Assembly: GCA_004335835.1 (NCBI GenBank)
Contig: RWJK01001566.1
Location: 28,786-92,785 of the forward strand
Origin: Scenedesmus sp. ARA3
Taxonomy: Eukaryota; Chlorophyta; Chlorophyceae; Sphaeropleales; Scenedesmaceae
DNA length: 64,000 bases
Direction: 5' to 3'
The translations under genes were made by a program, and so were the position numbers. Numbering within the stretch: the first letter of the stretch is position 1; the number at the start of each line of letters is the position of its first letter. Shown here one piece after another: positions 1 to 64,000 of this stretch. The notes below the pieces were generated by a model that saw only the letters and a program-made list of their open reading frames with translations, searched no databases and was not told the origin of the DNA.

Positions 1-1796
1 AGTGTGGAGTTTTCTCAGGGCGTCCCGTTGTTAGTGTATTTGCACTGTTGGTGGTCATTAGGGCTGAGTTGGGGGTCAGGCAACGACCCTAGGGTGGCAC
101 ACATACTGCGGGCAAGGGCATGAAGTGCTATGTCTGAAAACGGCAGCAGCAGGGTGCTGATTATACTGTGGGGGAATGGCAGGCGTTGGTTGCTGTGTTG
201 TATGCGGCAGCTGTAGGACGCTGCGCATACTGTTGTGTAAGGCGCGCGCGTTGCTGTGTCTCAGACGGCAGGGTAGCATGCTGAACACACTGTGCGGCGA
301 CTGGCGTTTCTTATTAGATGGCAGCAACTTGGAGCTATGTATACTAGGGGTGGAGGGCGTCAGTTGCTGTGTACCACTGAATGCGGTTAGCGACAGTGCT
401 CCTGCGGGCGGGGTTCACTCATGCACCAGCGTGGTTGTTCCAGCAAAGCATGCCGATGCGACATGCCTTGTCTGTGCCTTGTTTGGTGCTTCAGTGGTGC
501 TGCTGTTCCCTGCCACCCACCTGTCACAAGTTTGTTGTGGCAGCTGGATGTTGTGTGTGGAGGTAGAGCATTCGCACTATCAGCAGTTGGCCTGGGTGGG
601 TGGGGATGTGCATGTGGCTGGGCGGGGATGTTATGCTCCTGATCTGCTATGCAGCAACAGGGGCAGCCAACCATAGCCAGAGTCATGCGCAATCAAGCAG
701 ATGATTTACAGCACAGCAGGCCATCGTGTGACATATATGATACGATGCTGTGCGATGCCTGTGTGTGCGGCAGGCACCCCTCATGTGTGAGTGTGCGTGC
801 GTGCGTGCCCGCGTGTGTGTGCGTGCGTGGATGTGGGTGGGTGCGCAGGCCATGGGTGTGCCAGGCAAGTCGAAAGCTGCTCTGCAGCACCTGCGCATGC
901 GTGCGTGATGTAAGCATAGGAGCAACATCTGAGGCTGAACATAAGGGCAAAGTGATTTGACTACTCGGGTATGGGTGGGGGCCATGCTCTGTTTGCATAC
1001 ACGTCAGACATGGGTTGAAGGGCAACACATATGTGAGCGTGTTTGATGCAGCCTTGTGCTGTTTGTTATGGTTGCTATGGCCATGGGGTAATATTGTGTG
1101 GCTGGCTGCGTGATGGCATTTGTAGGCTGCTTCCTTTGTTATCAGTCAGGACCCAGCATACGTACCCTGCTTTGGGTTTGATGAGCTTTCTGTGGTTTGC
1201 TGCCACAGCTGATGACAATGACAGGCATGCTTGATGAGCAGAGGGAAGGCATACAGGCAGAATGCTGTTATGCCTGTTCACTCATCATATATGCTTGTGG
1301 ACAGGGCACAAAAGCAGCTCTGTCACCCTTGCATGGTTTGCGCCTGTCGTCATACGCGAGTGCGGCGGGTAACAGCATAACGCACGTGCTTGTGCCTAAT
1401 TACGTGGCGGAAAACAACGCACATGCTGTCATCGGCACCTGCAGTCAACGCCTGTGCTCGATCGCTGGTGTGTTGGCATTTGGCGGTGATTGGGTTGCGC
1501 ATGTTGCTTTGCTAGCAATCTCCCCTGGCGAGCTGCACCTATCGCTGCGCTCCCAACACAATCCAACAACTCATGATAGTGTTGGCACCATCCGCGCTCT
1601 GTAGCACTACCCCGATTTGCAGGGTGAGAGAGCAGCTCAGGCTACCATGAAAGAGCAAAGTGTGGTGTGCGGTTGAGCTTTGGGTTTGATGGAGTGGTTT
1701 TGTGGCGGGGTGCAGCAGGTGCCAGGCTGATGTGGGTTGTTTCTGGTCTTCCTCCTGTTGCTAGGGTGTGTAGCCAGGGGCGTGTGCATGCGCCTG

Positions 1797-1976
1797 CTTG
1801 CAGGAAACAGCTCCTGTGAAGGACTGCGGCTGCTTGCAGGAAGCAGTTCCTGCAAAGGACCGCGCCCGCTTGCAGGAAACAGTCCGTGCCAAGGTCTGCG
1901 CCCGCTTGCAGGAAACAGATGAGGCAGAGGACTGTGTCTGCTTGCAGGAACAGGGCCCTGGCAGGGGCCTGTGCCT
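1797..1976. repeat. 36-bp tandem repeat, five units
   Basis: Five units begin at 1797, 1833, 1869, 1905 and 1941, exactly 36 bp apart. Each opens with CTTGCAGGAA followed by a more variable half. The array is open in a plus frame (12-residue unit with a LQE-VPAKD core) and in a minus frame (12-residue unit with an SCK core), so translation alone does not show which strand, if either, is coding. Confidence 0.85.
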
Positions 1977-2544
1977 ACAGCTATGTGCAGGCTCGGTTTT
2001 GAATCGCTGCACGCGCATCAGCCATAAGCCGGGTGTGCTGATCAAGGGCTGTGTTTGCCTGTGAGGTGTGCTGTCGTGAAGCAGACAGCAGTGTGTGCTC
2101 ACCTGGTGCCGCTGTTTGGGCAGGCTTCCAGGCTTCCACATGTGCATGCTGAACGACGCCGGTGCAAGCATATGCTGTTGGTCAGCGGCTCTAAGGGCTG
2201 CACGGCCTGCACCCAGGATGGAGTCGAGTATGATGGGTATGAATATGTTTGTGTGTGCCTGTGGTTTGGATATGCTTATGTTTGTGTGTGCCTGTGATAC
2301 GAGCAGCAGGCCACTCCTTGATGAACAGGCAGAACTTCTGGGGTTGGAACCTAAGGCGGGACAGTGTGCCAGGGCTCAGTTATGCGGGGCGGATGGCGCA
2401 GATGCTGTGGCTTGTCCTTTTCCCGAGTAGAGGGAGGGGCAGGTAGCACCATATGAATACCGCCAGGGGCCTCGGGCGCGCTGCGCTCCGGCCATGGCGC
2501 CGTCTGTGAAATGTACGGGAGGATTAGATGTTGATGTTGATGAT

Positions 2545-2675
2545 GTGAGTGAATGGCTACCCAGGCTGCTCTGCAGCTTCTGGGTACGTCAAGGCCAGAG
2601 AGGGTGTGCGTGGCCAGGGGCGACACCCCAGGGCTCCATACCCCCTACCTGCCCGCTTGCACCCTGGGGTACAAA
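2545..2675 (+). repeat. Dispersed repeat, copy 1
   Basis: About 115-130 bp that match, in inverted orientation, the segment at about 60750-60875. Shared blocks include GGCTACCCAGGCTGCTCTGC, TGGCCAGGGGCGAC and CCTACCTGCC(C/T)GCTTGCACC. One copy is intergenic and the other is inside an intron of the beta-helix gene, which suggests a mobile or formerly mobile repeat. No ends or target duplications could be defined. Confidence 0.65.
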
Positions 2676-2684
2676 CGCGGCGGT

Positions 2685-2765
2685 TGATGATGATGATGAG
2701 GAAGATGATGGGATGATGATGGTGACTCATCATGATGAGGAGGAGGAGGAGGAGGAGGAGGAGGG
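2685..2765. repeat. GAT/GAG trinucleotide tract
   Basis: Imperfect (GAT)n followed by (GAG)n. It sits in a 112-codon plus-strand frame (2494-2832) where it would encode acidic residues, but that frame also runs through the dispersed repeat and has no other support, so I do not call a gene. Confidence 0.7.
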
Positions 2766-4566
2766 TCCACCATGGTTGTCTGAAGGGCGGCTGTTGCAGC
2801 TGCTGCCACAGCCAAGCATGTGGCCTAGGTGATACCGGATAGCTACAGCTGAATGGTGTACCTACCTTCCCCTCAACAACGCTCAGCACAGATGGGCTGG
2901 CCAAGCAGTGCTAGTAGTTATGCATTGCGGGCGTGAGAGCTTTGGAAGAATTAGCAGCAGGCAGCGGCGCATCTGCAGACCACGTGCCTCAGCTGGGCGG
3001 TGCTGCTATGCACCGCAGCTGCGCAGCTTGGTGTCGCCTGGTGTCACTGGAGAGCTCTCCACAGTTGTCATTCAGCTGTTGCACCTGTTGCGAATACATA
3101 ACCAGAGCTGTTGTGGGACTCCAGCAGTCGGTGTTTTCTTGGGATGAATCTCGGTCAAGAGCTTGGGCAGCATGGCTGTTGCAAGTGGCCCAAAAAGGAC
3201 ATCTTATTATCTATCTCGGCAAAGAACTTGTTGCATGATCAAGGAAGCACATACATGAGCAGCAAAGGGGGCAGCTTGCGCCTGTGCAGCATCCCATGCT
3301 GAGCATCGCTGTTGCGCGTGGCCAACAGCTGGCGGTGCCTTATTCACAACCTGCAGGCAGTTGCTGTCATGCTTGCTGGTGCCAGCACTTTGCAGGCGTG
3401 ACGTGGCTGCACCACAGCACATTCGAGTGGCGTGGCCCTTTGAGAATCAATGAGTCATCACGGGCGCCGATGCCATGCGTCATTGCTGCGGCTGAGCTGG
3501 TAACAAGGTGATGCTGATTCTCCGCTGCTTAACACAGCCTGAGCATGTCTCCACTCTGCTTTGTACCAGCGTGGTGCCGCACCATTGCCAATGCAATTCC
3601 TTCTTCTCACACTTTCACGACGCAACATTCCTTGACGCTGCACATGTACACACAGGCGTTGTGTGTAACCGATCTACGTTGTTATGCAGATGTGTGTATG
3701 ACTCTAAAGTGCACGGGGACGCTGTTTGCTAGCTCGGCCCTTCAAACAACGGCACCAAGCACAAGCTACCAGCACACCTCAAACCCAATACAGAACCAGG
3801 GCGACACTCCCATAGTAAGCATGTATGCTCCAAGTGGGCTACCATGCAGCCTCTGCACAGTGTGCCACAATGACAGTTTGTAACACGTGGATTGTGGCAA
3901 GTGAAGTCAAAGCCGCACACATTCACGCCACTGCTGGCCCAGGAAGCATCAGTTAGGTGCACTCTTGGTTCTAGCAGCAAGCTGCTATGCTCTGTGTGAC
4001 GCTGACAGCATAGTTTGTGAGTTACAACCTTGCTATAATGTGCACCCTGGATGTGGCACAGTCGAAGTGACCACCACATTACAATACAACTGAGAAACAT
4101 GCCAGCCGCATACACATGGAGAGTTACGGTGTTATGGTGCAGCTAAGCAACGTGACCAGCATGATCTGGCAGCAGCAGTGCAGCAGGTACCGCAAAGGGC
4201 CCGGTAAGCAGTGTTTCAAGGTCGACCCAGTTGGCACGACACACAAATCCTTGCAAGGGCACTGCTGGTAGAGAGATCACAACCTGAGTGGGCAAGGGTT
4301 TTGAAGAACTCCTGCATGACGTCGCTGACAATAGCTGCACAATTTGAGGTGATCAACAACTGCTAAGTGTCCAACACATCCTTGCTGTCATTCCATTCAA
4401 TGCTGCTGCAGCCGTGGCACTTGACAGGACCATTTCCGATCAAAACTCAACCCTAACATTATGAAGTTCACCCCGCCGACTCTCCTCCGATGTATTCCGT
4501 CATGCGGCTGCTTGATAAAGCCACACCTTTCAGAGGCCGCTGCATATAGTCTGCACCTATAGGTAG

Positions 4567-6961
4567 CTACAGGCCCTTGTTTTGCTTGCTGCTGAACCGC
4601 TTTGCTGCCATTGGGGAGTTAGCTCCTGACCCCTTCCCACTCGAATTTGAGCTGCTCCTCGGCTTTGCAACCCTCCAGAAATAAGCTGCCGATGCTGCTG
4701 CTGCTGGTGAGCCAGCACCGTCATGTGACCGCTGCTGGCAGCTGGGACCGCCCACTGCTGTCGGTGATGCTGCTGCAGTTGGAGAAGCAGCAGCATACCC
4801 AGCCTCACCTGCCAGTGCTCCTCCTTCCAAGTCTACACTATACTCAGTGTAGAACTGCTGCATGTCAACAGTTGACCGAGGTGTGTCACCGTCCGCATCT
4901 TGGCTTGATCCGTGGCTGCCAGATGCAACTGACCCTTCTGTGGACTGCTTGCGTGCGCGTGAAGCCCTGATGTGGTACACGCTGCGAGCCAGGAACACTG
5001 CAAGCACAATAACAACTGCCACACCGCCTGCCGCGATGCCAACCACAGCACCCACACCCAGCTTTGGCTGCTGCTTCTGCTGAGATACAACTGCAAGCGG
5101 CACAGATGACTTGCTGTGGTGCCGCGTGGAGATCAGGCCTGCTGCTGAGCTGTGCACCTTATCCAGATCAGTTCGTGCAGATCCAATGTTTGGGACGTAT
5201 GTATCATATGCTGGATCTGTGGGGATCAGATCTACCTCAAGCCCAGGCTGATCTGGAGCACCTGCAGCAAACTCCAGCAGTGCTGAGCTGTCATTGCCTG
5301 ATCGATCCTGCGCATTGGGCTCTGTGCTGCTGCTGCTGCTGCCGCTGCTGCTGCTGTCACTGGTGCTGGCGCCACCATTGCCTGGGGAGGGCAGGAAACC
5401 GACCGTCTCTGCAAGTACTGCAGCAGAGTTGTCTTGCTTGTGGCTGCTGGCTGCTGCTGCTGCTGGTGCTGCTGCTGGTGCTGGTGCTGGTGCTGGAGCT
5501 GGAGCTGCAGCCTTTTTGGCGGGCTGCTGCGCCTGCTGCTTGGCCTTTTCACTGGCAGATGCAGGGGTCGCTGCTGGAATGCGCTGCTGCTCAGGCACTG
5601 ATCCAACATTGGACTTTGACATGCCGCTGCTGCTGCTGCTGGCTGCCTTGGCAGGTGCTGGCTTGGGCTGCTGTGCTGGTGTAGGTGTAGGTGCTGGAGC
5701 AGGCTTGCTCTTTGCCTCCTCGCGGCTGCTGTCTTTGCCACTGTTACTGCTGCTGCTGCTGCTGCTGTCACCGCCCAGCATGGCTGAGAATAGGGTGTCA
5801 AATTCCTGTGTGGTTGCTGGGTTGACTGTTGGCTGCTGCTGCATCTGCTGTGGTAGCTGCTCTTCCAGCAACAGCTGCTGCTGCTGCTGTTCAAGCTGCT
5901 GCTGCTCGACCATTTCCTGTTCCCTCTGCAGCTGCTGGTGCTCTTCAAGCTTCTGCTGGGCCAGTATCTGTTGTTCTTGCTGCTGCTGCTGCTGCTGCTG
6001 CATTTGCGGGGCATCTGTGGATGGTGCTGACTCCAAATGAACCTCTGGTGGTAAGCTGTACATGGGAGGCAGGTCATACTGCAATGGCGGCTGTACTGAG
6101 CTGCTTTGCGCATCCACAAGCGCAGCATCCCAGCCCTGCGGCTCATCTGCCAGCTGAAGGCCATAGCTGCTGTAGTCAGGCACTGCAGCAGGGTCCGCAG
6201 CAGCAGCAGCAGCAGCAGCAGGATAGCCCATGCCTCTGTTTATGTGTGCTAGCATCTGGCTGTTTGGATCAATAATGTCCAATGTTGCAGCCGGCAGGAC
6301 CTGCTGCTGCATCTGCATCGGGTAGCCGCCATTGCTGCCATCCACACTGGTCAACTCTGCCGGCTGCGTTGCAGCAGGCGCTCCTGCTGCTGGCCCTCCC
6401 TGGTTGATCATGCTGAGCAGTAGGCTGCTCATGTCATTCGTGGCCTGCTGGCGTGCTGAGTCATCAGCTGCCATGCGAAGCCGGGAGGCTGGCCCGAAAA
6501 TTGCGCCCAGTGCCGGGCCCTGCTTGGACAGCCCAAGCTTTCCTGCAAGCACACAACAGCACATACAGTGTTGTGCACAGCAATCTGTAATGAGCAGCCA
6601 GGCCTCGGGTTCTGTGAACAACTTGGCGGTACTGTAGTGGGTGAGTTGTCCCTTTTGTAGTGGGCTTGCAGGAGGTAAAGCCGCCTGCCACATCAGCACT
6701 GTCCCACCACAGCTGGGCTGCTGCTGCCCTCTATTGTATGCAGATTCTGAATCTGGCGGTGTGTGCACGACATTCCGCCTGCAGGAGGGCTGCTGCAAAG
6801 ATGTTCTGCACCCTGATCTTCTGCACTTGTTTCAACGCTGAGCGTGAGCCTGTGCGTTGGTTACAACCCGGCCCACCTTGCTTGTCAAACCGCAGCTGGC
6901 CATGGGCAGCGGCTTGTAGCGCACACCAGATGCTCAGCAGCAACACCAAGCGGTGTGCCAT
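4567..6961 (-). CDS. Secreted or type I membrane protein, Gln/Ser/Ala-rich
   Basis: Two exons: 6961-6877 and 6542-4567, phase-compatible (85 nt, then a codon completed by GA), giving about 686 residues. The start is chosen because it opens with a clear signal peptide (MAHRLVLLLSIWCALQAAAH) just before a CAAG|GTGGGC donor. The acceptor is TGCTTGCAG. Most of the protein is low complexity: polyQ around the middle, then Ser- and Pro/Ala-rich runs. One hydrophobic segment at about residues 522-548 (GVGAVVGIAAGGVAVVIVLA) is followed by basic residues, giving an outside-facing N-terminal region and a tail of about 140 residues. No catalytic domain is visible. The gene at 10248-12988 has the same plan with its membrane segment at almost the same position. 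Function unknown; a surface receptor or wall-associated protein is only a guess. Confidence 0.75.
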
Positions 6962-7854
6962 CTCCTATTCAACTTGCAGGTGGTGAGTATCCGTGGGATT
7001 TGATGGTGGTGTATCAGCCGGGAGGCAGTCGCTGCACCTGCTGCTACTCAAAAGTCTACTTGTTCCGACCTGCAGGCAGTGCACAAGGTGCAGCAGCAGC
7101 AAGGTGACAGAGGATAAGCTGCTGTGCTGCACTGTTAGGAGGCATGAATTAAACGGATGAACTACCATGTTCTCTTGTATTAACCGTGGATTTCGCTAGC
7201 TGTGCGAGCGACAGCACAGCCACCACCATCTGCGGGCCTTACCAGCTCTGCACCTCCTCGGCTGCTCTAATTGTCTTGAAGCGACTTCACACGCCTTATC
7301 AGTGCAATGATGACATGTCAAAGTATCATTTGAATTCGCAAACAAGAACCGAGTCAAAGACTGCAGAGCGCGCCAGCGCTGATGCTGTACCGTGAGTAGT
7401 GCCGATCACCTTAGTTGCTGTAAAACGAGTGTGGCTGAGCACCTGCTGATGGCATACGTATGAGCATTGCACTCATCAAGTCCGCAAGTAAGCCTATGAG
7501 TGAGAACATGGCAACTGCGTCGAGGCACCAGGTGTCAAATCTTCTGCGCGGGTTGATGCTCCATATACTCCTGAGTCAAACTGATGTACAAATTAAGGTA
7601 TTTCGTTTGAATTTGTGGCGGCACGGGACGACCAAGTGCACATTACTCGGAAACTCGCCGCAGCTGGCAGCAGTAGCATGGTATTGAATGCCTGCACACG
7701 TGCAGACAGCACGTAAAAGCTTGGTTGTGACGTACACCCCAGTTTGCAGCGCCAGATACACTTAGATACAAGCATAGATCACATGTAGCGTGCCATCACA
7801 TAAGGAAAGAGTTGGGCAGGATGCACAGCAGCTGTGTCGTGTGCAGTCGTCAAA

Positions 7855-7893
7855 GCAGTTTTCACTGAAAACTGCAGGACCCGGGTCCTGCAG
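7855..7893. repeat. Two abutting perfect palindromes
   Basis: GCAGTTTTCA (7855-7864), one spacer base, then TGAAAACTGC (7866-7875) form a 10-bp-arm hairpin. Sharing its last bases, a second perfect palindrome of 22 bp runs from 7872 to 7893, centred on CCCGGG with flanking CTGCAGGA and TCCTGCAG. The pair lies about 110 bp left of the hAT-like element. Function unknown: candidates are a terminator-like structure, a transposon footprint or a protein-binding site. Confidence 0.8.
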
Positions 7894-8001
7894 GATCGAG
7901 TCAGAAAACGCATCTGCTGCACTCGCAAGTTACAACCATCCTGCTGCATTGCACTGGCTTGCTGAAAATTGATTACTTAATGCGTGTTACATCAGGCAAA
8001 C

Positions 8002-8019
8002 CAGGGATGATCAGTACGT
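8002..8019 (+). repeat. Left terminal inverted repeat of hAT-like element
   Basis: CAGGGATGATCAGTACGT, perfectly inverted at 8760-8777. Confidence 0.85.
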
Positions 8020-8759
8020 AGTACGTAGGACGTAGTACGCAGTACGTAGTACGTCCAGTACGCTGGCCCGTAGTGTAAGTACGTGCGTGTAGTACGGTGA
8101 AAGTACGTGACTGCAAAAGCACTGGGTTCCTACTGCTGTGGCTCTAATATGTTGACAAGGGAAGTGCTGCACGTGCACAACACACCAGTCAGTACGTGCT
8201 GCAGCTGCCTTGCCAGCCTTGAAGCGATTTATTTGGAACATGCTGTCACATAGATACACCACAGTGGCATGGATTTGCACCAACGGAAGGAGAGCTGCCA
8301 GCTGGCATGCCCTTGCAGGAAGAGCAGCGCCGCCAGCGCGTGCTCCCACTGCTCAGCCAAGTCCAGTAGACACACACAAAAGTTCGGCCAAAACCTTCAA
8401 AATTTGGATCATAAGCATCATCCACATTACTGTCATCACCATCAGCCTCTTCAACGTCACATCTCTGCCAGTCCATGGTTTCCCACAGCACTCACTCAGA
8501 ACAGCAGCAGCGTAAAAGTGGGTGCCAGGCACAGGTCGAAAGAGGAAGTATTTCATCGTTTTGCTGCGTTGGGGTTGAAATGGATGTCAGCAGGCCAATC
8601 GGAGCTGTAGGCGCGCAGGGAAATCGGAGTCGGGGTCGGCCTCGGGGCACTCAAACGTAAGTACGTTCGTCCTCAGTGGTGACACGGCGTACTTTGGCAC
8701 GTACTTCCGCGTACTACGTACTAGGACGCGTACTAATGCTAGTACGTGGCCCAAAAACC

Positions 8760-8777
8760 ACGTACTGATCATCCCTG
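8760..8777 (-). repeat. Right terminal inverted repeat of hAT-like element
   Basis: ACGTACTGATCATCCCTG, the reverse complement of the left end over all 18 bases. Confidence 0.85.
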
Positions 8778-10247
8778 ACAAACCCTGGACCACTGGCCAC
8801 GACGTGCATTCAAAGTAACTGAACAGCTTAGGCACTCTGTGACAACATACGTTGTGATACTAGCCGCAATCTGGATGCACGGCGGACGCTGTCATATGAG
8901 CCCAGTAATCACTGCTACGGTACATTTGGCTGTTGTCGACAAGCACCAGCAATGGACTAGATCAATAGGCAGTTGCAACTGCCTGGCAGCAATGCAGCAT
9001 GCTGTGGCACATGCTGTGCACAGGCACTAACTTCCTCGGACCTCCAGGCTGCAAATTGCTCCAGAGCACTGGATCCAGGCACGCTGCAGAGCATTTTTGG
9101 TGGCTGTAGCACAACAGCCGCTGCCAGCTGGCTCAAATACAAGTTGAATGGCAAACAACCCAGCGACGCGCCAGAACATGCATTTGCAAATGCAGTAATA
9201 CAAGAGCAGATAGACACATCTTTCAAGGCTGGCAAGCTATGATGAAGGAGTCAACCCAGCACTATGTGCAGTGCGTAATGCTTCTTTGACACAATATGAA
9301 AACACTGTTTGTTCACTGCCGCACTGATTATCAGATGCCATCTGTCAGTGACAGAGTGCGGTGCACAGCCGTAAACCATCCCATCCCGCAACACAAAAGG
9401 TGCTGTCCAGCCTTGATACAAGTCCACATGGGTGTGTGCATATCCTGTGTGCTAGCTTCCTGTATCGAACGATGCATGGAGACAGCCCATGCTGCTGTGG
9501 ACTAGCCAGCTGGGCACCATGGTAGTGTTGTTCACACGGAATGCATACACAGCGTGTACTGTTGCGCAACACTTAATGCATGTATGACATGCAGCAGCAA
9601 GTGGGTGGTTAAACCCGCCAGGCGCATGCACGGCCCTTTATAACCACGCAATGTCAATGGCACTGTTAGCAGCAGTTGTCTGATAAAGCAGGTCACACAG
9701 CAGCCGACAGTACTTGGTGCTGTGCTGTGTGCACAGGATTCAACAACCGTATGCACTCTTGCAAGTTTGTCTGCCACACACCAACATGCACAGATCTGCA
9801 AGCAGGGATAATTGAAATCCTGTGTGCAGATGTTAAGCTGTTTCGAACCCCGCTGCGTGCGCACAGACCCACAAAGGGGGTTGTAGACCAGAACAGTCTG
9901 CCCTTGTCTCACTCAAACGGCTACACATCACACACATTTTGTGCAACCACCGATTCACCACATAGCGTCTCCCCCAGTACCCATGATGCTCTGGATTAAC
10001 AGATGCTGATGATAGCTCGTGATATTCACAACCCTCTCGGAACAAATCATGTGTTCGATGGAATGAGAAACAACCAAGAGCAACAACCTCCCCGCTATCT
10101 TTCACCACTTGGGCATGCACTGAGGAGCTGCAGCAGCCGCTCTTCATCTGATGTAAAAAGATCAAACTGAATGTTGCCTCATTTATTCTCTGCTGCCTCG
10201 CAGCCATGTCATCATATACTTGATGACATGCAGCAACACCCTCAGTG

Positions 10248-10333
10248 TCACTCACTCGTCAGAGTGAACCTCCGGATGTCACCAGCAGCAGCAGGTGGCT
10301 TGGCGGTGGCTGCTGCTCTCACCCTTGCTCCAC

Positions 10334-10382
<49 letters not shown>

Positions 10383-11800
10383 TGCTGACATGTCATTCTT
10401 AGCTGCGGCCGAAGACGACCTGCCAACTGCTGCTGCTCCGGCGCGCGCAGAAGCATACAGCTCCTTCAACCAGCCCGGATTGCTGCTGCTGGTGCTGCCT
10501 GTGGTTGCACACCCGGACGATTCTTCTGTAGTATCCGTGGCCCCGCTCAGCGTGAACCTCCGGTCAGGCCCACGCACCACTGCTGCTGCTGCTGCTGCGG
10601 CACCGCCTGTGCTGACTGCTGCGCCCCCCATGCTCACTGCAGGGCTGATGCACACTGCAGGCGGCTTATGGCTCGCAAGCTCCAGATCCCCTTCACTCCG
10701 TGCTGTGGGTGTGTAGCCACTATCAACCTCTTCTTCCAGCTTCTTTGCCTGCACATACAGCAGCAATCCTGCCCCCAACAGCACAGCGCCAAATGCACCT
10801 AGGGCAATACCAGTGGCGGCTCCAGCATGCAAGCCCTTCTTGGCACCTTTGCTTGATCCTGCTGCACTCAGCCCCTCAGAGCCTGGCATCAAGTGGCTGG
10901 CCAGCCCAACAGGCACTATCACCTCATCCCTGGCTTCAGGTGCTTGCTGCTGCTGCTGCTGCTGCTGCTGCACAGGCTGCTGCTTGCTGCGGCTGCTGTA
11001 CAGCATCGGATCTGCTGCTGCCACAGCTGCCGCTTCGCCTTGGATTTGGTCAAATGTCAGCGGCGGCTCCTGCTCCAGTGCTGCCACCGTGTCTGGATCC
11101 ACCTGCAAGGTATCGACCTTGAACGGCTGCGCTGCAGCAGCTGCAGCAGATGCCGCTGCCTTGCCAGCGTCCCTGTCAATCTCGCGGGGCTCAGCCAGCT
11201 CAACGCTGTCTTTCAAAACACTGCCGTAAGCATTGCGGCCGTCCCTGCCATCCATCAACTCCTGCTGCTGCTGCTGGTCCCGCAGCGCCCCTGCTGCACT
11301 GCCCTGCCAGCTGCTGCTGCTGCTGTCAGCTGATCCTCCAGGTGCCAGTGGGGTGGCCTTCATACGTGGCACGTACTGCTTCCTCGCTGACGCCTCCGAC
11401 ACGCTCGCAGACCTGCCGCCAACTCTGTTCAGCAGGCTCTGGAACTGCTGCTTTGCTAGCACAGGATCCAACCCTTGCAGCTCAGCGAGCAGCTGCTCTG
11501 CTGCGGGGTCTGTGCTTCTGTACTGACCTCCCTCCATCCTGCTGCCGAAAGTCAGCACGCCAGGCTGCTGCGCCAGCTGCTGGTGGGCTGAGGCATCCAG
11601 GGATGGTGGGCCGATTGGTGCTGACTCAAGCCTGGGGATAGATGCGTGCAGCATCTCATGGCTGATGCCGCCTTGGCTGGTGCCAAACTTGCGCCCCCTG
11701 CCAGCCAGCTTAGTGATCAAGCTGCCGATCTGCGGCGTGTCCGCTGTCTGCTGCTGCTGCTGTGGTGGGGCATCCAGCTGTGCAGACTCCAGGTTGTACC

Positions 11801-11838
<38 letters not shown>

Positions 11839-12203
11839 GGCTCTGAGAGGCTTGGGAGGTGCAAAGGGTCTGAGTCCAGGTAGTGCCTGAACCTCTCTGG
11901 CAGCTGGTACGGCTGATTGCTGCCTGGCGCGCCAAAGCCCCCAGCTGCTGAGTCAAATGTTTGACCAGTTTGACCAGTTTGACCAGATGCCCCTAAGCTG
12001 GAGGGCCGCCCCACTCCAAAGCCAGGGAAGCTAGGGCCTGGCAGGCCTGGGCCTTGGTAGGCAGGGTTGCCTCGTGCATTTGCCATCCGGGACAGCAGCC
12101 GCAGCAGGCCTGGCGTTGGCGGCTGCGGCAGCTGCACTGGCGGCGCCTGCGTTGTTGTCAGGGCAGAGCAGCAAGCATATTTCTCTATGCATATGGCTGT
12201 CCT

Positions 12204-12248
<45 letters not shown>

Positions 12249-12988
12249 AAGGCCTGATGTGCAGGTGCAACTGTTGGTGGGAGATTGTGCTGTCTCTGCC
12301 AGAAAAAAAACCTACTACATCAATGCAATGCAGTACACCAGCTGGTTCAGTAACGTAACACCTGCTTGGTGCGCACAGTAAGCTCAATGTGACAGCATCA
12401 GAGCAGGACAACAGCAGCAGCAGCAGTTTGTGTTGCACCCACCTTGTCATCGAGTGTTGAATCAAACCGCAGGTCTTCCACGCTCATCCCTGCTGCTGCT
12501 GCCAGATCTGCCAGGTATGCTGACACATCCTGCTCTAGCAGGCTGTCATCAAACTGCTGCTGCTGCAGGCTGCGCACATGGCTGGCGCCTGGCAGGCGGT
12601 CTTCTGCATGTGTATCACATGAGGAGCAAGGTGAGAGCATTAAAGTGAGAGAGAGACACAATTGATGGCGGCTGGTCTGCTGCTGATGCTACTGCTGCTG
12701 CTGCTGGTGTGTCTGCTGTTGTAGCAATGAAACATGGCATGCTCACAGCAACTAGTCACCGATGCTGTGGATCCGTCGGCAGCTGCAGCTAGCACCTGTA
12801 CTTGCTGGATGATCCAGGCAGCCGACCAACTTCGTTATCTTTCAGGTTTCTATCTTACAGTTTCATACGTTAGTCCGTGTAGCTTTTGAACGGCTCCAAG
12901 GGCCCTCACCTGCTGCTTGTGCACCACCCAAAGTGGCGCAGTGCAGGACCAAGCCCAGCAGCAGCAAGGCTAGCGCTGCCCTGGCCAT
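10248..12988 (-). CDS. Secreted or type I membrane protein, polyQ/polyA
   Basis: Three exons: 12988-12910, 12603-12443 and 12146-10248, consistent in phase, about 712 residues. Exon 1 is a signal peptide (MARAALALLLLGLVLHCATL). Exon 2 holds a compact, partly acidic stretch (FDDSLLEQDVSAYLADLA) that could be the only folded part near the N terminus. Exon 3 has polyQ runs, a TGQ triplet repeat at about 11950-11990, and one membrane segment at about residues 519-548 (GAATGIALGAFGAVLLGAG), then a roughly 165-residue tail ending RRFTLTSE. The tail contains a second RRFTLS sequence, so a short basic/Thr motif is repeated. Architecture matches the gene at 4567-6961 and the two share short motifs such as LESAP, so they may be distant tandem paralogues. 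Function unknown. The exact exon 3 acceptor is slightly uncertain because several CAGs lie close together. Confidence 0.75.
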
Positions 12989-14029
12989 AGCTGTGGACGT
13001 CTTCCGTTGCTCGATAGCTTTTGCTATATACCGCCAAAGTTTCCCGCTGTGCGCTAAAACATCCAGTCTGTGATGACGTGAAGAGCTGTCCACGGCGAGC
13101 CAAGTTGCAGCTGGCAAGGCGCTGCCTGAGCGCTGCTTCTCAAAACGTTTCAACTCAAGTGTCGCGACGTGATGTAGAGGTCCTCTACGTTCAATGTTCT
13201 GCCACGCTCGTTCAAGGAAGATAGGGAACAGCCGACGACCACCACTTCACGCCGTATGCTTGTACGGTTGTATCAAGTCAAAACATAAGTAGCTGCGGAA
13301 ATCAATCCGAGCTGATGATAATGAGAGGTAGCGAGCACACCCAGCGCGCTGTCCCTGGTTGGCGCCAGAATTCACCGTTCATCTGCCGACCTAGAGCCGA
13401 GACCCCTGTTCCCACGAACACTTTCCCTTTTAAGCAGGAGTCAGTTTAATTTTGTTGAATGCAAGATCTGTTGAGCGGCGCCAAGAGTACTGCATACATG
13501 CAACCAACCTGGCAACGATGAGCATCCTTTTCGGCCCAACCTAATGTACACGCCTTCGGTGAGACTTAGCTGCCTCGGCATACAAAATCGGCGGGTGATA
13601 GCTGATCACCAGAAATTTTCAGTGCGGAGTACACAGAAGGCAAATCCCATTACCCCTGTACTGCAACCTGCACACGGCCCTTGTGCCACCTGTGGATCCT
13701 GTGCGTTGCAGCAAAGGCAAATCGCAACAGCCACTGCACTGCCTTGACAGCAAACCACCTGTTAAGCAACTGCTTCATCACTTCCTAACATCACAGTTCC
13801 TGGTGGCACTAAGAGCCAATGGCTGCCATGGCTTGCTGTAGCTAGCTAGTGGCCGTCCAGCAGCCAACTGTAAAGGACGAATTCCAACTGTGCACAATAA
13901 CAACACACCTCATCCTGCTGCTTCACTGCCGCTGCAACATCGTAATGCCCGCATCGTAATGGTGCCAGGACCCACATGTAACTATCCGCACTCAAATTGT
14001 TGACCATGCATCCCAGCACATACCGCCAC
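12989..14029. other. Intergenic stretch
   Basis: Upstream region of the membrane-protein gene and probable 3' region of the helicase gene. I see no coding exon with support. Confidence 0.4.
13024..13030 (-). promoter_or_regulatory. TATA-like element
   Basis: TATATAG on the minus strand, 36-42 bp before the start codon of the membrane-protein gene at 12988. The spacing suits a short 5' leader; no other promoter evidence. Confidence 0.3.
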
Positions 14030-14440
14030 TGGCAACAACTGTAGAAACAAGCCAGCTGCAGCTGACCCTCCTCCTCTTGCTGCCGCCGCCACCGTCGCCG
14101 CCGCCGCTGCTGCTTGTCCAGCAGCCGGCCTGCCAGCGCTGGCCTCACAGCTGCCGCGCTTCTGCAGACCCCACTCACTCCCGCGCAATGAAGCGCCTGC
14201 GCTGCTTCTGCACGCCGCCATGCACCCCTGCAGACACTGCCACTGGCACCAGCAGCAGCTGACCCTCCTCCTGTTTCCCCTGCTGCTGCTGCTGCTGGAC
14301 CAGCAGCAGCAGGCCGCCCACCGGCCTGTCAGCCCTTGTCACATGTCACACACGCTGCCGTGCACCTGTACACCTCGTTGCTCACTCCCGCTCAATGAAA
14401 CACCTGCGCTGCTGCTGCACGCCTGGCAGCTGCCTTCTGC
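14030..14440 (-). repeat. Tandem duplication near helicase 3' end
   Basis: Segments 14030-14220 and about 14230-14440 are diverged copies. On the minus strand both contain GCAGCGCAGG, then (G/T)(C/T)... TTCATTG(A/C)GCGGGA followed by GTGAG(C/T), i.e. the same short coding-like end (GVQxQRRxFIxRE) with a donor. This looks like another exon-border echo, of an exon I could not firmly join to the gene. Confidence 0.55.
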
Positions 14441-16172
14441 TGACAGCAGACAGCACTGGCTTCAGGAAGCGGGACACCTCCAGTGGCTCCTCCCGCCAAG
14501 CCTCCCTGCTGAAAGCTGCCCCTGGCCAGATCATCAGGCAGTGCCTGAAGCACAAGGGCGGCGCAGGGTGAGCAGCAGGGTGAGCAGCAGGGTAAGCAGC
14601 ATGGTGAGCGGCAGGGTAAGCAGTAAGCAGCAGGGTAAGCAGTAAGCAGCAGGGTACGCAGCAGGGTAAGCAGCAGGGATGACAATGTCTCGAAATTGGA
14701 GGCAGTGTGAAGTCCTAGCATACGATAGCTGCTGTCAGCCAGGTTCAGGAAGCAGAGCCTGCAGTGCAAAGAAGGCAGCACGCATTGCGCATGCACGCAC
14801 CATGACTTGTCACACAGGATGATAATGCTGTCACCAGCCCCAGCTGGTCAGCTGCAGAGTCAGATCCAGCTCAGCTTGCCAAACACACCACGCCGCATTC
14901 CAATACACATTCAGCAGACCAAATGCGCTCACTCCTTGGCTCGCGTGATGGCCACATACAGCAGGTTCCTCTCCTGGTCCAGCACATCTGAGCCCGCGCC
15001 GGCGTCATCCTTGTGTATGGCTGGCATGGCGTCATCGTGCAGGCGCAGCAGCGCCACGCACGCAAACTCCTTGCCCTTGCTGGCATGCATCGTCATCAGC
15101 TGCACCTTCTGCGCGTCCCGCTCATCCTCATCATCCTCGCCTTGCAGGACACAGTAGTCGTACAGCTGCTGCAGCAGCGGCAGACCTGTAGTTGGCTGCA
15201 GCAGCGGCAAACTGCTGCTGCTGCTGCTGCTGCTGTTTGGCACGCCCGCATCACTCTCGCCACCATCCCCGCTCTCTAGCCCTGCTGCATTTGCTGCTGG
15301 CTCGGCTGCATCCAAGCCCAGCACAGGACTCTCTGTGTAGGCCCGCGTGTTGCGAGCCAGTTTGAGTAGAGTATCCAAGTTGCCTTTGCGCTTGCGCAGC
15401 TTCTTCAGGTCCTCGCTGCCCTTGCTGCTGAGCCGCTGCTTGGCTGCCTTTGCCTGCAGCGCTTCAAGTGCCGCCTGCAGCTCGGGGCGCACCCCAGAGG
15501 CCCCCAGCAGCAGCTGCAGCCCCCAGCAGCAGCAGTAGCAGTGGCAGGGCGCAAGGCAGTGCAGTGTGGTATGAGGCTGCTGATGCCTGGGGCTGCCGGC
15601 AGGCGCAGCAATAGCGCAAAGGGAAATTCAAATTTCATCAAATGCAGCAAACCTTGACATAGCGTCATCAGGCTCACCTCGAGCACCTCCTCAGGCCGCG
15701 ACACAGCAGCAGCAGCCCTGCCCAGCAGCAATAGAGATCCATATCCATCCACATGCAGCACAGCCAGCGCCATCAGGCTCACCTCCAGCACCTCTTCAGC
15801 CCGCGACACAGCAGCCGCACAAGCTGAAGCAGCACAGGCGGCATCACCCAGTGACGCCGCCACAAGAAAGCATAGCCATTCAGTCACAGGCAGCAAACAA
15901 GAGTTGGGCTCACCTCTAGCACCTCCTCAGGCCTTGAGACAGCAGCAGCAGCCCTGCCCAGCAGCACCAGGCCCCTCAGCCGGTCCACAGCCGCCGCCTG
16001 CTTCTTAGTCAGCTTCTTGGCACCAGCCGGCGGCTGCCATGCTGCAGCAAGCCCCTGCAGTGCCTCTGTTGAGTCTGCACCAGCAGCAGTAGCTGCGCTG
16101 TATTGATGTAGCGTTGCAATGGCCTGCTCTGAGGATGGCTCGAGCGGAAGGTCGCCTAGCAGGCAGCCGCCG

Positions 16173-16210
<38 letters not shown>

Positions 16211-17207
16211 TGCGGCAGCCTCAACAGCTGTGGCTAGGGCGTCAAATGAGTCGGGGCCTGCAGCGCAAAGCACAGAGTGCAGGGGATGTGGCAGTGGCAA
16301 ACATATGTGCATGAGTATGATAGATGTAAGCTGTCCAAGGCAGATTGCTCATCCCTGTCACCCATGCAGTTTGAACACACGGCAGTTTGCGGCAGCGACG
16401 GCTGCAGTCGTGGCATGCCACGCATCCACGCTTGCCTATACAATGATGCTGCACAGCTTCAGCTGGTGTGGCATCAAGCTGCTGCCAATCCCTTGCAGTG
16501 CTTGTCAGTCACCTCCCCTGCCAACAGATGTCGAGCCCAAGAGGCACTTAATCCTTGAACAGCGCGACTACGCTCACCTAGCCCCGACATGAGCGGCTGT
16601 ACGGCACCTTCACCTCTCAGCAGATAATGAGCTCAAAAGACACCCGCCTGTGAAAAGTGTAACTGCGCTCACCTAGCCCCGACATGAGCGGCACCTTCAC
16701 CTCTCAGCAAATAACGAGCCAAAAATACCTTCGCCTGTGAAAAGTGTAACTGCGCTCACCTAGCCCCGACATGAGCGGCACCTTGACAGGGCTGCCCTTC
16801 TTGACCAGGCGCTTCCTGATGCTGTCGCCAGCGCGCAGCGGGTCAACCAGGCAGCGCAGCAGCGCCAGCGCCACGCTGACCTCCGGAGCCTCAAAGAACT
16901 CCTCGCGGGACCACAGGTGGCACGGCACGCCGGCTGCGATCGCCTTCTTGTACACCTCGTTAACCTAGGTGGCAGCAGCAGCAGCAGTAGGCCAGCTCAA
17001 GAGGGAGTATCAGTGCGCGCGGGACCACAGGTGGCACGGCACGCCCGCTGCGATAGCCTTCTTGTACACCTCGTTGACCTAGGTGGCAGCAGCAGCAGCA
17101 GCAGCAGCAGGCCAGCTCGTGAGGGAGTATCAGTGCGCGCGGGACCACAGGTGGCATGGCACGCGCACTGCGATTGCCTGCTTGTACACCTCGACCACCT
17201 GCAGGCC

Positions 17208-17239
<32 letters not shown>

Positions 17240-17260
17240 CGACCGACCGACCGACCGACC

Positions 17261-17292
<32 letters not shown>

Positions 17293-17331
17293 GGCAGGCA
17301 GGCAGGCAGGCAGGCAGACAGACAGGCAGGC

Positions 17332-17362
<31 letters not shown>

Positions 17363-20300
17363 TAGACAGACAGACAGACAGACAGAAGCTCTGAGTGAGT
17401 GCACAGGCGCACGGCGCACATAGCTTGCAACAGTTGAGAAGAGCATGCGGCATCTTGCACAGATCCCAGGTGATATCTGCGCGCTGCAGGAGCTGGCACG
17501 CTGCTGTTTGTTGGGTCACCTGGCCCTGAACAGCACAGCTGTCTCGCCCCACACGCTGTGCAATTTCTGCATGAATTATGTCCCACCTGTTACTTGCATG
17601 TCCTAACATCTGCCTCTTACACTGTGCTCACCAGGCGTTTGGCCCTGAACAGCACCGCCATCTCGCCCCACACATAGCCGGCCTCATGCCACCTGCGCAG
17701 CTGCAGCACCACCTGCGAGCCCCAGCATATGAGCACGCACCAGCAAGCGACATCATGTGTCGTTTCAAACCTGCTGATAGCGGTGATGCCCATGCAGCTA
17801 TGCACACGTCATGGCAAGCTCTGCAGGTAAGCTGTGTGAGAACCAGTGTGCAGCAGCATTCACTGGGGTGGGGTGGGGTGTGTAAGCTGCTCCTGAGCTG
17901 CTCCCAGTAACACGCTGCGTGCGCCAACCACCTGTCAGGTTACAGCAACTTCACACTGTACCGTGCAGTTCACCCGGTTTGCACAGCTACTTGACACCAC
18001 CACGGCGGAAACTTGCAGGAACTTGCAGGAAGCCGGCAGCATCTTGCAGGAAACTTGCAGGAAAACAGCCCACCTGGTCCGCCTCGTCGTACTCATTCCT
18101 GGCCTCCATGAGCACAACTGTGTCCAGCCTGACAACAGGCTGCCTGCTGCGGCCTGATGCAGCAATGCTGCTCGACAGCCTGCAGCCAGCAGGCACACAA
18201 CATTGCGTCAACACCTGCAAATGTTGACTGCTTACAGACACGGTTGATGAGGTTTGACCTGCCCTGCTTGAATGAATGAATAAAGGAGCTACGCGTGGTG
18301 TTCACACTGAACACCCACGTAAGTTGAGGAAGGGGACGTGTGTGGCGATGACGATACCTCATGCGCCTCCACGCCTCCTACCAATTGCCCTGCTTTGTCT
18401 AGATATGATGTGTTCTGCTTATGCTGCACAACGCCACCTGCTTGCCGCGCCACTGCACCAGCTCTGCCACCTGCACGATTGACTCAACACCAATGCGGCT
18501 CTATTGCATGAGTGGAAGTTTGCAGCCCACCGTCCTATGCAGCTGCGGAGTAGCTTGTCACGCACCTGCCGTGCCGCGCAACAGCTATGCCACCTGACAA
18601 TGGGGTCAACACCAATGCGGCTCTTTCTGCATACCTTCTGTTGGGCATTGCAGCCCACAACCCATGCAGCACATGAGCAGCTTATCACGCACCTGCCGTG
18701 GCGCCGCACCAGCTCTGCCACCTGCACAACGGGCTCCCGGCTGCGGTAATTCTCTGACAGCGAGCGTGTGGCAGCAGTGGGGCCGTACAGCTGGGAGAAG
18801 CTCTGCACGCAGCAAGCAGCAAACACACAGCAGTTGTTTCCTCAACTCATCCTCATACGATCCAGCATTTACAGGCAGTGACAGCTGCGCTGACCGGCAT
18901 AGCTGCAGCAGAGCCCCAGCAAAGCACTTCGCGCAGCAGGGATGTGATCTGCATGTGACAGCAGAGAGCCTGTGCTCTGTGCACAGCAAGCAAGGGCAGC
19001 ACAGACAAGCACACCATGTGCGCTGCTCTACGCATGCTGCACCCAATCCCCAAGTGCATTGCTTGCGTGATCTCGCGGCACCCGCCCAGAATTACGCGCC
19101 CCAAATTGCAAGCAACGCTGCATACCTCCGCCAGCAGGGCAGACTTGGCCCCTCGGAAGCCGTAGATGCCCTGGGAATTTGAAAGGCGGCAGCAACAGCA
19201 GCAGTGGCAGCGCCAGCAGGAGTAGCAGCAGCGGCCGGAGCAGCAGCAGGAGCAATGAAGGTCAGCTGCAGCAAGGGCGCCAGCTTCCAGGAGCACAACG
19301 CAGGACACAGCCCACAGCATGCGCTGTTTGATTATGGAAATGCTGAACAAGGCGGCACCAAACTCTCACTCCAGAGATCTATGCGATGCCTGCAGATGAC
19401 ATTGCAGCCTGCAGCACAGGCGGTATGGTGCATCATGCCGTAACAGGTCAGGGTGCCCCGCGGCCCCCCATGAACAGGCAACATAGCAGAGCACAAGTGT
19501 TTGAGCCCCCCAGCCATGAACAGGCAACACAGCAGGGCCCATGTGATTGGGCCCCCAGCCATGATTAGGCTGCTGCCACCTTGTGCATTGTGATTTGAAG
19601 GCAGTCAACCCCACACCGTTGGCTACAGCACTCTAGTTTTTTGATACAATCGTCACGTAGCAGTCATGTAACAGTCATGTGACGGAGCTGGCCCCTACCT
19701 GGTCCAGGTCTCCCACCATGAACAGGCTGCTGCTGGGGCTGGTCAGCCGCTGCACCAGCTCAAACTGGCACAGGCTTGTGCATGTAACAGCCATATGACA
19801 GTCATGTAACAGTCATGTAAACAGTCATGTAACATGAGACTCACCTGGTCGGGGTCCCCCACCATGAACAGGCTGCTGCTGGGGCTGGTCAGCGCCTGCA
19901 CCAGCTCAAACTGGCACAGGTTGGTGTCCTGCGACTCATCCACAAGCACGTGCCGCCAGCGGCGGTGCACCGCAGCCCTGACCTGCGGCGTTTGCAGGCA
20001 TCGCAGGGCTACTCTTGGGTGCAGGAAGCAGCAAAGACGCTGATACAAACAAGCGCAGTGTGCTTGCAGGGCGTTTTATTGCAGTGTTTGTTGGTGTACA
20101 TTGCAAGGTGCACCTTTTTCTCCCTACGCGCCACACACATTGCAAACTTCCCATGCCTCACCTCAGTGTTGTTCAGCAGCAGCGCAAGGCAGTGGTGCAG
20201 CAGATCATCAAAGTCCAGCAGCTGCTGCTGCGCCATGCGGGCCACGTACTCGTCATACATGGCAGCGATGCGGCGTGTGATGTTGCTGTTGTCACCACCT

Positions 20301-22165
20301 GGCAGGCTGCGCCCCGCTGCAGCCATCTGTGCAATCAGCTCTGCGCCAGACCGTCTGCAGTTTGGACATCCCAGGGGCGTGTGATCACCCAATTGTATTG
20401 GTCACGAGCGCAACTTGCCGTTGCTATGTCGACATGGTATGTGTGTACGGAGGCGGGTCAAACCACGGGAAATTCAAACCAAGGGGATGCTGCAGCACAG
20501 ATGCCTTGGCTTGGCTGCGGCTATCCTTTGTCTTGATTATTTGATGCAGCGCATTGGTTAGCAGCATTGCGCTTCATTCTGAGGCTCTTCTGCAGGCACA
20601 CAATTCAACATCTTGCCCTTCATTGTTGCATGATCAGTGTATGTCAGTCACTAGTCAATAACACGCAGGCTCACCGCTCAATGTTCACACAGAAGTTCTT
20701 GATGTTGCTGATGTGCTTGCGGTAGTACGTCACCTCGTCCTTGCCCTTCCGGTCCTGCTGCTCGCCGGCAAAGTAGCCCAGCTCCTTTCTGAACTCTGCG
20801 TTCTCAAGGATGGACTTGACCATGGCTGCCGCATCTTCTTCGCTCGCCACTTGGAAGTTTGGCAGGTGCGTGTGCTGCCTGTAGTGCCTGCAGGGACGCC
20901 ACAGCAGCAGCGCGGAGAGGTGTGATGGCACGTGCGGAAGTTCACAGTGCACCGCGCCGCTGTTTCAACAGCCCGTTGCTCTGCCGCATACAAGCACACG
21001 TCTGCATGCCGACTTTCTCATGTTCCTGCATGAGGCAGGAGATCTTACCCCCCTCCCCCTCCCCCCAACCCACCTCAGCAGGTTGGTGCACAGCGAGTGG
21101 AAGGTGCTGGGCCGCAGCTGGGCAGTTTCTGCCTCACCCAGCAGCTCCTGTAGCCACTAGTGCTCCCTACCCCTCGCACTCCTGCGAGCCGTTCCAAACC
21201 TGCGAGCCGCTCCAAACCTGCGAGCCGTTCTAAACCTGCGAGCCGTTCTAAACCTGAGGTGACATGCCTTCAATCCTGCCATCTCCCACCCCACACATGT
21301 TTACTGGTTCCATTGCTTGCTGCAGCAGGAGCTGCCCCGCTGTCACTGGTTGCTCCTTACTCCCCCCTCACCTCAGGAGGTTGGTGCACAGCGAGTGGAA
21401 GGTGCTGGGCCGCAGCCGTGCTGTTACTGCCTCACCCTGCAGCTCCTGTAGCCACTAGTGTTTAGTACCACTGTACTCATGCAGGCTGTGGTGACAGGCC
21501 TTACAAACCCACCATCTACCCACCCGGCACACACCACCTCGTTCCCCCCTTTGCTTCTGCAGCAAGGAGGCAGCCGTCCCCCTGTAAATGTGCATCACGC
21601 CTGCCACTCTCCTCACCACAGCAGGTTGGCGCACAGCAGGTGGGAGGTGCTGGGCCGCAGCTGGGCAGTTACTGCCTCACCCAGCAGCGCCTGCAGCCAC
21701 TAGTGCTCCTTTTTAGTTTTGAGGATTTGACCGACTGGCTATCCACTGCTCGCAACACAGTTCAGATCACTTGCTTGCGTTGAAAGCAGCTTTACACATT
21801 ACCTGTACCCCTCGCACTCCTGCGAGCCGTTCCAAACCTGTGGTGGCATGCCTTCAATCCCGCCACCTCCCACCCCACACATGTTTACTGGTTTCATTGC
21901 TTGCTGCAGCAGGAGCTGTCCCCCTGTCACTGGCTGCTCCTTACTCCACCCTCACCTCAGCAGGTTGGTGCACAGCGAGTGGAAGGTGCTGGGCCGCAGC
22001 CGCGCTGTTATTGCTTCGCCCAGCAGCTCCTGCAGCCTCTGCAGCAGCTCGCCTGCTGCCTTGCGAGTGAAGGTGATGACCAGCAGCGACTCAGGCGCGT
22101 GGCCGGAGGCGATGAGGTGCGCCACTCGGGCTGCAACCACGCGCGTCTTGCCGCTGCCAGGGCCT

Positions 22166-22207
<42 letters not shown>

Positions 22208-22439
22208 AAAAGTTGGGTTGGTTTGGCTCTTCAGACAGAGGCGGGCAGCAGCGGAGGGCACAGCAGATGGAAGAGGTGGACCGGAGCTTCAGCATGTGTG
22301 TTGGGTGGAAATGACCACCAGCAGCGACTCGGGCGCGTGGTCGGATGCAATGAGGTGCGCCACGCGCGCTGCAACCACGCGCGTCTTGCCGCTGCCAGGG
22401 CCTGCAGCAGGAGCAGCAGCAGCAGGAGCAGCAGCAGCA

Positions 22440-22474
<35 letters not shown>

Positions 22475-23198
22475 NNNNNNNNNNNNNNNNNNNNNNNNNN
22501 NNNNNNNNNNNNNNNNNNNNNNNNAGCAGCAGCAGCAGCAGCAGCAGCGGCAGCGGCAGCAGCAGCAGCAGCAGCGGCAGCGGCAGCAGCATTCTGCCTG
22601 AGGTGTGCCACTTGGGCTGCAACCGCGCGTCTTGCCGCTGCCAGGGCCTGAAGAAGATGACAAAACACAACGAGTTTGGGGCATTGCTATCTGATGCCAG
22701 ATCACGACATGTGGCAGCAGCGCCTGCAGTAGCCAGAGGGGTGCTGCAGCGCATGCGCTGCATTGTTCTTTTTACGCCTGCCTGGGTGAAGCAGAGGCCT
22801 GTCGTTGTTTGAACCGGCAACATTGCACACTGACATCCTCGCATAGCAGTCGACAACGTTCAAGCAACCATGCGCATGCAGTGCTGCCGTCGCCACCATC
22901 GCCAGCTGCTGCCGCAGGCAAGCTACTGCAGCACTAATAGAACGCACCTGCAATGACTGTCAGACCCAACAGACATGTAACACACAGCACAAAGACAGCG
23001 GATAACCTATGACAGCCCACCTGCAATGACTTTTACGTGCTGCTCTGGGCTGAAAGCAGCCAGCTGCTGCTCGCCATTCAGCTGCGCCAGGTATGCTTGC
23101 ACCGCTGCACGGTGCTGCTGGTCCAGCGCTGAGGACTGCAGCTGCACGGGGCTACTGCTGCTGCTGCTGGTGGTGCTGGGCTGGTGTTCTACAGGCAG

Positions 23199-23232
<34 letters not shown>

Positions 23233-23744
23233 TCTGCTGGTGCTTTTCTAGTGGTTCTGCTGCTGGTGCGGCGGCTAGGGTTGGGTTGCACAGGCTGCAC
23301 TGCTGATGCCCCTGAGCTGCTGCTGGTGCTGCTGCTGCTGCTAGGGCTGCTGGTACCCCTGCTGCTGCGCACCAGACGTTGCGTTATGTCTGGCCGCTGT
23401 GTTGCTGCTGCTACGGTGCCCCTGCGCAACATGGTGCTGCAACTGCTGCTGCTGCTGCCGAAGCCCAGTGCAGGAGCAGAGTACTGCTGCTGCATGCTGT
23501 GGTGTAGCAGGCCTTGGGTCTGGCTGGCACTGCCCAACGTATGGCTGCTGGAGCGTAGCAGCCTGCTGCTGCTGCTGCTGCTGCTTGCAGCAGCACTGTA
23601 TGCGCTGCTGGCTGCTGCTGCTGCTGCCACCGACTGTCTGGCATTGCTCAACCTGACAGCAGCTGCACGCAGGGACTGCAGGACCCTGCTGGTGCCACGC
23701 CTATGCATGCCCTGTGTGCTGCTGCTGTCCACTTGCAGTTGCAT
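14391..23744 (-). CDS. UvrD/Rep/Srs2-type (SF1A) DNA helicase
   Basis: ATP-dependent 3'-5' DNA helicase of the UvrD family, probably nuclear and acting in recombination or repair. Exons with matching phases: 23744-23021, 22163-21956, 20887-20675, 20354-20162, 19982-19845, 19170-19126, 18802-18693, 18179-18074, 17712-17632, 16964-16760, 16257-15914, 15513-14933, with a probable continuation from 14758. An in-frame TGA lies just upstream of the first ATG. Visible motifs: Q motif LNGEQQLAAF (about residue 222), Walker A GPGSGKTR (242), motif Ia VITFTRKAAGE, Walker B VDESQDT (about 460), GDPDQ-GIYGFRGA, ENYRSREPVV, MTMHASKGKEF and ERNLLYVAITRAKE. The first 215 residues are Ser/Ala-rich. Motif VI ends at AAGGA|GTGAGC, so the apparent stop is better read as a donor. 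The last exons are not resolved: 14527-14391 is open (includes EEPLEVSRFLKPVL) and could be C-terminal. Exact orthology to plant SRS2 is inferred. Confidence 0.85.
14567..14675. repeat. GCAGGGTAAGCA / GCAGGGTGAGCA array
   Basis: Short-period array on the plus strand made of GCAGGGT(A/G)AGCA units. It lies inside the unresolved 3' part of the helicase gene and is intronic in my reading. Confidence 0.7.
15670..15815 (-). repeat. Two echoes of helicase exon 11 3' end
   Basis: Segments at about 15672-15730 and 15768-15812 repeat the last 40-55 bases of exon 11 plus its donor (exon end at 15914; encodes SRPEEVLE). Both lie in the intron downstream of the copied end. Confidence 0.8.
16568..16740 (-). 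repeat. Two echoes of helicase exon 10 3' end
   Basis: The block encoding KVPLMSGLG plus donor and the first 30 intron bases, genuine at 16754-16790, recurs near 16667-16700 and 16573-16612. Spacing is roughly 87-90 bp, so this is a short tandem array that includes the exon border. Confidence 0.85.
17024..17202 (-). repeat. Two echoes of helicase exon 10 5' end
   Basis: About 50 bp including the acceptor and the codons for VYKKAIAAGVPCHLWSR (genuine at 16910-16964) recur at about 17024-17078 and 17143-17200, upstream of the exon. The outer copy reads VVEVYKQAIAVRVPCHLWSR with a CTGCAG acceptor, so one copy could act as an alternative first half of the exon. Confidence 0.85.
17209..17392. repeat. 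Compound tetranucleotide microsatellite
   Basis: Long (CAGA)n tract with internal (CCGA)n and (CAGG)n blocks, inside a helicase intron. Confidence 0.95.
17508..17555 (-). repeat. Echo of helicase exon 9 3' part
   Basis: GGCCCTGAACAGCAC-GC-(A/G)TCTCGCCCCACAC repeats bases 17640-17675 of exon 9 (encoding WGEMAVLFRA), in the downstream intron, with a CACC donor complement. Confidence 0.75.
18012..18063. repeat. Four CTTGCAGGAA motifs beside a donor
   Basis: Copies start at 18012, 18022, 18043 and 18054, within 60 bases of the helicase exon 8 donor at 18073. On the gene's own strand they read TTCCTGCAAG. Confidence 0.8.
18423..18612 (-). repeat. Two echoes of helicase exon 7 3' end
   Basis: The border encoding VVQVAELVRRHGR plus donor (genuine at 18693-18735) recurs at about 18555-18612 and 18427-18488, downstream of the exon, with increasing divergence. 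Confidence 0.8.
19690..19785 (-). repeat. Echo of helicase exon 5 3' end
   Basis: About 75 bp matching the exon segment that encodes FELVQALTSPSSSLFMVGDPDQ-type sequence (genuine 19845-19920) plus donor, located in the downstream intron. Shorter remnants with CCATGAACAGGC occur near 19467 and 19515. Confidence 0.85.
21065..21705 (-). repeat. Three echoes of helicase exon 2 3' end
   Basis: The 45-60 bp encoding RLRPSTFHSLCTNLLR plus donor (genuine at 21956-22015) recur at about 21069-21135, 21371-21440 and 21612-21680. All are downstream of the exon in one long intron. Confidence 0.85.
22322..22650 (-). repeat. Two echoes of helicase exon 2 5' end (Walker A)
   Basis: The acceptor plus GPGSGKTR coding start is present three times. 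The genuine copy starts at 22163. A copy from about 22406 runs on for 28 codons in frame (to about 22322), and one from about 22649 is shorter. The 22406 copy differs from the exon by five synonymous and one replacement codon. The N-gap lies between the two echoes. Confidence 0.85.
22475..22524. other. Assembly gap of 50 N inside a CAG tract
   Basis: Fifty unspecified bases flanked on both sides by (CAG)n, between two copies of the Walker A exon start. The round length suggests a placeholder, so tract length and number of exon copies are uncertain here. Confidence 0.95.
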
Positions 23745-24276
23745 GTTGCCTCAACAGCTCCAGTGTCGCTGAATGAGCTGCTGCGGCTACAGGTGTCAGC
23801 AGTAGCTGCTGCTGCAGTTCATGTCAACAGCCACCAGGACCGTCACATGGTCTCTTGTGTGGCTCGGTGTAGAGCGATACCAGCTTTATATCCAAAGTAC
23901 TATGATTGGTTCTCTTTTCAGCGATGTGCAGGCAGAGACCGTGCACCCCAGAACAAATGCAGACACAGGGGCAAGCAACTTCACTCAAGCTTGGCACAGC
24001 AGGGGCGTTCCTTGCATTTCACACTTGCTTTTAAGTGTACAAGCAACGCTCTTTACGGCAAATGCATGATCTTGACTTCGGCAGTTTGCAAATCTGGCCA
24101 GGCTGTCATTTCACGTTGGACTTCCGCTTCAGTGTGCCTGAACTTTTTCCGAGCTCTGCCCCTGCTAGATCCAAACGCTTTCATTATTCAAAACGTTTTG
24201 GTGTTCGCTTGCAGCTCAAACCTATCAAGTATCGCTTTGGTGACCTGTCAATCAGTTGCCCAATACACCCCTCACG
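23745..24276. promoter_or_regulatory. Divergent promoter region, helicase and heme oxygenase
   Basis: 532 bp separate two oppositely directed start codons. TATAAA is present on the minus strand at 23890-23885, about 140 bp before the helicase ATG. I see no defined iron-responsive element by eye for the heme oxygenase side. Confidence 0.45.
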
Positions 24277-25930
24277 ATGCTGTCCTCGAGCCTGAGCACG
24301 CGGGTCGCAGCAGCGCCACGCAATCGTGGCAGCAGATATGCCTTCAGGGCTTCAGCAGCAGTGAGTTCATGCGTGCAGCTACAGTCCGTGGTGCTGCTGC
24401 AACCCTCAGGGTCTGCTGCTGCAGCAGAGTGATCCACGTGCTGGTATGTTTGCAGGAAGCCCCAGCAGCCCAAAAGACATGCTTCATTGCAATGAACGTG
24501 TTCAAGGTGGGAGGTTGCGAGAGTATGTCTTGCCTTCTGTATGAGATGCAGTACAGCAGCAGCTGCAACTGCGTGACGCAGCCAAGCAATTGCAGCACTG
24601 GCAGCATCAGCATCTGCTGATTGCACACATGCAGCCGCTCTGTAGATGCTAATACAGTCTGCAGCATGTGGTGGGCACCTTGCAACCAGCGGCTGCATGG
24701 GCTGCCAGCTGCACTGCATTTTGAAAGGTGTGCAGCAAACACTTCCGCAAGCTCTGCCAGCAGCCTCTCATTCCAGCTAGCCATGCAGATCATACTGCAC
24801 TCACTACTTGCATTCAACAGTCTCCTGCAACCATTGATTTGCTGCAATCGACTGGCCTCCTGCAGGTGAAGCCGGAGTGTGCAGAGGACTTTGAAAATGT
24901 GTGGAAGAACCGCGAGTCGCACCTGAAGGAGATGCCTGGCTTTGTGCGCTTTGCGCTGCTCAAATGTGAGTGCCACAGCAGTATGCTGTAGTCTTCCCAC
25001 AGCAGCTGGCATCAATCCAACCTGCATGTGTCAGCACGCAGCTGCTGCACCTGCTGGCTGCAGTTCGGGTTGCTGTAAGCACCTGCAGGAGATGCCTGGC
25101 TTTGTGCGCTTTGCACTGCTCAAATGTGAGTGCCCACAGCAGTCGGCGCAGTCTTCCCACAGCAGCTGGCATCAAGCTAGCTTCCATGTGTCAGCATGCA
25201 GTTGCTGCACCTGCTGGCAGCAGTTCGGGTTGCTGTGTCAGCCACAGATGCTGGTGGGCGCATTATGCCACGCCAGCAGTGCATTTGCCGCAGCAGCAAT
25301 GCCCCAAGGTCACTTGCAGCGTGGTGCTGGGGCTGTAGCAGCAGTCAAGGGTGCTCATGTGCCCTGCGGCCGCCGCTGCTGCTGCCATAGGCTCCGGCTT
25401 CCCTAACTAAGTGCATCTCGCAGTCCACCTGGGAGAGCGGACTTGCAGCAGTTCCGTGGAATTAGGCAGATTCAAGGGATCCTTGTCACGGTGCTGCTGC
25501 TTCTGCTGCCGCCTCAGACTCTCACGTGCCCAACAAGTGTATCTTGCAGTCCCAATCCATTTGGTACACCAGACGCATTCAGAAACGATAATCTCGTATC
25601 TGTATTGCCGCTGCCGCTGCTGCAGGCTCCAACGTTCCCAACAAGTACATCTCTCAGTCCACCTGGGAGAGCGAGACGTTGACAAACCAATGACCTCAGG
25701 TGTGTAGTGCCGCCGCTGCTGCAGGCTCCAACGTGCCCAACAAGTACATCTCCCAGTCCACCTGGGAGAGCGAGGAGGCCTTCCGCGGCTGGACGCAGAG
25801 CCAGCAGTTCAGCAAAGCACACGGTGAGGCAGATAAGGACAAGGGCGGCAGCAAGCGGCCCAATGTGGGGGCCATGCTTGAGGGGCCGCCTGCACCCGAG
25901 TTCTTCAGCAGCGTGACCATGACAGAGTAG
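24277..25930 (+). CDS. IsdG-family plastid heme oxygenase (LFO1-like)
   Basis: Four exons, 24277-24360, 24456-24506, 24866-24965 and 25725-25930, join in phase to about 146 residues. The first 28 residues (MLSSSLSTRVAAAPRNRGSR...) look like a chloroplast transit peptide: Ser/Ala/Arg-rich and without acid. The rest is one antibiotic-biosynthesis-monooxygenase (ABM) fold. The IsdG catalytic triad can be placed with the right spacing: Asn42 in MNVFK, Trp101 in AFRGW and His111 in FSKAHGE (bacterial IsdG has Asn/Trp/His at 60 and 10 residue intervals; here 59 and 10). Chlamydomonas LFO1 is the known green-algal member, an iron-limitation-linked heme-degrading enzyme. Role here, heme breakdown and iron recovery in the plastid, is by homology. 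The introns hold echoes of exon 3 and exon 4 ends. A generic ABM enzyme acting on another substrate remains possible. Confidence 0.82.
25079..25245 (+). repeat. Tandem copy of exon 3 end and following intron
   Basis: Repeats 24918-25080: the last 48 exon bases (EMPGFVRFALLK), the donor and about 110 intron bases. The exon part differs at one synonymous Ala codon and at Lys/Gln. Confidence 0.9.
25405..25685 (+). repeat. Echoes of heme oxygenase exon 4 5' end
   Basis: Acceptor plus start of exon 4 (CSNVPNKYISQSTWESE, genuine from 25725) recurs nearly complete at 25617-25680. Two shorter pieces lie at about 25409-25440 (ISQSTWES part) and 25520-25555 (VPNK part). All are upstream of the exon. 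Confidence 0.85.
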
Positions 25931-26065
25931 TCAGAGGCCAGGACATCTGGCCAGTATGACAGAGTCACTCTGTCTGACTACGGTAGTCAGAGGCCAGGAC
26001 ATCTGGCCAGTATGACAGAGTAGTTGACATAGTCAGAGGGCAGGACACTGTCCAGTCCAGGCTGG
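25920..26065 (+). repeat. Hairpin array at heme oxygenase 3' end
   Basis: A unit containing GTAGTCAGAG, GGCCAGGACATCTGGCC and TATGACAGAG is repeated right after the stop codon (about 25928-25965, then 25984-26022, then a decayed third). Each unit has GGCCAG/CTGGCC arms with a 5-base loop; the junction GACAGAGTCACTCTGTC is a 7-bp-arm hairpin. In the transcript this would form a ladder of hairpins in the 3' UTR. Confidence 0.7.
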
Positions 26066-26261
26066 CCAGTTTTGGAAGCCGATGATGGGCTCATGGGGCA
26101 GAGGGAGCAGCCACAAGTCAGGATCGAATGACAGCAGTGTTGGATGCTCTCATCGTGTCATGACAGAGGAGCGGTGGTTGTCAACCAGTGGCTTGGCAGC
26201 AGCCGCAGGATGCGCCACACCGACTGCTGCAGTTTGCTTCGGGTGCCATCCTGGAGGCGCC

Positions 26262-26320
26262 AGCGGCCCCAGACTTTGGGGAACTCGGAGTTCTTCAGCA
26301 ATGTGTCGATGACAGAGTAG
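26262..26320 (+). repeat. Echo of heme oxygenase coding end
   Basis: GAGTTCTTCAGCA(A)-GTG--ATGACAGAGTAG at 26288-26320 repeats the last codons and stop of the gene (25898-25930), preceded by a diverged copy of the Gly/Pro-rich segment. It lies about 370 bp downstream of the true stop. Confidence 0.75.
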
Positions 26321-28863
26321 GGGATGCAGATGTCTTCACAGTTTGCGTATTGGAGAGGCAGTGACAGGCTCATAGGGTACAGAGAGCATCCCAGAGCAGA
26401 ATGTACTATCAGCAGTGATGGATGACAGAGCAGAGGTGTACATGTAGGTGTACCATGGTAGGGTGGGGTAGGGTGGTAGGGTGCCGACAAGTCGGCGTGG
26501 CAGTTGGACGAGGGAAGCGGCACACTGGCAGCTACAGAGGGCAGTGGCTTCAAGCCGCATGCAGCGAGCAGCAGGAGAGAGCCCATGCCTGATGCAGCAG
26601 CCGAGCATGTGCTGTGCAAAGCACGCCAAGCAGAGCATCATGTTGTTGTCCTGTATGCCAGGAGTCGGAGTGTAAACCAGGGGCCACTGGTTGTGTGGCT
26701 GGATGCTGTGCTTGTGCCATGCACGCTGCTGCGGTAGCTGCGATTGCAATTGTCTGTACATTATCATTGTTGCGCAGGCACGTATCGTCCATCATGATGT
26801 GTAACAAGCAGCAGCAGCAGCAGCAGCAGAACGGACTTTGGCTGGGGCTGCTAACATGCTGTGCGGGTGCAGCAGCTCGAGCCAGATGAGCATGCTGCAC
26901 CTGCTGCGGTGCACATTGAAGCTGTGCTGCTGTCACCAGCCCAACTGCAGCTGCCACATGTTTTCCTACAGCAGCCACAGCGCAGCCTGATCAGTACATG
27001 CTGCCGCTGCTGTGCTCCCAAGGTTGCCTTGGGCAGCTGCGCTGCTAGGTGTAGTGCCGCTGCTTTGGCTGCTCGCCGCCAGCTGCAGTTATCCTGCTGT
27101 GGCTGTGTTGGCTGTACCAGGTACCCCTGTCACCTGCAGTCAACATCACGCAACAGCAGACAGTGCTCAGAATCCGGTCTTGCCAGATCTGCAGCTATAA
27201 GCCGCTGCAACGCATGCATACTTCTGCCCGGATGCGCAGTAGGTGCAGGTGTGCAGCAGTGCAGATGTCGGCATGCAGTTCAAGGCATGCAGCACTGAAC
27301 GAGCTGCAGGCCAAAACCCAAGCGTGCCGGGTACTGTTGCTCCAATCGGAAGCCGAGGGGCCCACTGCAGAGAGCCAATCAGCCCTAGTTGGAGCACACT
27401 GCTGAGCAGTATCTACTGCTGCTGATGCTGTTCTGCGCCGGACCAGCTGATCTGCGGCAGCACGCAGCCGAGAAGTTTCTCACCATTATGAGTTGCCAAA
27501 TGATAGCGGTGACGCTGAAGCAGCGCCGAAGACGCCGATGAACAGAGGCCGAGGCGGCTGCAGGTGCAGCTGCAGGCGCCCTGAGCGATGATTCTGGTAA
27601 TGACGCGTTCAGTATCGTTCAGCATTTTCCTGCTTCGCAATGCCACGCTTTCAAATGCAACGTGACGTCTGCAACGAATGCCCTAAGACCTGCACCCTTT
27701 CTAACATTCCAGGTGTCACCTCGTCAGCGCACTGCAAGCAGCTTTTACCTGGCTCAACAGCCGGCAACACGTGTGTATGCCTCTCACCGACGACGCCTGG
27801 TGCCACACATGGTGAACACACAACAGCACAACACAACCACTGTCTGTCAGCAAGCACTGCACAACTGTCTCAACCAAGCCTTGTCAACGGCAATTTGGCT
27901 GCACTGTCGTCGAGATGCACCACACGTATCTTGCAAATGCATGTGCCGATGTGACGCGTGCATGTGATTGAAATGATACTACGCATAAACACCATGGAGG
28001 GACACACATGCTGGAAATTTAGACAAGTCAGCGTGGAGGTCCCAAAATGCTGCTTCAGATTTGCAGCTGGCGTACAAAGCACACACGGGACATGCAGCAA
28101 CTTTCAACTCAGACAAGTATCAATTAACTTCCGTACTGCGCTGCGATGCATCCGCAACATCAATTGCATGTCTGCAGGTAGGGGTGGCACACAGAGGGCC
28201 GCCAAGTCCCCAGTCAGACCTGCAGCCCCCAACATACAAACAATGCTGCTCTGCACATGCTCATGCAACCAATCTGCACAAGCAATAGGGCATTGCGCCA
28301 GCACAAGTGGCGCAATTGCCTGCTACGGTTTGTTGCTGGATTGACCCTGCTTTGCTGCAAGCAACACACCCTGCTCTGCTGCAAGCATGCAACTCACCAC
28401 AACCTAGGTCTCAAGTAACAGAAAAATTGAACCTCCGCCCTATTGAACCTCTGCCCTGCAGCCTGCTGGTTGTATCACCAGCAACTACAGTCACAGCACA
28501 AACAGCTCTGCCGTGCACCAACAGACATAGGTGGGCATCTGATGCTGGCAACATCTCAAACCAACAACGCCAAACCTTGTTGCGTTGACATGCCAGCTTA
28601 CAGCCAGCACAAGCCACAGGCTGGCGTTGTCCCTAACAGCTGTGTGCATTGCAGCACGTACATCAGATGATGCTACAGGTACCAGAAGCCATAAGCACTG
28701 CAGCAGGTGACGGACCATCACCATCTGCGCACCGCTCAGGCTGCCCTGCAACATACCATGCCGCTGTACCAGACCTCTCTGCCCTGGCTGCAGGCGTCGC
28801 ACTGCATCTCTTGACAGCAATTGCACCTGCAGAGAGCGCTGTCTGCATCAACTGCTGCGGCCG
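26321..28863. other. Intergenic stretch between convergent genes
   Basis: Separates the 3' ends of the heme oxygenase (plus) and HPPD (minus). No exon with support. Candidate TGTAA polyadenylation signals occur on the plus strand near 26674 and 26797, and on the minus strand near 28600, about 260 bases past the HPPD stop. A short CAG run lies at 26810-26828. Confidence 0.45.
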
Positions 28864-29225
28864 TTACACCTGCAGCGTGCGCTCGTACTCCTCTATGCTC
28901 TTGAACAGCTCGCTGAAGTTGCCTGCAGCAAATAGCAGCAGCAGCAGCAGCAGCAGCAGCACATCAGTAATCCATGCTGCACGGAATGACCACCATGTCC
29001 CCGCACCTTATTTGCTGCCGATCCTTGTGCCTCACAACACTTATGTTACCGGTGTACAATACCTTGGTTCAAACCGCACACGCGCTATGATAAGGCTGCT
29101 GCCACAGCAGCATGGCACAGAAGCTAAACATTGCAGCAGTGCTGCTTGCTGCCAGCCGCCCTCACCTTTGCCGAAGCCTCCACACCCAGCAGCTTGCTCC
29201 ACAACCACGCCATCCTCACGCACCT

Positions 29226-29257
<32 letters not shown>

Positions 29258-32200
29258 TGGTAAGACAGACAACAACCGACCCATGCGCACACACGCATAC
29301 CACAATGCAATATCCAGCGGCCACATACTGCATATGCAAACATCTGCTGAATGTCGCTGACGCTCAGCCCAACTGCCAGGTACCAGCCAGCATAGGACGT
29401 TTTCCACCTGATGCTGCATGGAATGCTACACAGCTAAAACTCTCTCATCAACAAGCTATGTGCTCAATTGCTTGCTTGCATGCTGCTGTTGCCGATAACA
29501 CGTAATCTCTCTCTACGCCCACCTGCACAATGTCCTTGAACTTGTCAGCCACTGCCGATGCTGCTCCACCTGCATCTGCATCACCGCAGGCAGCTGTTGG
29601 CTCTGCTGCTGCTGCTGCCGCGCTGCCTGCCTGCGGGGCGCTCTCCTTGAGGCAGCCGCGCCGCTCAATGATCTCAATGAAGATGGTGGGCCTGAAACAC
29701 AGCAGCAGAAGACAACCACGCACCGTCATAACTCAAATCATATGACAACCCCTAGCTCAAAAACAATTGGCTTCAGCGCAAGTCGCAGCTGGCTGCTTGC
29801 TGTGTTGTACATGCAGAAGTTGCACGCAGAAGGACCTGAAAATTGCTCAATGCATGCACCATCCGCAGCCGCATGCACAAACATGGAGCCGCGTACACCC
29901 TATGCAGGCATGTACAGCAAGCTCTTGTGTTTGTTACAATTCAACCACAGTAACAGCTAAGAAACTGCCACGTCAGCGCCCACCTGTCCCCCAGCGGCTT
30001 GGTGAAGATCTGCAGCAGCACGCCCTGGTCGTCCTGGTCAACCAGGATGCCCAGCTGCTCCACGGCAGCCCACTCCTCAGGAGACAGCACGTCGCCCTGC
30101 AGCCATGTCACATAAAACACAGAATTATGCTAGCATTCGAGTGGCCAGTGGTGCGTCACATTGCTAGGTAAACAGCAGCTCCACGGCAGACCACTCCTCG
30201 GGAGACAGCACGTCACTGTGTGGCAGCAGGCACACACCCGCAGCATACATGGCACAGGCACGATGATGAGGGCGATTCAAGCAGCAATTGACCCACACTA
30301 ATACTGTACAACAGTGCTCCACAGCAGCCCTTTTCCCAGAGGACAGCTGCAGGGCGGCGCACAACACCACAGCCATACTACATCCAGCAGCCCTCACCAC
30401 TTTCTCTGCCACGCGCTTGTAGTGAATGTGCCTACCCGCAGCCTAGTGTAAGCAACCATCTGAAGTAGCACCAAAGCATGACCCGCAACTCTCCCAATGT
30501 GCCCTGCTACACCCCGCGGCAGCAATATGTACCACATGACATAATGCGCTCACCACTTTCTCTGCCACACGCTTGTAGTAGTCGTGCCCGGGTGCCGCCT
30601 AAAACTCAAAGCGGCCCACGACACCACAGCCAGCAACACCCAAACTCCCCCTATGTCCTCAGCACCACGCCACCGCCAGCAGCGTAACACACACACACAC
30701 ACAATAAAGTTACTGAAAAAAGCAGTCACATGTGGCCCTGGCACACTCTTAAGACGATTTGATTCAGTACCGTACGATTTTGCACGCACCACTTTTTCTG
30801 CCACACGCGTGTAGTAGTCGTGCCCGGGTGCCGCCTGGAACTCAAAGCCGCCGCAGCGCGAGCGCGCGTGCATCTCGCGCATGGTGGACAGGATGTCGTG
30901 CGTCTTCAGCGCCAGGTGCTGCAGCCCAGGGCCCTCGTTCTGCTCCAGGTACGTCTGCAGCAGCAGCAGCAGCAGCAATAGACACAGTAGAAAAGCAAAC
31001 GCTTGATACTAGTGCAAACCAGACGCAGGTGTGTGCAGGCAGCAGGTGACCGCAAACTAAATACGCCATGGTGTACGAAAAGAATGGACCAACTTGCAGT
31101 AACCAGGTGCCAGGGCCTGCAGATGCAAAGCTGCATGTTCAGCAAATCACAGCCTGCCGCACACTGCATGGCTGACAGTACGGCACCTGCAGCAGCGCAC
31201 CCCCTGCACCTGGATCTGGACTTGCGCTTGGTGCCAAACATCGGCTCATTCAGAACAGCAGCACTAAAGTTCACAGCAGCACAAAAAGGTGCTTGGATGC
31301 TTTTAAGCAGTTTGAACCTCACCTGGATCTGCGACTTGCGTTTGGTGCCAAAGGTGGGCTCGTTCATGGGCAGCAGCACCATCTCGTTGTTGCTGGCCAG
31401 CACCATGCTGTTCAGCCCGCTGTCCACAGTGCCCACATCCTCAGCCACAAACTCGGCAAACTCGTGGAAGCCTGCGCGGCAGCAGCAGTAGCAGTTTGAG
31501 TCCTGTTGGCTGTGATGAAAGTGCATAGCCGAAACACAGAGCGCTGTCCAAAATGCCCGTGCCCACATTTGGAGCACTTGCTTGCAAGCCTGCAGATGAG
31601 TGAGCGAGACAGCAGTGCAGAGCAGAAAGGCGGTGAGCTGCAACTGCCAGCCTACACGCACCTGTGAAGCCGATGACGTGCTCCAGGTGCTCAATCAGCT
31701 TGGGCACATTGCCCACGGCGTGGTCCAGGCGGTGCAGCCCGTAGCAGATCTGCGGCTCGTCAGGCGTGGCTGTGTAGCCCGGCAGGTAGGGGCCCTGCAT
31801 GCATGCGGCACAGCAGGATGTTGGCGTTGAGAGACAGTTGTTCAGCCCAAGCAGCATTGTGTGTTTGTAGAGCATGGCGGTGCGCCAAGCAGGGTGCGCC
31901 TAAAAGGGTGCGCCTGCAGTGTGACGAGATGGCGTGCCGAAGTGACCAGTGACCAATGGCGAAGACGAATGCAGCACGGCTGCAGCCAGCTGAAGCGTCC
32001 ACGTGTTCTGCTTGCAATGTCACCCCTCTTTCTCACAGCTCATTTGCACTCGCAGATCAATTTCAAGACTCTGCCAGGGCCTCTTGCGACCTGCCACTTG
32101 CCGCTGATGTAGCGCAGCACCACGTCACCGTACAGCAGCACCTCGCTGACCACAGCGCTGACAAGCACGAAAGTGACAGGTGATGCAGCTGCCTTGCCTT

Positions 32201-33736
32201 CATCATGTGCCGGGGCAGCTTCTAAGCAGCGCATACACAGCGCCAGCCGCAGCCAGCTGCACCCTTGATATTCTCCTTCCTGCAATGTTCTCTTCTTCTC
32301 AATGACTATGTGAATGATTCACGTGACTGCACAAGGTTCTGCGCGCACCTGCCACTTGCCGCTGATGTAGCGCAGCACAACATCGCCGTACAGCAGCACC
32401 TCGCTGACCACAGCGCAGCCGCCGGCGCCATCCTCCAGCTTGGTGGGCGGCCGCACACCCTTCGCGCCGTTTGACACAGACACCTCGTACGCCTGCGCTG
32501 CATCGCCCACCTGCAGGCCTGCAGGACGTACGACAACGTTGCATGGTTAGGAGTGTTGTGTTGCTTTTCAAAAAAAATTAAAAAGGCATGCCCAAGGCAG
32601 GCAGCGCACGCACACATCAACCTGGCTGCTAGGTGGCTGCTGGATGGCAACGTATCAATCAGCCGGCCTGTGATGTTTGGCGCAAACTACCCGGACTTTA
32701 GGTCATGAACGAACAGCCCCTTCAAACCAATGCACCTCCCAGAGGGAACAGCAGAACAGCAGCAGCAACATCAACAATACTCATGCAGGACCAGGCCGCA
32801 TCATTGCTTCCTCGCCTGGGCCTCCCCAACAGACATTGCACCCAGGCCATGGGTGCAGATGTACCCATCAAATACCACCCAGGCACGCCCCAGCGGCAAA
32901 CGCAGAGGCAACCGGGCACACGTAAGATGTCCTGGCAACAAAGTACAAACCCAGATTTGCGCCGCCCCACTGCTCACCTACAGCCCTTGCAGCCAGGCCG
33001 TGGGTGCAGACGAACTCAAAGGCCTGCTGCTGGTCATAGTCTGGCAGTGGCTCGCTGCTAGAAGGCGCTGCTGCTGCGCACTTGCGCGAGTAGGGTGCTG
33101 TGAAGGTGAACACGAGGTCGTTGCTTTGCAGGACGTAGCTGCAGTACTTGCTGTTGCCTGTGCTGTGGTCGGACTTGGCCACTAGGGTCATGCCCAGACC
33201 ATGCTGGAAGCTGCAGGAATGCAGCAAAAAGACAGGGGCGAGAACAAAGGAGGGCAATACACAAAGTCAACAGGCGATGCATGGCGCCGAATATGATGCA
33301 TGAAGTCCATGCAGGAGGGAAGATTGGGCGACCAGGTATGAGCAGGCGACCAGGTATGAGCAGTGGATGGCGGATGTGTGGGGAGTCCTATGTGCTGCAT
33401 GCGAGTGCCTAGAGTTGCGCTGCTGCAGCACAGTGCATGTCTCCAGAGCTGAAGCCATTACAAGATGCAAGTTGGATGCACATGCGGCTGCTGCTATTGC
33501 TGCTGCTGCCACGGGGCAAAGCTGCTGCTTCTGATGTGGCCAGGCTGTACTTAGCCTGCTGCTGGCGGGTATGTGGACGTTACGCACCGCTTGAAGGTGT
33601 TGGTGGCGTCCGCGCACCAAAACTCGATGTGGTGGAACTTGTGCACAGGAAACTTATCGCTGCGAGGGTTGTTGCGAACGAAATTGGCGTAGCCAACCAG
33701 CTCAACCTTCGGGCCCTGAGCTCCACCTGCGCCCAT
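28864..33736 (-). CDS. 4-hydroxyphenylpyruvate dioxygenase
   Basis: Fe(II)-dependent conversion of 4-hydroxyphenylpyruvate to homogentisate, the entry to tocopherol and plastoquinone synthesis and to tyrosine breakdown. Ten exons: 33736-33588, 33210-32978, 32518-32349, 31794-31662, 31471-31323, 30954-30790, 30096-29984, 29691-29523, 29223-29166 and 28922-28864. All phases agree and the gene ends in TAA, giving 465 residues, close to the plant length. The three iron ligands of the family are present: His in LDHAVGN (about 209), His in GLQHLAL (about 291) and Glu in TIFIEIIER (377). Also seen are NEPTFGTKRKSQIQ and LLQIFTKPLGDRPT. A Gln/Ala-rich insert follows IIERRGCLKES in exon 8. No obvious transit peptide: the protein opens MGAGGAQGPKVELVGYANF. 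Four exon borders have intronic echoes. Confidence 0.96.
30172..30345 (-). repeat. Echoes of HPPD exon 7 5' end
   Basis: About 40 bp encoding DVLSPEEWxAVE (genuine at 30058-30096) recur at 30175-30213; a decayed second copy lies near 30313-30345. Both are upstream of the exon. The first copy differs by one synonymous Pro codon and an Ala-to-Ser change. Confidence 0.8.
30394..30610 (-). repeat. Two echoes of HPPD exon 6 3' end
   Basis: The border encoding QAAPGHDYYTRVAEKV plus donor (genuine 30790-30840) recurs at 30553-30606 with one in-frame stop (CAG to TAG) and at 30394-30432 in shortened form. Both echoes read YKRVAEKV where the exon has TRVAEKV. Confidence 0.85.
31200..31252 (-). repeat. 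Echo of HPPD exon 5 3' end
   Basis: Copies the border encoding NEPTFGTKRKSQIQ plus donor (genuine 31323-31366). The echo reads NEPMFGTKRKS with synonymous changes in Asn, Pro and Lys codons, then a one-base deletion. Confidence 0.85.
32087..32158 (-). repeat. Echo of HPPD exon 3 3' end
   Basis: About 65 bp encoding VVSEVLLYGDVVLRYISGKWQ plus a GT donor, genuine at 32349-32412, located in the downstream intron. Confidence 0.88.
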
Positions 33737-34524
33737 GTTGTTCCTTGATGTGTATAGAAGGCGATCGAAGCAAACGTCACAGTGTACAGCTGGTGCTGCT
33801 GCTGAGTGGGATGCTGACGTAGAGCAGAGAGGGAAACGCAACAGCTACAACAAAGCAAAGACGTGCACGGGATAGCTGGCAAGATCTTAGACAATAATGG
33901 AGGTGGTGACGGAGCACACTGCTAATCTGCTGTAGACGTGTATGACATGACACAAGCAAGTGTCGTGTCACTACATCGTAAAGCCAGCGCCATGTAAGCC
34001 CATACCGCGTTGAATATTGCTAAAGTGGCTTACATGTTGCTACTGAGAGTGGCATGGCGCTGCCTGCTCAACTTGGCGGCAGCTCCCGCCCAGCACTGTT
34101 CACACTGATGCTACCTGAAGGATGCAAGGAGAACTCAGCATAAAGTTGCTGCAAGAACTATGTGCGAGCAAGCACGTCATTCAAATGACAAGGTTCAAAA
34201 CAAGTACGCGCCCATGTAACATCACAGCTGCAGAAGAGTGGCTGATCCAAGGCTCTCCAACAGCTTTCAAAGGCACTGCTGCTCAAGCAGCAGGCTGGGT
34301 CTACACACTTGAAGTAACCAAAAGGGAGCATGTTTATCAGTGATATTCGCTACTCTACTCGCTGAGCCTTCGCACTTGTATGCGTGACGAGTCCATACAA
34401 CTGCGGCCTACAGCTGCAGCAGGAAACGGCAACTGCTCCATGACAGCGCAAACCTGCCTGGCCTTGCACACGCTGGTAACATGGAGTTTTCAAAGCTTTT
34501 TAGCATGTGCTGTCAGTAATGCTG
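33737..34524. promoter_or_regulatory. Upstream region of HPPD
   Basis: 788 bp between the HPPD start and the stop of the next minus-strand gene. It contains the HPPD promoter and the 3' UTR of the neighbour, with a minus-strand TGTAA near 34030. No further element is recognisable. Confidence 0.4.
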
Positions 34525-35783
34525 TCAGTCTGTCTTGCCGCCTGATGTTAGCAGCTGCTTGATCAGCTTCAGGGCAGCAGGCTGCAGCTGCTGCCGCTGC
34601 CGCACTCCAAGCGCATCAGCATCGACGTCGACAGCTGCAGCAGCAGCACCATCAGACAGCTGCTGCTGCAGTCGCCGCGCAGCCTTGGCGCCCTTGCCCT
34701 CTGCATCATCTTCAACACCGTTACTGCTGCTGCTGCTGCTGCCGCCAGTGATGCTACCACCAAGCAACCCTGCTGTGTGGTGCCCATCTGCAGCTGCCGC
34801 TTCAACCGCAGACACTGCTGCATCTTCGCCAGCTGTGCTGCTTGCTGTGCTAGCTGCAGTCTCTGGATGTTCTTGGGCGCCTGCTGCTGCAGCTGCTGTG
34901 CTGGCTTGCAGTGCCTTGATCCTAGCTGCCACTTGCTTGAGCGCAGCAACAACTGCAGGCCCCCACAGCTGCTGCCTGGACCCAGCCGCCTGCTGTGCAT
35001 CAGACAGCAGCTGCAGCAGAGCCACCTGCCGCTGCAGGTTGCTGACATTGCTGCAGTCCAAAGCCAGCAACGCAAGCAGCTGCCCTGCACTGCCGCTACT
35101 GCTGCTGCTGCTGCTGGAAGCTGTGCTCTTCTTGCTGCTGCTGCTGTTGCTGCTGCTCTTGCTGATGACTGCCTCCCAGATGGCGCCATGCGCCTCTGCT
35201 GCGCCGCCCAGCTGGAATGACGGCTGCTGCAGCTGCTGCAGCACAGCTGGCACGGCCAGCACCCAGGCAGCTGCCTGCGGGGAGGAGCAGCTGGCCAGCA
35301 AGACAGCGCGCCTGCGCGGCAAGCAGCAGGAGCAGCAGCAGCAGCATGAACGGCAGCAACAGATGCCGCAGGTGCGAATCAAAGCCAGTCGGCGGGTACA
35401 ACGCAGCCTGAGGTGATGTCAAGCCTGGTACGATGACTGAGGGGCTGGCATGCAGCAGCACATGATAGACAACATGCATGCACACATCTCCCACGTCATC
35501 ATCTGTTGCTGCAGCGTCATGTCCGCTTCCTGCAGAGCCGTATCAGCAATTTGTGCGTTACTGTAATAGATGTGTAGCAGATGCAATGCTATGCCACGCA
35601 CCTGACTGGCTCTGCTGCAGCGTTGCCAGCATGCTGGCCAAACAGCACCACCAGGCTGCGCATGACCCCCTGCTGCACCAGCCGCCCCGCAACATCCACT
35701 GCACCGGGCCTGCCAAGCAGCAGCAGCTCCACGACATGGCACAGCAGCAGCGCATGCGCAAAGCCCTCCCCTTGCACAGCAGC

Positions 35784-35819
<36 letters not shown>

Positions 35820-37541
35820 GGTGCTGCTGCCGGCTGTGTTGTATGCAAGCTGCTCAGAGCATTGCTCCAGCAGTGGAAGTAGGTTGTCATACATAAGCCG
35901 CCACAGCTTGCCCCGGGCATTCGTGCCAGGCAGCTGCCCCCACACAGATGCAGCTACACTGAACCCCAGCACTGCTTCACTCGGCAGCGCCTGCTGCCTA
36001 CTGCTGCTGCTGCTGCTGCTGCTGGCCTTGAAACCTACACCCTGACCCCCAGTAAGCCCTAGTGCCTCCCAGAGCTGCTGCAGCAGCGGAAGGTCAGCAG
36101 GCACCGCTGCTAAACGATCCACTAACAAGCCCACATACGCATGCAGCATTTGCTGCAGATCCTCAGCATGTCCATGCACTCCCAATGCACGCAGCAGCTG
36201 CAGCAGGTGCTGCGCAGCTTGCTGCTGCTGCCACAGCGGCTCATACACTAGCAGGCTGTAGTGCACATGCTCCGCTAAGCTGCACAGCTTCTGCTGCAGA
36301 GCTGGCCAGCTGTACTGCTGCTGCTGCTGCGCTGCTGTCAAGCTGATGGTGGCTGCTGCAGGTGCTTGCGCAGCCTCTATTGCTTCATATTCTTCATCAT
36401 CTGCATCTTGTTCTGCTGCATCCTGCAGCTCATATATGCATGTGCTGCTCGTGCAAGTGCTGCCAGCGCTGCCCTGACCAGCAGCACCAGCAGCAGCTGC
36501 TTGCTGGCCTGCATGTGACGCAGCAGCGCTGCTGCCACTGGCTGCAGCAGCTAGTGCGGCCAAGAGTTGTGTGTCATCCAGCTGCATACCTGCCAGCTGC
36601 TGCTGCATGTCCTGCAAGGCTGTTTGCTGCTGCTGCTGCTGCTGCTGCTCCTCAGGCTGTTCTGGCTGATACTCAGCTAGTAGCTCCCACGCATCGTGCT
36701 CAGGCAATGATGCTGCCTTTGCAACATACTGCAGCAGCAGCACTGCACACAGCTGCTGGTACAGCTGCTGCTGTGTCAGCGTTCCTTGCTGCTCCGAGCA
36801 GTCCTGACTCTGTTGCTGCTGGCTGCCAGCTGCGCTGCTGCTGCTGCGGCTGCTGCCGCCAGCTGCCTTGGCCTGTATGCTGCTGGCTAGGGCGTCCTGC
36901 AGGAGCTGCTGCAGCTGCTGCTCCTGCTGTGAAGCTTCCGGCTGGAAGCTGCTGCTGCGCTTCGCCCCAGCAGTGATGTTCTCTAGTGCTTTGGTGGTTA
37001 GGCTGTAGCAGGGCCAGCTGGTCTTGCCCTGCAGAGAGGCTCTGCAGATGCGTTGTTCAAACATACAAAATGGTCAAATTGGTGCAAAATGGAATGTGTG
37101 CAGCGTTAATCACTGAGCCACCTGCTTGCGAGTAGGCCTGTGATGCTCATGCTGCGCCCAAGCAGTTGCTGCTAAAAGCGGGCGCACCAAAGGCATGTGA
37201 CAAAGGCTCATGGCGCACTGTTAAGTCGAAAGATACAGCTACCTATCAAGTGCTTCAAAGATGCAGCGGGGCAGCAGCAGCTGCAGCAGGAACACAGCAA
37301 CACACCTCAGCTGGTCGAGCAGTGCCTGCAGCTCTGCAACTTCCAGCACTGGCAGGTCAAACTGCAGCTTCTGCCAAGCCGCATCAGCCAGTTGCTGCGA
37401 AGGTCTGTTGATTCTTCGGACCTCTAATTCCTCGATCGCTCGTATGACATCGGCCGTAAACTTGCTGCGCTGCCTCGCTGCAGCACTGCCAGTGCTACTG
37501 CTCATGACTGGTGTCTGGTCTCGCATACTCATGTGATCCAT
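34525..37541 (-). CDS. Unrecognised helical protein with polyQ/polyS runs
   Basis: Three exons, 37541-37306, 37041-35602 and 35311-34525, join in phase (each border completes an Arg codon) to about 820 residues. I do not recognise the family. The first exon carries a compact amphipathic region (FTADVIRAIEELEVRRINR) without low complexity and is the best bait for a homology search. The middle contains long Leu-rich helical stretches (for example QLYQQLCAVLLLQYVAKAAS and VHYSLLVYEPLWQQQQAAQH) interrupted by Q and S runs, suggesting an alpha-solenoid or ARM/HEAT-like scaffold. The last third (LQRQVALLQLLSDAQQAAGS) is similar. No signal peptide or membrane segment. It shares a 659-bp divergent upstream region with RPA2. 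A role in organelle or nucleolar function would be speculation. Confidence 0.7.
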
Positions 37542-38200
37542 CGCTAGTAAGCTAGAAACCTTGGTGGCGAATCATGTTGTTGATGTATATACAGGCTGTC
37601 AACGACAAAAATCCAGATGGATCGCACGGTCAGTGGGTGCATCCACAAGTTCACAACTGAGAACTAATGTTGCGTGTAAGCGACTTCAGACACGTACATT
37701 ATCTATTCTGAATGGCATACAACAACTGGGGTCGCAGCAGGACTTGAACACGACCAAACCCCAAAACGCGCAGCCAGTAACAGGTAGATAACAAGTGCGT
37801 TCAGCTCGCTGTGGCTATCTTATCTCGTACAAGGAATTGTGGTGGTAACATTGCTTGGTTTACACTTTGTTACAGCAGCTGAGGACAATCTGCAGCAGTC
37901 TTGAGCCTTCGATCTTTGCGCTGCTTGGCTCTTGCGTGTTGAACAGTGCGCACAAGATATTATCTGATCACTCTGAACTCTCTGTAGTGGGTCTTCTGTG
38001 TTCTGGCCCTTCCACAGCACTCACGTAACTTTGGCAGCAGCAACAGCAGCAGCCGCGTCCATACCAGCAGGCTCGCTTCAGGTCCAACCCAGAACACGTC
38101 CGACGCTATGTCGGACGATACCGTAAACGGATAACAGGGCTGCTGGCGGCCCTTGCCGAGTACCGGGGCTGCTAGCAGCCTATGCACAGCAGCAGCCAAT
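37542..38200. promoter_or_regulatory. Divergent promoter region, helical protein and RPA2
   Basis: Start codons at 37541 (minus) and 38201 (plus) are 659 bp apart. A GTATATAC sequence near 37584-37591 lies about 45 bp before the minus-strand start and could serve as a TATA element. The first ATG giving the RPA2 N terminus is at 38201. Confidence 0.4.
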
Positions 38201-41200
38201 ATGTTGAAGGGTCAGGCTAAGGGGCCCGAGCCCCCGCAGCAGTTTGAGAGGCTGGTCCGCCCTCATGTGGCCAGCTTTGACTACTTCCTGCAAGATGGCA
38301 TGCGCCAGGCAGTGCAGCTGCAGGAGCCGCTGCAGGTGCGCAGCGCCACGGCTGACATTCTGCATTGCGCTGGCTCCGCGCATTGCGCCTGGTTGGCAGC
38401 AGCAGCACAGGCACATGTGGTTGTATCGTGCTGCACCTTGTCACTCTTATGAGTTGATTGGCCAGCTATTAGCAGCAATCTGCCATCTCAGCAGCCCTCC
38501 TCTGAACTCTTTTTGGCCCAAAACACTTTATAGGCTCAATTGATGCACTGCTTTTTTTGGCGGCTGTTATCAAACACTCAACACCAAACTCGCTGTCACT
38601 GCACTGCTGTCTGCTGCTGTGCTGCCCCTCCAGGTGGAGCACCCCGTCACCAAGCAGGTGTTTAGGTTCTGGTTTGAGTCGCCAGTGGTGTCCATGCCCA
38701 CCAAGGACGATGCACCCACAGGAGCTGACACGCGGCTCTACCCGAGGGACTGCAGAGAGGGGGTGAGCAGCAGATGATTAAACATTGAAACAGATTGGAA
38801 AGCAGTTGTGCTGAGGCTGAGCAATGCAAGCCTATAGGTTCAGCTGAGCTTGGTTAAGTTGCGTCGCAGGTGTGCTGTGTGGTATTCGAGTGATATAACA
38901 GTCGCAGCAGCTGTGCAACAGGCCTTGCAAGGCGCGTTCAAACAATAATTGATAACGGTCAACAATGGTGATGTTCAGTGCCTACGTGCAACGCCGGCAC
39001 CGCATCACAGCAGCTCTCACACGCACCTGTCCCAGTTCACCATTGCTCTCCTGCTGCTGGCAACTGTTACATAGTCAAGTGCATTAGGATCTTGACTTGA
39101 TAAATGATTATGTTTTTTTGCAGGGCACCACCTACAAGGGTGCACTGACCATGGACCTCTGTTGGGAGGCAGAGGGCAGCGGGTCAGGCCGGCACAGCAT
39201 CCCGCGCCGCATGGGGGCCCTGCCCATCATGGTCAAGAGCAGCGCCTGCTACCTGAAAGGCATGAACAGAGCGCAGCTGGTGGCGGCAAAAGAGGAGTCC
39301 ACCGAGTTTGGCGGCTACTTCATCTGCAACGGCATTGAGCGCATCATCCGTGTGCTCATCCTGCAGGTGTGGTTGCGGGTGCTGCTGATCTGCAGTTGTA
39401 CAGCTGCAGCAGCTAGGCTATAACTGCTAGCAACTTGTAGCATGGCGTGTGTTGGCGGCACGTGTGGAGTGTTCTTGACTTGTCAGACCAGCCGTTGCCT
39501 AGCAACAGGGCGAGGCTGACAGTTGTGCTGTGTGCTGGTTGATCTGCTCAGCGGCTGGCGCTGTATGTGCTGCAGTCAGACAGAAGCACACAGTGCAACA
39601 AGCACAGCAGCAGCGTGTTTGCCCTTTGGGTGCTGGGCCATCAAGCAAAACAGCTCTGCCTGATCATCTGCCTAATCATCTATGGTTTTTCCCCCGCCTG
39701 TTGTGCAGCGGCGGCACTACATCATGGCGCTGAAGCGCAGCGCCTACCTCAAGCGTGGTGCCAACTACACACCAGCAGCCACGCTGCTGCGCTGCGTGCG
39801 GCCAGATCAGAGCAGCGCCACGGTGCGATGCCACTACCTCACGGACGGTGGTGTGAACTTCGCGTTCACAATGCGGCGCGCCGAGTACTTCATCCCTGTG
39901 GGCATCCTGCTCAAGTGCTTCGTGGAGGTGAGCCCAGTGAGGGCTTGCAGGAAACACCACCTGGCTTGCAGGAAACAAGTCCTGCTTGCAGGACGCCTGC
40001 AACAAGTACAAGTGGTCATGATCGGCGCGTGTAGTCAGCTGCCGGACTGGCACATCCCTCTCGTCAACCCGCTAGCCAGCCGAAACACACTACAGTACAG
40101 AAACAAGGCCCCTGCCTGCACCACTGTAGTGTCCAATCACTGCGGGAGCACTGCAGCCCTCACCTGGGGACTCGCGGGAGGCCAGATCACGCACACCTAT
40201 CCTGGTTTAAAGCAGGCATGCAGCGCCTTCCTGCTCGCCTGTGTCGGACCCAGGAGACATGGCCACACCAATGGCACAACATCTATTCAACATCCGCCAA
40301 CATGCATCCCACGATAGTTTGATTCGGCTGACGACGGTGTACTCACTTCTGCTCTGTGTTGCTGTTTTCACCTGCCCCTACACTTGCTGCTGCTGCTGCT
40401 GCTACACAGATGTCTGACCGCGAGCTGTTTGACAGGGTGGTCAGCTGCGCGGAGCCTGGCAGCGCGCACGCGGGCTGGGTGGCGGCGCGCGCGCAGCTGC
40501 TGCTGCAGCAGCTGGGCAGCAGCGGGCTGTCCACGCGGCAGCAGTGCCTGCAGTACCTGGGAGAGCACTTCAGGGTGGTGCTCAGCCTGCCAGACAGGTG
40601 CGGCTGAGCCCCCAAGGTTTTCACGGTGTGCGGTTTGCGTTTTCTGTAGGGACATACACAGGTGCGCACAGCGCAATTCAGCAGGTTTATAGGACTGTAG
40701 CATGCCTCGTGGGATCAGTTCTAGTCAACGGTGTCTGCTGGAATGTTTGGCCACAGCAGCGCTGATTAAGTGTTGCTGTTGTTGCTGCTGCTGCTGCCTT
40801 GTCATCGCTGCACCTGCACAGGTTGAGTGATGCGGCAGTGGGCGAGGAGCTGCTGCGGCGCTACGTGTTCATCCACCTGGAGCATGCTGCTGACAAGCTG
40901 CAGCTGATGCTGGCCATGGTGCACAAGCTTTACGCGCTGGTGAGGCCTGTTTAGGCGGGCTGGTGGCTGACTAAAGCAGGTTGTGGCTGGATGTGGCGTT
41001 GCTGTGGTGGCTGTTGTTGGTGCTGTGGTGATGCTGGCCATGGTGCACAAGCTGTACGCGCTGGTTAGCCCTGCTTATGCTCATCAGCGATCTTGTACAC
41101 AACGTCATTACTGTGCTGGCGTTGCTGAAGTCGTGATGTGACATTCACGCACTTGGCGTGAGGCAGAGCTGTGCTGAGCGCTGCGTCAAATGCCAAGTGC

Positions 41201-44200
41201 ATGCGTGCGGGGCAGACCACAAGTTGTGTGGGCATGCTTGAGCGCCAGAGGCGCCATGCCCAAACTACATATACAAAGGTGGTGTGGCGCTGTCATGTTT
41301 GGCCGTTGTTGCCGTTTTTGTGAGTCCTGGGGCGGCGCCTGCTGATGAGTCACGAGTCTCCTGCACATCTACGAGGGCTGAGGGCAGGGGGACACCCCTG
41401 CTGCTGCTGACAACGTCTCATTTCACTACTGAAGGCCACCCAGGACTCTTGTTGGTGTATTTGAATCGACTTTGACGTGTTTGACTGTTTTGCGTGGTTG
41501 TTTCTGCTGAGTTTCTGGTGGGAAACTCATGGCCGCTACAAAGCCTGGTGCGCGCCTGTCCCATGGCGCAGCCCCTTACTTCCGCTGCCTAGACCAAGAC
41601 ATGCGCACGTCTGCAGCTGTGCCCTCGGGTGCGGCTGTGGGCGTGTGTGTGCGGCTGACAACCGGAGTCCTTACCCACGGCAGGTTGCAGCCTCCACTGC
41701 AGCCAGCCACTAATTGCACGGACCACATCTCTGTACATCACCCACCTCCCTTCCCGTCTGTGGTTTTACACTCACTGTCTCATTCCAACACAGCCAGGCT
41801 ACCTACTGGAAACATCTTATAACATGTTACAATTGTTATCTGCTCCTTGCTGCATATGGTTGTCTACCACCAGGTCAACGGGCAGTGCTGCGAGGACAAC
41901 CCCGATGCGCTGACGCACCACGAGCTGCTGCTGCCGGGGCACCTGCTGCTCAAGTTCTTCAAGGAGAAGCTTGATGACTGCCTGGCAGCGCTGGGGGAGG
42001 CAGTGAACAAGAAGCTGGAAAGCGCGCCAGACACCAACCTGCAGGTATGTTTGTGATACATTATATCGCTGTATTTATGTGTGTGTGCTTTGGGGTGCCA
42101 GTGAGGATGCTTCGGAACTGCTGGTGGGCTGCGTGTCTGCTGGTGCTGGGAGAGCACGCAAGACAAAATGATGTTGATTTATTGTTGGGTTCAGCCCATG
42201 GCCGCTACAAAGCCTGGTGCGCGCCCGTCCCATGGTGCAGCCCCTTACTTCCGCTGCCTAGACCAAGACACGTGCACGTCTGCAGTTGCGCCTTCGAGTG
42301 CAGCTGCCGGCGTGTGTGTGCGGCTGACAACCGGAGTCCTTACCCACGGCAGGCTGCAGCCTCCACTGCAGCCAGCCACTAATTGCACGGACCACATCTG
42401 CAACTTACCGCAGCTTTTACATCAAGTTGTGTCGATCGCATATCGGCGTAGCCAGGTGTAGCATCCTTGCATTTCATAGACGCGGACCACGGACTCAAGA
42501 TGCTGAAAAGTGCCACGTTTAACCGTCCATCCAGCTATTAAGCATTTAGCTACCAAGCCATCTGAAAACGGCGGCACTGTCTCGCCTCCTACAGCTGTGT
42601 CTTCTGCTGCTGCCGTTGAATTTGGCTCTTGCGACTGCCTGTGCTGAAGTTCACTGGCAATGGCACAAGACAGAAGGAGAAACGCATATCGTGGCCACTG
42701 CTGGTGTTTGCTGACTGTCTCTTTGTCTGATTGTTGCCTGCGTGCAGGACGCTGGCGTCATCCGCAAGCTGTCGGAGCGGCTGCCAGACATCGGCCGCAA
42801 GATGGAGTACCTGCTCAACACAGGTGCGGGCTTGCTTGACAAAGCGAGTGAGCAAACTCTGATCGGCTGTGGTATCCAGTCTGGTATGGTTATTGCTGTT
42901 CTGTCTACGGGCCACCCCATGTTGGTAACTGCTGAAGTCTGTTCAGCTGCCTGCGCTGAAGAGATTTTCCAGCTGCCTGCACTGAAGCGATTGTGCATCT
43001 GAGGGTGCCTGGGCAAACGTCATCTAGCCAGCTGTGTCTTACCTGCCTGTGCTGGTACCTTTCAATGCTGCCGCAGGCAACTTGGTGTCAAAGAGCGGCC
43101 TGGACCTTAGCCAGGTGTCAGGCTTCACAGTGGTGGCTGAGAAGCTCAACTTCTTCCGCTACATCAGCCACTTCAGGTAGGGTTCAAATGGCTCGACCAA
43201 GTCTTTACACCCTACTGCTGATGCGCGATGCTGCAGATGATTAGTGTTGGAGAAGATGGTTGCCATGCTGGGATGTTTTGCGTGTATGGCCGCTACAAAG
43301 CCTGGTGCGCGCCCTTCCCATGGTGCAGCCCCTTACTTCCGCTGCCTAGACCAAGACACGTGCACGTCTGCAGCTGCACCCTCGGATGCGGCTGTGGTTG
43401 TGTGCGTGCGGCTGACAACCGGAGTCCTTACCCACGGCAGGCTGCAGCCTCCACTGCAGCCAGCCACTAATTGCACGGACCACATTTGCACATATTCATC
43501 TGCCTTTTACAAAAGCTCCTGCCAGACTCAAGGCACCAGGCAACTCCACCAGCAGGCACACATATGCTCAGTCGTATCGCCGTACTAACATGCACACCCG
43601 CCTGCCGCTGCGCCGCTGCTGCCGCTGTTGCTGCTGCTGCTCCTGCTGCTCAGGTCTGTGCACCGCGGCTCCTACTTTGCTGAGCTGCGCACCACCACCG
43701 TGCGCAAGCTGCTGCCAGAGTCCTGGGGCTTCCTGTGCCCTGTGCACACCCCTGACGGCTCACCCTGCGGCCTGCTGAACCACTTCACTGCAGCCTGCTG
43801 CATCGTCACGCACGGCCCGCAGCAGCCGCAGGCGATGGAGGAGAACCTGGTGCAGGTGGGCGGCGGCGGGCTGGCTTGCAGGAAAGAGTTGATCGGCGTG
43901 TGGGACTTGCAGGAATGTGTGCTTGCAGGATTTTGTGTGAGATGGCAGGGAAATGTTAGGCAAGCCTGATGTGTTGTCAGCGGCTGCAGTTGGTACTTAA
44001 GTGAGGGCAGCCACTAGGCAGATGGCTATGACATGGAGATGCTGCAGGGTTATTTCTCTTGGATTTTGCTGTCATGTAACATGTCATGTTGTTATGCAGA
44101 GGATCTGCTGCTCAGTGATGACATATTCCTCACTCACTGAGGGGACTTTGCTCAAGTACCCCCTGCGTGATTGATACCCAAGGAATAAATTCACACCATC

Positions 44201-47200
44201 TTTCGGGGCTGAGAGCCTAGTCGGATCATGCTGCTGTGTTGTGGTTGCTGTTGTCATGTCACTTGTATGAGTGTGTGCGCCTGTATGCTGTGTTGTACAA
44301 GTAACAGTTCAGGCGTGTTGTTGGAAACTTCATATTGTGGGATGCAGTGCCTTTAATGCAGCTACGGTGCTTGTGATTGGCTTGGTGATGACAGTTCCTA
44401 CTGCCCGAGGCTAGTCCTCTGAGCGATATCACAGGAATAAAATTACACCATCTTTCGGGGCTGAAAGCCAGTCACATCACACACAGCTGTGGTTCACGTA
44501 GATGTTGCCAGCGAGCATGATAGTGTATGTGGCAATCACATTCCTTGGTTGAGCCTGTTGGCGCATCAAGTTGAGCAGGCTTGAAGGCTAGTATGTGATG
44601 TGTTAGTGTCTGTTGAACAGTATGGGTGAATTGCATGCATGCAGCACTGTATCTCTTTTCCCCTGTTGGCGGCTGTAACCTGCCACAGGGATGTTCAAGC
44701 AGTGCCACAGCAACTGGCAGCCCATTCACTTCTGTGTGCTCTCTCACACACAGGCGGTCTCGCAGGCGCTATACAGTCACATCCTCTGATGCTCACATGC
44801 ATGCTCTTTGTGCTGGGGCAGTACAGAACCGAAGCTCCCTAGTCTCTAGCATACACTTTCTCATCCCGTGGCTGACGCTTCCGTGCTGCCGCCCTGCCTG
44901 CTGCCATTGTCACAACTGCATCCGGACATATCCCTACTTCCCTTTCCAGACGTTGGTGAACCTGGGCATGCAGCCAGTGTCTGCATCGCTGCCGCCCCCG
45001 CCAGCGCCGCAGTACCTCATGGTCAACATTGATGGCAAGCTAGTCGGCTATGTGGCCAGCAGCAGGGCGCAGGAGCTGGTCAGCAGGTGGGTTTGAATGT
45101 TGTTACAGGCTAGACGTAACAACGTCGCCTGCTGGTATCATGTCTTGATTCGCTGAGGAGCATGGCACAGGGGGTGCAAAGCCGGCTTGTGTGTACTAGG
45201 GCAATGCACATCACGGGCATGCACTCACGCTGCTCGCACAGATACCCGAGCATGCTTGCCTCACTCCCTCACAGTCCTTGTTGTGCTGCGTCTGCTGCGC
45301 CTGCAGGGTGCGCGTGCTCAAGTCGCGCATGCTGTCGATAGAGCAGGGCCTGCAGCGCGTGCAGGCGGGCGAGGTCCCCGCACCAGGCAGCGCCAGCATG
45401 AGCCAGCAGGAGCAGCAGCAGCAGGAGCAGCTGCTGGACCTGCTGCGGCAGCAGGGCGGCATCAGCGGGCAGGCGCCAGCGCGCATGCTTGATGACAAGT
45501 ACCTCGCAAAGATGCAGCTGCACGGGCTCAAGGTGCGGCAGCGTTTCATCAGCCTTTTCTACATCGTTGTTAAATCTTATTTGAACTTGCTTGACAAGTA
45601 CCTCGCAAAGATGCAGCTGCACAGGCCCAAGGTGCGGCAGCGCTTGGGCAGGCACATCATATATTTTCATTTTATGTAGTATAGGCACTGTGTTGTTGTT
45701 GTCTTGCCTCTTACGCCTGCTTGAGCGACATCCTAGAAGTCGCCGAGCTGCTGCTTGCTGCTGTTGCATCCTTAGAAATACCTGCCACTGCCCCTTCTGC
45801 TGGTCTTTGTGCTTGCAGGACCAGCTGAGCAAGTGCGAGCAGTGGGTGCCGGCTCACCTAGAGATCGCTTACTTGCCGCACCAAGTAGGCCAGCCATACG
45901 GCGGCATCTTCCTCTTCACTCAGTCAGCACGCATGGCACGGCCAGTGCGCTACTGGGCAGGCGGGGGAGGCCTGGAGCTGCTGGGTACCCTGGAGCAGAG
46001 CACGCTGGACATCCACTGCCCTGATGGAGGGCCCGGTGGCACACCTGGGCTGCGCTACACACACGGCGAGCTGTCTGCAGGTGCGGTGGCTGGATGCACT
46101 GACTTGGTTGCGGTGTAAGTGTATGTGCTGAGCTATGCTCTTGCTGGCTGGCTTGCAGGAGCGCGTGTGAGGTGGCGTTGATTTGCACAGCATCTCTTGT
46201 CACTATGCTGCTGCCTGTACATTCCTGGTGCATGCCCATTTCACCTACAAGCTCAAGGATTAAAGTGTGTTTGTTGCTCTGTTGTGCTGCTGTGTAGGCT
46301 CCATGCTGTCTGTGGTAGCCAGCATGACGCCCTACTCTGACTACAACCAGTCGCCGCGCAACATGTACCAGTGCCAGATGGGCAAGCAGACCATGGGCAC
46401 ACCCGCGCAGGCGCTGCAGCACAGGACAGACACCAAGCTCTACCGCATACAGACGCCGCAGACGCCCATCGCGCGCACCGGGAGGTGCGCTGCCTGCACA
46501 TCTCGCCGGAGCGGCTGCTGCCTGTGTACTATCGTCGTGCGCTGAGCTAAGCTACTACAGTGCTTCCTTCACTTCCTGCATTTTGTTGAAAGACGATGCG
46601 CCTGAAGCATCAGCAAGGCATGTTGCATGCTGGTTTAACCTGACGCCGCAGTGCTAAAAAAAATTTGTTGTTTTGCTTGCAGGTACGATGAAATCTACAT
46701 GGACGAGTTCCCTGTGGGCACCAACGCAGTAGTGGCAGTGCTCTCCTATGCTGTGCTACGCTATGCTATGCTACTGCTAACCCAACGCTGCTGCGCTGAT
46801 GACATGCCACTTTTTTCCTCTTGCAGGTACGATGAGTTCCACATGGACGAGTTCCCTGCAGGCACCAATGCAGTGGTTGCAGTGCTCTCCTACACCGGCT
46901 ATGACATGGAGGACGCCTGCATCCTCAACAAGGCAGCGGTTGACCGCGGCTTTGCACACGGCCGGCTCATTAAGACGGAAATGGTGGACCTGCGCAGCGA
47001 GAAAGGCACCAAGCAGATCTTTGCTGCAGAGCCGCAGTCGGTGAGTGAAGCTGCGCTGTGATTCAGTGAGCCCTGCTAGGCGCCAGCGTGTGCCATGTCT
47101 GTGGTAGCTGCTTCTGGTGACTAGTTGTGCAGCCGGATTCAAGCACGTGCTGGGCAGCGTACTGACTGTCCCTTCATATGTCAGTTGCTAGGCTCAAACT

Positions 47201-49873
47201 CAAATTCAACTGCGTGTTTTTGCGTGTTTGTGCTTGCAGGAAGCTGCAGCGCGCATGGAAGCCAGCCAGCCGCGGCCCGAGGGAGCCTTTGGGCAGAAGT
47301 TCCCACAGAACTGCCCCAGCAGGCACAACAGCAGCAGCAGCAGCAGCGGCGCAGCAGCGCCTGCGGCCTCAGCAGCACGTGTGCAGCCAGCTGGGCTGCA
47401 TAAAGATGCTGAGCGGGTGGATGAGGATGGTTTGCCGCGTCCTGGAGCTGTTATATGGCCAGGGCAGACCATCTACACCACCCAGGACGTGACGACTAAG
47501 AAGTACAAGGCGCACAAGCACAAGGGAGAGGAGGTGGCGCACGTGGAGCAGGTGTGTGCTGCACTGAGAAAAGTGACATAGTAACACAGTTTGAAACGTG
47601 GGTGACAGATGGTGCCTGTGCTGCACTTGTCAAGCAGGTGTGCGTGGTTGAGCTAGTAATACAAGCTTGTGCACGCGGCACCATGGTGCATGTGTTTGCT
47701 ACGCAAGTCGCTCTATTGTGCCACTTAATTGGCGTGCTTTGCTGGCTTGCCTGTGTCAGTTGGCTGCCAGAGCCAACAATTGAACATATGTCCTCATGCG
47801 GCTTGTGCTGTACTGCTTGTTCCACAGGTGACGCTGGTTGGTGACAAGTCGGGGCTGATGCAGCGTGCCAACATCAAGATGAGCTTCAACCGCAACCCCG
47901 TCATCGGTGACAAGTTCAGCAGCAGGCACGGCCAGAAGGGAGTGCTCAGCATACTGTGGCCAGACACAGACATGCCCTACTGCGCCTCCACAGGTGCGTG
48001 CATGTGGCACTTGCTCTGCGGCCCAGATGCAGTTCATCATGTGCAAAGTTGCCACTTGCTTGAGCAGAGCAGCTGTGCAGGCGTTCAGCTACTGCCCTGG
48101 CAGTTCAGCTGCATGTGTCCGTGCTGCTCTTGCAGCAATAAGTTTTCGAGCCTGCTGCTTCAGCACGCAACAGCTGTCTCACCCTCTCTAACCCTGTCTC
48201 CGTGTGCATGTCTGCTGTGCTGTGCTGTGCTGCTGTCCTGCAGGCATGCGCCCTGACCTGATCATCAACCCTCACGCCTTCCCCTCCCGCATGACCATTG
48301 GCATGCTGGTGGAGAGCATGGCAGCAAAGGCGGGAGCGCTCACAGGCAACTTCGTGGACGCCTCACCCTTCCAGAAGTGAGTCATCACGTCTTTTGACTT
48401 TTTTTACGTTAGAATATCGGACCCCTGCTCTTGCAGGCTCAGCTCATGTTGTGATGTGGTGTGCCTGGGGCTCGTAGGGGCGTGTGTTGTTGAATCATTT
48501 GCTGTCAGGTCGTATCCCTCGGCATGCGCACGGCAACGGCTTCTCCTGCTTGATCACTCGCGCTCCTTTTCATCTTCTGACACAAATCATGCTGTCTGCT
48601 TGCACAAACCTGCAGCTGCACCGTGCCCAAGGGCCGCAAGCAGGGTGAGCAGCAGCAGCGCATCAACCCGGTCGAGGAGTTTGGCAAGCAGCTGGAGGCA
48701 GCAGGCTTTGCCAAGCACGGCCAGGAGACGATGATCAGCGGCGTCACCGGCCAGGAGATGCCCTGCGACATCTACATCGGCCTCGTGTACTACCAGCGGC
48801 TGCGGCACATGGTGTCAGACAAGTTCCAGGTGGGTTGAGGTTTGGGTTTAGTGCGGCTGTGGGTTTGCGTTGTGCTGGTTCTGAGGGTGCCCTGTGACAT
48901 CTACATTGGCCTGGTGTACTACCAGCGGCTGCGGCACATGGTGTCTGACAAGTTCCAGGTGGGTCCGGGGCGCCTCAAAAGCAGGGTGCCTGTCGCACCA
49001 CTATGTGGTGCACTCACACAGCATGGGTTGCGTGCAGCTGCCGCGAAGGAGAACCAGCAACGGTCATGATGTGTGCGCAGTTAGCCTCCCTCGACTTGCA
49101 CGTTATGACTGCGCATGCCGTTCAATGGTACCGCACTTGGTGCCGCTCGCCACTGCTTGGCAACCCACCAGTTTGACCAGCGCAACGAGGGTCCACAGCG
49201 GCACTACTGCTTCCTCAATCCTGCCCCATATGACCCATCCAGGTTTTGAATGTTGTTATTGTGTTACTTTCCAGGTGCGCTCCCTAGGCCCCATCAACCA
49301 GCTCACGCACCAGCCCATCAAGGGCCGCAAGCTGGGAGGCGGCATCCGCTTTGGAGAGATGGAGCGAGACAGCCTGCTGGCACACGGCGCAGCCTACCTG
49401 CTGCATGACCGGCTGCACACCTGCAGCGACTACCACGTGTGTGACGTGTGCACGCGCTGCGGCAGCATCCTGGCGCCGCTCAGCAAGGCGGCGGCCATCC
49501 GGGGGCTAGACACCGGCGTCATGTCAGGGGTGCAGGTGGGTTGTACGAGTGAGGTGTCATTGCAGGATTGGCTGGTTTGAAGTAGTGGTGGATTGGATTG
49601 GATGGCATAGACTTGGCCGCATTGCTTGAGTGGTTGCATCTTCGACGTACTGCTGCTGAGTCCTTGCCTTATCGCTGACGCACTGCTGCTGCTGCTGTGC
49701 CTCTGCTGTCCCTCCTCTGCCGCCTGCAGAGCACCGGTCAGGCTAAGGTGGTGTGCAGGCTCTGCGACAACAGCAGCGCCGGGATCGAGCGCGTGGCGAT
49801 GCCGTATGTGTTCAAGTACCTGGCGGCTGAGCTGGCTGCAATGAACATCAAGATCTCGGTGGGAGTCAAGTAG
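38201..49873 (+). CDS. RNA polymerase I second-largest subunit
   Basis: Makes pre-rRNA in the nucleolus as the beta-like core subunit of Pol I. I join 21 exons with full phase agreement (1278 residues): 38201-38335, 38634-38762, 39124-39366, 39709-39927, 40410-40597, 40822-40939, 41874-42044, 42748-42823, 43077-43176, 43654-43855, 44950-45086, 45307-45532, 45819-46080, 46298-46484, 46827-47040, 47240-47551, 47828-47993, 48244-48376, 48616-48829, 49275-49535, 49730-49873. Pol I identity rather than II or III follows from [40 protein letters not shown] and the end [13 protein letters not shown]. Universal elements are present: [41 protein letters not shown] (about 1000) and a C-terminal zinc site with Cys in CDVCTRCG (about 1200-1206) and CRLC (1240-1243). 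Exon 16 has a Ser/Ala insert. Intron 10 exceeds 1 kb. Four exon borders have intronic echoes. Confidence 0.96.
39944..39996 (+). repeat. CTTGCAGGA array after RPA2 exon 4 donor
   Basis: Acceptor-like CTTGCAGGA starts at 39944, 39965 and 39985, within 60 bases of the donor at 39928. Confidence 0.8.
41029..41068 (+). repeat. Echo of RPA2 exon 6 3' end
   Basis: ATGCTGGCCATGGTGCACAAGCT(G/T)TACGCGCTGGT repeats 40909-40941. The donor is GTTAGC here and GTGAGG in the exon. Confidence 0.85.
41529..41731 (+). repeat. RPA2 intronic 200-bp repeat, copy 1
   Basis: Starts ATGGCCGCTACAAAGCCTGG and ends TTGCACGGACCACATCT. About 90% or more identical to copies at 42198 and 43286. Intron 6. Confidence 0.9.
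42198..42400 (+). repeat. RPA2 intronic 200-bp repeat, copy 2
   Basis: Same boundaries as copy 1; intron 7. The frame beginning [20 protein letters not shown] stays open through the whole unit in all three copies, as does the overlapping frame ending in a shared TAA. Confidence 0.9.
43286..43488 (+). repeat. RPA2 intronic 200-bp repeat, copy 3
   Basis: Same boundaries; intron 9. Flanking sequence outside the unit differs among the three sites, so these are separate insertions rather than a duplicated intron. Confidence 0.9.
43875..43931 (+). repeat. CTTGCAGGA array after RPA2 exon 10 donor
   Basis: Copies start at 43875, 43906 and 43922, within 70 bases of the donor at 43856; same pattern as after exon 4. 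Confidence 0.8.
44181..44480 (+). repeat. Paired 40-bp repeat in RPA2 intron 10
   Basis: AGGAATAAA(T/A)T(T/-)(C)ACACCATCTTTCGGGGCTGA(G/A)AGCC occurs at about 44179-44217 and 44431-44470. The conserved core ACACCATCTTTCGGGGCTGA is identical. No function evident. Confidence 0.75.
45588..45645 (+). repeat. Echo of RPA2 exon 12 3' end
   Basis: CTTGA-CAAGTACCTCGCAAAGATGCAGCTGCAC then GTGCGGCAGCG repeats 45487-45542 ([12 protein letters not shown] plus donor) with a missing codon and two replacements near the border. Confidence 0.85.
46674..46750 (+). repeat. Echo of RPA2 exon 15 5' end
   Basis: Acceptor TTGCAG plus 23 codons ([20 protein letters not shown]) preceding the genuine exon (46827). 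Eight codons differ: five synonymous and three replacements (F/I, H/Y, A/V), all conservative. The acceptor is intact, so it could be used as an alternative start of the exon, but it lacks the downstream part. Confidence 0.88.
48890..48964 (+). repeat. Echo of RPA2 exon 19 3' end
   Basis: Repeats 48761-48835 ([20 protein letters not shown] plus FQ and donor). Only four of 23 codons differ (Cys, Ile, Leu, Ser) and every one is synonymous. Confidence 0.92.
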
Positions 49874-51339
49874 CTGCGTTGCTTGAAGAGAGCAGAGCAG
49901 TTTGGCACCTGCTGAGTGAAGGCGTTTGTTATAGTGGCATAGTCCTGCAAGAGGGCAGTGCTGCAGCAGGACCATGCCATAGCTGCTGGCCTCAGCATGC
50001 TGTGGCTGAGGCTTGCTGCTGTTGGTGGCAGCAGCAGCTGGTGTGGGCCTAGCTGCCCTTTGCAGCAGTAATGTTGTGTGCGCTGCTGCTGGCGCAACAC
50101 ACTTGCAGCTTTTGTACATATGGTTATTGACAGCGGCTGACACTGGCCATGCTGCTATGAGTGGGAGTGCGGTGACTTTGGTGTTTATGGAGTGCGGCAG
50201 CTTCTTTGCACAAAGCAGCCCATTGCCAGCATTCGATTATATGAGGATTTGATTGCTGTTGATCACTGGGCGTGGCTGCAGCTAGGCAGGTAGACAGGCT
50301 TTGTAGCAGGTCTAGAGCAGGTGTGATTTTCAGCAATTGTGAGAGGAGTTGGCGCGAAAGGCAGCCATGTGCACAGTCAGTGCTGCTGGTTGTGGGTAAT
50401 GCGACCCACAATGACATTTGATACAAAGGCATATGTGCTTCATGTGCCGCTTTCTGTTGCATGCCACCTGTTGCGTGTGTTTGTAGTGCACGCCATACGC
50501 AACGGTGTTGACCTGCAGCTGCATGAGCTGTGAGAGGCCAGCCAGCGTCTGCTTCCAAAGAATTGATTCGTACTGTTGCAGCAGTTGATGCACACAGTGT
50601 GGCAGTCACAGATGCTAGTGCCGGCTGCGTAGGTGTTGGCCGTGCAGCTGTGCTGCAGCTGCATCGGGGTCGCTGGCATCTCTGGGCACCGCTGATGCTC
50701 TGTTGTTGGCCAGCGCCCCGCACTGCTGCCTGCAAGGTTGCCAGCTGTGTGGTCCTGGCAGGCAGGCACTTGGTGCCTAGCACTGGCCTGCTAACAGGCA
50801 GTGTACGTGTGCAGTGCCACGTGGCGGGAGCCAAATGTAACGTTGGTACCCATTACAACCTCTCTGGCATCCTGTTCGCCACATCATTGCCGGGCGCACT
50901 GTCATCACAACACACTGCCAAACTGATGGTTCTATCATTGCTTGATCTACACTCCTGCCTGCCTACCCAACATGCGACCTGGCAGCTATCCCTAACCCCA
51001 CTCCTACCTGTAGCTGTAAACCCTAGCTATCCCGCACCCAATCGCCACAGCACCTGTACAGCTGTGCGCTCCTGACAGCTCCTATCCCACTCACAACCTT
51101 CACACCTAGAACGTCGAATCGTGGTCGACCTGCAACTATCTATACTAAACCCTGCTGACATCACCCGCTTGTAAAGCCTCGCATCTAGCACAGAACCCTA
51201 GCTACCTGTGTACCTGTGTACTACCCGGCTAGTACACCTGGCTGTTTAGACTGCACTGCTGTTCTATCACACTCAAGCTGCCACATCTGCGCACATCAAA
51301 GTCTGCTGGAGCACCAGCACTACTAGCTGACAGTATAGG
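49874..51339. other. Intergenic stretch between convergent genes
   Basis: Follows the RPA2 stop and precedes the tail array of the minus-strand giant gene. One 181-codon plus frame (50530-51075) has no domain signal. A plus-strand TGTAA at about 50836 is a possible RPA2 polyadenylation signal; 51000-51260 is rich in CCTAGCTA/ACCTG-type short words. Confidence 0.45.
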
Positions 51340-51666
51340 CAGCACCCGGCTGCGTGGGTTGCACTGCACCACCAGGCCACGACCACGTTGCCACAACATC
51401 AGCCCCAGCAACTTCAAACCTCACATCCAGCTGACCCTGCGGGGCGCATTAGCAGCAGCAGCATTCGGCTCCCTGTGGTGCACCACGACCACATTGCCAC
51501 AACATAAGTGAAAACTCTCCCTTTACAACATCTACAGCACTAGCTACTTGAACTTCACATCCAGCCGACCCTGGGCGCCGCATCAACAGCAGCAGCAGCC
51601 GGCTGCATGGGGTGCACCACGGCCACATTGCCACAACATCCACATCAGCACCAGTAACTTCAAACC
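51340..51666 (-). repeat. Tandem echoes of the final exon of the giant gene
   Basis: About 110-130 bp units containing TCCAGC(C/T)GACCCTG, CAGCAGCAGCA, CCGGCTGCATGGGGTGCACCAC and CCACATTGCC recur three times past the stop (starts near 51330, 51430 and 51560; coding copy from 51673). They duplicate the last roughly 35 codons (NVVVVHPMQPDAAAAADAP...). They show that the 3' end of the gene has expanded into downstream DNA. Confidence 0.85.
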
Positions 51667-52944
51667 TCACATCCAGCCGACCCTGGGCGGCGCATCAGCA
51701 GCAGCAGCAGCATCCGGCTGCATGGGGTGCACCACAACCACATTGCCGCTGCGGGTCTCGCTGCCAGCATCTCCGCTAGGGTGCACCGTCAACACGCTGC
51801 CGACTGCTTGCTCCAGCGGCGGCTGCCTTCTGGCACTTCCAAGCCCTGCAGCTCCCAGCCCTGCAGCCTGCTGCTGCTGCTGCTGCCGCGGTACCGGCAA
51901 GCCCAGCCGTACCGCCCAACCCTGCAGCTTTTGCACTCCCTGCTGCACCACAAACTGCACATCCTGCTTGGAGACGTAGCCCTTGCCATCTCTGTCCAGT
52001 AAGGACCGCACCCAGCGCACAAACTCGCTGAATGCGGCCCAGAGGTACAAACACAGCACGCAGCAGTTGACCGCAACGATAGCAGCCATTGCTGCGATGT
52101 TGACTCGCTCCTGCTGCTCAAACTGGGATAAGGAAACCAGCATGATGAGGAACAGCGTGGTCATCAGGCCAAACACGCTGACGCGCCGCAGCGTGTCTAG
52201 CATGCGGCAAGCGTACGGCTGGAAGGTCATCTGCAGGGTTGTATAGCAGCAGCAGCAGCAAGGGCAGCAGCACCAGCAGTGCAGCAGGATTGTTGTTGTT
52301 GGACTTGCTGATTCGAGCAGCATACAGCAACATCGCACCTGTGCTGCCTGCAAGAGGCTCCTCAGTAATGCAACTGACTAGCATGCAGCAGCCGAAGCAG
52401 CGTCCATGTTCGTGATAGCAACATGTTTTTGCCAATGTCTGGCGCTGCCGATATAAGCAGCCACATGACGAGTAAACCTCCAGGAGCATGTCCCCGGCCC
52501 ACTCACGTGCAGCACAGCCTCAATGAAGATGACAGCCATTGCGCACAAGCAGCTACATGCGGATGCAAGAACTGTGTGCTGGTCTCGTCAGCTGGCCGAG
52601 GTGACACCTTCTTGTGTGACATCACCTGAGAACACATACTCCAAAGCCACCAGCTCACAATGCACAACATGCACTGCAACGTGAGTACGTGAAGCCGCGG
52701 TCATATAAAAAACAATATCATTTGTAATTAACCCTGCCACCGCCCCACTCACGTGCAGCACAGCCTCAATGAAGATGACTGCCATTGCACACAGCACCTG
52801 CAGCGCCGGCGGCTGGCCTTGCAGCAGCACCAGCAGCATCGTGAGCACGCAGTTCTCGATGAGCAGCAGCGTCTCCCAGTAGTAGCAGCTGTAGCGGTAC
52901 TTGTCGTACATGAGGCCGTACTGCAGCTCAACCTGCGATTGGTG

Positions 52945-52990
<46 letters not shown>

Positions 52991-55900
52991 GTGCAGATCG
53001 TGAGTTGTGCTGCAGTTCTGGTTTTTGTAGCACACAACAAAGCAGCGCAAACTCTTCAAGGCTTCAGCACCAGCGGCAGCTGCTTGCTTGAGTACGTAGG
53101 TTGCAAGGCGGAGCACGTTGCAAGTGCAAGGGCCCAGTAACAGAAGCTGCTAGTGCTGCTGCTGCTGTGCATAAGTTTCCAACAACACGGCACCGGCAAG
53201 GACAGCAAAGGCACGCCAGCAACATGCACAGGCCTTTGCTGCACTGCTGGACTGAACTTGCCGGGTTTCTGGCATTGGTCACATATGCACATATGCACTC
53301 GCATACACAAAGCCGCTCACCCGCTCGCTCGCCAGCTGCTGCTGCTGGTTCTCCATGCGGTTGTGCCGCCGCAGCGTGAGCCCCAGCGCCAGCGGCAGCC
53401 CAAACACCCACAGCAGGCCAGGTATGCCGCCCAGAATCACCAGCAGCAAGTGGGGCATCTTTCCACACTCGATGTTCGAGTCACTTGTCCAGACACCCCA
53501 GTCGTTGCCTGCAAGCGTGAGGGCTGCTGCTGCGTCCGCTGTGTATGCTGCTTCAGGCGGCATGGCTCCGGCTGAGTCCACTTTCTGACAGCTGAAGAGC
53601 GAGATCACTTCTCTGCTGGTAGGGGTGTACAGGAAGAATGCCATGACCACCCAGGACATCTTGATGTGCGGGAGGTAGCGCCTGAAAGTGGCGCGGAATT
53701 GCCCCTGATTGCGGCGCCAGGATATGAAGAAGGCGTAGCATGCCCAATATGCTGTGAGGGCGGCCAGTGCAGCAACTGCAGATTGTGCAGCAGCACGGGC
53801 GAGGCAGGTGGAGCAGTAACGCATTTGAAACAAGATAAACCAGGGGTGAGCGCGCAGCAACTGGGCATAGAGCAGCTATGTATGGGAGAGCAGCAGCATA
53901 GCGCATTGCCATGTATGCTGGGTGGCTGCATTGCGGCGCATAGGGCATGGACATAACAGACAACCGGGCTGCACACTTGCTGCTGAACAGCAAAATGCTA
54001 GTTGCAAACAGCAGCCACAAGCAGCTGTACCAGGACCGAGTTATCACACTCCAGCCAAAACCTTACCACAAAACATACAAGCCACCCACCTGGCCACAGC
54101 AGCAGCACAATGGAGCGCTTGATTGACCTCGGCAGCCCCCAGCTATTGAAACTGCACTCGAGGCTGACCCAGGTGCTGCCGCTGCTGGTGATGTCTGCAT
54201 AATTCAGAAAGTTTGCCACTCCCTGCAGTACCTGCGGCCAGTTCAGCCGCACCAGGCGCAACAGGCCCAGCAGCTGCATGTAGTTGACCAGCATCTGCAG
54301 GGCACAGCAACAGAAGAGGAGGCAGTAGGGTTGCTTTGGTGTGTTCACGCGGCTATGCTGCAACAAGCGCTTGGAATTGAGAAGCTGTGAATAGCTCAGG
54401 AACAGCAGCAGCGGCAGCTGGTATGTCAAAATTTTGGCTTGCATGCACTTGATGTGTGGTGAGTGGTCAGTGCTGCAACAGGCTCAGCACAAGCAACACA
54501 CTGTCCTCCAGCTGCAGCGGATGTATACAATGTCACACGCACAGCTAACCCACTTTGAGAGAGCTGCATTCAGTAGGCTGCAAGCATTTGAGTACTGGCC
54601 GCAGGCCATTACAAAAATGTAGCATATCCGCCAACTGCCTCACCATGATGATGTCAGTGTGCCAGAACTTGAACGAGCGCCGCTGCAGCTGCTGCTGCTG
54701 TGTGCCGCGCCCACCTGCGCCCACCACTTGCGGCACATCAACGCTGCGCCGCACAGGCATGCTCACACTGCGGGGCGCAGCCTGCACCATCTTCTGCTGC
54801 TGCTGCTGCTGCGTGCTGATGGCAGCTTGCGACTGCTCAGAGTGCAGTGTGTTGGTGCTGAATGGGCTTGATTCACCGCCGCCGTCTAGAAGCCTGTGGT
54901 CCAAGTAACGGCTGATCATCTTGCTGCCTACAGACTGCAGCCGACCGCTAAAAGAAGCAGCAGGGCGCAGAGCAGCGGACTGCACAGGCGGTGCAGCAGC
55001 AGCACGTGCTGCCGCAGGGATCAGATCTGGCACGCGATCAAGGTCAGGCTGCTCGGCTGACTCATGCTCGTAGATGATGAAGGGGCTGTTGCTGTTGATG
55101 GTGGCGGTTGGTGATGCTGTGCTGCTGCTGCTCGTCGCTGTTGTTGATGTACTGAAGTGGAGCGTTGGAATGGGGTCCAACTTGCTGCTGACAGCCTTGC
55201 GCGGCAGTGGGGCTGCTGCGGTGATGTCTTGGTCAAATCGAGGCACTCCATGCACATCTGCTGCACTACTCGCACCAAGCTGCTGTTGCTGCTGCTGCAG
55301 TGCGGCTAGCTCAACGGTTTTTCTCCAACTGCCTGCCGCACCCGCCGCAGCAGCAGCGGGCACTTGGGCAGAGCTCTCCTGCTGCAGGACTGCTGCAGCA
55401 GGGCGCGCCACAACCTGCTGCTGCAGGCCGCCAATTTGCGCGCGGCGGATCTGGGCAGACCGCTTGCGCACATTCTGGCTGTGCAGCCACATGTTCAGCA
55501 CTGGCATCACAAACATGAACACGGATGCCAGGAAGTAGTAAAAGTTGTTGATTTCAGGCCTGGCACACTCACTGCATGTGTGCGTGCTGTGCCCGTATGG
55601 AATGGGATACTCTTGGCATGCGCCGCACAATGGGCCTTCATAGCCCTGCTTGCACATGTACTGCATGTACCCGTCTCGCATACGGGTGCCATTTGGGAAT
55701 ATGGCGTTCAGCTGCGTGATGTTCAACTTCTGGTATTCGTAGGCCCAGTTTGACATGTTCTGTATGGTTTCATTGCTGCGGTGACAGGCCCTGGGGTTAA
55801 TGCATTCGTGCAGCTGCAGCAGCACCAGCAGCAGCAGCAGCATGCAGCAGCAGTTTGGTGATTCACAGGACAGTGACCTAGGAAAAGTGTGAGACAATCT

Positions 55901-58900
55901 TGCCAGACGTTGATGTATGCGACTGACACTGTTGATTGACCTGCAATCTTCTGTGATGCGCTGTATACAGCAGAACATGTGCAGCTGTCTCATCGCTGCG
56001 CAACTAAACCAGCAGCACCATCAACCGAGCATGCCTAGTCATCCATGGCAAACACACAAACAGAGCAGCTGCATTCGCATGCCAAGCACAGCTGTCCTGT
56101 TTTGCTGTTGTGCTGCTGCTGCTGCTGGTGCAGGCACACACCTTTGGGCTTCTTGGGTGGGATTGCCAGAAGCCACTTGCAGGCACAACTGCTGGTCCGT
56201 TGCAGACAGCAGCAGCACCTCGAGGCAGTGAAAGGCACTGGCTGCACTGCGGAGCTTCTGGGTAGAAGGAATAGCTTGGGGCGCTGCATGTGACGCACGA
56301 GATCTTTGGGGTGACGCCTTGTTGGCGCTTCTCTGTTGCTTCACCTGGCAGAATCAGCAGCGAGTGCAGCAGGCAGAAGTGAGCAACTTGGAAGAGGTGT
56401 GGGTGGGTGGGTGGGTGGGTGCAGCACAGAAAGTAGCGGGTTGATGATGCCCTGCAGGCTGCACCTCCGCTGCAACCCGTACGTAAAACCAAGGAGAGGT
56501 GGATCTGGCAATGCACTGCATGCTTCTGCAGCTCTGCACATCAGCAGTCCATTTAGAAGCAAAACTGTAACAATCAATGTAACAGTGAAGTATCAATGTA
56601 ACAGCTCCTCTCTGCTTCTGCATGCCCCCACCTGCCCAACACTGGCGCAGCAGCAAATCCCGGTCAACTGTAATCCCGCTCTGCGTAGTGAAGCGCAGCT
56701 TGTAGCGCGTGCCAGGCTGCGCGCTTACGCTCAGTCCTGAAAACACAGCTCGCCCTGCGATGGCGCGCGTGGAGTTGCTCTCCACAGCAAAGTCTGCCAA
56801 TGACCCGTTGCCAGCATGCAGCAGCTGGGCCTGCAAGCATGAAGGTTACAGCAGTCGTTGAAGTGCTGCATATTTGGAGTTGAAACAAGGGTGGCAGTCG
56901 ACGGTGCGGCATGCAAGTGCATCTCATGCCTGCCTTGCAGGCACACTCAACGTCTGTACTATAACGCCAGCACAGCAGACCCTGAACCACTCATCAACTA
57001 TCTGCTATTCAACCTTTGTTTTGTGCTTCATCTCAGCTCACCTGCATGGGCATTCCAGCATCATAAATGCCCTGTGTGACGTGTCTGCCCAGCCCATCCA
57101 CCACAATGAAACCGGGGTTGAACGGCGTGCCTGGTCCTGCAAGCATAGGCTCACTGCATGCTTCCTTCACTTCCATTAAAGAAGAGTTGGAACCAGTGTC
57201 AACCGACCTGAAGCAGTAAAGCTCAGCAGCAGATGTCACCAAATAGTCTGGCCCAGCAGCAGCTGCTGCTGCTTGTTCCTGCAAGGTGCTGTTGCTGCCA
57301 GTACTGCTTGCAGGAACTTGCAGCAAGCCCCTGCTGTTGGGTGAGGTGCCTGTGTGCAAAACACTTTCCTGCAAGCAGGCCTTGTTGGTATCAAGATTCA
57401 GGCTGCTGCCAGCACTGCAGTCCTGCAGCTGTACAATTAATGCGCTGATGTTGGTGACAAGCAGACCGTCTCCGCCGCCGGTTGCGTTGTTACTTGCAGG
57501 AATGTAGGAGTTGTGGAGGACCAAACCACAGCCGCTGTTGCGGTCCAGGCGCATGCAGTTGTCCGTGAGCACAAGCAGCCCACCTGAAAACAGCAGACAT
57601 GCAGTGCACAAGAGCACACGTCTTCAGCAACAGCTCTGACACACGGCTGTGCTGTAACAACGCAAGTTGCTGCTTCTCAGTACTCTGTGCAGCGAAACAG
57701 CACAGTCTCTGGCAACTTCTGCAGGCAGCAAGCACAAAGCACAGCTTACCTCCATTGTATGCTTTGTTGTTCTTGAACGTACTGCCTGAGACGTTTGCTG
57801 GCCCAGCAACTGACAGGTACAGTCCACCACCTCCTGTATAGAACCCATTGTCTGCTGTTGTATTGGCATCCAGAGCTCCAAGTATATCCAAAGCCTCCTG
57901 CTGCTTTGAACTCTTTGATCCACTGCCAAGCCACTGCTTGCTCTGCTGCAGCATGACACGGCCCCGAGCATCAGTCCACGATGCTTCGTTCCTCTCAAAC
58001 AAAGAGTTGACCAAGTTTGAATTCCCAGCTTGCAGGACAGCTGCGCCACCGCCAAAGCATGCCTTATTGCCAAGGAATTGCGAGGCGCGTATCGCAACGT
58101 CCTTGCACGTAAGGCAGTAAAAGCCTCCTCCTGCAGCCAAGCAGCGTTCCTCCTGCCGCATCAGCAGCTCATTGTTTGTGAAGTTTGAGCCGCTGATGCT
58201 TGCAGACTTGCGCTCTGTAACAGCTACAGCACCGCCGATACTGATGGCCCTGTTGGATGTGAAGGAGCTGCTGTTGACATTCAGGTTGCCTCCCTCACTG
58301 CTCAAGGCGACGGCACCGCCCTGCAAGCCAATAGAAGCACACATGGCCGCAGGAAGTTGGTAAGCACTTGCTCCACCTGCCTAGCAGGAAACCCTAGGAA
58401 CAGGCCAGCGCCCGGCCAAACCTCAGCATATACTTGTGCCGCTTGCGTTCATACAGCTGTTTTGCGTCGACCGGCAGTGTGCAGAGTGCGTGGTTTCTGT
58501 TCACACAACGCCTACCTTTGCAGCTGCGTTGTCCTCCATACTGACATTCTGCAGCGTCAAGTTGGCCCCGATCCCTCCAATGTACACCACGCCGCCTTCA
58601 CTCTGCAGCGTCGGCCAGCCCCCAGCTTGCAACTGCATCTGATTTGCGAGAGTTACGTCTCCTGCAAAGTTGCCTGAGGCTGTTGTGTTGATGAGAGTTA
58701 TGCTGCTGTCAATGGCAAGGCTGCTGATGGCACCTCCTCGGTAAGTTGCGTTGTTGCCAGTGAAAGACGAGTTGTGAAGCTTGAAGCTGCTTGACCACAT
58801 GCCAAGGTACACAGCCCCACCCTCCCTCCCGGCCTTGCAGGAGCAGACACAACAAGCATGGCACGCAGCATGCAATTCAGCTTGCAGGACTTTGCCACGT

Positions 58901-61900
58901 GCCAGAACAACGTCAGCTGCTGGATGTAGGCAGCAGCTTGTGATGATTACTGACAGCTGATTGCTAGTATGCTCTTTGCAAAGCTTGCATGTGCAGCAGT
59001 GCACTGCTAGTGCTGTACTTGCAAGCGATAAGGCAAAAAAGGAAGGTGCTGCCTCTCTGCTTATCAGTCAAGCTCACCACGTTGCCCTCAAACAAGCCCT
59101 GGCCAGACAGCTCCCGCTTAGCCATCTCTGTCAGGTGCATGGCCCCGCCATACACGCCTGCGCTGTTGTTTGTGAAGACAGCATCCTTCCACGTGATACT
59201 GCCAGGGCAGCTTGCTCCGCACATCACCAGCCCGCCTCCACTGCAGAGCATGAAGAGCATGCAAAGCAAGCAGCTTAGCTGTAGCTCAGGGCCAGCTGTA
59301 GATGGGCTGCTTATGAGGTGTTAGTAGATGCACCCTGGAGCGCGTGCGTATGTGCACTTACAGCTGCTGCAGATGGCAGGACATGCAGATGCACAACAGG
59401 CACCTTGTTGTCGTGGGGCAGACGCACCTGCCAGCAGCGCTGTTGTCGACAAACTTGACGCTGGTCATGTTGTACAAGCAAGTGTTCCGGTCAGCCATCA
59501 CAGCGCCACCCTCGCTTGCACGGTTGTGCAGGAACGTAACATTATGCAGCCCAGCAAAGGTGCTGTCTCGCATGTACAACGCTCCGCCATGTCCATTTGC
59601 TTTGTTGCCTTCAAACCTTGTGTTGTTTATGACGGTCTGGCTGTTGCAACCGCCAACATCAGCACCATTTGCTGGACAGGCGATGCTGATGGCGCCGCCA
59701 TGCTCTGCTGTGTTGTTGCTCAGAGAAGAGTCTAACACAGTGAGGCTGGCGCCAGTAAAGTTCACGGCCGAGCCATTGTTGTTTGATACTGTGCCGTTGA
59801 TAAGCTGCAAACTTGACCCAGCCTCCGCAGCTATAACACTGCCTGTTGCGTTGTTGCTGGTTATGCTGCTCGACTCAATGATAACAGAGGTATAAGGCCC
59901 AATGCTGATTGCAGCACCATCTTTGCCGGAATTGCCAGTAATGTGGACGTTGCGCAGCACTGCTGGGGAGGTGTAGGCACCTGTGGCGTCCACTTCGATT
60001 CTTACAGCGCTGCCGTTGCAGCCGCTGATGCGCACATTCTCCAGCACTGCACCGGATGACCTGCATACGGAGAACAGCACGCATAAATGTAGAGTTCCTG
60101 CAAGAGTAGCGTGCATCCGGCTCTAGCAGTACAAGCTAGATCAGCGCAAGTCAGCACAAACCTCTTGCCGATGCATCTGCAAGTGCTGCTACAACAGCAT
60201 GCATTGTGGCAACATGTCACTTACAACACAACCGCACCTGATGGTCACGGCAGAGGTGGCATTAACAGTACAGCGCAGCTCCAACAGCCCTGTAGCTGCC
60301 CCTGCTGCTGCCGCTGACTTTTGCAGCAGGCCACGCCCACCCGCCCCATCACTGCTGCTGCTGCTGCTGCTGCTGCTCTTTCCACCAGTGATGATGATGT
60401 CACCAGCCAGCAGTAGCGGCTGCGTCCCTTTTATGCTGGCAGCTGGCGGCAGCCTGATCCAGTCCCCTGCTGTCATGTTGAGGCCCCAGTTCAAACCCCA
60501 GTCGGTGAACACATCAGCGGATGGGGCTTGAGCGCTTTGGGGGATAGCTGTGAGGCTGATGCCCTGCAAGCAGCAGCACACAGGCACAAGACACGCATCA
60601 GCACAAGACAGGTGCCACAGTCACCGCGCCGACACCAGAGCTACTGAACGTCCTGCTGAACTAGTGGCCGCACGTCACGTGTGCAGAGAACAGCTGCCAA
60701 CTACTCGTCATGCTGGCACTTCAATCAGTTGTCGCCTAGCACCTTTGGCTCACCCCATTTGCACCCCAAGGTGCAAGCAGGCAGGTAGGGGGTGTGCAGC
60801 TTAGGGGCGTCGCCCCTGGCCACACACACCCTCTTCAGCCGCAGAGCAGCCTGGGTAGCCGATCACTCACTCACTCACTCACTCACTCTTGTTGACAATA
60901 GCTGTGCCGAGCACGACATAGGCAGGCAGGCAATCCGTGTTGACGTACCCGGGTACAGGCCTGTGCCTTGACCGAACCCGGCGACTCACCGCTCTGTGCA
61001 TCAGCGCAACAGTGCCAATCTCAGACAGCGGCACGATCCCAGTGTTTGGAAAGGCCAGCTGGTACGCCCCCTGCGTGTTGATGTTGTCAACTGCTGCTTT
61101 ACGCCAGCGTGGCGTCGGCTCGCTGAAATCAAGCACAAACAGGTCCGTTGACCGGCTCACATTGTTTGTGTTACGGTTGTACCGCAGACCACCAAACAGC
61201 ATCACCTGCAGCAGAATGCAGTAGCCCAAGTCTCACTGCAAGGTATATCTGATGGCGGAACCTTGTGTGAAAGAGAGGCAGCACAGGAATAGACTTCTCT
61301 GCTTCAGTTCAATCAACCAGGTGACACCTGCCTGTACGTGCTGTGCGCCGCAGAAGCCTGAATTGCACGAAGCTCACCTGCTTGCCCTCAACTGCCATGC
61401 TGTGGTACATGAGCCCAGGTGGAAGGTCACCCACAGGCGCCAGCTTCCGCCACTTGTCAGCTGCAATGTCATACAGCCAGGCTGTGGTGTCCCATTCACT
61501 TGCGTTCAGCAGTTGAGGGGCTGTTGTTTTATCGGCCAAGAGCTCGCCCAGTGTGGTGTTGATGTCAGAGCCCCCATAGAGCAATAACACATCACTTTGG
61601 AGCCCTAGCTGCGAGACTGTACTACTAGACAGGTAGGTCAGTACATGACCACTGCGGGCGCTGGGGAATGCGGCGCCCTTGGCTGCTGGTGCCAGCTGGG
61701 CTGCTCTGCTGATTGCAGGCACGGAACTGCTTCCCCCAAGCTTTGCACTGAACAACAAGCCATGTGGCTTCCACTCCGGCAGCTTCATGGTGTTATTGCT
61801 GTTTGGAACAGGCAGATTCGTGTAGCCATACATGGTGAGGCCCCCAAAGATGTATAGCTGGCCGACAGGGCTGCAAGCCATGCTGGCATAAGCTGCCCCT

Positions 61901-62720
61901 GGCATTCCAGCGCTGCCGGACAAAGTCATCAGACGTACAATTGGTCGGCCTGGCTGCACAAGGGCAGCGTAGGACCCTTTGTGCACCGTAAATGTTCCAC
62001 CATCACTGAACCGACCGCCATGCTCAACGTACATGGCCTGGCTGTCCAAGTCGGTTGTGCAGGTTGCAACGCCCTCGGCATAAGGGTAGCCTGCTGCCGG
62101 CTGCAGGGTGAAGTTGCTGACGCTGCCCTGCCTAACGTTGATGTACGCGCCTTGCAGGGGTTCTGCAGAGGCCGGATTGCAGCAGCAGCAGTAGCAGCAT
62201 GGACGAACAACTCAGATGTGCAGAGCCCATATCCTCAGGTGCCTGGATCACAGCTAGTATCATGAAGCTGTGCTACATACCCGCTGAAATGTGCCAGGCA
62301 TGCTGCCTTCAGCAACGTGTGGCTACAACTTTTGCCATGTGTCGCCCAACGCCACTGGCTGAGGTAAGCGGCTGCTCTCGCTTACTTGCAGTGTCAACAA
62401 ACTCCAGCTGCCCTCCTGGGTTTGTTGTTTGCTGGGCATTCAGCACAAGCAGCTGCGCTCCAGCAATGCTGTCCACCTTGTAGAGCTTGGTGTTTGAATT
62501 CAATGCTGCGCCGTTGCCAACCACCTTGGAAGCCACTAGCTGTGTGCGGCGCGTTGCGCACCACGTGTAGTTTGACACCGCAGTGATATCAGGCCGCCCT
62601 GTGTTGACTTTTGGCATCTCCACCAGGACAACAAACGGTTGCCAGGTGGCAGCTGGCTGGCATTGGTAGTCGGCAATGGCCTGGGGTACAGCAGCACCCA
62701 AACAGCAGCAGCCAGCAGCA

Positions 62721-62761
<41 letters not shown>

Positions 62762-63930
62762 GGGGCAAGGCAATAGAATCTGTGTGCAAACATTCAGCTT
62801 ATCTAGAAGCCCCCTTTGTTTGCCGCTTCGGCTGGTGCACAAATTCATCTGCCAAGTGAGCAACGCAACAGGCTGCGTATGTCATGCTATGACAGTGCTT
62901 GCCTCCACTCTATACTCACCGCGCCCCTGATGATGAACCCCTTGTCCGACCAGGGTTGGATGTTGACGTTGCTTGAATCCAACGCCCCAACCAGATCCAC
63001 AATGCCGATGTATGGCATGATGGTCACATCAGCAGCGCTGACTTGCACGTTGCCGTGCAATGGCAGGTCAATCAACTGCAGGCCGGACAGGTCTTGCAAA
63101 TCCAGTGGCTGCATCACCAGCAACTTGGACAGCTGCAGCGCAACACGCTTCTTTGAAGCCACGTCACTGACGTCGATGTCATACACAGACACCACGCTGA
63201 CAGGTAAGGAGGCCCTCAACCTGCAGCGGTATAGCACACAGGCCCCTGATTGGTGCGTGCAGCGCTGGAGATGTTGACATAGAGCTGTTCAAACGGCTGG
63301 TGGCAGTCATGGCATGCAAACAGACGACACCAATCTGCCCAGGTCACCTGCTTGTTGTGCTATGTGGTTCCCCATTTTGCAAGACCCCTTACCCTTTGCT
63401 GGAAAAGTTGGCAGTGGTCGACGCCCACATGACAAGCTTGGGCTCCCCGTACAGTGGCAGAATGTTGAGTGTCAGGACCTTGCCGCCATTGCCACCTGGC
63501 AACTCTTTCAGGCCTCCCAAGCTGACAGTGGTTTGAAGATCACGCTGTATGCCTGTATCGCCCTCGCCAGTAACCTCTGCATCAAAGCAGTTGATAGTGA
63601 CATATGATGTAACACAGCCGAAGATGCGCTGATTGGTCTCCGCATGTGCACACTGCTGCTGGGCCTGAGCGAGCTGTGCAATCTTTATGCCACACCACCG
63701 ATGTTGCACTGTATCAAACAATCTTTTCTACGGTTGAAAGGCGGTGCGTGCAGCTGCCGTTGTTATATCTGTGTCCACTGCAAGCAGTCTTGCTTACCAG
63801 ACCAGAGGATGGTAGTTGCATTTTGCAGCCGCCGCATGGTGTTGACTACCAAGTAGGGAAAGTCTCCGTCAGCGTCCAGAGACATGATGGACACAAGAGG
63901 GAAGTCTAGGAGTGTCACGACATCATCTGC
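51667..63930 (-). CDS. Kelch / beta-helix / multi-TM / EF-hand protein, 5' partial
   Basis: Exons 5' to 3': 63930-63798, about 63660-63393, 63220-62920, 62680-62386, 62162-61378, 61205-60990, 60563-60238, 60060-59428, 59240-59078, 58833-58516, 58320-57750, 57583-57042, 56830-56632, 56344-56142, 55813-54644, 54294-54090, 53775-53321, 52932-52753, 52230-51667. Phases agree from 63220 onward; the border between the first two is unresolved. About 2500 residues are visible and the N terminus is off the window. Order: kelch-like blades with Gly-Gly motifs (LYIFGGLTMYG, LLLYGGSDI, VMLFGGLRYN); a parallel beta-helix with many N-x-S/T sites and GGA turns (SSLSNNTAEHGGAISI); a Cys-rich segment (CVTCSAPSYSFYPEAPQCSQ); GYEGPLCGACQ; about seven or eight membrane segments; then an EF-hand loop DRDGKGYVSKQD. 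The plan fits large algal surface proteins with a TRP/GCC-like membrane part, i.e. a candidate cell-surface sensor or channel. Function not shown. Confidence 0.85.
52496..52555 (-). repeat. Echo of giant-gene exon 18 3' end
   Basis: Repeats the border at 52753-52795 (LCAMAVIFIEAVLH plus donor). Over 14 codons three differ (Leu, Cys, Ala), all synonymous. Downstream of the copied end. Confidence 0.9.
60750..60875 (-). repeat. Dispersed repeat, copy 2
   Basis: Inverted relative to the copy at 2545-2675; inside an intron of the giant gene, followed by a (TCAC)n run at 60865-60890. Confidence 0.65.
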
Positions 63931-63937
63931 CTGCAAT

Positions 63938-63939
63938 GC

Positions 63940-64000
<61 letters not shown>
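63938..64000. repeat. (AC)n microsatellite at window edge
   Basis: Uninterrupted AC dinucleotides to the end of the window, in the intron upstream of the last visible exon of the giant gene. Confidence 0.97.

Follow-up and report, generated by a model that had tools for sequence, protein, structure and literature searches.

Close direct repeats and short paired duplications occur in eukaryote genomes, and where such repeats undergo short-tract gene conversion, a partner under selection and the copy next to it would stay similar. Gao and Lynch 2009 and Hellsten 2011 are said to be the references behind intron gain by tandem genomic duplication. In the AGGT model of such intron gain, the donor of the first copy pairs with the acceptor of the second (PMC3443670), and in a potato RdRp gene one tandem duplication over an intron-exon boundary made a new functional intron (PMC4974935).

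With respect to these systems, the copies of exon borders ("echoes") considered here resemble the potato case in that a local direct duplication takes in an exon end together with its splice site, but they differ from it (PMC4974935) in affecting about 13% of the sampled exon ends, in being apparently unused and in having a step of about 120 bp. The likeness to the AGGT model lies in the same class of mutation occurring in genes; however, in the three homology-modelled genes every border pair has one member that lies wholly outside the exons, which departs from that model (PMC3443670). As among eukaryote close direct repeats the copies are short, on the same strand and close together, but in the alga they show a limitation to exon borders and a 120/240-bp step, and short-tract conversion would here have to be read from the contrast between the exon part and the intron part of the copies. 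Among the papers listed by the literature searches, none was found to describe widespread copies of exon borders in the introns of green algae. Single border-crossing duplications have precedents; what looks new is their density, the step and the limitation to borders.

The host, Scenedesmus sp. ARA3, is a green alga close to Tetradesmus obliquus; its assembly comprises 1567 contigs, and the window, i.e., the whole stretch of 64,000 nucleotides analysed, contains one 50-base gap. The exons of three genes were placed by spliced protein alignment (the "homology-modelled genes"):

14385..22163, minus strand: UvrD/PcrA-type helicase gene, 13 exons kept (Pfam, PDB, spliced alignment to P0242)
28867..33736, minus strand: HPPD (4-hydroxyphenylpyruvate dioxygenase) gene, 10 exons, 5 border echoes (spliced alignment)
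38201..49870, plus strand: RPA2 (RNA polymerase I second subunit) gene, 21 exons, 4 border echoes (spliced alignment)

RPA2 is identical to the T. obliquus protein P0002 in 1267 of 1280 residues and has PDB and Pfam matches too, and HPPD is identical to P0123 in 455 of 464 residues (spliced alignment); Pfam searches over 28-38 kb missed HPPD, which the gene finder detected. The helicase shares 535 of 742 residues with P0242 over 14 aligned exons with some uncertain borders; its 19-bp first exon was left out of the exon set, and it contributes 6 counted border echoes plus several intron-only copies. Two further genes bear other names in the preliminary description: the supposed heme oxygenase gene encodes an ABM-domain protein, and the supposed beta-helix gene was not confirmed as such, the 377 of 729 predicted residues that were tested matching a TRP channel family. 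The copies located in the window are the following (displacements in bp):

15661..15966, minus strand: ladder of two copies of the 3' end of helicase exon 15914-16227, at 15776-15819 (displacement 131) and 15671-15730 (displacement 236)
16904..17193, minus strand: near-contiguous tandem copy of the 5' border of helicase exon 16751-16955 (176 bp, displacement 114, 90% identity; 2.5 units of 120 bp by TRF)
22079..22656, minus strand: copies of the 5' end of helicase exon 21956-22163, upstream of it at 22317-22443 and 22599-22656 (self-comparison)
24919..25236, plus strand: ABM-domain gene, contiguous tandem copy (displacement 160) spanning the 3' border of predicted exon 24866-24965
25623..25774, plus strand: ABM-domain gene, upstream echo (displacement 99) of the 5' border of predicted exon 25725-25930
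30052..30214, minus strand: upstream echo (30173-30214) of the 5' part of HPPD exon 29984-30096 (displacement 121)
30545..30852, minus strand: echo (30545-30616) of the 3' end of HPPD exon 30790-30954 (displacement 236), with a further, shorter copy at 30390-30423
31207..31379, minus strand: echo (31207-31264) of the 3' end of HPPD exon 31323-31471 (displacement 113)
32089..32416, minus strand: echo (32089-32158) of the 3' end of HPPD exon 32349-32518 (displacement 258)
32822..33018, minus strand: echo (32822-32867) of the 3' end of HPPD exon 32978-33210 (displacement 151, 80% identity)
40905-40956, plus strand: RPA2 exon 6, 3' end, with its echo at 41029-41080 (displacement 124)
45493-45546, plus strand: RPA2 exon 12, 3' end, with its echo at 45592-45645 (displacement 99)
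46676-46748, plus strand: upstream copy of 46820-46892, the start of RPA2 exon 15 with its acceptor (displacement 144)
48759-48835, plus strand: 3' end of RPA2 exon 19 with its donor, copied at 48888-48964 (displacement 129)
51339..51747, minus strand: TRP-like gene, local copies (displacements 112-253) round the 3' border of predicted exon 51671-52230
52494..52802, minus strand: TRP-like gene, echo (displacement 246) of the 3' border of predicted exon 52753-52920

Aligning each exon end with its flanking introns shows that these copies are a real excess over controls. In the three homology-modelled genes (score threshold 36), the downstream intron contains a copy for 12 of 40 exon 3' ends and the upstream intron for none of 40, while 3 of 40 exon 5' ends have one upstream and none of 40 downstream; among the reverse-complement controls, none of the 80 ends gave a match. 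Over 38 predicted genes, which exclude these three and were held to a threshold of 40, copies lie on the expected side of 29/221 and 28/220 exon ends, on the wrong side of 6/441, and in reverse complement at 0/441. The existence of exon-border copies is thereby confirmed (15 of 80 ends, then 57 of 441 in predicted genes). The direction rule of the preliminary description, with 3' ends copied downstream and 5' ends upstream, also stands (15/80 against 0/80; 57 against 6 of 441), but its "always" is slightly too strong because of the six wrong-side copies. Five of these six involve predicted exons of 51-89 bp, some of which are probably echoes themselves. Gene-finder exons do contain errors: even for RPA2, itself a training gene, the final round of training placed 17 of the 21 exons exactly. 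That the splice dinucleotide is usually retained was borne out, with GT in 26/40 and AG in 19/29 copies at the homologous place. Two features are absent from the preliminary description: displacements gather near 120 and 240 bp, and many copies end close to the exon border. Introns with an echo have a median length of 444 bp (n = 51) as opposed to 254 bp without (n = 225), which fits the proposed lengthening of introns, but longer introns also give more room for echoes.

The copies belong to a wider class of local repeats. Self-comparison of the window yields 43 direct-repeat pairs, 42 of them at no more than 3 kb and 35 at no more than 500 bp, and two inverted pairs, each more than 15 kb apart; a separate count of raw repeats was swamped by CAG/CTG runs. 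In the window and 19 arbitrarily chosen loci (243 kb), no inverted pair was found at up to 1 kb and no near pair in sequence shuffled once each, these shuffles and inverted pairs being the only controls against which repeat density was judged; 4 of the 19 loci are without any near direct pair. Ordinary BLAST self-search can mask small displacements, and the displacements were therefore re-measured by sliding-window and border-by-border alignment; counts below 80 bp were still low by both. Across 283 kb there are 383 direct pairs at up to 1.2 kb, and two methods agree on displacement peaks at 110-130 bp and, secondarily, at 230-260 bp. A middle copy, mostly near half the distance, is present in 26 of 46 pairs at displacements of 205-285 bp, three of the 26 being coding repeats at one locus. 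These data suggest that DNA is duplicated locally and in direct orientation, about 120 bp at a step, and the common step is a clue to the mechanism of duplication. The case for a special preference for exon borders is weak: pairs touching an exon on one side only make up 81/177 against 30% under random placement, but in the three homology-modelled genes border pairs (9/16, expected 46%) and intron-only pairs (7, expected 38%) show no excess. Altogether these genes contain 34 local pairs, 24 in contact with an exon and 10 without, three of the latter being one 205-bp repeat.

The simplest reading, that of plain tandem duplication by about 120 bp followed by neutral decay and nothing more, is in line with much of this: the ladders are present, the direction would follow from selection, and random placement already gives many exon-touching pairs without an excess in the homology-modelled genes. 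Within the set of 72 copies, 7 are still contiguous, and of the 68 on which the intron half was compared (four with displacements above 300 bp being excluded), 21 others retain partial similarity there. However, 40 of the 68 retain none, and tandem duplication with neutral decay is for this reason probably insufficient. When equal-rate decay at the measured divergence of the echoes was simulated under simple substitution and indel models without large deletions, 96% of copies retained intron similarity, as opposed to the 28/68 seen; that figure would need introns changing about 6 times faster than their own echo, and the 10 of 58 copies with intron similarity past the alignment edge would need a rate 8-12 times faster. 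The earlier proposal of local tandem duplication thus holds as to origin (direct copies only, the step, middle copies, contiguous cases), but it does not account for the missing intron halves, and decay by itself appears unlikely to be the whole explanation. Residual intron similarity is found next to acceptors in 7/24 and next to donors in 3/32 copies, a pattern that speaks for the account favoured below, as similarity should last longer beside a real copy under constraint. A first test of the intron part (11/59 rows at p < 0.05) was set aside, as some rows had few or no controls.

With a similarly low probability, the intron half might never have existed, template switching having placed a second version of a patch of about 60 bp, centred on the exon side of the border, at a distance of about 120 bp. 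The sharp edges on both sides would fit such truncated copying: in the 65 copies with a spacer the match extends 21-87 bp into the exon and, in 47 of them, only 1-30 bp into the intron, and none of the nine copies with an exon-part identity of at least 97% continues into the intron, which could equally mean that only a short patch was copied. Against it, border-limited copies share their displacement register with true tandem copies (at 99-151 bp lie 27/40 border-limited, 13/21 partial and 4/7 contiguous copies), and the spacers often have a direct relative nearby, beating the best of 6 unrelated controls in 26/54 cases in direct orientation (about 8 expected) and in 5/54 in inverse. Truncated copying would also leave unexplained why an HPPD echo is better preserved between strains than its flank.

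The account that we favour, tentatively and with a chance somewhat short of even, combines tandem duplication with later re-copying anchored in the exon. The genome would often duplicate short stretches locally, in direct orientation and with a step of about 120 bp, and repeated rounds at some sites would build ladders of 2 x 120 bp. A duplication within an exon would usually wreck the protein and be lost, while an intronic one, or one straddling a border in such a way that the exon keeps one of its ends with the splice site attached, may survive; it would lengthen the intron and leave behind a dead copy, downstream for 3' ends and upstream for 5' ends, so that the direction of the copies would result from selection keeping exons intact. 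The intron half of the unit, being unselected, would drift off, and the exon may renew the half that matches it, through short homology-dependent conversion or through template switching, only this half keeping a partner that selection holds constant. The data themselves show the local direct copies, their direction, the step, the ladders, their occurrence throughout the genome sample and one additional copy in an independent gene model. We infer the enzymology of duplication, the selective filter, the deadness of the copies and, above all, the re-copying, for which one protein-level comparison and the contrast in similarity between exon part and intron part argue.

This comparison concerns the end of HPPD exon 32349-32518, which occurs in three copies in P0122, a gene model made independently for T. 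obliquus and located on a 5.66-Mb contig, in two in the window, and in one each in P0123 and P0124. The first echo of P0122 equals that of the window in 22/22 residues at the protein level, as opposed to 14/23 residues in the alignable intron beside it (hand count), which we count for re-copying, as we do the shared displacement register. Against re-copying, 7 intron residues adjoining the echo are likewise identical between P0122 and the window, and conversion should at first homogenise intron parts too, with its stopping at the border a matter of argument. A broader formulation, that introns grow by fixed steps of about 120 bp and exons keep refreshing dead copies as self-renewing decoy splice sites, is possible but doubtful.

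It is improbable that the echoes are functional, i.e., decoy splice sites or alternative exons kept by selection. Such a role would agree with the excess of third positions among the exon-echo differences (174/285), the absence of frameshift gaps in 55/72 copies, the often intact donor or acceptor and the unchanged protein sequence of the HPPD echo in another strain. However, frameshift gaps occur in 17/72 copies, 9 of the exon-echo differences create stops, no more than 45/69 copies have the splice dinucleotide at the homologous position, and P0123, with a longest contig of 2721 bp that is shorter than the 4.9-kb HPPD gene and hence probably a transcript, is without the echo. The synonymous share of 0.57 over all 72 copies exceeds the 0.42 estimated by hand for a dead copy of a constrained exon, which stands against the favoured account, but it falls to 0.52 in the homology-modelled genes and to 0.48 in the 23 copies with a frameshift or stop, the last value being near the dead-copy estimate and thus in favour of that account; protein-level selection on the echoes, tried as a candidate, was weakened accordingly.

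The layout of direct repeat, spacer and direct repeat might also suggest that a mobile element, such as an introner, was inserted with a long target-site duplication, but this is very improbable, since both of the spacer-spanning stretches searched genome-wide match nothing but themselves and spacer matches scoring at least 40 are found nearby in 11/54 cases and in none of 54 in the other sampled loci. An artefact of assembly or annotation, for which the fragmented assembly and the gap in the window might speak, is the least probable explanation and already largely refuted, as the copies differ from their source by about 8% (285/3426 aligned sites) and the same HPPD echo is present in the independent T. 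obliquus model.

Taken together, the data point to an active process of local duplication that lengthens introns and confuses gene prediction. It offers a direct route of intron lengthening dense enough for study between strains, and makes both intron growth and the handling of decoy sites by splicing testable in a culturable alga. Echoes in introns lead to wrong gene models: the deposited T. obliquus HPPD model P0122 appears to count two of them as exon sequence, and part of the RPA2 exon 19 echo, in which 4/4 exon-part differences are synonymous, was miscalled as an exon by our own gene finder.

With respect to intronic copies of exon ends, a recognisable same-direction copy (echo) lies on the expected side, i.e. 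in the downstream intron for a 3' end and in the upstream intron for a 5' end, at about one exon end in eight. The exons of RPA2 (21), HPPD (10) and the UvrD-type helicase (13 kept, with a 19-bp first exon left out and some borders uncertain) were taken from spliced protein alignments, and those of the remaining genes from a small hidden Markov gene finder trained from RPA2, which in its last round was exact for 17 of the 21 exons of this gene, i.e. of the training gene itself. For each exon, the terminal 50 bases at either end were compared by alignment with the introns on both sides, triplet runs having been masked beforehand, with a score of at least 36 required in the three homology-modelled genes and of at least 40 in the predicted ones, and with reverse complements and unrelated introns as controls. 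The sample comprised the window and 24 loci, of which 19 were arbitrary, one was picked by a repeat match and four by helicase matches.

In the three genes, exon 3' ends were matched in 12/40 downstream against 0/40 upstream introns and 5' ends in 3/40 upstream against 0/40 downstream introns, mid-exon segments giving 0/40 and 2/40 upstream and downstream, respectively. The 38 other, predicted genes with at least three exons yielded 29/221 downstream against 5/220 upstream for the 3' end, 28/220 upstream against 1/221 downstream for the 5' end, and 5/220 upstream and 5/221 downstream for mid-exon; one or more echoes were found in 51 of the 276 predicted introns. The fixed direction claimed in the preliminary description thus holds in the three genes (15/80 on the expected side against 0/80), but not as the invariable rule it was said to be, since six wrong-side copies occur in the predicted genes. 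That echoes exceed control frequencies is borne out by the reverse complements (0/80 in the three and 0/441 in the predicted genes) and by shuffled sequences of the window and the 19 arbitrary loci (243 kb), which gave no near pair; unrelated introns gave 1/480 and 6/2646 matches, respectively.

The same 243 kb hold no inverted pair within 1 kb, and the share of a locus covered by direct near pairs ranges from 0 to 65%, such pairs being absent from 4 of the 19 arbitrary loci. Self-comparison of the 64-kb window gave 43 direct pairs, 42 of them within 3 kb, and two inverted pairs, both widely separated. In RPA2, HPPD and the helicase, 24 of the 34 local pairs are in contact with an exon. When 177 pairs were compared with randomly placed ones matched to them in length and displacement, contact with an exon on one side was found in 46% (30% at random) and on both sides in 15% (9%), while 12% were exon-exon (11%), 16% intron-only (26%) and 11% intergenic or mixed pairs (24%); in the three homology-modelled genes, 9/16 were border pairs (46% expected) and 7/16 intron-only (38% expected). 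However, exon copies stay detectable for longer because one partner is constrained, and the overall border excess is therefore no proof of targeting.

The 72 border copies (15 from the three genes, 57 from predicted genes) comprise 7 contiguous tandem copies and 65 with a spacer. All of the latter extend 21-87 bp into the exon; on the intron side, 47 of them extend 1-30 bp and 15 farther, and three end before the border. Displacement is 99-151 bp in 44 of the 72 and 220-260 bp in 10, and peaks at 110-130 and 230-260 bp recur among all 225 events of a sliding-window search over 283 kb. A middle copy was found in 26 of the 46 events displaced by 205-285 bp, mostly at about half the distance, three of the 26 being coding repeats from a single locus. 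Twelve of 39 intron-only events of this search lie at 100-140 bp, and no displacement peak is seen among its 27 events classed as intergenic or mixed.

A unit that arose by tandem duplication requires similarity between the intron stretches that follow the echo and the exon. Such similarity past the alignment edge was found in 10/58 tested copies (7/24 adjoining acceptors and 3/32 adjoining donors in identity bins, which omit two of the 58), against 1/53 past the exon-side edge; with contiguous copies and those extending at least 30 bp into the intron counted, 28/68 show some intron similarity and 40/68 none. Tandem duplication followed by neutral decay alone is therefore unlikely, as a simulation of decay at equal rates predicts intron similarity in 96% of copies, and introns would have to outpace echoes about 6-fold to leave 41%, and 8- to 12-fold to leave 17%. 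Local tandem duplication, as put forward in the preliminary description, may accordingly be retained for the origin of the copies but does not suffice by itself. Border-limited copies have the same displacement register as tandem copies, and spacers match nearby direct DNA above the best of six controls in 26/54 cases (about 8 expected); on these grounds we tentatively favour a scheme in which both kinds of copy would have originated by tandem duplication and the exon-matching half of the unit would afterwards have been copied again. One tandem duplication that crosses an exon border has been described from potato (PMC4974935), and intron gain by tandem duplication is generally accepted (PMC3443670); among the literature matches listed there was no genome-wide description of exon-border copies like these.

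Differences between exon and echo fall on codon positions 1, 2 and 3 in 62, 49 and 174 cases; the counts are 32, 24 and 66 for the 23 copies that contain a frameshift gap or a stop codon, and 17 of the 72 have frameshift gaps. The synonymous share is 0.57 over all 72 copies, 0.52 in the three genes and 0.48 in those 23, against about 0.42 expected of a dead copy if the exon itself is constrained (a hand estimate from random-mutation figures). The best interpretation is that the echoes are non-coding; this leaves some synonymous excess unaccounted for.

The window comes from the nuclear DNA of a green alga whose genome comprises 87.27 Mb in 1567 contigs; 1267/1280 residues of its RPA2 are identical to a Tetradesmus obliquus protein and 455/464 of its HPPD to the protein P0123. 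The end of the HPPD exon at 32349-32518 is present in two copies in the window DNA, in three (residues 166, 218 and 240) in P0122, an NCBI gene model of T. obliquus HPPD (OEZ86_005546), and in one in P0123 as well as in P0124, which belongs to a relative and shows 82% identity; the number of copies appears to vary between strains. As P0122, whose gene lies on a 5.66-Mb contig, has the same echo, the HPPD echo is no assembly error, and a confinement of echoes to one assembly is refuted at this gene. The first echo of P0122 and that of the window agree in all 22 residues, and their alignable intron flank, which covers just the intron stretch translated by the gene model, in 14 of 23, including the nearest 7 (hand count); at this one place the echo is thus slower-changing than its flank. 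In the deposited model, two echoes were apparently taken as exon sequence; public annotations of T. obliquus may thus contain spurious repeated peptides.

Independently of gene models, the whole genome was searched with protein profiles for positions matched twice within 300 bp. Helicase_C showed doubled positions at three loci among 84 matches (contigs C693, C719 and C910), AAA at one among 31 (contig C1470; 19 of 157 candidates scored) and ABC at none among 25 (19 of 184 scored). The repeats at all four loci are direct, and in line with the direction rule the 3' part is repeated downstream on C693 and C719 and the 5' part upstream on C910. In-frame TGA or TAA codons occur within some Pfam matches, e.g. 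on contigs C719, C867, C50 and C842; these matches perhaps extend into introns or echoes.

Among other repeats, a 205-bp sequence lies in RPA2 introns 6, 7 and 9 (window 41529-41733, 42198-42402 and 43286-43490) in one orientation and with 93-94% identity, a case of local copy-and-paste by which several introns of the same gene received the sequence; the sole other copy among the genome matches listed is on contig C1269 (82%). For the short motif CTTGCAGGAAACA, the genome has 429 occurrences and none of the reversed control; in the window the motif is found at 1789-1950, 18044 and 39945-39993, forming small clusters at some places. Finally, a 180-bp (CAGA)n array in a helicase intron (window 17207-17386) adjoins a tandem exon-border copy.
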